Positions 1 through 39,577 of a stretch of DNA of 39,577 nt are shown one piece after another. Position numbers and translations under genes: made by a program. How positions within the stretch are numbered: position 1 is the first letter of the stretch; every line of letters begins with the position of its first letter. The notes under the pieces are model-generated. The model worked only from the letters and a program-made list of their open reading frames with translations. It was not told the origin of the DNA and searched no databases. Source of the stretch: Comamonadaceae bacterium (lineage in GTDB: Bacteria; Pseudomonadota; Gammaproteobacteria; Burkholderiales; Burkholderiaceae_C); the NCBI GenBank assembly GCA_947454355.1, contig CANGKR010000004.1, positions 1 to 39,577 on the forward strand, in the 5' to 3' direction.

Positions 1-737
1 AAGTAACCGATCCCTGTTCCACCCACCAGCATTTCTGCCGCCACAATCACCAGCCAAGCGATGCCCATGCTGATGCGCATGCCCGTCACGATGGTGGGCG
101 CTGCGGCGGGCAAGATCACCAAAAAGGCCTTGCGCAATGGCCGCACTTCGAGTGTGCTGGCCACATTGAGCCAATCGCGCTTGACCGCAGCCACACCAAA
201 GGCGGTGTTGATCAGCATCGGCCAGACCGAGCAGATGAAGATCACAAAGATGCCGCTGACTTCAGAATCCTTGAGGGTGTACAGGGCCAAAGGCATCCAG
301 GCCAGCGGGCTGATGGGTTTGAGCACCTGAATGAAGGGGTCAAACGCCTTGCGCATGAGGGGCGACATGCCAATCATGAAGCCCACGGGCAGCGCCACCA
401 GTACCGCCAACAAAAACCCCAAGCCGACACGGCCCAAAGAATGCGCCAACTGGATGCCAATGCCCTTGTCGTTGGGGCCTTTGTCATAGAACGGATCGGC
501 CAATTGCTGAACGATGGCCTTGCCCACCTCCAGGGGAGGTGGAAAGCCGGTGCTTTTGACGGCACCGGGATCCTTGCCCATCATTTTTTGGTACTCGATC
601 TCATCGGCTGTCATGCCCGCTTTGGCAGCCCCAGCCACAGATGGCGCAGTGGCCGATAACTGCCATGCCCCTAGAAAAATCAGGAACATGAGCAACGAGA
701 CCATGGCCGCTCGCAAATGGAGGTGCGTGGTTTGCAT
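1..737 (-). CDS. nrtB: Nitrate/nitrite-type ABC transporter permease, NrtB family (3' end outside window)
   Basis: This reading frame runs open from an ATG at 737 down to the window edge, giving about 245 residues without a stop. The N-terminus has a hydrophobic segment (MVSLLMFLIFLGAW), then a periplasmic-looking stretch. The rest is a BPD-type inner-membrane permease domain containing PISPLAWMPLALYTLKDSEVSGIF and a later segment, GMRISMGIAWLVIVAAEMLVGG, that is typical of the NrtB/SsuC/TauC family. It should form the membrane channel of an ABC importer with the binding protein just upstream. The ATG lies six bases after that gene's stop, so the two are co-transcribed, and the ATPase is expected beyond the window. 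Nitrate, nitrite, cyanate or bicarbonate cannot be told apart from sequence alone. The sigma-54 promoter of the operon favours a nitrogen source. Confidence 0.85.
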   Translation of the reverse strand, partial: MQTTHLHLRAAMVSLLMFLIFLGAWQLSATAPSVAGAAKAGMTADEIEYQKMMGKDPGAVKSTGFPPPLEVGKAIVQQLADPFYDKGPNDKGIGIQLAHSLGRVGLGFLLAVLVALPVGFMIGMSPLMRKAFDPFIQVLKPISPLAWMPLALYTLKDSEVSGIFVIFICSVWPMLINTAFGVAAVKRDWLNVASTLEVRPLRKAFLVILPAAAPTIVTGMRISMGIAWLVIVAAEMLVGGTGIGY

Positions 738-743
738 GACCGA

Positions 744-2150
744 TCAACCCACCTTGCTGATGGCAAAGCTCTTGAGGTATTCCTCTGGCTTGGCGGCATC
801 AAAGGCTTTGCCCATGATGGTGTGCTTGGTGTAAGCGGGTCCAGCCGTGAAGGGCTGCCCCAACTCTTTCATGTATTTGCGTGCATCTGTGATCAGGTAA
901 ACCTTCTCGGCAATTTGCTTGTAATTCACATCGCCCTTGATGTACCCCCAGCGCTTCATCTGTGTGAGCATCCACACCGCCATGCTCTGCCAAGGCATAG
1001 GGTCAAAGTCCGCACGGTCAGGCACGTTCATTACCTTGCCCAAACCATCGGCAAACTTGCCCGTCAGCACTTGGCTGAGGACCGCTTCAGGTTGGTTCAG
1101 GTATTGCGCGGGCGCAATCACTTTGGCAATCAACTCCCGGTTACCGGGTTGACGCGCCATGGCCGCCGCCGTGAGCACAGCGCGGTAGAGCGCCGCAAAG
1201 GTGTTGGGGTTCTTCTGGATGAATTCGGTGCTGGTGCCAAAGGCGCAGCAAGGGTGACCGTTCCACAAATCTTTGGTCAGCATGTGGATGAAGCCCACCT
1301 CGTCAAACACCGCACGCTGGTTGAACGGATCGGGACCCAGGAAGCCATCGATGTTGCCTGCACGCAAGTTGGCCACCATTTCGGCAGGCGGGATCACGCG
1401 GATCTGCACATCGGTGTCGGGGTTGATGCCGTTTTCGGCCAGGTAGTAGCGCAACAAGAAGTTGTGCATCGAATAGTCAAACGGCACGCCGAACTTGAAG
1501 CCCTTCCAGTTTTTGGGGTCGCGGTTGTCTTTGTGCTTCATGGCCAAGGTGATGGCCTGGCCGTTGACGTTTTGTACCGTGGCCACGTTCATGGGCGTGG
1601 CGTTCGAGCCCAGTCCCATGCTGATAGCCAAGGGCATCGGTGACAAAAAATGCGAGGCGTCGTATTCCTTGTTGATCATCTTGTCGCGCACCAAGGCCCA
1701 TCCCGCAGTCTTGGTCACTTCCACGTTCAAGCCTTGCTTGCTGTAAAAGCCCAGCGGGTGCGCCATGATGAGTGGCGTGGCACAGGTGATCGGGATGAAC
1801 CCGATCTTGAGGTTGGTTTTTTCGAGCGGCCCTTTGTCTTGCGCCATGGCCTGCAGGCTGGCCAGGGGCATGACGCTGGCAATCGCGGCCATGGCTGTCT
1901 TTTTGCCCACAGCACGCAAGAACATGCGGCGTTCTTCGTCATGCGGGAACAGCGACTTGACCAAGGTGGCTTCGATGAATTCCTGGCTGTAGGCCTCAAA
2001 CTCAGCCGTTTCTGAACGGGCACGTAATTGCGCGGCTGCGGCATCGGCCACCACCTCGGCGTGGTGGTCTGCAGGCGAATGGTCGCGGCCGCAGCTGCAC
2101 TTGAGCATCAAGGGGCGGTCGGCGTTGTACGGATGAAAGAATTCAGACAT
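744..2150 (-). CDS. nrtA: ABC transporter substrate-binding protein, NrtA/CmpA family, with long Cys/His-containing N-terminal extension
   Basis: This 468-residue protein belongs to the nitrate/bicarbonate-binding family. The mature part begins near residue 110 (KIGFIPITCATPLIMAHPLG) and carries the typical FLGPDPFNQRAVF and NGHPCCAFG segments. It should capture the anion in the periplasm and deliver it to the downstream permease. Export is probably by the Tat system, because RR at 74-75 (ERRMFLRAVG) precedes a hydrophobic Ala-rich stretch ending near AMAQ (about 104). Unusually, some 70 residues come before that signal, including CSCGRDH with Cys18, Cys20 and His24 plus His29 and His30, a possible metal site. 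The ATG at 2150 has a GAGG five bases upstream. A sigma-54 promoter precedes the gene. NrtA and CmpA are not separated here with certainty. Confidence 0.88.
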   Translation of the reverse strand: MSEFFHPYNADRPLMLKCSCGRDHSPADHHAEVVADAAAAQLRARSETAEFEAYSQEFIEATLVKSLFPHDEERRMFLRAVGKKTAMAAIASVMPLASLQAMAQDKGPLEKTNLKIGFIPITCATPLIMAHPLGFYSKQGLNVEVTKTAGWALVRDKMINKEYDASHFLSPMPLAISMGLGSNATPMNVATVQNVNGQAITLAMKHKDNRDPKNWKGFKFGVPFDYSMHNFLLRYYLAENGINPDTDVQIRVIPPAEMVANLRAGNIDGFLGPDPFNQRAVFDEVGFIHMLTKDLWNGHPCCAFGTSTEFIQKNPNTFAALYRAVLTAAAMARQPGNRELIAKVIAPAQYLNQPEAVLSQVLTGKFADGLGKVMNVPDRADFDPMPWQSMAVWMLTQMKRWGYIKGDVNYKQIAEKVYLITDARKYMKELGQPFTAGPAYTKHTIMGKAFDAAKPEEYLKSFAISKVG

Positions 2151-2155
2151 GGCAA

Positions 2156-2176
2156 CCTCATTTTGAAAAGATGAGG
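2156..2176 (-). repeat. Short inverted repeat covering the nrtA ribosome binding site
   Basis: CCTCAT and ATGAGG form a six-base-pair inverted repeat with a nine-base interval, and one arm contains the GAGG that serves nrtA. In RNA it could hide the ribosome binding site. However, the start point predicted from the sigma-54 promoter (about 2172) would remove most of the upstream arm, so it may instead be a DNA site or have no role. Confidence 0.3.
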
Positions 2177-2182
2177 TGTCAT

Positions 2183-2198
2183 TGCAAGCTACGGGCCA
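2183..2198 (-). promoter_or_regulatory. Sigma-54 (RpoN) promoter of the nrtAB operon
   Basis: Read on the minus strand the sequence is TGGCCCG, four bases, then TTGCA. The known RpoN consensus is TGGCACG-N4-TTGCW, so a single base differs and the GG/GC spacing is exact. The predicted transcription start is near 2172, about 22 bases before the nrtA ATG. Sigma-54 control with an NtrC-type activator is usual for nitrate and nitrite assimilation genes, which supports a nitrogen role for this transporter. Confidence 0.78.
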
Positions 2199-2288
2199 GC
2201 TTTTGAACTCGCCCGATCAATTGATGACCGCCCGGTATGGTGCGAAGTTGCACACACAGCAGGCACGGGGTTCTTTTGAGGCTTTAAT

Positions 2289-2317
2289 TTGGTGCACACC
2301 CGCGATGAATGCACCAA
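2289..2317. promoter_or_regulatory. Inverted repeat TTGGTGCA-N13-TGCACCAA, candidate enhancer site
   Basis: Two exact eight-base arms lie with centres 21 bp apart, that is two helical turns. They sit about 100 bp upstream of the sigma-54 promoter of nrtA, where activator sites of sigma-54 promoters usually lie. The GGTGCA/TGCACC half-sites resemble those of NtrC, but their order is the reverse of the usual TGCACC-N-GGTGCA dyad. The binding protein is therefore uncertain. The rest of the 2151-2356 gap shows nothing else clear. Confidence 0.45.
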
Positions 2318-2356
2318 TTCAGTTCAAGCGTTTATACGGCCTGAGTCGCTACACGC

Positions 2357-3412
2357 TCAAGCTGCTTCTTTGTAGAAAAAGCCGCTGTGCACGTTGCGTG
2401 GGGCCAGCGGGCCGACGGCCTTGCTGATCGCGCCGATGTGCTCGGGCGTGGTGCCGCAGCAACCGCCCACGATGTTGACCAGGCCTTCGGCGGCAAACTC
2501 GTGCAGCAGGCGGCTGGTCACGTCGGGCGTTTCGTCAAAGCCGGTGTCGCTCATGGGGTTGGGCAGGCCGGCGTTGGGGTAGCAGCTGATGAAGGTATCG
2601 CCTGCGACCTTGTTCAATTCTTGAATGTAGGGGCGCATCAGCGTCGCGCCCAAAGCGCAGTTCAGGCCAATGGCCAGCGGTTGCGCGTGGCGCACGCTGT
2701 GCCAAAAGGCGGTGACGGTCTGTCCGCTCAAAATGCGGCCCGAAGCGTCGGTCACCGTGCCGCTGATGATCAGGGGCAGGCGCTGGCCGCTGGCTTCAAA
2801 GAATTCTTCGATGGCAAACAAGGCGGCCTTGGCGTTGAGCGTGTCAAAAATCGTCTCCACCAGCAGCACGTCCGAGCCGCCCTCCACCAGCGCTTCGACC
2901 TGCTCGTAATAAGCCGCACGCAGCTCTTCAAAAGTCACGTTGCGGGCACCCGCATCGTTCACGTCGGGGCTGATGCTGGCGGTCTTGGGCGTGGGGCCTA
3001 AAGCGCCGACCACATAGCGCGGCTTATCGGGGGTGGAAAACTTGTCGCAAGCGGCGCGAGCCAACTGGGCGGACTGCAAGTTCATCTCGCGGGCCAGGTG
3101 CTGCATGTCGTAGTCGGCTTGGGCGATGGTCGTGGCGCCAAAGGTGTTGGTCTCGATCATGTCGGCACCAGCGGCCAGATAGCCTTCGTGGATGTCACGG
3201 ATCACGTCGGGGCGGGTCAGGCTGAGCAACTCGTTGTTGCCCTTGACGTCTTTGGGGAAGTCTTTGAAACGCTCACCCCGGTAGTCGGCCTCAGACAGCT
3301 TGAAGCGCTGGATCATGGTGCCCATGGCGCCGTCGAGGATGGCGATGCGGGTGCTCAGGATCTCGGGTAGCGCTTGGGCGCGGGTGTAAACAGGGGCTTT
3401 CATCACCCGCAT
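2357..3412 (-). CDS. metH: Methionine synthase homocysteine-binding domain protein (N-terminal part of MetH)
   Basis: This 351-residue protein corresponds only to the homocysteine S-methyltransferase domain of cobalamin-dependent methionine synthase. It opens with [11 protein letters not shown] and has [13 protein letters not shown] near residues 82-94. The three zinc ligands expected for the family are present: Cys252 in GLNCALGA, and Cys318 and Cys319 in [10 protein letters not shown]. The full enzyme also needs pterin-, B12- and reactivation domains (over 1,200 residues in E. coli). They are not here, so a separate metH2 must be elsewhere if the enzyme works. The ATG at 3412 is chosen because GGAG lies eight bases upstream. 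ATG at 3403 is an alternative, and the longer frame to 3451 would overlap the preceding gene. Confidence 0.9.
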
Positions 3413-3417
3413 TGTAA

Positions 3418-3443
3418 AAGCTCCGCCCCGAGGGGCGGAGCTT
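3418..3443 (-). terminator. Strong hairpin with T-run ending the phytase-like gene; its 3' arm contains the metH RBS
   Basis: Two perfect 12-base arms (AAGCTCCGCCCC and its complement) are separated by two bases, and on the minus strand they are followed by TTTT. This is a good intrinsic terminator, starting four bases after the stop of the 3448-4806 gene. The GGAG that best serves metH (3421-3424) lies inside the second arm. Confidence 0.75.
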
Positions 3444-3447
3444 GACT

Positions 3448-4806
3448 TCATTTCGCGTCCATCAAGGCCTTGACGTTCAACAAGGTGATCTCGTTGTGGT
3501 CCGGCTCGCCGATTTTGCGTCCCGATGAGTAAGGGAAGTTGTTGTCGTTGACCACCGCAATGTGCTGGGCGTCCACCACCGTGAGGCCTTCTGGGCCCAG
3601 GTGAGGCAAGGCGAACACAGCAGCATTACCACCCAGATGCGCTTTGGCATTGGGGTTGGCGATGCGTGTCAAGTCGATGTAGGCGACCTTCTTCACAAAT
3701 CCATCGGCATCGATCTGGCTCATGTCGATTTTGTAGATGCGCTTGAATTGGGCAGGATGAGTGAAGCAGTCGGTGCGGTTTTCTTGGGGGCACACGGGGT
3801 TCACGCCTTCGCTGGCATCGTCACGCTCAATCACCAGGCCTGTGTGTGCATTGACCATCTGGAAGTCAGCCGCCACGTTACCGGCTTGCTCGAACTTGTA
3901 TTTCCACATTTGGCCGGTGTATTGCTGGCTGGCCACGTCCAATTCCAGAATGCGGGTGTAAGGCTTGCCGTTGTGGCTTTCGTAGGCCTTGGTTTCGGCG
4001 TCCCACAGGGGCCATTCAAACATCGGGAAGACTTTTTTGCTGTCCAAAGACTTGGCCATGGGCTCAAAACCACCCGAGCGACGCACATTGAAAGGCAAGA
4101 CCGTGGGCACAGGCGGGCGGGCGTGCTGGTAGTGGTCAGGGCCGGTGTATTTTTTGCCGCTGACGACAGTTTCAATCACTCCCAACACTTTGCCTTCGGG
4201 CGTGGTGCGCAAGATGTAGGGGCCGAACTCGTCACCAAACCACCACTCATTGCCCACCAACTGAAAGGACTCCACATCGAAGTCAGAGCCAGTCAAATAA
4301 CGCTGGGCGGTGTTTTCGTTCTGAATGAAAAAAGGCACCTTGCGGTCAGGGTCATGCAAAAAGGTGGTTTTGTTCAGCGCGGTCTTGCCGGTGTTCCAGT
4401 CAGGCTTGACATGGTGCACCATCAACAAGGCGTCCATGGAATTGACCTTGTTGCCAAAGCCGTTGTCAGTCAGGGCCAGGAAGGTGCCATCCCCGATGGA
4501 GTGGATGCCCGAAAAACCTTGCACCGATTGCCCTTGGATCGGCAAAAAGCCGCCTGAAGCACGAGGGTTTTTAGGGTCACCCACAAAGGTATTGGCCGCC
4601 ACGCTGCCCAATTTTTCAACGCGTTGGCGTGGGTCGTTGGCAAATTTACCGCTGGTTTCGAATAAGGCACCCGCCTCTTTGGGCGCTGTGGCCACAGTTT
4701 GAAATGGCAAATACGCATGACCCGCCAATACGGCGGTGACTTCTGTTTGCGCCAGCGCGGCGCTGACCGTCAAGGACAATCCAATCGAAACTAATGTGCG
4801 TTGCAT
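3448..4806 (-). CDS. Secreted esterase-like activity of phytase family protein
   Basis: This 452-residue protein has a Sec-type signal ([20 protein letters not shown]) with cleavage expected after ALA near residue 19. The mature part matches the family named esterase-like activity of phytase, a beta-propeller-like domain: [21 protein letters not shown] (about 95-115), then repeated acidic segments such as [13 protein letters not shown] and a C-terminal [13 protein letters not shown]. Members are found in the periplasm or outside the cell and are proposed to hydrolyse phosphate esters. The real substrate is not shown by the sequence. It stands alone, divergent from recQ across 115 bases, and is followed by a terminator hairpin. 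The ATG at 4806 is supported by the signal peptide. Confidence 0.8.
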
Positions 4807-4921
4807 GAAAAACCTCTGTGGTGTTGGGAGACTTCACGACACTAACGATGCTTTGTGAATCGTCTGTGAAAATCCGCCAAACTGGCCGCCGAACCCTTGA
4901 CCATGGGCGACAATCTGGTCT

Positions 4922-6811
4922 GTGTCTTATTTATCTGTCCTGCGCGAAGTTTTTGGCTACGAGTCGTTTCGAGGCCCTCAGCAACTCATCATTGAACATG
5001 TCGGCGCAGGCGGTGACGCCCTGGTGCTGATGCCCACGGGCGGGGGCAAAAGCCTGTGTTACCAAATCCCGGCCATCGTGCGCCAGCAAGCAGGGCATGG
5101 CATCACCATCGTGGTATCGCCCTTGATTGCATTGATGCATGACCAAGTCGGCGCCCTGCATGAAGCCGGAGTCAGTGCCGCCTTTTTGAACTCCACCCTC
5201 AGCGCCGATGAAGCGCAGGAAGTCGAACAAGACTTGCGACGCGGGGAGATCACCCTCTTGTATGCCGCGCCCGAGCGCCTGACCACGCCACGTTTTTTGG
5301 CGCAACTCGATTCGCTGCACGAGCGCGGCATGCTGAGTTTGTTTGCTATCGACGAGGCCCATTGCGTCAGCCAATGGGGACATGACTTCAGGCCCGAATA
5401 CCGCGCCCTGAGCGTGCTGCATGAGCGCTATGCCGGTGTGCCGCGCATGGCCTTGACGGCCACGGCTGACGCCTTGACCCGCGCCGACATCGTCGAGCGC
5501 CTGCAACTGGAGCAGGCGCGGCAATTCGTCAGCAGCTTTGACCGGCCGAACATCCGCTACACGATCGTCGAGAAAAAGGACGCTTCTACCCAACTGATGC
5601 GTTTCATCGAGCGCGAGCACGAAGGCGAGGCGGGCGTGGTGTACTGTCAGTCACGCCGCCGCGTAGAAGAGGTGGCCGAGATGTTGCTCGAATCTGGCAT
5701 TGACGCTTTGCCTTACCACGCAGGTCTGGATGCGAAAGTGCGGCAAAAACACCAAGACCGCTTTCTACGCGACGAAGGCGTGGTGATGGTGGCCACCATC
5801 GCCTTTGGCATGGGCATCGACAAACCCGATGTGCGCTTTGTGGCGCATCTGGACATGCCCAAAAACATCGAAGGCTACTACCAAGAGACGGGCCGGGCCG
5901 GCCGCGATGGCCTGGCCGCAGACGCTTGGATGACCTATGGTCTGCAGGACGTGGTGAACCAACGTCGCATGATCGACGAGAGCCCGGCCGCCGAAGAGTT
6001 CAAACAAGTCATGCGCGGCAAACTCGACGCCTTGTTGGCCTTGGCCGAAGCCACCGACTGCCGGCGTGCCCATTTGCTGCGTTACTTTGGTGAGACCTAC
6101 TCCAACCCCCAAGACAGCCCGCAGGGTGTGTACATGCCTTTTTGCGGCAATTGTGACAATTGCCTGAATCCGCCCGAGGTGTGGGACGGCACCGACGCTG
6201 CGCGCAAAATTTTGTCGACCGTCTATCGCCTGTACCAACACCATGGCAGCCACTTCGGCGCAGGCCACACCATGGACATCGTGCGCGGCAAATTGACCGA
6301 CAAAGTCAGCCAACGAGGGCACGAAAGTCTGAGCACTTTTGGTGTGGGCGCCCCCTACAGCGAGCAGCAACTGCGCGGCGTGATGCGTCAGCTGATCGCC
6401 ATCGGCGCCTTGCATGTGCACAGCGAAGACGGCTTCAGTACCCTGCACCTGACGGAAGGCTCACGTGCGGTCTTGAAGGGCGAAGTGGCGGTGCAATTGC
6501 GCGAGTCCACCAGCCAGCGGGCCGACAAACGCCGCAAAGGCCGCAGCACCCCCGGACCAGCGGCCGCCAATTTGGGACAGGACGCCTTGGTGCGTTTCAT
6601 CAATCTCAAGGCCTGGCGCGCCGAGGTGGCCAAAGAACACAACCTGCCCGCGTATGTGATCTTTCACGACGCCACGCTGGCCGCCATTGCCGAGCGCGCA
6701 CCGCAATCCTTGGCAGACCTGCAGGGCATCAGCGGCCTGGGCGTGAAAAAACTCGAGGCTTATGGCGAGCAGGTCCTGCGGGTGTGCCAGTCGTTTGCAG
6801 CGGCAACCTGA
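4922..6811 (+). CDS. recQ: ATP-dependent DNA helicase RecQ
   Basis: This 629-residue protein is of full RecQ length (E. coli about 610). The order of parts is as expected: Walker A PTGGGKS (38-44), DEAH box [20 protein letters not shown] (DEAH 144-147), motif [14 protein letters not shown], a zinc-binding RQC region with FCGNCDNCL, a winged-helix part, and a C-terminal HRDC domain ending in the [13 protein letters not shown] segment. It unwinds recombination and replication intermediates in the cytoplasm. The start is GTG: an in-frame stop at 4898 leaves no ATG between it and the conserved N-terminus. No clear Shine-Dalgarno precedes it, so translation may be weak. It is a single-gene unit. 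Confidence 0.96.
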
Positions 6812-6827
6812 TGGGACTTGACTGAAC

Positions 6828-6857
6828 GCTGTTGCGTTTCAGATTTAGCGCAACAGC
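6828..6857. terminator. Hairpin between convergent recQ and CoA-transferase genes
   Basis: GCTGTTGCG and CGCAACAGC make a perfect nine-pair stem with a 12-base loop, placed in the 62-base gap between two convergent stop codons. No T-run follows on either strand, so it is an atypical terminator and may act as a bidirectional end or RNA-stabilising structure. Confidence 0.5.
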
Positions 6858-6873
6858 TTGCCGGCGTTGGACC

Positions 6874-7518
6874 TCATGACATGCGCAATGGCAAACCGAT
6901 CAATTCAGACAAGCCCTGCATGCTCAGGCCAGGCACCAGGTCGATGACCTGGAAACCCTCAGGCGTACAGGCTAATGTGGCCAGGTCGGTATAGATGCGT
7001 TTGACGCAAGCGATGCCGGTCAAGGGGTAGCTGCACTGCGCCACCAGTTTGCTTTGGCCCTGCTTGGTCATCAAGTCCATCATGACCCAGGTTTGTTTGG
7101 CACCAATAGCCAGGTCCATGGCGCCGCCCACGGCCGGAATGGCGCCAGGTTCCCCGGTATGCCAGTTGGCCAGATCACCGGTGGCACTGACCTGAAAGGC
7201 GCCCAGCACACAAATGTCCAAGTGCCCGCCACGCATCATGGCAAAACTGTCGGCATGGTGAAAAAATGCGCCGCCGGCCAGTAAGGTCACGGGTTGCTTG
7301 CCCGCGTTGATGAGGTCGTAGTCTTCTTGCCCGGCAGCAGGCGCAGGGCCCATGCCCAAGATGCCGTTTTCGCTGTGCAGCAGGATTTCGCGATCAGCGG
7401 GAATGTGATTGGCTACCAAAGTGGGCTGACCGATGCCCAGGTTCACGGTGGCGCCTTCCGGGATGTCTTGCGCCACACGGGCGGCCAATTCGTCTTTGGT
7501 GCGACGGGTGTAGTTCAT
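6874..7518 (-). CDS. 3-oxoacid CoA-transferase subunit B
   Basis: This 214-residue protein is the B subunit of a family I CoA-transferase (PcaJ/ScoB/AtoA type). It has GATVNLGIGQPTLVANHI near the start and the catalytic glutamate in HSENGILGMGP (about residues 48-58). GGAFFHHADSFAMMRGGHLD follows. With subunit A it moves CoA between succinyl-CoA (or acetyl-CoA) and a 3-oxoacid such as acetoacetate or 3-oxoadipate. The substrate cannot be fixed from sequence. Its ATG overlaps the stop of subunit A by four bases, so translation is coupled. The operon is headed by a TetR gene, which makes repression by that TetR and induction by an acyl-CoA or acid likely. Confidence 0.9.
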   Translation of the reverse strand: MNYTRRTKDELAARVAQDIPEGATVNLGIGQPTLVANHIPADREILLHSENGILGMGPAPAAGQEDYDLINAGKQPVTLLAGGAFFHHADSFAMMRGGHLDICVLGAFQVSATGDLANWHTGEPGAIPAVGGAMDLAIGAKQTWVMMDLMTKQGQSKLVAQCSYPLTGIACVKRIYTDLATLACTPEGFQVIDLVPGLSMQGLSELIGLPLRMS

Positions 7519-8225
7519 GATTTGCTTCCTCCGGCTGTTGTGGCCACGCGCGGGATTTGGACGATCGCCTGCACAAAAATGCCCGGGGTGATGATGGTTT
7601 CCGGGTCGAGCCCGCCCAGGGGCACTTGCTCGTAGACGGTGGCCACGGTTTTGCGCGCCGCCGTGGCCATGACTGGACCGAAATTACGCGCCGCTTTGCG
7701 GTACACGAGGTTGCCCCAGCGGTCACCGCGCTCGGCACGGATCAAGGCCAGATCGGCATGGATGGGGGTTTCGTACACATACATGCGGCCATCGATTTCG
7801 CGGGTTTCTTTGAGCGTGCCGTCCGGCTTTTTGGCCAGATCGGTGCCATACGCGGTAGGGGTGAAAAAGCCGCCAATGCCCGCGCCTGCTGCACGGATGC
7901 GTTCGGCCAAATTACCTTGCGGCACCAACTCCAGTTCGACCTGGCCCGTGCGGTACAGGTTGTCAAACACATACGAGTCGGCTTGCCGTGGAAAACTGCA
8001 CACCACCTTGCGCACACGACCGGCTTTGAGTAAAGCGGCCAGGCCCGCCTCCATGTTGCCTGCATTGTTGTTGACCAGCGTGAGGTCGCGTGCGCCTTGC
8101 GCCAGCAAGCCGTCGATCAGTTCATCGGGAATGCCGGCCGTGCCGAACCCCCCGATCATGACGGTGGAGCCATCGCGCGTATCGGCCAATGCTTCGGCCA
8201 CTGAGGCCACAAATTTGTTGATCAT
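7515..8225 (-). CDS. 3-oxoacid CoA-transferase subunit A
   Basis: This 236-residue A subunit has the family opening with a glycine-rich CoA-binding loop, MIGGFGTAGIPDELIDGL (about 22-39), then VNNNAGNMEAGLAALLKAGRVRK. It ends with LGGLDPETIITPGIFVQ. It pairs with the overlapping B subunit to form the active transferase. The ATG at 8225 lies two bases after the tetR stop, so tetR and the two subunits form one minus-strand operon. The acetoacetate type (ScoA) and 3-oxoadipate type (PcaI) are too similar to choose. The surroundings of acyl-CoA genes and the lack of aromatic ring genes favour ketone or oxoacid metabolism. Confidence 0.9.
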   Translation of the reverse strand: MINKFVASVAEALADTRDGSTVMIGGFGTAGIPDELIDGLLAQGARDLTLVNNNAGNMEAGLAALLKAGRVRKVVCSFPRQADSYVFDNLYRTGQVELELVPQGNLAERIRAAGAGIGGFFTPTAYGTDLAKKPDGTLKETREIDGRMYVYETPIHADLALIRAERGDRWGNLVYRKAARNFGPVMATAARKTVATVYEQVPLGGLDPETIITPGIFVQAIVQIPRVATTAGGSKS

Positions 8226-8227
8226 CT

Positions 8228-8914
8228 TTATCCCTTGGGTGTACCAAGTTTGGAAGGTGTTGGGGTCAGAGGATGCTGGCGCATGAAAAAACGTACCGTG
8301 CGTTCGGCCAAGGCGTCAAGGTCCATGTGACCAGGCACAGGCTGCTGCTTGTACCAAGTCACTGTGAAATTGATCGCCCCCATGACCAGCAAGCGTGCCA
8401 TTTTGACATCGGCCACGGCCTCGGGGTCGTGGTCGGTATTGGCACCCAGCACGCCGGCTTGAAGCAACTCCTGCAATGTGGCTTGCCACAAGGCGTCATA
8501 TCGGTCCTTGACCCGGATGATTTCTTGCTTGTATTCAGCAGGCAGGCTGCGCCAGTCATACAGCAGGACTGCAATGAACTCGCTGCCTTCGTCATGCAAG
8601 ATGCCGTATTGGGTGCGCACCAAGGTTTGAAACTTTGCCTGCAAACTGGGTGCCTGGGCCAGCGCGGTTTCAATGCGCTCAAACCCTTGATGTAAGCCTT
8701 CTTCCATCACGGCCTTGAGGATTTCTTGCTTGTTCTTGAAGTGATAAAACGGGCTGCCCGAGCGCATGCCCACCGCAGCGGCAATATCGCGTACGGTGGT
8801 AGCGTCGTAGCCTTTTTCGCGGAACAAACGCGCAGACTGGCGGATCAGCGCTTGGCGCCGATTGGCTTCTTCTGGCGTGACCTGCGCGGTCTTGGTGTGA
8901 GTGCTGTCGGGCAT
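8228..8914 (-). CDS. TetR/AcrR family transcriptional regulator
   Basis: This 228-residue protein begins its DNA-binding domain near residue 22 (ALIRQSARLFREKGYDATTV) with the helix-turn-helix RDIAAAVGMRSGSPFYHF and then KNKQEILKAV, a textbook TetR N-terminus. The C-terminal part is helical, of unknown ligand. It is first in a minus-strand operon with the CoA-transferase and divergent from the liv operon. An operator-like palindrome lies in the shared 140-base gap, and the same 19 bases recur at 30314-30332 before beta-oxidation genes. TetR regulators of fatty-acid and branched-chain catabolism in betaproteobacteria (described as FadP and LiuQ) are plausible relatives. This is inference. Confidence 0.9.
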   Translation of the reverse strand: MPDSTHTKTAQVTPEEANRRQALIRQSARLFREKGYDATTVRDIAAAVGMRSGSPFYHFKNKQEILKAVMEEGLHQGFERIETALAQAPSLQAKFQTLVRTQYGILHDEGSEFIAVLLYDWRSLPAEYKQEIIRVKDRYDALWQATLQELLQAGVLGANTDHDPEAVADVKMARLLVMGAINFTVTWYKQQPVPGHMDLDALAERTVRFFMRQHPLTPTPSKLGTPKG

Positions 8915-8932
8915 GGCTAGGGTTTCCCCAAA

Positions 8933-8960
8933 TTGCAGACCTTGGGCGTGTCTTTAAGAT
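8933..8960 (+). promoter_or_regulatory. Possible sigma-70 promoter of the liv operon
   Basis: TTGCAG (8933-8938), a 16-base spacer, and TAAGAT (8955-8960) give a weak promoter on the plus strand. The TetR-type palindrome starts one base later and would cover the start point, so a bound repressor would block it. Confidence 0.35.
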
Positions 8961-8979
8961 ACAAAGCAAGTGCTTGGTT
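8961..8979. promoter_or_regulatory. Operator-like palindrome ACAAAGCAAGTGCTTGGTT in the tetR/livH gap
   Basis: The core CAAG-TG-CTTG with AAA and TTT flanks is a near-perfect dyad. It lies midway between the divergent tetR and livH starts. Its reverse complement occurs with all 19 bases identical at 30314-30332. Size, symmetry and position fit a TetR operator, and the adjacent tetR is the obvious candidate. Confidence 0.75.
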
Positions 8980-9054
8980 TGATCATCATAGTCTTCACGC
9001 ACAAGGTGTCAATCGACCCCCACAAAAACATCACAGGCTGAGGAAACCAACGAG

Positions 9055-9930
9055 ATGCAGGAACTGCAGGTCATTTTCAGTGGGGTGGCACAAGGCTGTA
9101 TTTACGGCCTCATCGCGCTGGGCTTTGTGCTCATTTACAAGGCCACCGAAACGGTGAGCTTCGCCCAAGGCGAGCTCATGATGCTGGGCGCCTTTTGCGG
9201 TCTGGCTTGCGTGAGCTGGATGGGTCTGCCTTATTGGCTAGCCATTCCGGCCGCCATGCTGGCCATGGCGGCGCTGGGTTGGCTGACCGAGCGGGTCGTG
9301 ATTCGCCCGGTGCTGGGGCAACCGGCTTTCTCCATCGTCATGCTGACGATCGGCATCGGCTATGTCGCGCGGGGCCTGGTGACCATGATCCCCGACATCG
9401 GCACCGAAACACTGGCCTTTCCGGTGCCCTACAAAGACACAGTCTTCAATGTCGGCGGTGTGGTGCTGGGCGCCACGCAGGTGGTGGTGGTGGTGGCGAC
9501 CGGCGCCTTGAGTCTGCTGCTGTATCTGATGTTTCGTTTTTCGCGGGTGGGCGTTGCGATGCAAGCGGCTTCGCAAAACCAGCTGGCCGCCTACTACATG
9601 GGCATTCCGGTCAAGCGGCTCAATGGCATGGTCTGGGCGCTGGCCGCGGCGGTGGCGGCCGTGGCGGGCATGCTGCTGGCGCCCATCACCTTTGTGCACG
9701 CCAACATGGGTTTCATTGGCCTGAAAGCCTTTCCCGCGGCGGTGGTCGGCGGCTTTGGCAGCTTGCCTGGAGCGATCGTGGGCGGCGTGATCATCGGTGT
9801 GGTCGAGGCTCTGGCTGGCTTTTGGTTGCCTGAAGGCTTCAAGGACATCGCTGCCTATATCGTGGTGCTGTTGATGCTGGTCCTCCAACCGAACGGTCTG
9901 TTCGGTGAAAAATTGCGCAAGAAGGTCTGA
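9055..9930 (+). CDS. livH: Branched-chain amino acid-type ABC transporter permease, LivH family
   Basis: This 291-residue inner-membrane protein has the LivH fold, with the opening GVAQGCIYGLIALGFVLIYKATETVSFAQGE and later GGFGSLPGAIVGGVIIGVVEAL near residues 238-260. About eight hydrophobic segments can be seen. It forms half of the channel of a HAAT-family importer with LivM. It is the first gene of a six-gene operon, and livM follows after three bases. The substrate need not be an amino acid: an acyl-CoA ligase is encoded in the same operon, so a carboxylic acid is more likely. Confidence 0.93.
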   Translation: MQELQVIFSGVAQGCIYGLIALGFVLIYKATETVSFAQGELMMLGAFCGLACVSWMGLPYWLAIPAAMLAMAALGWLTERVVIRPVLGQPAFSIVMLTIGIGYVARGLVTMIPDIGTETLAFPVPYKDTVFNVGGVVLGATQVVVVVATGALSLLLYLMFRFSRVGVAMQAASQNQLAAYYMGIPVKRLNGMVWALAAAVAAVAGMLLAPITFVHANMGFIGLKAFPAAVVGGFGSLPGAIVGGVIIGVVEALAGFWLPEGFKDIAAYIVVLLMLVLQPNGLFGEKLRKKV

Positions 9931-9933
9931 CCC

Positions 9934-11010
9934 ATGCGGTTCATTTTCAAAACCGATTACGACCAGGACATTCGCCTGTTCCAGCACGGCGGCCATGTGT
10001 TTTGGTATGGCTTGTTGCTGACCTTTCTGGCAACCGCACCGTGGCTGATCGACGAGTATTGGTTGGCCCAAATGACCTTTGTGATGATCTACGGCGTCGT
10101 GGGTCTGGGCTTGATGCTGCTGGCAGGCTTCACGGGTTTGTTCTCGATGGGCCATGCCGCGTTTTTGGGTGTAGGCGCCTACACAGAAGCCGTGCTCACG
10201 GCGCAGGGCTGGCCGTTTCCGCTGTCCTTGGCGATGGCAGCCGGTTTGTCGGCGGCGGTGGGTGCGGTGGTGGGCTTGCCCGCCTTGCGGGTCAAGGGCA
10301 TTTACCTGGGCATTGCCACTCTGTCGTTCGGTTTCATCGTCGAAGAAGGCCTGGCCCGTTGGGACAGCGTGACCGGTGGCAATGCGGGCATGCATGTGAA
10401 GGCAATCAACCTGTGGGGCCTGGACACCAGCAGCAATGAAGGCTTTTATGCGGTGTGCCTGGTGGTCACGGTGCTCTCCACCCTGGCGGTCATGAACCTG
10501 CTGCGCAGCCCCACAGGCCGCGCTTTTGTGGCGATCCGTGATTCCGAAATTTCCGCGCAAAGCATGGGTATCCACTTGGCGCGCTACAAAACCCTGTCTT
10601 TCATGATCTCGGCGGCTCTGGCTGGCGTGGGCGGGGCTTTGTATGCGCACAAGCTCCAATTCATCAGCCCGGATCAGTTCAACATCCTGCAATCGGTGGA
10701 CTTGTTGCTGTTGGTGGTCATTGGCGGTTTGGGCTCGATCCACGGCGCCTTCCTGGGGGCGATCTTTCTGATCACCATGCCGCAATTGATTTCTTTGGGC
10801 AAAGACTTTCTGCCTGCCTTCATCGGCCAGGCGCCTGGCTTGCAAGGACTGGTCTATGGCCTGGTGTTGATCGCTTTTGTGATGTTCGAGCCCATGGGCC
10901 TGTATGGCCGATGGCTGAAGATACGCACCTGGTTCCAGCTGTTCCCGTTTTACCGCAAAGGTATGTTCAAGCGGCAAAAGAGTTTCCAGAAATCGGACCG
11001 ACTGAAATGA
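9934..11010 (+). CDS. livM: Branched-chain amino acid-type ABC transporter permease, LivM family
   Basis: This 358-residue membrane protein has the LivM signature GLGLMLLAGFTGLFSMGHAAFLGVGAY (about 57-83) and VIGGLGSIHGAFLGAIFL near residues 263-280. Several strongly hydrophobic segments and a basic C-terminal tail are visible. It pairs with LivH as the second half of the channel. Its stop overlaps the livG start as ATGA, which indicates translational coupling. Confidence 0.93.
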   Translation: MRFIFKTDYDQDIRLFQHGGHVFWYGLLLTFLATAPWLIDEYWLAQMTFVMIYGVVGLGLMLLAGFTGLFSMGHAAFLGVGAYTEAVLTAQGWPFPLSLAMAAGLSAAVGAVVGLPALRVKGIYLGIATLSFGFIVEEGLARWDSVTGGNAGMHVKAINLWGLDTSSNEGFYAVCLVVTVLSTLAVMNLLRSPTGRAFVAIRDSEISAQSMGIHLARYKTLSFMISAALAGVGGALYAHKLQFISPDQFNILQSVDLLLLVVIGGLGSIHGAFLGAIFLITMPQLISLGKDFLPAFIGQAPGLQGLVYGLVLIAFVMFEPMGLYGRWLKIRTWFQLFPFYRKGMFKRQKSFQKSDRLK

Positions 11011-11804
11011 GCGAAATCCTACTTTCTGCACACAACCTGTCGGTGCGCTTTGGTGGCGTGCTGGCGGTCAACAACGTCAGCTTCGATGTGCGGCGTGGTG
11101 AAGTCTTCACCTTGATCGGCCCGAACGGTGCGGGCAAGACCACGGTCTTTAATTTGATCAGCCGCATCTATACCCCTACCACCGGACACATCGACTTCAA
11201 GGGCAAGACACTGACCCAAGTGCCACCCCACGCGGTGGCTGGGCTGGGCATTGCCCGCACCTTTCAGAACATCGAATTGTTTGAACATGCCAGCGTGCTG
11301 CAAAACCTGCTGATCGGCAGGCATGTGCATAACCGCACCGGCTTTTGGAGCCAATTGCTGTTCAGTCGCAGCGTGCACGAGGCCGAGTTGGCCACGCGGC
11401 GCAAGGTCGAGGAAGTGATTGAATTTTTGGACCTTCAGCATTACCGAGACACCCTGGTAGCCGGTCTGCCATATGGCGTGCGCAAGGTGGTCGAGTTGGC
11501 CCGCGCCCTGAGCACAGAGCCCGAGCTTTTGTTGCTCGATGAGCCGTCCTCGGGTTTGAACGTCGAAGAAACCAGCGATATGGCCTTTTGGATCCAGGAC
11601 ATCCAACACGATCTGGGCATCACCGTGTTGATGGTCGAGCACGACATGAGCTTGGTCTCTAAGGTTTCAGACCGTGTGCTGGCGATGAACCAGGGCGAAG
11701 TCTTGGCCTTGGGCACACCCGCGCAGGTACAGGCTGATGCGGCGGTGATCGAGGCCTACCTCGGCGGCGCCGATGACGCAGCCAGTTTGCGCCGCACAGC
11801 ATGA
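11007..11804 (+). CDS. livG: Branched-chain amino acid-type ABC transporter ATP-binding protein, LivG family
   Basis: This 265-residue ATPase has Walker A GPNGAGKTT (about 37-45) and Walker B LLLLDEPSSGLN. The LivG-type insert is GLGIARTFQNIELFEHASVLQNLLIG, and the switch histidine is in VEHDM. The signature loop reads LPYGVRKVVELARAL rather than the canonical LSGGQ, as is common in LivG. It powers transport at the cytoplasmic face. The start at 11007 (MSEILLSAH) is chosen over the longer frame from 10911, because it overlaps the livM stop by four bases and leaves a normal N-terminus. Confidence 0.93.
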   Translation: MSEILLSAHNLSVRFGGVLAVNNVSFDVRRGEVFTLIGPNGAGKTTVFNLISRIYTPTTGHIDFKGKTLTQVPPHAVAGLGIARTFQNIELFEHASVLQNLLIGRHVHNRTGFWSQLLFSRSVHEAELATRRKVEEVIEFLDLQHYRDTLVAGLPYGVRKVVELARALSTEPELLLLDEPSSGLNVEETSDMAFWIQDIQHDLGITVLMVEHDMSLVSKVSDRVLAMNQGEVLALGTPAQVQADAAVIEAYLGGADDAASLRRTA

Positions 11805-11814
11805 GGAGCACACC

Positions 11815-12585
11815 ATGACGACATTGCTCCAACTGCTCAACGTAGAAAGCGCTTACGGCCCGATCCGCGCCATTCGCGGGGTCAGCCTGAAAGTGCAAGC
11901 CGGCCAGATCGCCACCATTCTGGGCTCCAACGGCGCAGGCAAGACCACCACACTCAAAACCATCTCGGGCATCATCGATCCGCGCAAAGGCTCGGTGGAA
12001 TTCAAGGGCGAGAACATCACGGCGATGGACCCCTCGCTCATCGTGCAGCGCGGGGTCGCCCATGTGCCTGAAGGGCGTGAGGTGTTTCCTCTGCTGTCCA
12101 TCAAAGACAACCTGTTGATGGGTGCCTACACCCGCCAGGATCGGGACGGTGTGGCACGGGACATGGAGGCGGTGTTCGCTTACTTCCCGATCCTCAAAGA
12201 GCGGCAACTGCAAGACGCGGGCTTGCTCTCCGGCGGTCAACAGCAAATGCTGGCCATCTCGCGCGCCCTCATGGCCCAGCCCGAATTGATCTTGCTGGAC
12301 GAGCCCAGCCTGGGCTTATCACCCAAACTCACCAAAGAGATTTTTGAGATCGTGGTGCGTATCAACCGTGAGCGGGGCACCACCATTTTGCTGGTGGAAC
12401 AAAACGCCAATATGGCGCTGAACGTGGCCGATTACGGCTTTGTGCTGGAGTCTGGCCGCATCGTGATGGAAGACACCTGCGCTGCGCTGCGCGAAAAAGA
12501 CGACATCAAAGAGTTTTACCTCGGCATGAAAGAAGACGGCGCCCGCGCCGAACGCCGCTGGAAAAAGAAGAAGACCTGGAGATAA
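11815..12585 (+). CDS. livF: Branched-chain amino acid-type ABC transporter ATP-binding protein, LivF family
   Basis: This 256-residue second ATPase shows Walker A GSNGAGKTT, signature LLSGGQQQMLAISRAL, Walker B LILLDEPSLGLS and switch histidine position VEQN, all typical of LivF. It forms a heterodimer with LivG. The ATG at 11815 has GAGGAG close upstream and follows the livG stop by ten bases. The longer frame from 11773 is rejected because it would extend into livG. The C-terminus is unusually basic (ERRWKKKKTWR), and the ligase gene starts three bases after the stop. Confidence 0.93.
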   Translation: MTTLLQLLNVESAYGPIRAIRGVSLKVQAGQIATILGSNGAGKTTTLKTISGIIDPRKGSVEFKGENITAMDPSLIVQRGVAHVPEGREVFPLLSIKDNLLMGAYTRQDRDGVARDMEAVFAYFPILKERQLQDAGLLSGGQQQMLAISRALMAQPELILLDEPSLGLSPKLTKEIFEIVVRINRERGTTILLVEQNANMALNVADYGFVLESGRIVMEDTCAALREKDDIKEFYLGMKEDGARAERRWKKKKTWR

Positions 12586-12588
12586 ATC

Positions 12589-14448
12589 ATGACTGTCCTC
12601 TGGGATACCTCGGCCCTTCAAGGCCAGCACCAGGTGGTGATGCCCGGCGAGACCATGCCGGACGTGTTCTGGAACGGCGTGGCCCAGCGCGGTGCCAAGC
12701 TGATGATGCGCGAGAAAAAATTGGGCATCTGGCAGGGCTGGAGTTGGACGCAATCGGGCACCGCTGTTCGTGAAATCACCATGGGTTTGGTGGCACTCGA
12801 CTTTGTGCCGGGCGAATGCGCATCGATTCTGGCCAGTACCCGGTTGGAGTGGGTACTGGCCGATCTGGCCGTGCTGAGCGCCGGTGGCGTGTCCAATGGC
12901 ATTTATCCGACTGACGCCGCCACACAGGTGCAGTACCTGTGCGAAGACTCGGCCACAGTGGTCCTGTTCGTGGAAGACGAAGAGCAACTCGACAAAGCTT
13001 TGACGGCCCGCGAGCACCTGCCCCGCCTGCGCAAGATCGTGGTGCTCGACATGGAGGGGCTTACCCGCTATACCGACCCGATGGTGATCAGCCTGGACGC
13101 TCTGCGCGAACTGGGCCGCACGCACGATCAGGCTCACCCCCGCGTGTTCGATCAGGTGCGGCAAAGCCGCCGCCCCGAAGACCTGGCCATCTTGATTTAC
13201 ACCTCGGGCACCACCGGCAAGCCCAAGGGTGCAATGCACAACCATGCGGCCCTGGTGTACATGTGCCGTGGCTACAACCAGGTCATCGTGCAAGATGAGC
13301 ATGACGAGCGCATGCTGTTTTTACCCTTGTGCCATGTGGCCGAGCGGCTGGGTGGTCAGTATTTTTCGATCTACACGGGCACCATCCTGAACTTTGTCGA
13401 GAACCCCGACACCGTGCCCGAAAACGTGCGCGAGATCGCCCCCACCACCTTTACCGCTGTGCCGCGTGTGTGGGAAAAATTTTATTCATCGGTCACCATC
13501 GCGGTGTCCGAGTCCGACAAGCTGCAGCAAGTAATCTACCGCTGGGCGCTGGGCATGGGCTACCAAGTCAGCGACCGGGTCACCAAGGGCCAATCGGTGC
13601 CACTGTGGCTCAAGGCCTGCTTTTACGTGGGCCGCTGGTTGGCGCTTGATAATGTGCGGCGCATGATCGGCATCCACCGCGCCAAAGTGCTGGTCACGGG
13701 TGCGGCGCCCATCTCGCCCGACCTGGTGCGCTGGTACCTGGCACTGGGAGTCCCGATGATCGAGGCCTGGGGCATGACCGAGTCCTGCGGTGCGGCCACG
13801 GTGATGCCCGCCGACAAAATCAAAGCCGGCTTGATCGGCCCGGCAGCGCCCTTCAATGAAGTGCGGCTCGACCCGGTCACGCAAGAGCTGCTGGTGCGTG
13901 GCCCCAATGTGTTCATGGGCTACCTGAACCTGCCAGACAAAACCGCCGAGACCATCGATGACGAGGGCTGGTTGCACACCGGCGACGTGGGCACGGTGGA
14001 CGATGAAGGGTTTTACCGGATTACCGACCGGATGAAAGACATCATCATCACGGCAGGGGGTAAAAACATCACGCCCAGTGAGTGGGAGAACGAACTGAAG
14101 TTTTCGCCTTATGTCACTGACGCGGTGGTCATTGGCGATCGACGCCCTTATTTGAGCGTGATCATCATGATCGATCTGGAGAACGTCGAGAAGTTTGCTC
14201 AGGACCATGATGTACCGTTTTCCAACTACGCCAGCTTGACCCGTGCCCCCGAAGTGCTGGCCCGCATTCAGGAAGAAATTGACACGGTGAACAAGAAATT
14301 TGCTCGGGTGGAACAGATCAAGCAATTCCGTTTGCTGGACACCCAACTGACCGCTGAAGACGACGAACTCACCCCCACCATGAAGCTCAAGCGCAAGTTT
14401 GTCGAACAAAAATACAGCGACATGATCGAATCGATGTACCGCAGCTGA
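12589..14448 (+). CDS. AMP-forming acyl-CoA ligase (long-chain fatty-acid-CoA ligase-like)
   Basis: This 619-residue member of the adenylate-forming superfamily has the ATP loop YTSGTTGKPKGAM (204-216), then GMTESCGA, the GWLHTGDVG motif and DRMKDIIITAGGKNITPSEWE near the C-terminus. That is the form found in the long-chain acyl-CoA synthetase (FadD15/ACSL-like) subgroup. It would convert an acid plus ATP and CoA to acyl-CoA in the cytoplasm. GGAG lies seven bases before the ATG. Its place between livF and livK strongly suggests that it activates the compound brought in by that transporter. The acid itself is unknown: a fatty, branched isoprenoid or aryl-alkanoic acid are all possible. Confidence 0.88.
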   Translation: MTVLWDTSALQGQHQVVMPGETMPDVFWNGVAQRGAKLMMREKKLGIWQGWSWTQSGTAVREITMGLVALDFVPGECASILASTRLEWVLADLAVLSAGGVSNGIYPTDAATQVQYLCEDSATVVLFVEDEEQLDKALTAREHLPRLRKIVVLDMEGLTRYTDPMVISLDALRELGRTHDQAHPRVFDQVRQSRRPEDLAILIYTSGTTGKPKGAMHNHAALVYMCRGYNQVIVQDEHDERMLFLPLCHVAERLGGQYFSIYTGTILNFVENPDTVPENVREIAPTTFTAVPRVWEKFYSSVTIAVSESDKLQQVIYRWALGMGYQVSDRVTKGQSVPLWLKACFYVGRWLALDNVRRMIGIHRAKVLVTGAAPISPDLVRWYLALGVPMIEAWGMTESCGAATVMPADKIKAGLIGPAAPFNEVRLDPVTQELLVRGPNVFMGYLNLPDKTAETIDDEGWLHTGDVGTVDDEGFYRITDRMKDIIITAGGKNITPSEWENELKFSPYVTDAVVIGDRRPYLSVIIMIDLENVEKFAQDHDVPFSNYASLTRAPEVLARIQEEIDTVNKKFARVEQIKQFRLLDTQLTAEDDELTPTMKLKRKFVEQKYSDMIESMYRS

Positions 14449-14483
14449 AGCAGCTCAACCCCTTCATAACCCTAGGAGATGAC

Positions 14484-15644
14484 ATGAAGTTCCAACTGAT
14501 CACCACCCTGGCGGCCCTCGCCTTCAGTGGCGCCGCCCTTGCGCAGCAAGGCGTGAGCAAAACCGAAATCACGGTGGGCACCATCCAGGACTTGTCCGGC
14601 CCGCTGGCCGGCTACGGCAAAGCCGTGCGCAACGGCATGATGCTGCGCATCGACGAAGTCAATGAACAAGGCGGCGTGCATGGCCGCAAGCTCAAGCTGA
14701 TCACCGAAGACTCAGGCTACGACCCCAAGCGCGCAGTGCTGGCCGCGCAAAAGCTGGTCAACCAGGACAAGATCTTCATCATGGCCGGCCACATTGGCAC
14801 CGCCCAAAACAACGCCGCCATGCCGGTGCAGATTGACAAAAAGATCGTCAACTTCATGCCCGTGACCGCTGCGCGTGAAATGTACGAACCCCTGAGTAAA
14901 TACAAGTACGCCTTGTTTGCCACCTACTTCGACCAAATGCGCGCCTCGGTCAGCGCCTTGGCCAAAGAGAAAAAGGTCAACAAAGTCTGCGCCATTTACC
15001 AAGACGATGAGTTCGGCCTGGAAGTGCTGCGCGGGGCTGAAGCCAGCCTGAAAACCATCAACATGGACTTTGTCGAAAAGACGTCCTACAAGCGTGGCGC
15101 CACAGACTTCTCGTCGCAAGTGGCCCGCATGAAGGGCGCTGGTTGCGAAATGGTCGTGCTCGGCACCATCATCCGCGAGACCGTGGGCACGATCGCCGAG
15201 TCGCGCAAAACCGGCTTCAACCCGATCTTCATTGGCTCCAGCGCGGCTTACACCGACTTGATCCACAAGCTCGGCGGCAAAGCCATGGACGGCATGTACG
15301 CCACCATGACCGTGCCTCACCCGTACCTGGACGAAGCCTCTAACCCCATCCGTTTCTGGGCCAACAAGTACAAGACCAAGTTCAACGAAGACCCCACCGT
15401 GTTCTCGGTCTATGGCTACGTGATTCTGGACTCCTTCATCCAAGCTGCTCAAAAAGCCGGCCCGAACCTGACCAGCGACAGCTTCATTGCGACGATGGAC
15501 AAGATGACCTTCCCTGCCGACATCTTCGGCAGCCCCGAAGGTGTCTTCACGCCCACGAAACACTTGGGCTCCAACAAATCACGTCTGTCGCAAATCCAGG
15601 ACGGCAAGTGGAAAGTGATCTCCGAATACTACAAGCTCGACTGA
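14484..15644 (+). CDS. livK: Branched-chain amino acid-type ABC transporter substrate-binding protein, LivK family
   Basis: This 386-residue periplasmic protein has a clear Sec signal (MKFQLITTLAALAFSGAALAQ, cleavage near 20). The type I binding-protein fold starts at ITVGTIQDLSGPLAGYGKAVRNG and continues with NEQGGVHGRKLKLITEDSGYDPKRAV. It should bind the substrate for LivHMGF. AGGAG lies five bases before the ATG. It is the last gene of the operon, as the terminator right after the stop shows. The sequence is nearer to the broad aliphatic or aromatic acid and amide group of this family than to classic leucine binders, but the ligand cannot be read from it. Confidence 0.92.
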   Translation: MKFQLITTLAALAFSGAALAQQGVSKTEITVGTIQDLSGPLAGYGKAVRNGMMLRIDEVNEQGGVHGRKLKLITEDSGYDPKRAVLAAQKLVNQDKIFIMAGHIGTAQNNAAMPVQIDKKIVNFMPVTAAREMYEPLSKYKYALFATYFDQMRASVSALAKEKKVNKVCAIYQDDEFGLEVLRGAEASLKTINMDFVEKTSYKRGATDFSSQVARMKGAGCEMVVLGTIIRETVGTIAESRKTGFNPIFIGSSAAYTDLIHKLGGKAMDGMYATMTVPHPYLDEASNPIRFWANKYKTKFNEDPTVFSVYGYVILDSFIQAAQKAGPNLTSDSFIATMDKMTFPADIFGSPEGVFTPTKHLGSNKSRLSQIQDGKWKVISEYYKLD

Positions 15645-15663
15645 TCAAAGACCCTCTGCTTTG

Positions 15664-15686
15664 AAACCGCCTTCGGGCGGTTTTTT
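15664..15686 (+). terminator. Rho-independent terminator of the liv operon
   Basis: AAACCGCC, a TTCG tetraloop and GGCGGTTT form an eight-pair stem with a run of six T at 15681-15686. It follows the livK stop by about 20 bases and touches the stop of the convergent thioesterase gene. Confidence 0.93.
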
Positions 15687-16081
15687 CATGGGGTCTTGCG
15701 CATGAAGATGGCAAAGTCGCCATTGGCCTTGGCGACCAGCACATCGTCCACAAACATGCTTGCATCCAGGTGGGCCACATTCTTGCCTTGGTTGAGCACC
15801 ACGCTGTCGCACACCACCCGACCGCCAAACACAGGTTTGAAGTAATTGATCTTGATGTTGATGGTGGCGCAAATTTGCCCGGGCTGAAGCGCACCGAACA
15901 AGGCCGAGCCCATGGCCGTGTCGGCCAGTGTGAACAGCACGCCGCCATGCACCACTCCATGCGTGTTGGTGTGCACCGGCTGCAAATCGAGCGCCCAGCG
16001 GCTGCGGCCAGGGGCATGCTCGATCAGCTCGATGCCCACGTGTTGGGTGAATTGGGAAATGGCTCTGGTGGTGGAAGGCAT
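15686..16081 (-). CDS. PaaI-family hotdog thioesterase
   Basis: From ATG 16081 the product has 131 residues and a single hotdog fold. NTHGVVHGGVLFTLADTAMG carries the HGG and the acidic residue on the central helix used by PaaI-type enzymes, and TINIKINYFKPV follows. It should release free acid from acyl-CoA, perhaps to recover CoA from dead-end thioesters. A GTG at 16120 would give 144 residues, but it falls inside the palindrome CACCTAGGTG and has no spaced ribosome site, so the ATG is preferred. The gene is convergent with livK and divergent from the E1 genes, with which it may share control. Confidence 0.82.
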   Translation of the reverse strand: MPSTTRAISQFTQHVGIELIEHAPGRSRWALDLQPVHTNTHGVVHGGVLFTLADTAMGSALFGALQPGQICATINIKINYFKPVFGGRVVCDSVVLNQGKNVAHLDASMFVDDVLVAKANGDFAIFMRKTP

Positions 16082-16117
16082 ACCGCCATGATGCGACGGC
16101 GTATTCGCCTTGTCGTC

Positions 16118-16127
16118 CACCTAGGTG
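16118..16127. promoter_or_regulatory. Perfect palindrome CACCTAGGTG, copy 1
   Basis: A ten-base perfect palindrome lies in the gap between the divergent thioesterase and E1 alpha genes. The same ten bases occur in the divergent acyl-CoA dehydrogenase/AtuA gap at 27140-27149. CTAG-containing words are rare in such genomes. A shared operator is likely, but I do not recognise the regulator. Confidence 0.5.
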
Positions 16128-16215
16128 ACTGGGCCGGTGTCACCTGCGCGCGAGGGCGCGCAGCGAGGCGCCTTTCGCTTGGTACCATCAGGCTCTGTCT
16201 CTCAAGGAGTTCAAT

Positions 16216-17241
16216 GTGCCTCACGACCTGACCGCTACGGCGCCCCCTCTGTTGGATCTGTACCGCATGATGGTGCGCATCCGGGCCTTTGAAGCAGCGG
16301 CCGAGGTGGCCAGCCAAGGGGGCGTGAGTGCTTACGGCAAAGCCTCAGACGGCAAGGCCCAAGTCAAAGGGCCCTTGCATTTGTCCACCGGGCAAGAAGC
16401 TGTGCCGAGCGGCGTCTGTGCCCACCTGAATGCCAACGATTACCTCACCTCCACACACCGCGGCCACGGCCACACTCTGGCCAAAGGCGCAGACCTCACA
16501 CGCATGATGTGCGAGTTGTTCGGCAAAGCCACGGGCTTCAACGGCGGCAAGGGCGGCTCGATGCACATCGCCGACTTTTCGGTCGGCATGCTGGGCGCCA
16601 ACGGCGTGGTGGCGGCGGGCTTGCCGATTGCCACGGGTGCGGCGCATGCGCAAAAGCTCAAAGGCGAAGGCGGCATCACGGTGTGTTTTTTCGGGGACGG
16701 TGCCATCAACAGGGGGCCGTTCTTGGAAGCCTTGAACTGGGCCCAAATTTACCAACTGCCGGTGCTGTTTGTCTGCGAAGACAACCGCTGGAGCGCCACC
16801 ACCGCCAGCGCGCCGATGATCGGCGGCGAGGGTGCATCAGCCCGCGCCGAAAGCCTGGGCATTGCCGCCACCCGGGTGGACGGGAATGACATCGAAGCCG
16901 TCTGGCATGCTGCACGCGATTTGGTGGGCCAAGTGCGTGCAGGCCAAGGGCCGCGCTTGCTGCACGCCATCACCTACCGCGTCAAAGGGCATGTGTCGGT
17001 GGATCTGGCCGCCTATCGCGATCCGGCCGAATTGGCCGCAGCCCTCTTGACCGACCCCATGGCCCGTGCCCGCCAGCGCTTTGCTGCGCTTGGCGGCGAC
17101 TTGAAACAACTCGATGCCATCGAGCAAGCAGCACATGACGAGGTGCAAGCCGCACTGGCCACCGCCAGTGCAGCGCCCTGGCCGGAAGCGGCCAGCGCTT
17201 ACACCGACATTCAAACCACAGGAGCCGGACAATGGTATTGA
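16216..17241 (+). CDS. Thiamine-diphosphate-dependent 2-oxoacid/acetoin dehydrogenase E1 alpha subunit
   Basis: This 341-residue E1 alpha-type protein has LHLSTGQEAVPSGVCAHL (55-72), STHRGHGHTLAKG and GGSMHI. The thiamine diphosphate motif starts at GDGAINRGPF (160-169) and ends in VCEDNRW. It resembles the alpha subunits of acetoin (AcoA) and branched-chain 2-oxoacid dehydrogenases. With the beta subunit it should decarboxylate a 2-oxoacid or cleave acetoin and pass the acyl group to an E2 lipoyl protein. No E2 or E3 gene lies nearby. The start is GTG, with AAGGAG six bases upstream. Its stop overlaps the beta gene by ten bases. Confidence 0.88.
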   Translation: MPHDLTATAPPLLDLYRMMVRIRAFEAAAEVASQGGVSAYGKASDGKAQVKGPLHLSTGQEAVPSGVCAHLNANDYLTSTHRGHGHTLAKGADLTRMMCELFGKATGFNGGKGGSMHIADFSVGMLGANGVVAAGLPIATGAAHAQKLKGEGGITVCFFGDGAINRGPFLEALNWAQIYQLPVLFVCEDNRWSATTASAPMIGGEGASARAESLGIAATRVDGNDIEAVWHAARDLVGQVRAGQGPRLLHAITYRVKGHVSVDLAAYRDPAELAAALLTDPMARARQRFAALGGDLKQLDAIEQAAHDEVQAALATASAAPWPEAASAYTDIQTTGAGQWY

Positions 17242-18188
17242 TGTCTTACGCTCAAGCCGCCGTCTTGGCGGTACAACACGAAATGCAAGCCGACCCCCGC
17301 GTGGTGGTGATGGGCGAGGATGTGGGCCGCGGCGGCATCTTTGGTCAGTACAAAGGCTTGCAAGAGGCCTTTGGCCGTGAACGTGTGATCGACACGCCCA
17401 TCAGCGAAGCGGCCATCATGGGCAGTGGCGTGGGGATGGCGCTGGCCGGCCTGCGCCCGGTGGTGGAAATGCGGGTGGTCGACTTTGCCTTGTGCGGCAT
17501 GGACGAGATCGTCAACCAGGCTGCCAAAAACCGATTCATGTTCGGCGGTCAGGGGCGCGTGCCCTTGGTAGCGCGCATGCCCTCGGGCATTTGGGACGCG
17601 TCTGCCGCGCAGCACTCACAGTCACTCGAAGCCTGGTTCGCCCACTTGCCTGGTCTGGTGGTGGTCTGCCCTTCTTCGCCGCAAGACAACTACAGCCTGC
17701 TGCGCGCGGCCATGCAGTGCGGCGACCCGGTGGTCTACATGGAGCACAAAACCCTGTGGGGACTGGAAGGGCCGGTCGACGACACACTGCAAGTGCCACT
17801 GGGCCAAGCAGCCACCTTGCGATCTGGCGAACACCTGACCCTGGTGAGTTGGGGTCGCCAGGTGCAAGTGTGTGCGCAAGCCTGCGTGGAGTTGGCCCTG
17901 AAGGGCATTGAGGTCGACCTGATCGATTTGCGCACCATCTGGCCCTGGGACCGTGAAGCGGTTCTGAAGTCCTGCGCCCGCACCGGGCGTCTGCTGGTGG
18001 CACACGAAGCCATTCAGGTGGCAGGCTTTGGCGCCGAAATCGTTGCCACAGTGGCTGAACAATTGCCCTGCAAAGTCAAACGCTTGGGCGCGCCACGTAT
18101 CCCCGTAGGCTATTCGCCGGTGCTGGAAGCACAGGCGCGCGTCAGTGTCGAGGCGACTGTGCAGGCGGCAGTGCAGTTGATGGGCTGA
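17232..18188 (+). CDS. Thiamine-diphosphate-dependent 2-oxoacid/acetoin dehydrogenase E1 beta subunit
   Basis: This 318-residue E1 beta-type protein has VVVMGEDVGRGGIFGQYKGL (24-43), then DTPISEAAIMGSGVGMALAGLRPVVE, which carries the conserved glutamate that activates the cofactor. A transketolase C-terminal domain begins near residue 190 (LTLVSWGRQVQVC). It completes the active site with the alpha subunit. The ATG at 17232 has GGAG seven bases upstream, while a second ATG at 17241 would overlap the alpha stop. The 2-oxoacid (or acetoin) cannot be named. No terminator is obvious after it. Confidence 0.88.
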   Translation: MVLMSYAQAAVLAVQHEMQADPRVVVMGEDVGRGGIFGQYKGLQEAFGRERVIDTPISEAAIMGSGVGMALAGLRPVVEMRVVDFALCGMDEIVNQAAKNRFMFGGQGRVPLVARMPSGIWDASAAQHSQSLEAWFAHLPGLVVVCPSSPQDNYSLLRAAMQCGDPVVYMEHKTLWGLEGPVDDTLQVPLGQAATLRSGEHLTLVSWGRQVQVCAQACVELALKGIEVDLIDLRTIWPWDREAVLKSCARTGRLLVAHEAIQVAGFGAEIVATVAEQLPCKVKRLGAPRIPVGYSPVLEAQARVSVEATVQAAVQLMG

Positions 18189-18237
18189 GATTTCGAGCCG
18201 ATATCAGTCAAAAATAAGGCCATGTAAACCCGTATTG

Positions 18238-18286
18238 CCATTTCCAGTGAACTGTATAAACTGTTTACATCGTTTTCTGGAAATGG
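18238..18286. promoter_or_regulatory. Inverted repeat CCATTTCCAG-N29-CTGGAAATGG around a possible promoter
   Basis: Two perfect ten-base arms enclose an AT-rich 29-base centre holding AACTGT twice in direct order (9-base step) and half of a second inverted pair (TGTAAAC 18223-18229 with GTTTACA 18263-18269). A plus-strand promoter, TTGCCA (18235-18240), 16 bases, TAAACT (18257-18262), can be read across it. It ends just before the small frame at 18297. Looping regulation is possible. Confidence 0.45.
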
Positions 18287-18296
18287 ATGCCAAGTC

Positions 18297-18524
18297 ATGA
18301 TCGACTTACAACCTGTCTGGAGTTTTGTCCATCAACTCCGCCGACGCCTGTCTGATGCCATGTACACCCCGACCGCCACGGGCTCGCACGACATGGGCGA
18401 CCAGTATTTGGGTCAAGTGGCCAGCGCGTATGTAGAGATCCAGCACTACCCTGAAGCGGGTCGCCAACCTTTCCGCCGCATCCAAGTCCAGGCGGGTTCA
18501 CCCGGCGGTTCACGCTCCCATTAA
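18297..18524 (+). CDS. Possible small protein of 75 residues, unknown
   Basis: I do not recognise this frame. It begins with ATG after GGA about nine bases upstream and encodes a soluble, moderately basic protein (VWSFVHQLRRRLSDAM near the start, YLGQVASAYVEIQHYPEAG in the middle). There is no signal peptide or membrane segment. The middle looks like real protein rather than a shadow frame, and a structured AT-rich upstream region with a promoter-like pair points at it. It lies alone between the E1 beta gene and a convergent LysR gene. The opposite-strand frame 18295-18531 is less protein-like. Without homologues the call stays tentative. Confidence 0.42.
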   Translation: MIDLQPVWSFVHQLRRRLSDAMYTPTATGSHDMGDQYLGQVASAYVEIQHYPEAGRQPFRRIQVQAGSPGGSRSH

Positions 18525-18583
18525 GGGCCATGCAGCACCCCGCTCAGAAGGCTCTGCGTAAGGTGTGTGATTCACGGACTGAC

Positions 18584-19495
18584 TCAGTTCATTTTCAAAG
18601 TGGACTGGCGGGTGACCGATTGAATCAAGTGCTGCTTGAAAGCCAAGGCCAGCGGCGATAACTTTTTACTGGCTGGGTGAACGATGTGCCAAGCCGAAGG
18701 CAAGGGAAAGCCAGCCATGTCCACCACCTTGACCCCGTGTTCTTTTTCAAGCCCGTGCAAGGCATGGCGTGAGACCACGCCCAGGCCCAGGCCGCCAGCT
18801 ACCGACTCCTTGATCGCCTCATTGCTGCCCAGCTCCAATCGAATGTCAGGCCGGAACTTTAATTTCCGGAAATACTGATCGCCGGTCATACGGGTGCCCG
18901 ATCCTTTTTCGCGCAAGATGAAGCGCCGCTCGGTCAACTCGCCCCAGGGAACGGCCTTGCGCTTCGTCAGCGGGTCTTGTGTGGCTGCAATCAACACGAT
19001 CGGGTTGGGCATGAAAATCTCGTCGCCCAAATCCATGTCCACAGGCGGCATGGACATGATGTACAAATCATCGAGGTTGTCCCGCAAGCGCTGCACTACG
19101 CCGTCACGGTTGAGGATCTGCAACGCAACGTCGATCTCAGGGTAGCGCTTGCAAAAACTGCCAATCAAACGCGGCATGAAGTACTTGGCAGTGCTGACCA
19201 CCGACACCCGCAGCTTGCCGCGCGACAGGCCTTTGGTGGCATCCACATTGTGCTCAAAAACATCCCAGGCTTGTGCCATGGTGCGGGCAGTGACCGCCAG
19301 CTCTTGACCCACCGCCGTGAGGTGGATCTTTTTACTGACCACCTCATACAGCGGCAGGCCCACAGACTGCGTGACCTCTTTCAATTGCATCGAGGCGGTG
19401 GGCTGCGTCACATGCATCAGTTTGGCAGCGGCGCTGACGCTGCCGGTATCGGCCAAAGCCAAAAACAAACGCAATTGCCGGAAAGTGATATTCAT
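18584..19495 (-). CDS. LysR-family transcriptional regulator, CbbR/CmpR-like by context
   Basis: This 303-residue protein starts with the LysR helix-turn-helix (TFRQLRLFLALADTGSVSAAAKLMHVTQPTASMQLK, about 4-39). The effector domain opens at GKLRVSVVSTAKYFMPRLIGSF near residue 92 and includes GSNEAIKESVAGGLGLGVVSRHAL. It is divergent from the SbtA-type bicarbonate permease across 85 bases, the usual arrangement of a LysR activator and its target. CbbR and CmpR, which control carbon fixation and bicarbonate uptake, have the same overall layout, so it probably controls the permease operon. The co-inducer is unknown. Confidence 0.9.
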   Translation of the reverse strand: MNITFRQLRLFLALADTGSVSAAAKLMHVTQPTASMQLKEVTQSVGLPLYEVVSKKIHLTAVGQELAVTARTMAQAWDVFEHNVDATKGLSRGKLRVSVVSTAKYFMPRLIGSFCKRYPEIDVALQILNRDGVVQRLRDNLDDLYIMSMPPVDMDLGDEIFMPNPIVLIAATQDPLTKRKAVPWGELTERRFILREKGSGTRMTGDQYFRKLKFRPDIRLELGSNEAIKESVAGGLGLGVVSRHALHGLEKEHGVKVVDMAGFPLPSAWHIVHPASKKLSPLALAFKQHLIQSVTRQSTLKMN

Positions 19496-19580
19496 AGAGT
19501 TTCATCTATTTATAAAGTTATGAGAATCGATTTTACAAAACATAGAGGACTGCCTACCATCGGCTCCAAGGAACACTGTT
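19496..19580. promoter_or_regulatory. AT-rich divergent control region of lysR and sbtA
   Basis: These 85 bases are clearly more AT-rich than their neighbours. TTA-N8-TGA followed by TGA-N8-TTA can be read around 19510-19534, roughly the TNA-N7/8-TNA pattern known for CbbR-type sites. The match is loose and not decisive. AAGGA lies about nine bases before the sbtA ATG. Confidence 0.35.
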
Positions 19581-20573
19581 ATGCAAAATCTACTGGACCC
19601 GGCCATACTTTTTTTTGTGATTGGCGCCTTCGCTGGCGCCATCCGATCCAACCTGGAAATCCCGCCCGCCATCTCTCGATTCCTGTCGCTGTACCTGTTG
19701 ATGGCGCTGGGCTTGAAAGGCGGCTTTGCCCTGTCCGCATCGGGCTTGACGGCCAACGTGGGCTGGAGCTTGGCTGCCGCAGTGACGCTGGCCCTTGGCA
19801 TCCCATGGCTGGGTTATGCGCTTTTGCGGCGCATCGTCTCGGGCTTCGATGCTGCGGCGATTGCCGCCACCTATGGGTCGGTGAGTGCGGTGACCTTTGT
19901 CACTGCGGTGCAGTACCTGGAAAACCATGGCATCGCTTACGGAGGCCACATGGCAGCGGCCATGGCGTTGATGGAGTCCCCGGCCATCATCATGGCGGTC
20001 ATCTTTGCCAATCAATTGCGTCACACCCCAGCGCCTGCTGGCATGACCGCTTCAAACAACGCGAGTGGCAAATCCCTCGGCTCGATCGGCAAGGTATTGC
20101 ATGAGTCTTTCACCGATGGCGCGCAATTGCTTTTGCTGGGGGCGATGGTGGTGGGCCTGCTCACTGGCGAGTCCGGCAAAGCCGCGATGCAGCCCTTCTC
20201 GGGGGATTTGTTCAAAGGCATGTTGTCCTTCTTTTTGCTGGACATGGGATTGATGGCTGCGCGCAACTGGCCGCGTGTTCAAGGCCAATCTCTCGGATTG
20301 ATGGCTTATGCTGTGATCGCGCCCATAGTCCATGCAGCCTTGGCTTTGGCCTTGGCCTTGGTGCTGAACTTGCCAGTGGGCGACACGGCCTTACTCATGG
20401 TCTTGGCGGCCAGCGCATCCTACATCGCTGTGCCTGCCGTCTTGCGGTTTGCGTTGCCCGAGGCCCAACCATCGCTCTACTTTGGGTTGAGCCTGGGCGT
20501 GACCTTTCCGCTCAATATTCTCTTGGGTATCCCAGCGTATGTGCACCTGGCGCAAGCGGCCGTGACGCCATGA
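19581..20573 (+). CDS. sbtA: SbtA-family sodium-dependent bicarbonate transporter
   Basis: This 330-residue membrane protein has about ten hydrophobic segments in two similar halves. It carries family-type segments such as FFVIGAFAGAIRSNLEIP (11-28), LSLYLLMALGLKGG, YGSVSAVTFVTAVQYL and a late LPEAQPSLYFGLSLGVTFPLNILLGIPAY. Cyanobacterial SbtA is a high-affinity sodium/bicarbonate symporter of about 370 residues. This one is of a similar kind but slightly shorter. Its stop overlaps the start of the next gene as ATGA. A divergent LysR gene supports carbon-related control. No SbtB (PII-like) gene, the usual partner in cyanobacteria, is beside it. Confidence 0.85.
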   Translation: MQNLLDPAILFFVIGAFAGAIRSNLEIPPAISRFLSLYLLMALGLKGGFALSASGLTANVGWSLAAAVTLALGIPWLGYALLRRIVSGFDAAAIAATYGSVSAVTFVTAVQYLENHGIAYGGHMAAAMALMESPAIIMAVIFANQLRHTPAPAGMTASNNASGKSLGSIGKVLHESFTDGAQLLLLGAMVVGLLTGESGKAAMQPFSGDLFKGMLSFFLLDMGLMAARNWPRVQGQSLGLMAYAVIAPIVHAALALALALVLNLPVGDTALLMVLAASASYIAVPAVLRFALPEAQPSLYFGLSLGVTFPLNILLGIPAYVHLAQAAVTP

Positions 20574-21421
20574 ATTTGAAGCCGTCCATCTACCAAGGTC
20601 TGCCCGTAGCGCTACTGACCCAGCACGGCAAGCAAGAACTCATCCGCCCGATTCTGGAGGTGGCACTGGGTTGCCGTCTGGTACATACCGATGGCTATGA
20701 CACCGATTTGCTCGGCACCTTCACCCGCGATGTGGCGCGGCCAAGCTCACAGCTGGAGGCTTGCCGACACAAGGCCCGCATAGGTATGGCGTTGACCGGC
20801 ACCACATTGGGCATGGCCAGCGAAGGCGCGTTCGGGCCTGATCCTTACACGGGCTGGATGGAATGGGACACCGAGGTGTTGTTATGGGTGGATGCAAAAC
20901 ACGGCCTTGAAGTCATCGGCATGGCCCAGGGGCCCGCACAAAGCCTTCACCGCATGGTGCGCACAACCGAAGAGCTGATGCAGTTCGCAACCGAAGCCCT
21001 GTTTCCAGAACACCATCTTGTGCTCAGGCCGGACCATTCTGAACATCCGGACCTCTACAAAGATCTTTCCAATGTGAATAGCCTTCTGCGTGCATTCCAT
21101 GCGGCGCGGGCTGCGTCGACCTGCGACCGGGTCTTTGTGGAAAACGACTTGCGGGCCTATTGCAATCCCACTCGGCAAGACATCATACGCAAGGCCGCTG
21201 AGAATCTGGTTCAGAAACTGTCCTCCTTGTGTCCGCATTGCCAGGCACCGGGGTATGGGATTACGCGCAAAGTCCTGGGCTTGCGTTGCAAAGCATGTGG
21301 CCATCCCACTCGGTTGCCTGTGGCCGACATCTGGCAATGCGTTGTGTGTGCCCATCAAGAGCAAAGAGACACTGCCCATGGGTGGGCAGATCCTGGACAG
21401 TGCGACCGCTGTAATCCGTGA
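20570..21421 (+). CDS. DUF6671-like protein with C-terminal zinc ribbon, translationally coupled to sbtA
   Basis: This 283-residue protein of unknown function resembles the family I know as DUF6671. The N-terminal two-thirds has YQGLPVALLTQHGKQELIRPIL and ALTGTTLGMASEGAFGPDPYTGWMEWDTEVLLWVD (about 93-127), with well-spaced acidic residues that could be catalytic. The C-terminus has four CxxC pairs (CPHC, CKAC, CVVC, CDRC), enough for two zinc sites. There is no signal peptide or membrane segment, so it is cytoplasmic. The four-base overlap with sbtA means the two are made together, so it may regulate or assist the transporter, in the place SbtB holds in cyanobacteria. That role is inference. 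Confidence 0.72.
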   Translation: MNLKPSIYQGLPVALLTQHGKQELIRPILEVALGCRLVHTDGYDTDLLGTFTRDVARPSSQLEACRHKARIGMALTGTTLGMASEGAFGPDPYTGWMEWDTEVLLWVDAKHGLEVIGMAQGPAQSLHRMVRTTEELMQFATEALFPEHHLVLRPDHSEHPDLYKDLSNVNSLLRAFHAARAASTCDRVFVENDLRAYCNPTRQDIIRKAAENLVQKLSSLCPHCQAPGYGITRKVLGLRCKACGHPTRLPVADIWQCVVCAHQEQRDTAHGWADPGQCDRCNP

Positions 21422-21444
21422 GCTTGGCGCTCAGTCGAAACGCA

Positions 21445-22221
21445 TCAGCGACCGGTCCAGGTTGGTTTGCGTTTTTCGTTGAAAGCGGCCAGGCCTTCGC
21501 GGGCGTCTTCGGTCATGGCCAATAAGGCGATCTGGCTTTCGGTATAGGCAATGGCCTGATCAAAGCCCATGTCCGCGATAGCGCGCATGGCGTACTTGCC
21601 GCGCCGTATGGCGGTGGGTGACTTGTCCACGATGCGATCGATCAGCCACTGGGTTTTGGCGTCCAGCTCGGCGGTCGGGACGACGTGGTTCACCAAGCCC
21701 GCACTTTGCGCCTCTTGGGCTGAAAAAGGCTCTCCGGTCAGCGCCCATTCGCGCACAATGCGGCGCGGCACCAGATCTTGTAACAGACTCATCACCTGCA
21801 TCGGGAAGACGCCCACTTTGACTTCGGGTAGGCCAAAAAGGGCATGGTCAGCGGCCACGGCAAAGTCGGTCATACACACCAGACCCATGCCGCCCGCCAT
21901 GCAGGTACCGTTGATGCGGGCGATCAGGGGCAAGGTGGCGTTTTGCGCTTCGCGCAGCAAATCGGCGTAAGCCCCGTTGGGCTGTGAAAAATCAAAGGTA
22001 AAGCTTTTACCCGGCTGCAAATCACCGCCGGCGCAAAAAGCTTTCTCGCCCGCACCGGTCAACACCACCGCGCGCACCGCCGAATCGGCATGCGCTTGAC
22101 GCAAACCATCCCGAATGCCGCGCACCACGCCGTCATTGATGGCGTTGCGTTTGTCGGCACGGTTGATGGTGATCCACAAGGCCGCGCCTCGGCGTTCCAG
22201 CAAAACTTCATCGCTCATCAT
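21445..22221 (-). CDS. atuE: Enoyl-CoA hydratase family protein, probable isohexenylglutaconyl-CoA hydratase (AtuE-like)
   Basis: This 258-residue crotonase has the CoA-binding loops ADKRNAI and KAFCAGGDLQ, and the active-site segments AGGMGLVCMTD (about 112-122) and FGLPEVKVGVFPMQVM. The first of the two classic hydratase glutamates is replaced (GGMG for GGCE), while the second (LPEV) is kept. AtuE hydrates isohexenylglutaconyl-CoA in citronellol/geraniol breakdown. The analogous LiuC acts on 3-methylglutaconyl-CoA in leucine breakdown. The choice of AtuE rests on the neighbours. The ATG overlaps the carboxylase alpha stop by four bases, so it is the last gene of this operon. Confidence 0.75.
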   Translation of the reverse strand: MMSDEVLLERRGAALWITINRADKRNAINDGVVRGIRDGLRQAHADSAVRAVVLTGAGEKAFCAGGDLQPGKSFTFDFSQPNGAYADLLREAQNATLPLIARINGTCMAGGMGLVCMTDFAVAADHALFGLPEVKVGVFPMQVMSLLQDLVPRRIVREWALTGEPFSAQEAQSAGLVNHVVPTAELDAKTQWLIDRIVDKSPTAIRRGKYAMRAIADMGFDQAIAYTESQIALLAMTEDAREGLAAFNEKRKPTWTGR

Positions 22222-24194
22222 GCTTCCTTGGCTGCGGGCGGGACATCCGCCTGGATTTCGACCACCACGCGACTGGCGGGGACTTGGTCACCGCTGGCCA
22301 CATGCACCGCCGTTACCGTGCCGGCCACTGGCGCGGCATGGACATGTTCCATTTTCATGGCTTCGAGAGTGACCAGCGCCTGCTGGGCTTGCACACGGTC
22401 GCCCACCGCAACAGACACGGCCACCACGCGGCCGTTCATCGTGGCGCGCACTTTGCCGTCACCTCCTTGCTCGCCGGGTCGGACGCCGACCTCGCGGGTG
22501 AGGTCTTGTACCTGGTAGGGGCGCCCAGCCCAGTGGAGCCACAGGCTCTGGCCATCGCGCACGAAAGGAACGCTTTGCAACACTCGGTCCACGATCAATC
22601 GCACGCCGTTCGTCCCGTGGGACACCATGGTCACCGCGTGGGACGCATCGGCCACCTGCACACTGAACTGCTGCGCGCTGGTTTGGGTGACAGTGGCCCT
22701 GTGCCGGGTTCCGTCCAAGGACAGATGCACCGCAACGGGCAAGCTGTGCGCCAGGCGGGAGGCACTCAAGGCTGCGCCCCCGCTGTGATGCAGCAGCCAA
22801 GCGGCCACGGCCAGAGCGCGTGAATCAGAGACTTCGTGCAACAACTCGGCCTCATGCTGGGCAATGAACGCGGTGGTAGCGCCCCCTTGAGCAAACACCG
22901 GCTGCGCCAGACTGCGCTGCAAAAAGCTTTGATTGGTTTTGACGCCCAAGGCCACCAGGTCGTGCAGCGCCGACTGCATCTGCCGCAGGGCGTTGGCACG
23001 GTCGCGGCCATGGGCAATGACTTTGGCCACCATCGAGTCGTAATACGGCGGGATGCTGGCACCATCGGCCAAGGCATGCTCCACACGCACACCCTCGGGC
23101 AGTTGCCACTGCAGCAAGGTGCCACTTTGCGGCATGAATCCGGCAGGCACATCTTCGGCGCACAGACGCACCTCGATGGCATGACCTTGCCAACGCACAT
23201 CTTCTTGCTGCATCGGCAGGGGTTCGCCTGCGGCCACGCGCAGTTGCCACGCCACCAAGTCCAGGCCGGTGATGGCTTCAGTCACCGGGTGTTCCACCTG
23301 CAAGCGGGTGTTCATTTCCATGAAATAAAAATGCCCTTCGCGGTCCAGCAAAAACTCCAGCGTGCCCGCGCCCTCATAAGCAATGGCTTTGACAGCAGCC
23401 ACCGCGGTGGCGCCCATGCGCACGCGCAAGGCGGCGTCCACCGCAGGAGATGGCGCTTCTTCGATGACCTTTTGATGGCGGCGTTGTACCGAGCAATCGC
23501 GCTCACCCAAGTGAATCGCGTGGCCATGCCGGTCGGCAAAAATCTGGATTTCGATGTGGCGCGGCTGTTCAATCGCTCGCTCCAAAATCACGGTGGCATC
23601 GCCAAAAGCATTCAAGGCTTCGGACTGCGCACTGCGCAGCAGCTCGGCAAATTCATTGGCTTGATGCACCAAGCGCATGCCTCGCCCACCACCACCGGCT
23701 GTGGCCTTGATCATCACCGGGTAACCGATCTGAGCAGCCTGTATGGCCAGGTGTTCTGCGCTTTGGTCCTCACCCTGATAGCCCGGAATGCAGGGCACAC
23801 CGGCGGCCATCATGAGGCGTTTGGCACCGGCTTTATCGCCCATGGCACGAATGGCTTCGGGCGAGGGGCCGATGAACACCAGGCCCGCATCGCGGCAAGC
23901 TTGAGCGAAGTCTTCGTTTTCGGCCAGAAAACCATAGCCCGGGTGCACCGCATCGGCTCCAGTCAGGCGCGCAGCGTCGAGGATGGCGGGGATGTTCAAG
24001 TACGACTGCGCAGGCAAGGGCTCGCCAATACACACCGCCTCGTGCGCAGCCAGCACATGTGCGGCGTGCGCATCGGCGGTGGAATACACCGCCACGGTGC
24101 GGTAACCCAGGGCATGGGCGCTGCGGATCACGCGCAGAGCGATTTCACCGCGGTTGGCTATCAGGACTTTGTGGAAGGGGGTCACGGGTTTCAT
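22218..24194 (-). CDS. atuF: Biotin-dependent acyl-CoA carboxylase alpha subunit, probable geranyl-CoA carboxylase (AtuF-like)
   Basis: This 658-residue protein has a biotin carboxylase part, with FHKVLIANRGEIALRVIRSA at the start, ATP-grasp loop KATAGGGGRGMR, and FYFMEMNTRLQVEHPVTE. A linker domain follows, and the C-terminal biotin carrier has EAMKMEH with the biotinylated lysine near 614. It charges biotin with CO2 for the beta subunit. Geranyl-CoA and 3-methylcrotonyl-CoA carboxylase alpha subunits are alike, so the AtuF call depends on AtuA and AtuC nearby. The ATG at 24194 has AGGA seven bases upstream, and the longer frame to 24269 would invade atuC. It lies between atuC and atuE in one operon. 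Confidence 0.8.
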   Translation of the reverse strand: MKPVTPFHKVLIANRGEIALRVIRSAHALGYRTVAVYSTADAHAAHVLAAHEAVCIGEPLPAQSYLNIPAILDAARLTGADAVHPGYGFLAENEDFAQACRDAGLVFIGPSPEAIRAMGDKAGAKRLMMAAGVPCIPGYQGEDQSAEHLAIQAAQIGYPVMIKATAGGGGRGMRLVHQANEFAELLRSAQSEALNAFGDATVILERAIEQPRHIEIQIFADRHGHAIHLGERDCSVQRRHQKVIEEAPSPAVDAALRVRMGATAVAAVKAIAYEGAGTLEFLLDREGHFYFMEMNTRLQVEHPVTEAITGLDLVAWQLRVAAGEPLPMQQEDVRWQGHAIEVRLCAEDVPAGFMPQSGTLLQWQLPEGVRVEHALADGASIPPYYDSMVAKVIAHGRDRANALRQMQSALHDLVALGVKTNQSFLQRSLAQPVFAQGGATTAFIAQHEAELLHEVSDSRALAVAAWLLHHSGGAALSASRLAHSLPVAVHLSLDGTRHRATVTQTSAQQFSVQVADASHAVTMVSHGTNGVRLIVDRVLQSVPFVRDGQSLWLHWAGRPYQVQDLTREVGVRPGEQGGDGKVRATMNGRVVAVSVAVGDRVQAQQALVTLEAMKMEHVHAAPVAGTVTAVHVASGDQVPASRVVVEIQADVPPAAKEA

Positions 24195-24208
24195 GAGGGT
24201 TTCCTGCT

Positions 24209-25828
24209 TCAAGGACGAGCGACCGAGAACTGCATTTTTTGCGGCTCTCGGGCCTGGGCTTCTCGGCATACGGCCAGCACTTGCGCCAACACCGCACGGG
24301 TATCTCGCGGATCGATCACACCATCGTCGAGCAGCATCGCGCTGGTGGTGAAGACACTCATCTGGCTGTCAAAACGCTCGACGATGCGACGGCTCATTTC
24401 ATCGAGCTGAGCTTCATCGACTGCGCCTTTGCGGCGCATACCGGCTTCGGTGACGATGCGCATGGTGCCGGCAGCTTGCTCACCACCCATGACCGCGGTT
24501 TTGGCGTTCGGCCAGCTGAAGCAAAAACGCGGATGAAAGCCCCGCCCGCACATGCCGTAGTTACCTGCGCCAAAAGAGGCGCCGCAGTAGATCGTGATTT
24601 GAGGCACGGTGGCATTGGTTACAGCCTGGATCATCTTGGAGCCGTGTTTGATGATGCCTGCTTCTTCGTAAGCTTTGCCCACCATGTAACCGGTGGTATT
24701 GTTCAAATACAAAATAGGCGTGCGCGACTGACAGCAGGCCTGGATGAAGTGCGTGGCCTTGGCCGCGCCGGCTGGATCGATCGGCCCGTTGTTGGTGATG
24801 ACGCCCACCGACCAGCCTTCGATTTGAATGTGGCCACACACCGTAGCGCTGCCATAGTTTTCAGAGAACTCCAGAAAGTCCGAGTCGTCCGCAATGCGCG
24901 CAATCACCTGCTTCATGTCGACAGGGCGCTTGTGGTCGTCGGGCATGATGCCCAAGAGTTCTTCAGCGTCGTAACGCGGCGGCTTGTAGTTGCGCACTGG
25001 CGGTTGCGGGGTATCGCGGTCCCAGTCGAGCTTGGCCAGGATGTCGCGGGCAATGCGCAAGCCGTCGCGGTCGTCTTCGGCCAGGTAGTCACCCAGGCCC
25101 GAGATGCTGGTGTGCATCACCGCGCCACCCAACTCTTCTTCGGTCGCCACTTCGCCGGTGGCCGCTTTGAGCAAAGGCGGGCCGGCCAGAAAAGCCCGTG
25201 AGCGCCCGCGCACCAAAATAATATAGTCCGACAAACCCGTTTGGTAGGCCCCACCCGCGGTCGATGAACCGTGTGTCACGGTGACCACCGGCAAGCCAGC
25301 AGCCGACATGCGCGCCAGGTTGCGGAAGGTGCTGCCGCCGCGCACAAAGTCTTCCACCCGATAGGTCATTAAATTGGCGCCTGCGCTTTCCACGAGTTGC
25401 ACGTAGGGCAGTTTGTTTTCCAGCGTGAGTTCTTGCACGCGCAAGAGTTTGTCCAGGCCTTTGGGTTGCAGCGCGCCTGCGTCGATGCCCGAGTCCGACG
25501 CCATGACCATGCAGCGCACACCGCTGACATAACCGATGCCCGCAATCACACCGCCGCCGGGCACTGTTTTTTGCGGGTCAGGGGTGTCCAAGCCATAACC
25601 GGCCAAAGTGCACAACTCTAGAAAAGGCGCACCCGGGTCCAGTAACAAGGCTAAGCGTTCGCGGGGCAGCAGCTGTTGGCGTTTTTCAAAACGCTCACGC
25701 GAAGTGGCCGACTTGTCGCGGGCGCGCTGTTCACTCTGGCGTACGCGCTCTAACAGCGCGAGCATGTGCTCACGGTTGACGGCAAAGGCCGGGCTGTTCA
25801 ATGAGATCGTGGATTCAATCTGGGGCAT
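24209..25828 (-). CDS. atuC: Biotin-dependent carboxyltransferase beta subunit, probable geranyl-CoA carboxylase (AtuC-like)
   Basis: This 539-residue carboxyltransferase is close in length to P. aeruginosa AtuC. It shows GAPFLELCTLAGYGLDTPDPQKTVPGGGVIAGIGYV, THGSSTAGGAYQTGLSDYIILV and FGAGNYGMCGRGFHPRFCFSWPN. Methylcrotonyl-CoA carboxylases usually read GGAYVPAMSDE at the second site, and the different QTGLSDY here fits the geranyl-CoA type. It would add the carboxyl group to the gamma-methyl of cis-geranyl-CoA. ATG 25828 is used, because the frame to 25858 starts with TTG over the previous stop. No clear ribosome site is visible, so coupling to the upstream dehydrogenase is likely. Confidence 0.8.
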   Translation of the reverse strand: MPQIESTISLNSPAFAVNREHMLALLERVRQSEQRARDKSATSRERFEKRQQLLPRERLALLLDPGAPFLELCTLAGYGLDTPDPQKTVPGGGVIAGIGYVSGVRCMVMASDSGIDAGALQPKGLDKLLRVQELTLENKLPYVQLVESAGANLMTYRVEDFVRGGSTFRNLARMSAAGLPVVTVTHGSSTAGGAYQTGLSDYIILVRGRSRAFLAGPPLLKAATGEVATEEELGGAVMHTSISGLGDYLAEDDRDGLRIARDILAKLDWDRDTPQPPVRNYKPPRYDAEELLGIMPDDHKRPVDMKQVIARIADDSDFLEFSENYGSATVCGHIQIEGWSVGVITNNGPIDPAGAAKATHFIQACCQSRTPILYLNNTTGYMVGKAYEEAGIIKHGSKMIQAVTNATVPQITIYCGASFGAGNYGMCGRGFHPRFCFSWPNAKTAVMGGEQAAGTMRIVTEAGMRRKGAVDEAQLDEMSRRIVERFDSQMSVFTTSAMLLDDGVIDPRDTRAVLAQVLAVCREAQAREPQKMQFSVARP

Positions 25829-25854
25829 GGCGTTGACTTTCGGGGAGATGCATT

Positions 25855-27024
25855 TCAAATGCCCAGCTGGCGGGCAGCCAGGTCTTTCATGATTTCTTCG
25901 GAGCCACCGCCGATCATCATGACCTTGACCTCGCGGTAAATGCGCTCGGATCGGGTGCCCCGCATGAAGCCCATGCCGCCGAGAATTTGCACCGCTTGAT
26001 CGGCGCAGAACTGCATGGCCTGTGTGGACAAAATTTTGGCCATACAGGTGCGTGCCACCAGATGCGCGGGATCGCCCACCTGATGCTGCACCTGCCAGGC
26101 CAGCTCATACACCAAGCTGCGCGCCGCCTCGATGCGCATGGCCATGTCGACCAATTTGTGGCGAATGACTTGGCGGCTCGACAAGATCTCGCCAAAGGTA
26201 CGGCGCTCGCGCGCCCATTCGGTGGCCTCATGCAAACAGACCTGCGCAAACATACAGGCTTGCGCTGACATGCCCAGGCGTTCAGCGTTGAAGTTGTTCA
26301 TGAAGACCTTGAAGCCTTGGTTCTCTATGCCTAGCAAATGTCCCACCGGCACACGCACCTGGTCAAAGCGAAGGTGGGCCGTGTCTGAAGCCCACCAGCC
26401 CATTTTGTTCAAAGGTGTGCGGGTCAAACCCGGGGTATTGCACTCAACCAACAGGGCTGAGACCCCTCCGGCGCCCTTGTTGTTCGGGTCGGTGCGCACC
26501 GCAACCGTCAAATAGTCAGCCCGCATGCCGGAGGTGATGAACACCTTTTCGCCCGTGACCACGTAATGGTCACCGTCGCGCACGGCGGTGGTTTTGAGCG
26601 AGGCCACGTCAGACCCGCCACCGGGTTCAGTGACCGCCAAGCCAGCGATTTTTTCGCCGCGCAAGACGGCCGGTACCACCCGCTGCTTGAGGGCCTCACT
26701 GCCATAGGCGTTGACGGGTGGCAGGCCGATGGTGTGCGAGAGCAATGAAGCTGAGACACCACCGCTGCCCGAGCGCGCCATTTCTTCGGCGGTGATGAGG
26801 TGGTAAAAAATATCAGCCGGTGTGCCGCCCAGAGCCTCGGGGTAGCCGATGCCCAGTGCACCCAGTTGAGCGATTTTCGCGTACAGCTCGCGCGGGAAGC
26901 TCTCGGCTTCGTCCCATTCGTTCACATGAGGCGTGATTTCACGGGCGACAAAATCGCGCAAGGCCGCGCGGTAATCGGCGTGCTCGGCGTTGAAGTAATG
27001 TGGCAATGCCTGGGTGTCCAACAT
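25855..27024 (-). CDS. Acyl-CoA dehydrogenase, isovaleryl-CoA dehydrogenase-like active site
   Basis: This 389-residue flavoprotein has the family segments LAVTEPGGGSDVASLKTTAV (129-148) and VFITSGMRADY. The late GGMGFMRGTRSERIYREVKVMMIGGGSEEIMKDL holds Gly where many members have the catalytic Glu. Instead Glu248 in NAERLGMSA matches the base used by isovaleryl-CoA dehydrogenase, which acts on branched substrates. It heads the carboxylase-hydratase operon, so it may oxidise citronellyl-CoA or a later methyl-branched intermediate. A second dehydrogenase at 29072-30226 looks closer to AtuD. The ATG at 27024 has an AGG nearby. Confidence 0.87.
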   Translation of the reverse strand: MLDTQALPHYFNAEHADYRAALRDFVAREITPHVNEWDEAESFPRELYAKIAQLGALGIGYPEALGGTPADIFYHLITAEEMARSGSGGVSASLLSHTIGLPPVNAYGSEALKQRVVPAVLRGEKIAGLAVTEPGGGSDVASLKTTAVRDGDHYVVTGEKVFITSGMRADYLTVAVRTDPNNKGAGGVSALLVECNTPGLTRTPLNKMGWWASDTAHLRFDQVRVPVGHLLGIENQGFKVFMNNFNAERLGMSAQACMFAQVCLHEATEWARERRTFGEILSSRQVIRHKLVDMAMRIEAARSLVYELAWQVQHQVGDPAHLVARTCMAKILSTQAMQFCADQAVQILGGMGFMRGTRSERIYREVKVMMIGGGSEEIMKDLAARQLGI

Positions 27025-27139
27025 GACCTGTAACCTGCTTGGTGATCGATACCGCCAGCATAAACCTCTGAGTGCCCAGCTTCATGTTCAAAGTGGTCAC
27101 AGAACCCTAGGAAAACACCGATAACCCTGCCAAGATTGT

Positions 27140-27149
27140 CACCTAGGTG
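27140..27149. promoter_or_regulatory. Perfect palindrome CACCTAGGTG, copy 2, in the dehydrogenase/atuA gap
   Basis: This is the same ten-base palindrome as at 16118-16127. A further CCTAGG hexamer lies 36 bases upstream (27106-27111), so a regulator might bind twice in this 205-base divergent gap. The rest of 27025-27229 shows only a partial match to the TetR-type operator near 27031-27042 and no convincing promoter. Confidence 0.5.
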
Positions 27150-27229
27150 CACGGCATTTTTGTGGGGCACGGCCAAGATGACAGGCACTCCACGCCATGT
27201 GGCCACATCACCTCGTTTCAAGTTTCAAT

Positions 27230-29038
27230 ATGTCCGATTCCACGCCTGAACCTTCTTCCCGCCGTGCGGTGCGCATCGGTGGTGCCTCTGGTTTTTGGGG
27301 CGACAGCGTCCTGGGCGCCACGCAATTGGCCCATTCCGGGCTGATCGACTACCTGGTGTTTGACTACCTGGCCGAGACCACCATGGCGATTTTGGCTTCG
27401 GTACGCACCAAGAAACCCGAGATGGGTTATGCCACCGACTTTGTTGACATTGCCATGAAAGCTGTCTTGCCTGTGGTCATGCAACGCGGCATCAAAGTGG
27501 TGGCCAATGCCGGCGGCATGAACCCGCAAGGTTGTGCCGATGCCTTGCAAGCCCTGGCACAGGGCATGGGCCTGCACCCGAAGATCGCTGTCGTACTGGG
27601 CGACGACATCAGTGCGCAGTTGCCTGCATTGCGCGAGGCGGGCACCCTTGACATGTTTCGCGGCGAACATTTGCCCGCCAAGGTGCTGTCGGCCAATGCC
27701 TATTTGGGCGCGATCCCGGTGGCACGCGCTCTCGCTGAGGGGGCAGACATTGTGATCACCGGTCGCGGCGTGGACAGCGCGGTGACCTTGGGCCCCTTGA
27801 TGCACGAATTCGGTTGGGGCCCACAGGACTATGACCAGCTCGCAGGCGGTAGTCTGGCCGGACACATCATTGAATGCGGCTGTCAGGCGACGGGTGGTCT
27901 GCACACCGATTGGCAAGACATCCCCGACTGGCCGAACATCGGCTACCCCATCATCGATTGCTTTGCCGATGGCAGCTTTGAATTGCATAAAACGCCCGGT
28001 ACTGGAGGCCGGATTTTGCGCGCCGCAGTGGCCGAACAATTGCTCTATGAAATTGGCGACCCAGGGGCCTATATGCTGCCCGATGTCTGCTGCGATTTCA
28101 GGTCGGTGCGCATGGAGCAGCTCAGCCCCGAACGGGTGCGGGTGTCCGGTGCGCGCGGTAGTTCGCCGGGTGTGCATTACAAGGTCTCAGCTACCGCCAT
28201 GGATGGCTTTCGATGCACCGGCAGCATGTTGATCATCGGCATTGACGCGGCGGCCAAGGCCCGCCGCACGGGCGAGTCGATTTTGGCCCGCACCCGCACG
28301 ATGCTGCAGCAACATGGTTGGCCAGACTACACCAGCGCCACGGTGGACCTGCTCGGTGCCGAAACCCTGTACGGCCCGCATACCCGCGCGGGCAGTGCTC
28401 GCGAGGTGATGGTGCGCGTCGTCGTCAGCCACCCGCTCAAACAGGCGCTGGAGATGTTTGCCAAAGAAATCTCACCCGCCGGTACCTCTTGGTCGCCCGG
28501 CACCACAGGGCCTGGCGGCGGACGACCCACGCCCTCGCCACACATCAAGCCCTTTTCGTTTTTGGTCGACAAGTCCAGTGTGGCTGTCACGGTGCGCATG
28601 GGCGATCAGGTCTGGCCTGTGGCCGTGCCTGTAGACGCGGCTGTGGGCAGTGCATCGAGTTTGCCATCACCCGCACCTTGGGTAGAGACCGGCGAAGCCC
28701 TGGTCGAAGTGCCCTTGATCCGGCTGGCCTGGGCGCGCAGTGGCGACAAGGGTGACATCTCCAACATCGGCCTGGTGGCGCGGCGCCCTGAATGGTTACC
28801 GCTGCTGTGGGCCCGCGTCACACCCGAGGTGGTCAAGGCCTATTTCTCGCACCTGGTGCAAGGCCAGGTGGAGCGTTTTCACTTGCCCGGCATCGATGCG
28901 ATGAACCTGGTCATGCACGAAGCCCTGGGTGGCGGCGGCCCTGCATCTACCCGCAATGATCCTCTGGGCAAGGGCATGGGCCAAATCCTGCTGGACATGC
29001 CTGTTCAAGTGCCTGTGTCGATCGCTTCATCCTGTTGA
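27230..29038 (+). CDS. atuA: Acyclic terpene utilisation protein AtuA family
   Basis: This 602-residue protein has the AtuA (DUF1446) domain over most of its length: RIGGASGFWGDSVLGATQL, DYLVFDYLAETTMAIL, VVANAGGMNPQGCADAL (about 88-104) and GADIVITGRGVDSAVTLGPL. It is followed by a C-terminal AtuA-like domain with LAWARSGDKGDISNIGLVARR. In Pseudomonas AtuA is needed for growth on citronellol and geraniol, but its reaction is not established. The ATG at 27230 (MSDST) is preferred to one at 27197. Neither has a good ribosome site. It is divergent from the dehydrogenase-carboxylase operon and convergent with the second dehydrogenase. This gene is the main reason to call the cluster Atu rather than Liu. 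Confidence 0.88.
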   Translation: MSDSTPEPSSRRAVRIGGASGFWGDSVLGATQLAHSGLIDYLVFDYLAETTMAILASVRTKKPEMGYATDFVDIAMKAVLPVVMQRGIKVVANAGGMNPQGCADALQALAQGMGLHPKIAVVLGDDISAQLPALREAGTLDMFRGEHLPAKVLSANAYLGAIPVARALAEGADIVITGRGVDSAVTLGPLMHEFGWGPQDYDQLAGGSLAGHIIECGCQATGGLHTDWQDIPDWPNIGYPIIDCFADGSFELHKTPGTGGRILRAAVAEQLLYEIGDPGAYMLPDVCCDFRSVRMEQLSPERVRVSGARGSSPGVHYKVSATAMDGFRCTGSMLIIGIDAAAKARRTGESILARTRTMLQQHGWPDYTSATVDLLGAETLYGPHTRAGSAREVMVRVVVSHPLKQALEMFAKEISPAGTSWSPGTTGPGGGRPTPSPHIKPFSFLVDKSSVAVTVRMGDQVWPVAVPVDAAVGSASSLPSPAPWVETGEALVEVPLIRLAWARSGDKGDISNIGLVARRPEWLPLLWARVTPEVVKAYFSHLVQGQVERFHLPGIDAMNLVMHEALGGGGPASTRNDPLGKGMGQILLDMPVQVPVSIASSC

Positions 29039-29071
29039 GATCCATCCCGCTGCAGCCGCTGGCTGCAAGAC

Positions 29072-30226
29072 TTAACGGTTTTTCGGCAAGGTGTGCATGT
29101 GCTTGCTGATGATGCCCAGCATGACCTCGTCTGCACCGCCACCGATGGAAGCCAAGCGCCCGTCGCGGTACAAGCGTGAGACGGGGTTGTCCCAGGTGAA
29201 GCCCATGCCTCCCCAGTATTGCAGGCAACTGTCGGGCACGGTGCGCAGCAAGCGGCCGGCTTTGAGTTTGGCCATGGAGGCCCATTCGGTCACGTCCTTG
29301 CCAGCCAGGTAGTACTCGGTGGCCATGTAGGTCAAGGCGCGCAGGCATTCGACTTCGGTTTTGAGTTCGGCCATCTTGAAGTGCACCGTCTGGTTGTCCA
29401 GAATGGACTTGCCAAAAGCCATGCGCTCACCGGTGTAGGCGATGGTTTGTTCAATGCAATTGGTCAAGGACTGGATCGCATTGGCCGCAGCCCACAAACG
29501 TTCTTCCTGGAACTGCTTCATCTGGTAGGTAAAGCCCAAGCCTTCTTCGCCGATGCGGTTGCGCTGGGGCACACGTACATCGTCAAAATGAATCAACCCA
29601 GTGTCGCTGGACATCATGCCGATCTTGCGGATTTTCTTGGCGACCGTGATGCCCGGTGTGTTCATCGGCACGATGATCAGGCTTTTGTTTTTGTGCGCTG
29701 GGCCCTCGGAGGTATTGGCCAGCAAACACATCCAGTCGGCCTGCAGGCTGTTGGTGATCCACATCTTGCCGCCGTTGATGACGTAGTCGTCGCCGTCCTT
29801 GCGGGCGGTGGTTTTGACCGAGGCCACATCCGAGCCGGCACCGGGTTCTGACACGCCAATGCACGCGACCATGTCGCCTGAGATGGCAGGGGCCAGAAAC
29901 TCTTGGCGCAATGCGTCAGACCCAAAACGCGCCAGCGCTGGTGTCGCCATGTCGGTTTGCACACCGATGGCCATGGGCAGGCCGCCACACTGAATATGGC
30001 CCAGGGTTTCGGCCATCGCCACAGCATAAGAATAGTCCAGCCCCGCGCCGCCGTAGGCTTCGGGCTTGGTCAACCCCAAGTAGCCAAGCTGGCCGAGTTT
30101 CTTGAAGACTTCGTGAGCCGGAAAGATCTCGGCCGCCTCCCATTCGTCCACATGGGGATTGATCTCGTCATCGATGAAACGCTTGAGGTTACGTTGCAGT
30201 TCTTCGTGTTCGTGGGTCAATTGCAT
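29072..30226 (-). CDS. atuD: Acyl-CoA dehydrogenase, probable citronellyl-CoA dehydrogenase (AtuD-like)
   Basis: This 384-residue flavoprotein starts THEHEELQRNLKRFIDDEINPHVDEWEAAEIFP and has IGVSEPGAGSDVASVKTTARKDGDDYVINGGKMWITNSLQADW (123-165). The late catalytic position is Gly (SIGGGADEVMLGI), and Glu242 in EERLWAA is the likely base, as in isovaleryl-CoA dehydrogenase. The overall form agrees with what I remember of AtuD, which oxidises citronellyl-CoA to geranyl-CoA. This is family memory, not a search. It is convergent with atuA and divergent from the thiolase gene, and it shares with the latter a gap holding the 19-base operator. Confidence 0.85.
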   Translation of the reverse strand: MQLTHEHEELQRNLKRFIDDEINPHVDEWEAAEIFPAHEVFKKLGQLGYLGLTKPEAYGGAGLDYSYAVAMAETLGHIQCGGLPMAIGVQTDMATPALARFGSDALRQEFLAPAISGDMVACIGVSEPGAGSDVASVKTTARKDGDDYVINGGKMWITNSLQADWMCLLANTSEGPAHKNKSLIIVPMNTPGITVAKKIRKIGMMSSDTGLIHFDDVRVPQRNRIGEEGLGFTYQMKQFQEERLWAAANAIQSLTNCIEQTIAYTGERMAFGKSILDNQTVHFKMAELKTEVECLRALTYMATEYYLAGKDVTEWASMAKLKAGRLLRTVPDSCLQYWGGMGFTWDNPVSRLYRDGRLASIGGGADEVMLGIISKHMHTLPKNR

Positions 30227-30284
30227 GCAGGTCTCCGAGGGGTCTTCCAGGGCGGTGCCACAGGGGGGTTGGGGTGTTCAAAGT

Positions 30285-30319
30285 GAGGTCAATCGGGAGG
30301 TCAACTGGGCGTCAACCAA
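30285..30319 (+). repeat. Three short direct repeats (GAGGTCAAYYGG type) before the operator
   Basis: GAGGTCAATCGG, GAGGTCAACTGG and the slightly shorter GCGTCAACC follow each other with steps of 12 and 11-12 bases, about one helical turn. The last runs into the 19-base operator. Repeated half-sites on one DNA face suggest an activator or cooperative binding. Chance cannot be excluded. Confidence 0.4.
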
Positions 30320-30332
30320 GCACTTGCTTTGT
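30314..30332. promoter_or_regulatory. Operator-like site AACCAAGCACTTGCTTTGT in the dehydrogenase/thiolase gap
   Basis: This is an exact 19-base reverse-complement copy of 8961-8979. It lies between divergent acyl-CoA dehydrogenase and thiolase genes and covers the -35 box of the best thiolase promoter, a position that fits repression. Confidence 0.78.
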
Positions 30333-30352
30333 TCAGTGTGCATGCCCATAAT
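30324..30352 (+). promoter_or_regulatory. Sigma-70 promoter of the thiolase-fadB operon
   Basis: TTGCTT (30324-30329), 17 bases, CATAAT (30347-30352). Spacing is ideal and the -35 box lies inside the 19-base operator, so a bound TetR would exclude RNA polymerase. The leader to the ATG is about 65 bases and has GGAG close to the start. Confidence 0.55.
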
Positions 30353-30422
30353 GCCTTTGTCAATGCTCGGCAACACCCATTCCCAGGGCCCTTTTCACGC
30401 CGACAACTACCAGGAGATCTGA

Positions 30423-31628
30423 ATGACTTCAGCGTTCATTTTTGACGCGGTGCGCACACCCCGCGGCAAAGGCAAAAAAGACGGGAGCCTGCATGAGGTC
30501 AAGCCCGTGGACCTGCTCGGCGGCTTGCTCGAAAAACTGCGCCAGCGCCATGACTTTGATTCCGCCCAAGTGGACGATGTGGTCATGGGCTGCGTCTCTC
30601 CGATTGGCGACCAAGGCTCGGTCTTGCCCAAAACTGCTTTGCTCAAAGCGGGCTGGGACTTTCAAGTCTCGGGCGTGCAGATCAACCGTTTTTGCGCCTC
30701 CGGGCTGGAAGCAGTGAACCTGGGCGCGCAAAAAGTGGCCAGCGGCTGGGAAGACCTCGTGATCGCAGGTGGTGTGGAAAGCATGTCCCGCGTGCCCATG
30801 GGCTCGGACGGCGGCGCGTGGGCGCAAGACCCAGCCACCAATTGCGGCACCGGCTTCACGCCACAAGGCATTGGTGCGGACTTGATCGCCACTTTAGGCG
30901 GCTTCACCCGCGAGGATGTGGACCGCTACGCCTTGGAGTCGCAACGGCGTGCCACCGAGGCGCGTGCGGCCGGGCGCTTTTTGCAGTCAGTCATTCCGGT
31001 CACCGACGAATTGGGTTTGCCCGTGCTGGAAGCGGACGAATTCATCAAGCCCAACACCACGCTCGAAGGCTTGGGTGGCCTCAAAGCTTCTTTCACCGAT
31101 TTGGGCGCCATGGGATTTGACGCGGTGGCCTTGTCGCGCTATCCGCAGGTCGAGCGCATTCACCATGTGCACACCGCCGGTAATTCTTCAGGGATTGTGG
31201 ACGGCGCTGCCGCCGTGCTGATCGGCAGCGAGAGCAAAGGTCGTGAACTGGGCTTGACGCCGCGCGGTCGCATCGTGGCGACCGCCTTGTCGGGCGCGGA
31301 CCCGACCATCATGCTGACAGGCCCGATGCCTGCCGCACGCAAAGCATTGGCCAAAGCGGGCTTGACGATCGACGACATCGATTTGTTCGAAGTCAACGAA
31401 GCCTTTGCCATCGTGCCGATGCGCTTCATGGCCGAAATGAATGTACCGCATGAAAAGGTCAATGTGAATGGCGGCGCCATTGCCATGGGCCACCCCTTGG
31501 GCGCCACCGGCGCGATGCTGATCGGCACGCTGCTCGACGAACTGGAGCGCCGCCAACTCAAGCGCGGCCTGGTCACGCTGTGCGTGGGCGGCGGCATGGG
31601 CATTGCCACCATCATTGAACGGGTTTAA
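30423..31628 (+). CDS. Acetyl-CoA C-acyltransferase (thiolase)
   Basis: This 401-residue thiolase has the acyl-accepting cysteine Cys91 in [26 protein letters not shown] is followed by [21 protein letters not shown] with the active histidine, and the second cysteine in CVGGGMG. It cleaves 3-oxoacyl-CoA with CoA to acetyl-CoA and a shortened acyl-CoA. The three-base gap to the FadB-type gene shows an operon for a complete lower beta-oxidation pair. The chain preference (FadA/FadI or acetoacetyl-CoA type) is not clear. The operator-overlapped promoter suggests TetR repression lifted by acyl-CoA or a related ligand. Confidence 0.93.
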
Positions 31629-31631
31629 ATC

Positions 31632-33773
31632 ATGGAAACGATTCGCTATTCACTCGACCAGGGCATCGCCACCGTCACCTTTGACGAGCCGGGCTCGCCC
31701 GTCAACACCATGAAGCCGCAATGGCAACACGACATGGTGCAACTGGCCGACCAGCTGAGCGCCGATGCCGCGCAATTGCGTGGGGTGCTGCTGACCTCGG
31801 CCAAAACCACCTTCTTTGCCGGAGCCGACCTCAAAGGCGTGCTCAAGCTGCGAGCCGAAGATGCGGCCGCAGGCTTTACCGGCATCGAGCTGCTCAAAAA
31901 AGCGTTTCGCCGTATCGAGTGCATGGGCAAGCCGGTGGTCAGTTTGATCAACGGCGCCGCCTTGGGCGGTGGCTGGGAGGTGGCTTTGATCGGCCATGCC
32001 CGCTTTGCATTGGACAACCCCAAGATCCAGCTCGGCTTGCCCGAAGTCTCTCTGGGCTTGCTGCCCGGCGCCACCGGCGTGACCAAGATGACCCGCCTGC
32101 TGGGCCTGATGAGCGCGCAACCCTACCTGATGGAAGGCAAGCTGTTCAACCCGCAAAAAGCGCTGGAGCTGGGCCTGATCCAAGGTCTGGCGAAAGACCC
32201 GCAAGCCTTGCTGGCCATGGGCATGGCCTTCATTGAGGCCAACCCGCAAGCGGTGCAGCCTTGGGACCGCAAGGACTACAAAATGCCTGGCGGCACGCCC
32301 GCCACGCCCAAAATCGCACAAGGTCTGTCGGTCATGCCGGCCATGATGTTCAACAAAACCCATGGCCTGTATCCGGCGGCTCAAGCCATTTTGGAGTGCA
32401 TGGTCGAAGGCGCTCAGGTGGACTACGACACCGCCACCCGCATCGAAAGCCGCAAACTGGCCAAGCTGATGGTGGGGCAAAACGCGAAGAACATGATCAC
32501 CGCGTTCTTCTTCAATACCAACGCCATCAAATCGGGCAAGTCCCGCCCGGCCGGCATCGCGCCCTGGAAGCCGAGCAAGGTCGGCATTTTGGGTGCCGGC
32601 ATGATGGGTGCGGGCATCGCCTACGCCAATGCCGCACGCGGCTTGCCCAGCGTGCTGCGTGATGTGAGCCTGGAAAAAGCGCAAGCCGGCCGGGAGTACA
32701 GCCGCAAGCTGACCGACAAGCAAGTGCAGCAAGGCCGCATGGACGCTGCCAAGCAAGCGGCCTTGCTGGACCTGATTCACCCCACCGCCAATGTGGCGGA
32801 CATGGCGGGTTGCGATTTGATCATCGAAGCTGTGTTCGAGAACCGCGAACTCAAAGCGCAGGTGACGCGCGAGGCCGAAGCGGTGATGGCTGCTGGCGGC
32901 ACCTTTGCCTCCAACACCTCCACCTTGCCGATCACCGGCCTGGCTCAAGCCAGCAGCCGCCCCGCCAAGTTTGTCGGCATCCATTTCTTCTCGCCAGTTG
33001 ACAAGATGAAGCTGGTGGAAATCATCCGCGGCCAAAACACAGACGACGAATCCGTGGCGCGCGCTTACGACTATGTGCTGTCGATTGGCAAAACACCGAT
33101 CGTGGTCAACGACTCACGCGGTTTTTTCACCAGCCGCGTGTTCGGCACCTTCGTGATGGAAGGCGCAGCCATGCTGGCCGAGGGCATTCCTGCCCCCATG
33201 ATCGAGCAAGCCGGCATCGCAGCGGGCATGCCGGTTGGACCATTGGCGGTGCTCGATGAAACCTCGCTGTCGCTGTCGGTGCATGTGCTCGACCAAACCC
33301 GCGCCGACTTTGCCGCGCAGGGCCAAACCTACGCACCTTCACGCGGCGAGTTGTTCACGGAGAACATGGTCAAGGCCTTGAATCGCCCTGGCCGTGCAGG
33401 AGGCGGCGGTTACTACGACTACCCTGCGGGAGCCAAAAAGCAACTGTGGTCCGGCCTCAAACAGTTTGAAAAACCCCTGACCGGCGAGCCACAAGCGATG
33501 CTGCAGGAACTCAAAGACCGCTTGCTGTACCGACAAGCGATCGAGACCGCACGCTGCATGGCAGAGAACGTGTTGACCTCTACACACGACGCCAACATCG
33601 GCTCTATCTTTGCCATCGGCTTTCCGGCATGGACCGGCGGGGCGATGCAGTTCATCTACTCCGAAGGGGTGGAGCGCTTCACGCAGCGCAGCGCAGAGCT
33701 GGCCGAACGCTACGGCGCAGGTTTTGCGCTGACAGATGCGGTCAAAGCGGTGATTGAAAAACACCAACCCTGA
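31632..33773 (+). CDS. fadB: Bifunctional enoyl-CoA hydratase/3-hydroxyacyl-CoA dehydrogenase, FadB/FadJ type
   Basis: This 713-residue fusion has an N-terminal crotonase with both hydratase glutamates (GGGWEVAL, about 112-119, and GLPEVSLGLLPG). A linker leads to an NAD-binding 3-hydroxyacyl-CoA dehydrogenase with GILGAGMMGAGIA, FASNTSTLPI, HFFSPVDKMKLVEII (catalytic His) and VVNDSRGFFTSR. It performs two successive beta-oxidation steps, and its product is cleaved by the thiolase encoded three bases upstream. Length fits FadB/FadJ (about 715-730). The gene is convergent with a crotonase gene 12 bases away. A short CCTGA/TCAGG hairpin at the stop could help termination. Confidence 0.94.
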   Translation: METIRYSLDQGIATVTFDEPGSPVNTMKPQWQHDMVQLADQLSADAAQLRGVLLTSAKTTFFAGADLKGVLKLRAEDAAAGFTGIELLKKAFRRIECMGKPVVSLINGAALGGGWEVALIGHARFALDNPKIQLGLPEVSLGLLPGATGVTKMTRLLGLMSAQPYLMEGKLFNPQKALELGLIQGLAKDPQALLAMGMAFIEANPQAVQPWDRKDYKMPGGTPATPKIAQGLSVMPAMMFNKTHGLYPAAQAILECMVEGAQVDYDTATRIESRKLAKLMVGQNAKNMITAFFFNTNAIKSGKSRPAGIAPWKPSKVGILGAGMMGAGIAYANAARGLPSVLRDVSLEKAQAGREYSRKLTDKQVQQGRMDAAKQAALLDLIHPTANVADMAGCDLIIEAVFENRELKAQVTREAEAVMAAGGTFASNTSTLPITGLAQASSRPAKFVGIHFFSPVDKMKLVEIIRGQNTDDESVARAYDYVLSIGKTPIVVNDSRGFFTSRVFGTFVMEGAAMLAEGIPAPMIEQAGIAAGMPVGPLAVLDETSLSLSVHVLDQTRADFAAQGQTYAPSRGELFTENMVKALNRPGRAGGGGYYDYPAGAKKQLWSGLKQFEKPLTGEPQAMLQELKDRLLYRQAIETARCMAENVLTSTHDANIGSIFAIGFPAWTGGAMQFIYSEGVERFTQRSAELAERYGAGFALTDAVKAVIEKHQP

Positions 33774-33785
33774 AGCTCAGGCTTT

Positions 33786-34565
33786 TCAAGCCAGCCGCTG
33801 CCCACCTCGCCCCGCGCCCGACTCGAAGAGTCTGGCGCCGCGTGAGGCCTCTCCGCTGGCCAGTGTCTGCTGGCCGAGCGCAAATTCGTGGGCGAGCGCT
33901 TCGTACAATCCCATGCCGAATTGCTCGTAAGCCGAGCGGCGGTCGTTGCGCATGCAGGTCTGGGGCAAGGCAGCGAGATGCTCGGCCAAGGCCACTGCCG
34001 TTTGCAGGGCCTGACCGTCTTCCACCAGCCGGTTGGCCAGGCCAATCTGCAAGGCTTCTTCGGCATCCACAGGCCGACCGGTGAGGATCAAATCCATCGC
34101 ACGCGACAGGCCAATCAAACGCGGCAGTCGCACCGTGCCGCCGTCGATCAGCGGCACACCAAAGCGGCGGCAAAACACACCCAACACGGCTGAGCGTTCG
34201 ACCACGCGCAAATCGCACCACAGCGCCAACTCCAAACCGCCAGCCACCGCATGGCCACTGATGGCAGCCACCACGGGTTTGGTCAACAGCATGCGCGATG
34301 GACCCATCGGCCCGTCACCTTGCGGGTCAAGCCGGTTACGCCGGGCGTCGTCGTTCAAGGCTTTGAGGTCTGCGCCCGCACAAAAGGTGCCATGCGCACC
34401 GTGTAAAACCGCCACGGCGGCATCGGGGTCAGCGTCGAAATCACGAAAGGCATCGGCCAACTGCTGCGCAGTCACACGGTCGACCGCGTTGCGCGCCGAG
34501 GCCCGCTGGATGGACACGATGGTGACTGCGCCTTGGCGCGTGACTTGAACTTCAGGTGCGGACAT
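33786..34565 (-). CDS. Enoyl-CoA hydratase/isomerase family protein
   Basis: This 259-residue crotonase has ARNAVDRVTAQQLADAF, GTFCAGADLKAL and AGGLELALWCDLRVVERSAVLGVFCRRFGVPLIDGGTVRLPRLIG (about 105-150). The first active-site Glu (GGLE) is present, but the second position reads CRRFG, so ordinary hydratase activity is doubtful. This form belongs to a common but poorly defined crotonase subgroup. ATG 34565 has GGAG nine bases upstream, and the longer frame starts with TTG inside that region. It follows the iclR gene on the same strand after 69 bases and may be co-transcribed with it. Confidence 0.85.
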   Translation of the reverse strand: MSAPEVQVTRQGAVTIVSIQRASARNAVDRVTAQQLADAFRDFDADPDAAVAVLHGAHGTFCAGADLKALNDDARRNRLDPQGDGPMGPSRMLLTKPVVAAISGHAVAGGLELALWCDLRVVERSAVLGVFCRRFGVPLIDGGTVRLPRLIGLSRAMDLILTGRPVDAEEALQIGLANRLVEDGQALQTAVALAEHLAALPQTCMRNDRRSAYEQFGMGLYEALAHEFALGQQTLASGEASRGARLFESGAGRGGQRLA

Positions 34566-34634
34566 GTTGAGTGGCTCCAACGGGGGTCACACACCTTAAC
34601 GCAGAGCGCTGTCAGCGTCAAAATGGCTTCATCG

Positions 34635-35402
34635 CTAAAGCCTATTCTGGGCCAGCGCATTCAGCACTTGTTGCTTGAGCGTCATCAAGATGGGCGCCAA
34701 CTCTTGGCGCATGTCCGATAGCGGCCGGGCGGTGGACACACTCACATTGAGCGCACAGTGCGCGCCCTGGTGCACAAACGGTGTGGCCAGGGCCACCACC
34801 TCATGCTGCCAAGCAGCCACGCAATAACCGTGGTGGGACACATCCTGCACGGCGGCTTCGATGGCCATTTGCAGAGCACGCCATTGCGGCCCGCGCGCTT
34901 GGCGCCAGTGCTGCAGCCGCAACTGAGTTTCGGCCGGGGGTGCGACCGCCAAATACGCACGCCCCAAAGAAGTCAAAGCCATTGGCACGCGTTGACCTGA
35001 GACCACTGAGCGCTGAGAAGGGCGGGGGTGGTAGCGGTGAGACTCGAGGTAGACCATGTCATCTTGGTCCGGTGCGGCTAATCCGACATTGATTTTGTGC
35101 GTCTGGGCCGCGCCCCGCATCAGGGGGGACGCAAGGGCCAGCAACTGAGAGCCCGACCGCATGGCATGGGCCAAGGTCAAGACCGCCGGGGCCAATCGGT
35201 AAGTGCGTGTTTCAGGGTCCACTTGCAGCATGCCCGCCACCACCAAGGTTTGCGTCAAACGGCTGATGGTGGAACGCGGCAAACCGGTGCGTTCTGCCAA
35301 CTCGGCATTGCCCAGCTGTGCCGAGCCGGGGCGAAAAGCACGCAAGACTTCCACGCCGCGTTCCAGCGATCGATTGCGTGGCGACTGGCTTTCGGTGGGC
35401 AT
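34635..35402 (-). CDS. IclR-family transcriptional regulator
   Basis: From ATG 35402 the protein has 255 residues. A winged helix-turn-helix is seen near the start (SLERGVEVLRAFRPG, then NAELAERTGLPRSTISRLTQTLVVAGML). The ligand domain contains YLESHRYHPRPSQRSVVSGQRVPMALTSLGRAYLA. IclR regulators usually control catabolism of aromatic or organic acids. An ATG at 35411 is also possible, but neither start has a well-spaced ribosome site. A perfect ten-base inverted repeat begins five bases upstream of that codon, in the gap shared with the divergent Bug receptor operon, so it probably regulates itself and that operon. Confidence 0.9.
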   Translation of the reverse strand: MPTESQSPRNRSLERGVEVLRAFRPGSAQLGNAELAERTGLPRSTISRLTQTLVVAGMLQVDPETRTYRLAPAVLTLAHAMRSGSQLLALASPLMRGAAQTHKINVGLAAPDQDDMVYLESHRYHPRPSQRSVVSGQRVPMALTSLGRAYLAVAPPAETQLRLQHWRQARGPQWRALQMAIEAAVQDVSHHGYCVAAWQHEVVALATPFVHQGAHCALNVSVSTARPLSDMRQELAPILMTLKQQVLNALAQNRL

Positions 35403-35415
35403 GACTCCCATTCTA

Positions 35416-35440
35416 GGCAATTCCACCAGATGGAATTGCC
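35416..35440. promoter_or_regulatory. Perfect inverted repeat GGCAATTCCA-N5-TGGAATTGCC, IclR operator candidate
   Basis: Two identical ten-base arms with five bases between them lie at the start of iclR and upstream of the divergent Bug gene. TGGAAT/ATTCCA half-sites are typical of IclR-family operators. The site would block iclR transcription when bound. A Bug promoter CTGCCA-N17-TATGCT (35444-35472) lies just beyond it. Confidence 0.75.
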
Positions 35441-35521
35441 TGGCTGCCAAAACCCCGGCACTCGCCTATGCTTCATGCTGCACAACACATGCACCGCTGT
35501 GCGCGGTGCTCAGGAGGCATC

Positions 35522-36502
35522 ATGCGTTGCAGTACTTTGGGATTCAGGCGGGTCTTGATCCTGGCTATGGGGCTGGCAGGGCTGGGAGGGCTCGCGCCCG
35601 CGCTGGCTGCTTTCCCGGAACGGCCCGTGAAATTGGTGGTGCCTTTCTCGCCCGGCGGCGGCACCGACCTGATCGGCCGCACTTTGGCGAACGGTATGAC
35701 CAAGGCCTTGGGCCAGTCGGTGATCGTGGAGAACAAGCCTGGCGCAGGCACCTTGATCGGCAGCGATGCGGTGGCCAAAAGCGCGCCCGATGGTTACACC
35801 TTGGTGGTGGCATCGTTTGCCCATGCGGTCAACCCGAGCATGGTGCACAAAATGCCCTATGCGCCTGACAAGGCCTTCACGCCAGTGATCCTGATCGGTC
35901 GCGGCCCCAACGTGTTGGTGGTGCGCGCAGCCAGCCCCTTGAAATCTGTCAAGGACATGATGCAAGCGGCTGCCGCCAACCCCGACAAGCTGTCGTATGC
36001 CTCGCAAGGCAACGGCACCTCGGCCCATCTGGCCGGCGAAATGTTCACCAACTTGGCCAAGGTGCGCATGACCCACATCCCCTACCGCGGCGCGGGTCCG
36101 GCCCTGACAGATCTGCTCGGCGGCCAGGTAGACATGATGTTCGCCACCAGCTCGGCCGTGGGTGCCTTCATCGATGCCGGCAAGTTGCGTGCCTTGGCGG
36201 TCACCTCGCCCGAGCGTTCAGCCGCCCTCAAAGGTGTGCCTACCATCGCCGAGACCGTGCCCGGCTATGCGGTGGAAAGTTGGTATGGGCTGTATGCCCC
36301 CGCAGGCACGCCTGCGGACGTGGTGAGCAAATTGAACGCAGCGGCCAAGAAAGCCGCCCAGTCTGATGAGTTTCGCCTGAAGATTGAACAAGAAGGCCTG
36401 AGCGTGAGCGCAGGCACGCCTGAAGAACTCGAGGCCTACGTCAAGGCCGAAGAAATCCGCTGGCGCAAAATCGTCAAAGAAAACAATATCCAACCCGATT
36501 GA
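35522..36502 (+). CDS. Bug-family tripartite tricarboxylate transporter substrate-binding protein
   Basis: This 326-residue periplasmic receptor has a signal peptide (RRVLILAMGLAGLGGLAPALA, cleavage near residue 30). The Bug/TctC signature follows: FPERPVKLVVPFSPGGGTDLIGRTLA, then SYASQGNGTSAHLAGEMF and HIPYRGAGPALTDLLGGQVDMMF. These proteins bind carboxylates such as citrate or aromatic acids, and betaproteobacteria have very many with no transporter genes beside them, as here. ATG 35522 follows AGGAGG by four bases, and the longer frame to 35468 lacks a signal start. It heads an operon with a crotonase and an acyl-CoA synthetase, so its ligand is probably their substrate. Confidence 0.92.
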   Translation: MRCSTLGFRRVLILAMGLAGLGGLAPALAAFPERPVKLVVPFSPGGGTDLIGRTLANGMTKALGQSVIVENKPGAGTLIGSDAVAKSAPDGYTLVVASFAHAVNPSMVHKMPYAPDKAFTPVILIGRGPNVLVVRAASPLKSVKDMMQAAAANPDKLSYASQGNGTSAHLAGEMFTNLAKVRMTHIPYRGAGPALTDLLGGQVDMMFATSSAVGAFIDAGKLRALAVTSPERSAALKGVPTIAETVPGYAVESWYGLYAPAGTPADVVSKLNAAAKKAAQSDEFRLKIEQEGLSVSAGTPEELEAYVKAEEIRWRKIVKENNIQPD

Positions 36503-36512
36503 AGGAAGCCCC

Positions 36513-37301
36513 ATGAGCGAACAACTCGTCACCCTGCAAGTGGACCATCACGTGGCCACCCTGACCCTGAATCGCCCTGACAAGCGCAACGCCATGAGCG
36601 ATGCCATGCGCAGTGAGTTCATCCAAGCGTTAGAGCACGTCAGCTCAGACAAATCCATTCGCGCAGTGGTGCTGACCGGTGCAGGTAAAGGCTTTTGCGC
36701 CGGAGGTGACATCTCGGGCATGGAAAAGCGCATGAACGCACCCACCGGAGAAATCGCCTTCAACGGCTGGCACCGCCAACAAGGTGTGCACCACACACAA
36801 ATGCTTTTGCACAACATGCCCAAGCCAGTGATCGCAGCGGTCAATGGCGCGGCGTCTGGCTTGGGCGCAGACACGGCCATGGCCTGTGACTTCATCATCG
36901 CCAACGAATGGGCAAGCTTCACCTGGTCGTACATCCACCGAGGCATCATCGCCGACGGCGGCGGCATGTATTTTTTGCCTCGCCGCGTGGGCCTGGTCAA
37001 AGCCAAAGAGTTGATCTTCACAGGCCGCAAAGTGGACATTGATGAAGCCCTGGCTTTGGGCATTGCCGACCGCAAAACCAGCGCCGAGCGTTTACTGGCC
37101 GACGCACAGGCCTGGGCCGCCGAGTTGAGCCAAGGTTCGGCCACGGCACTGGCTTTGAGCAAAACCATTCTCAACCAAAGTTACGAATTACCAGCCCAGC
37201 AGGTGTTTGCCCAAGGCAGTCAAGCCCAAGGCATTTGCTACACCAGCACCGAGCACCGCGAATCGGTGATGGCGTTTTTGGCCAAGTCGAAAGGTGCATG
37301 A
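36513..37301 (+). CDS. Crotonase-superfamily protein with altered catalytic residues
   Basis: This 262-residue protein has the normal opening DKRNAMSDAMRSEF and the oxyanion loop KGFCAGGDISGM. At the two hydratase glutamate positions it reads SGLGADTAMACDF (Asp nearby, about 116) and WSYIHRGIIADGGG (no Glu, an Asp further on). Crotonases with such changes are often isomerases or act on special CoA esters rather than simple enoyl-CoA. It lies ten bases after the Bug gene and overlaps or abuts the acyl-CoA synthetase, so it should act on the CoA ester made by that enzyme. The exact reaction is unknown. Confidence 0.85.
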   Translation: MSEQLVTLQVDHHVATLTLNRPDKRNAMSDAMRSEFIQALEHVSSDKSIRAVVLTGAGKGFCAGGDISGMEKRMNAPTGEIAFNGWHRQQGVHHTQMLLHNMPKPVIAAVNGAASGLGADTAMACDFIIANEWASFTWSYIHRGIIADGGGMYFLPRRVGLVKAKELIFTGRKVDIDEALALGIADRKTSAERLLADAQAWAAELSQGSATALALSKTILNQSYELPAQQVFAQGSQAQGICYTSTEHRESVMAFLAKSKGA

Positions 37302-37302
37302 G

Positions 37303-39408
37303 GTGAGCACAGACCCCCAAGCCGAGGTCATCGCCCGCTTGTTCAAGCCACGCAGTGTGGCCATCATTGGCGCGTCCGGTGATCCGCAAAAAACATCAGG
37401 CCGGCCCGCTGCGTATCTGCGCAAGCACGGTTATGCGGGCAAGATCTTCCCGGTCAACCCCAAACTCGATCACATCGGCGATTGGCCGTGTTACCCGGAC
37501 ATTGCTTCACTCCCCGAAGTTCCCGATGTGGCCATCGTCTTGTTGGGCGCAGAGCGTGCATATGTGGCCGTGCGCGAGCTGGCTGCGATCGGCACGCCCT
37601 GCGCCATCGTGCTGGCCAGTGGCTATGGCGAGACCGGTGAAACCGGCGCCGCACGGCAAGCCCAGTTGCGCGAAGCGGCAGGTTCCATGCGCATTCTGGG
37701 GCCCAACACCATCGGGCTGGTCAACCTGACCGACGGCATTGTGCTCTCGCCTTCAGGCGCCTTGGAGATGGACCAATTCCCAGTGGGGCACATCGGCGTG
37801 GTGTCGCAAAGCGGGGGCATTTTGGGTTCCTTGTTGTCGCGGGCAGCCGCACGGGGTCTGGGCTTGTCCAAACTCATTTCCACCAGCAACGAAGTGGATT
37901 TGGAATTGTCCGATTTCATTCACGCACTGGTGGATGACCCGGCCACACGGGTGATTGCGCTGTACATCGAGTCTGTGCGCCACCCGCACAAGTTCCGTGA
38001 AGCTGCTTTGCGCGCTCGCCGCGCTGGCAAACCGATCGTGGCCTTCAAGATCGGTCGCTCTGAAGCCGGCGCCCAAGCGGCTGTCTCCCATACGGGAGCA
38101 TTGGCCGGTTCGGACCGCATGTATGACGCCTTGTTCCAACAGACGGGGGTGATCCGCGGGCAGGCCTTCAGTGACTTGCTGGATATTTCCGCGGCACTGG
38201 CCACCGGGCGGGTGTTGCACGGCAAGCGCATCGCTATTTTGACTTCCACAGGTGGTGCCGGCACCTTGGTCTCAGACAGCTTGGGCCTGTTGGGCTTTGA
38301 AACCCCTGCGCCTGATGCCGCCACCGCCGCCGCATTGCGCGCCTTGCAAACGGGCGACCATGCCTCGCTCGACCGCAACCCGATCGACGTCACCCTGGCG
38401 GGCTTACAACCCACTTTGTTGCGCAGCATCCTCAAGGTCTTGCTGGCCAGCCCCAGCTACGACGCGCTGACTATCATCGTGGGCTCATCAGGCGTGGCAC
38501 AACCGGAGTTGATGGCGGGCGCCATTCAAGAATGCCTGCCCCTGTCTGACAAGCCGGTTCTGGCCTACATCAGCCCACACGCGCCCGCAGCCACATCCAT
38601 CTTGACGCAAAGCGGTGTGCCCGCCTTTGTGTCTGCCGAAAGTTGTGCGGCCGCCTTTGCAGGCATGTGGCATGTTCAGCAGTGGGCTGCGCCTGTCACT
38701 GAAACAGCCACCGCACACGCCGGCGTTGTGACAACGGATTTACCCACAGGCCCCCTGAATGAGGCACAGGCCAAACAATTGTTCAGCCGCTTTGGTGTGC
38801 GGTGTACACGCGAGCTGGAAGTGAGCACGCCCCAGCAAGCCGAACAAGCCGCGCGCTCACTGGGTGGACCGGTGGTGCTCAAGTTGCTTTCGAGCACGGT
38901 GACGCACAAAAGCGATGTAGGTGGCGTGGCCGTTGGCGTCACAGCCGAGCAAGTCGGCGAGCGCTTGCAGCGCATGTGCGCTGATGTGGAACACGCCACC
39001 GGCACCAGACCAGATCGCTTTCTGGTGCAAGAGATGGTGAGCGGTGGGACCGAATGGATTTTGGGGATGCACCGCGACCCCTTGGGTGTGGCGATTTTGT
39101 TGGGCCAAGGCGGTGTGACGGCCGAGTTGTTCAAGGACACTGCTTTGCGCTTGTTGCCCACCGAAGGAGGCCTCGGCCGCGCAGAAGCACTGGCCATGGC
39201 TCAGAGCCTGAAATGCTGGCCGCTGCTCAACGGTTACCGAGGCAGAGCGAAAGCCGATGTGAACGCCCTGCTCGACGCCATCGTGGCGTTTTCCAACATG
39301 GCAGCCCAACTGGGCGAACAATTGGTGGACGCTGAAATCAACCCCCTGTTTGTGTTGCCCGAAGGCCAAGGCGTGTGCGCCGCCGATGGGGTGGCCACTT
39401 TGCGCTGA
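37303..39408 (+). CDS. NDP-forming acyl-CoA synthetase (acetate-CoA ligase family)
   Basis: This roughly 700-residue protein has the single-chain order of the ADP-forming family. First comes a CoA-binding domain (FKPRSVAIIGASGDPQKTSGRP and GKIFPVNPKLDHIGDWPCYP), then succinyl-CoA-ligase-like domains with VSQSGGILGSLLSRAAARGLG and the phosphohistidine segment AAVSHTGALAGSDRMYDA. A C-terminal ATP-grasp half has PVVLKLLSSTVTHKSDVGGV. It makes acyl-CoA from acid, CoA and ATP, releasing ADP and phosphate. GTG 37303 is preferred (AAAGG eight bases upstream). GTG 37294 would overlap the previous gene. With the receptor and crotonase it forms a small acid-degrading operon of unknown substrate. Confidence 0.9.
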   Translation: MSTDPQAEVIARLFKPRSVAIIGASGDPQKTSGRPAAYLRKHGYAGKIFPVNPKLDHIGDWPCYPDIASLPEVPDVAIVLLGAERAYVAVRELAAIGTPCAIVLASGYGETGETGAARQAQLREAAGSMRILGPNTIGLVNLTDGIVLSPSGALEMDQFPVGHIGVVSQSGGILGSLLSRAAARGLGLSKLISTSNEVDLELSDFIHALVDDPATRVIALYIESVRHPHKFREAALRARRAGKPIVAFKIGRSEAGAQAAVSHTGALAGSDRMYDALFQQTGVIRGQAFSDLLDISAALATGRVLHGKRIAILTSTGGAGTLVSDSLGLLGFETPAPDAATAAALRALQTGDHASLDRNPIDVTLAGLQPTLLRSILKVLLASPSYDALTIIVGSSGVAQPELMAGAIQECLPLSDKPVLAYISPHAPAATSILTQSGVPAFVSAESCAAAFAGMWHVQQWAAPVTETATAHAGVVTTDLPTGPLNEAQAKQLFSRFGVRCTRELEVSTPQQAEQAARSLGGPVVLKLLSSTVTHKSDVGGVAVGVTAEQVGERLQRMCADVEHATGTRPDRFLVQEMVSGGTEWILGMHRDPLGVAILLGQGGVTAELFKDTALRLLPTEGGLGRAEALAMAQSLKCWPLLNGYRGRAKADVNALLDAIVAFSNMAAQLGEQLVDAEINPLFVLPEGQGVCAADGVATLR

Positions 39409-39415
39409 CAAGGCC

Positions 39416-39577
39416 TCATTTCAAGCGGCTGGCGATGAATTGAATTTGTCGTGCCATGGAGCTTTGGGTGTGTGCATCACCCAAACGGAAGAAGGCGTGG
39501 GGCGCACCGGGGTAGACGTCGAGTTGACCGGCATTGCCGGCCGCCAACCAGCGGGCATGCATGAACAGGCTGTCGTC
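39416..39577 (-). CDS. C-terminus of an alpha/beta hydrolase (5' part outside window)
   Basis: The last 53 codons of a minus-strand gene run from the window edge to TGA at 39416. The peptide [20 protein letters not shown], then [11 protein letters not shown], is the usual end of an alpha/beta hydrolase fold-3 esterase: the Asp region of DD-S-F, and the catalytic His in PHAFF. The rest of the enzyme and its substrate are not visible. It is convergent with the acyl-CoA synthetase, seven bases apart. Confidence 0.75.

What the first reader, a model, noticed from the sequence alone, without database searches (positions are those of the whole stretch)
8961..30332. One 19-bp operator shared by two acyl-CoA regions 21 kb apart
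Positions 8961-8979 and 30314-30332 are exact reverse complements over 19 bases and are near-palindromic. Both lie in divergent promoter gaps, the first beside a tetR gene, the second covering the -35 box of the thiolase promoter. Seen directly: the identity and positions. Inferred: the TetR at 8228-8914 represses its own operon (CoA-transferase), the liv-ligase operon, the AtuD-like dehydrogenase and thiolase-fadB. This would place transport, CoA activation and beta-oxidation in one regulon.
Basis: partly seen in the sequence, partly recalled or inferred. Interest (0 to 1): 0.75.

Follow-up and report, generated by a model that had tools for sequence, protein, structure and literature searches.

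The report
AtuR-like two-operator catabolic switch
In this freshwater bacterium the same 19-base DNA switch site, kept in its close relatives, sits in front of a carboxylic-acid import-and-activation operon and of a beta-oxidation operon, and very probably lets one repressor of the known AtuR type turn both on together.

Summary
The 19-mer occurs exactly twice in the window and twice in the 2.69 Mb, 85% complete genome, each time in a divergent promoter gap. Comparison with relatives supports the interpretation. All 10 genomes found with a close TetR (at least 71% identical) carry the box on the tetR side with 0-3 mismatches. All 9 of them in which the thiolase gene was found carry it there exactly. 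In 18 same-genus genomes with a diverged TetR (about 40-52%) a related box stays at the thiolase promoter, but 0 of 8 have it at livH, so the joint wiring is not universal in the genus. The box contains AGCAAGTGCTTGG, 12 of 13 bases of the published AtuR site, and the neighbouring carboxylase best matches geranyl-CoA carboxylase. I read it as an AtuR-like local, acyl-CoA-responsive repressor of an isoprenoid or branched-acid catabolic cluster. Orthology to AtuR was not shown; FadP and LiuQ could not be tested. In this genome the atuCDEF operon itself has no box. Binding, effector and substrate are inferred. It is a solid new member of a known kind.

The parts
8228..8914 (-). tetR: AtuR-like TetR-family repressor (TetR_N + TetR_C_24)
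   Evidence: Pfam TetR_N and TetR_C_24; TetR fold, near folds include acyl-CoA-bound AibR and FadR
8961..8979 (+). operator 1, 5 bp downstream of the -10 of a conserved tetR promoter (TTGACA 9012-9007, N16, TATGAT 8990-8985, minus strand) and 75 bp upstream of livH
   Evidence: 10 of 10 genomes with a close TetR have it with 0-3 mismatches
7515..8225 (-). scoA-type 3-oxoacid CoA-transferase subunit A, 2 bp after tetR
   Evidence: TIGR02429 above cut-off; spacing
6874..7518 (-). scoB-type 3-oxoacid CoA-transferase subunit B
   Evidence: TIGR02428 above cut-off
9055..12585 (+). livHMGF: branched-chain-amino-acid-type ABC transporter (permeases and ATPases)
   Evidence: LivH, LivM, LivF; the frame at 10911-11804 was not scanned against a library and is called LivG by its place only
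12589..14448 (+). acyl-CoA ligase (FadD11-like AMP-binding enzyme, below that model's cut-off)
14484..15644 (+). livK-type periplasmic binding protein
21445..27024 (-). atuE-, atuF-, atuC-, atuD-like genes; carboxylase beta subunit closest to geranyl-CoA carboxylase; no box at this promoter
27197..29038 (+). atuA-family gene; no box at this promoter
   Evidence: PF07287
29072..30226 (-). acyl-CoA dehydrogenase, divergent from the thiolase
   Evidence: its relatives lie among atu-like genes
30314..30332 (-). operator 2: holds the weak -35 of a thiolase promoter (TTGCTT-N17-CATAAT) and lies just after the -10 of a TTGACA-N17-CACACT promoter reading to the ACAD
   Evidence: exact in 9 of 9 genomes with a close TetR in which the thiolase was found
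30423..31628 (+). acetyl-CoA C-acyltransferase (thiolase, PRK08242 family)
   Evidence: NF006090 above cut-off
31632..33773 (+). FadB/FadJ-type multifunctional beta-oxidation protein (below those models' cut-offs)

Best explanation
The gene at 8228-8914 encodes a local TetR-family repressor that works like AtuR. As a dimer it binds one palindromic box (consensus AAGC-R-NN-Y-GCTT, extended ACAAAGCANNTGCTTGGT) in two promoter regions. At box 1 it sits just downstream of the -10 of its own promoter, and so represses tetR-scoAB, and it lies upstream of livHMGF-ligase-livK. At box 2 it covers a -35 of thiolase-fadB and the start region of the divergent acyl-CoA dehydrogenase. An acyl-CoA made by the ligase or the CoA-transferase from an imported branched or isoprenoid carboxylic acid most likely releases it, so that import, CoA activation and beta-oxidation switch on together. 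Shown here: boxes, genes, promoter-like elements, and conservation tied to the TetR. Inferred: binding, repression, effector and substrate.
For: Only two strong boxes in window and genome. Tied to a close TetR: 10 of 10 tetR-side and 9 of 9 thiolase-side boxes; among 36 same-genus genomes the 4 with a close TetR are the only ones with a match of at most 1 mismatch. Box invariant at 19 of 19 positions in 9 thiolase promoters against 67 of 225 elsewhere, and at 16 of 19 against 60 of 175 in 10 tetR-liv gaps. With a model built only from non-thiolase sites, thiolase promoters score 28.9 (9 of 9, close TetR) and 18.0-24.4 (18 of 18, diverged TetR); about 99.9% of 7,600 shuffles lie at or below 17.7. 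A more distant TetR (53-57%, G310) has the same tetR|box|livH layout, and in G068 a box stands before a livH 74% identical. 12 of 13 bases agree with the published AtuR site. An atuA|box|tetR cluster in another order (L336) carries the AtuR 13-mer exactly. The carboxylase best matches geranyl-CoA carboxylase. Near folds include AibR with isovaleryl-CoA and FadR with stearoyl-CoA.
Against: No binding or expression data. G019, without a TetR match at E 1e-10, still scores 18.9 at its thiolase promoter, inside the diverged-TetR range of 18.0-24.4. G070 has a TetR of the diverged clade and a thiolase 77% identical, yet its thiolase promoter scores only 6.3; five other genomes with distant TetRs score -8.1 to 14.0. 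The thiolase -35 and the ACAD -10 are weak (3 of 6 bases each) and no promoter was listed for them or for livH, so repression of livH is less certain. The atuCDEF and atuA promoters in this genome have no box. The AtuR-type TetR of L336 falls outside the TetR clade of the window, on a long unsure branch.
Confidence: 0.78

Rival explanations
1. The regulator is the Comamonadaceae representative of FadP (or of LiuQ), the TetR regulators predicted by Kazakov et al. 2009, so the box is simply a FadP or LiuQ site.
For: FadP is a TetR regulator of fatty-acid degradation proposed for betaproteobacteria including Comamonadaceae (passages of PMC5343134 and PMC12543098). Thiolase-fadB fits as a target. 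Outgroup TetRs without atuA, atuC or atuF neighbours also show weaker related boxes (L326 17.8, L323 19.6, L310 16.2).
Against: FadP of Ralstonia solanacearum controls 12 operons, against two strong boxes here. The window TetR groups with TetRs that mostly sit beside atu-like genes, apart from an 11-row group mostly without them. But none of the outgroup rows was identified as FadP and the 2009 paper is not held.
Confidence: 0.17
2. A different, unlinked TetR binds both boxes and the neighbouring tetR gene is a bystander.
For: Related TetRs can share CAAGC half-sites; adjacency is not proof; the genome is only 85% complete.
Against: Only one TetR in the assembly reaches E 1e-10 with this protein. 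The box tracks the presence and the clade of this TetR. Box 1 sits where an autorepressor would sit.
Confidence: 0.06
3. The shared 19-mer is a chance or non-regulatory repeat.
For: 7 of 60 Markov windows hold some exact 19-base repeat.
Against: Palindromic, in two divergent promoter gaps, conserved in 10 tetR-side and 9 thiolase-side gaps.
Confidence: 0.01

Closest known systems
AtuR of Pseudomonas aeruginosa / RdmA of P. nitroreducens (TetR repressors of the atu/dmg clusters)
   Same: TetR regulator beside an isoprenoid/branched acyl-CoA cluster with a geranyl-CoA-type carboxylase; operator 12 of 13 identical to AGCAAGCGCTTGG (PMC9973270, passages).
   Different: One box per promoter rather than two 13-bp repeats about 40 bp apart; tetR divergent from livH, not atuA; the boxes stand before a Liv-type importer with ligase, before thiolase-fadB and before one ACAD, not before atuA or the carboxylase operon; orthology not shown.
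FadP (betaproteobacterial TetR regulator of fatty-acid degradation)
   Same: TetR family, betaproteobacteria, beta-oxidation targets (passages).
   Different: FadP has 12 target operons in R. solanacearum; here two strong boxes. Sequence and motif of FadP were not available.
AibR and Bacillus subtilis FadR
   Same: TetR folds near the predicted model, solved with isovaleryl-CoA and stearoyl-CoA.
   Different: About 19-24% identity over the aligned part; different targets (recalled).

Membership tests
AtuR | TetR_N plus TetR_C_24 domains | tested here: met
   AtuR's own domain content was not checked, only that of the AtuR-type TetR in L336
AtuR | operator AGCAAGCGCTTGG / CCAAGCGCTTGCT | tested here: met
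   sequence similarity only: 12 of 13 at both boxes; the central base differs; binding not tested
AtuR | two 13-bp repeats about 40 bp apart in one promoter | tested here: not met
   one box in each gap; L336 also has only one copy
AtuR | gene divergent from atuA | tested here: not met
   divergent from livH here; in G012 and G021 tetR is followed by an atuA-like gene
AtuR | groups with AtuR in a tree | tested here: inconclusive
   P. aeruginosa AtuR not obtained; the AtuR-type TetR of L336 falls outside on a long branch
AtuR | represses, relieved by an acyclic terpenoid or its CoA ester | not testable with these tools
   needs experiments
FadP | large fatty-acid-degradation regulon (12 operons in R. 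solanacearum) | tested here: not met
   two strong boxes in an 85% complete genome
FadP | sequence and binding motif of FadP | not testable with these tools
   defining paper not held; no named FadP sequence obtained
LiuQ | controls branched-chain amino acid (liu) genes; LiuQ sequence and motif | not testable with these tools
   defining paper not held; the carboxylase in the window is closer to geranyl-CoA than to methylcrotonyl-CoA carboxylase

The most novel reading that the evidence does not exclude
An AtuR-type operator controls a Liv-type ABC transporter and ligase operon, so that this 'amino-acid' importer is really an inducible importer of isoprenoid or branched carboxylic acids. Sister species of the genus control the same transporter promoter through an unrelated palindrome (CGNACG-NN-CGTTCG), which would be a traceable case of regulatory rewiring of one catabolic island. 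The direction of the change is open, since G310 and G068 outside the genus also have the AtuR-type box at livH.
Probability: 0.4. Interest if true: 0.5.

Novelty: new member of a known kind. Interest (0 to 1): 0.36.

Why it matters
It gives a testable substrate class (isoprenoid or methyl-branched carboxylic acids) to a Liv-type transporter and ligase operon that the family models used here name only as branched-chain-amino-acid-like. It ties that operon to beta-oxidation by a single predicted switch in Limnohabitans-related Comamonadaceae. It also offers a comparative series (same genes, two operator types at livH) for the evolution of catabolic regulons.

Tried and rejected
Looked for other boxes anywhere in the window, the atuD/atuA gap included: the third best score is 11.4, with about 2 at 10 or more expected by chance. 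The third genome hit (C210) lies inside open frames and was set aside. A second palindromic register, centred as in the AtuR 13-mer, was considered; by inspection of the sites the AAGC-R-NN-Y-GCTT register is the one kept. A link between recognition-helix changes (MRSGS, MQPGS) and the box type was considered and dropped because the cases were mixed.

A named AtuR was not obtained: no AtuA-family match in the 14 control genomes, and none seen in the plasmid rows listed (30 of 100 records; 40 of 161). A regulator for the other livH palindrome was sought in two genomes; of the four open frames tested one is a LysR, beside a bicarbonate-transporter gene, and none a TetR. Literature searches whose listings showed no description of this regulon. 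The library lacks Kazakov et al. 2009. The AtuR paper was seen only as cited in PMC3511530 and PMC9973270 (passages).

Fisher tests (27 of 27 against 0 of 11; 22 of 22 against 0 of 3 within the genus) are not corrected for relatedness, their model was partly trained on the tested promoters, and their no-TetR class held six genomes with distant TetRs. One search repeats the test with a model without thiolase sites and with that class split. Dropped rows: G023 (thiolase promoter cut off in its thiolase locus; a box of 21.6 is seen in L201), G011 (thiolase 59% identical), G063 in the livH count (livH lies off the locus), L316 in the tree (mis-read frame).
Full report
OBSERVATION. The 19-mer is at 8961-8979 and, reversed and complemented without a mismatch, at 30314-30332. 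No other place in the window matches with up to 3 mismatches (0.04 expected). In the whole assembly (2.69 Mb, 85% complete) there are two exact copies and one 3-mismatch copy, and none of the reversed control. The third lies inside open reading frames. A looser search (14 fixed bases, up to 2 mismatches) gave 58 hits against 10 for its control. Apart from the two boxes, 48 sequences remained once reverse readings and one duplicate were left out. The best of these scores 16.5 in a position model in which the two boxes score 29.2. An exact 19-base repeat alone would be weak evidence: 7 of 60 Markov windows hold one.

GENES. tetR (8228-8914, -) is followed after 2 bp by scoA and scoB, which overlap by 4 bp, so these are probably one operon. 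Divergent from it run livHMGF, a FadD11-like acyl-CoA ligase and a livK-type binding protein (livG named by place). Further on are atuE/F/C/D-like genes (-), an atuA-family gene (+), an acyl-CoA dehydrogenase (29072-30226, -), and divergent from that a thiolase and a FadB-type protein. The carboxylase beta subunit at 24209-25858 matches geranyl-CoA carboxylase beta at 665 bits against 456 for methylcrotonyl-CoA carboxylase. In my reading of the alignment it has glycine where the latter has the blocking phenylalanine. PMC4673880 (abstract and passages) gives that residue as the determinant of substrate size. The atuE-like gene is not specifically closest to the solved isohexenylglutaconyl-CoA hydratase (4zu2), which ranks thirtieth, so that part of the pathway name is soft.

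PROMOTER ANATOMY. On the tetR side a promoter TTGACA-N16-TATGAT (11 of 12 bases) ends 5 bp before box 1. TTGACA-N16-TAT(G/C)AT is kept in all 10 close-TetR gaps examined but was not found in the more distant G310. On the thiolase side, TTGCTT-N17-(C/G)ATAAT reads to the thiolase with its -35 inside box 2, and TTGACA-N17-CACACT reads to the dehydrogenase with the box directly behind it. Both are present in 9 of 9 promoters. Each has one weak hexamer (3 of 6 bases), and the consensus scanner listed neither. No promoter was found for livH.

CONSERVATION. A genome-contig scan and same-genus searches gave 10 different genomes with a TetR at least 71% identical (window genome, G012, G014 = L010, G021 = L011, G060-G065). 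All 10 have the box on the tetR side: exact in 3, one mismatch in 5, two in 1, three in 1. The thiolase gene was found in 9, and all 9 have the box exactly. In the alignments the box is invariant at 19 of 19 positions in 9 thiolase promoters (67 of 225 elsewhere) and at 16 of 19 in 10 tetR-liv gaps (60 of 175 elsewhere). Among the 36 same-genus genomes the 4 with the close TetR are also the only ones with any match of at most one mismatch.

A SECOND CLADE. Other genomes of the genus carry a diverged TetR (about 40-52% identical), in a separate fully supported clade. Of the 18 counted below, 15 are in that tree; G009, G015 and G028 were assigned by identity. In the 16 loci mapped (L186-L201) it lies next to an acyl-CoA dehydrogenase on the same strand, divergent from thiolase-fadB, with the box near the thiolase. 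In some a further gene lies between (a prolyl-oligopeptidase-type gene in L195). Most also have atuC/atuE-like genes beside it. With a model built only from sites that are not at thiolase promoters, 18 of 18 of their thiolase promoters score 18.0-24.4 and 9 of 9 close-TetR ones 28.9; about 99.9% of 7,600 shuffles lie at or below 17.7. Five genomes with no TetR match or only a 30% one score -3.7 to 18.9; the 18.9 (G019) overlaps the positives and may be a decayed site. Six genomes with distant TetRs score -8.1 to 14.0. One of them, G070, has a TetR of the diverged clade and a thiolase 77% identical but no box (6.3), which counts against a strict link.

THE LIV PROMOTER. At livH, 10 of 10 genomes with tetR beside livH (nine close-TetR ones plus G310 at 53-57%) score 23.2-28.9, while 0 of 8 diverged-TetR genomes exceed 4.2. 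The model was trained on livH-side sites, so only the negative side is an independent result. Outside the genus a box also stands before a livH 74% identical in G068 (L214), so the livH box is not confined to the window lineage, and which state is older is open. The atuA/livH gap of the 8 shows a different palindrome: by inspection CG(C/A)ACG-NN-CGTTCG in 7 of 8 and one base off in L277. A strict pattern found it in the 3 of these scanned, and once inside livM of L307, presumably by chance. In G012 the second box stands before an SDR-like frame (by its TGGGSGIG motif) followed by atuC, ACAD, atuE, atuF and atuD. Boxes about 1 kb from atuC are also seen in G067, G068 and G069. In the window genome the box stands before the ACAD alone, and the atu carboxylase operon has no box.

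IDENTITY OF THE SWITCH. PMC9973270 (passages) reports that AtuR of P. aeruginosa binds AGCAAGCGCTTGG and CCAAGCGCTTGCT upstream of atuA, and that its relative RdmA binds the dmgA promoter, which has the same repeats. Both window boxes contain AGCAAGTGCTTGG or its complement, 12 of 13 identical; no other place in the window has fewer than 2 mismatches. A cluster in another order of the class (L336) has atuA, an SDR gene, atuC, ACAD, atuE, atuF and a second SDR gene, with a divergent TetR, and carries the AtuR 13-mer exactly, once, between atuA and tetR. Its TetR is 36% identical to the window's and falls outside the window clade on a long, unsure branch. The P. aeruginosa protein itself was not obtained. 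So 'works like AtuR' is well supported; 'is the AtuR ortholog' is not shown. FadP and LiuQ could not be compared because the defining paper is not held; two strong boxes are far fewer than the 12 operons reported for FadP of R. solanacearum (PMC12543098, passages).

MECHANISM. The predicted TetR model (mean pLDDT 88) is closest in fold to PfiT, followed by PfmR, BkaR, AibR and FadR among others. AibR and FadR were solved with acyl-CoA ligands. My reading is repression by occlusion at both promoter regions and release by an acyl-CoA formed from the imported acid. Repression of tetR-sco and of thiolase-fadB is the firmest part; of the ACAD next; of livH least firm.

VERDICT. It is a good example of a known kind, with wiring that differs between clades of the genus.

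Noticed in passing
L273:4843, L276:14313, L279:4772 (upstream of livH in diverged-TetR genomes): A different palindrome, CGNACG-NN-CGTTCG-like, is conserved where the window lineage has the AtuR-like box; its regulator was not found.
   Followed up: partly
8917-8929: CTAGGGTTTCCCC just upstream of the tetR start; its GGGTTTCCCC part is invariant in 10 of 10 tetR-liv gaps and holds an inverted repeat GGG-TTT-CCC. Function unknown; no second copy in the window within 2 mismatches.
   Followed up: partly
L337 (G000:C3:25271-26584 in the genome): A second atuA-family gene elsewhere in the genome.
   Followed up: no
19160-19176 and 34110-34126: A 17-base direct repeat GCCAATCAAACGCGGCA, probably chance.
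   Followed up: no
8228-8914: The nearest solved structure of the TetR is PfiT ('transcriptional regulator I2'), called a superantigen by its depositors; by sequence it is a TetR regulator. A Crohn's disease link of I2 is recalled, not checked.
   Followed up: no
18584-21421: A LysR gene, a Na+-dependent bicarbonate transporter (Sbt) gene and a DUF6671 gene lie inside the catabolic island; a similar Sbt gene lies in the island of G010 (L273).
   Followed up: no
L323:1658-10189: A distant TetR (34%) lies in one strand-run with liv-type genes, a FadD-like ligase and a thiolase, with a weaker box (19.6) upstream of the liv genes.
   Followed up: no
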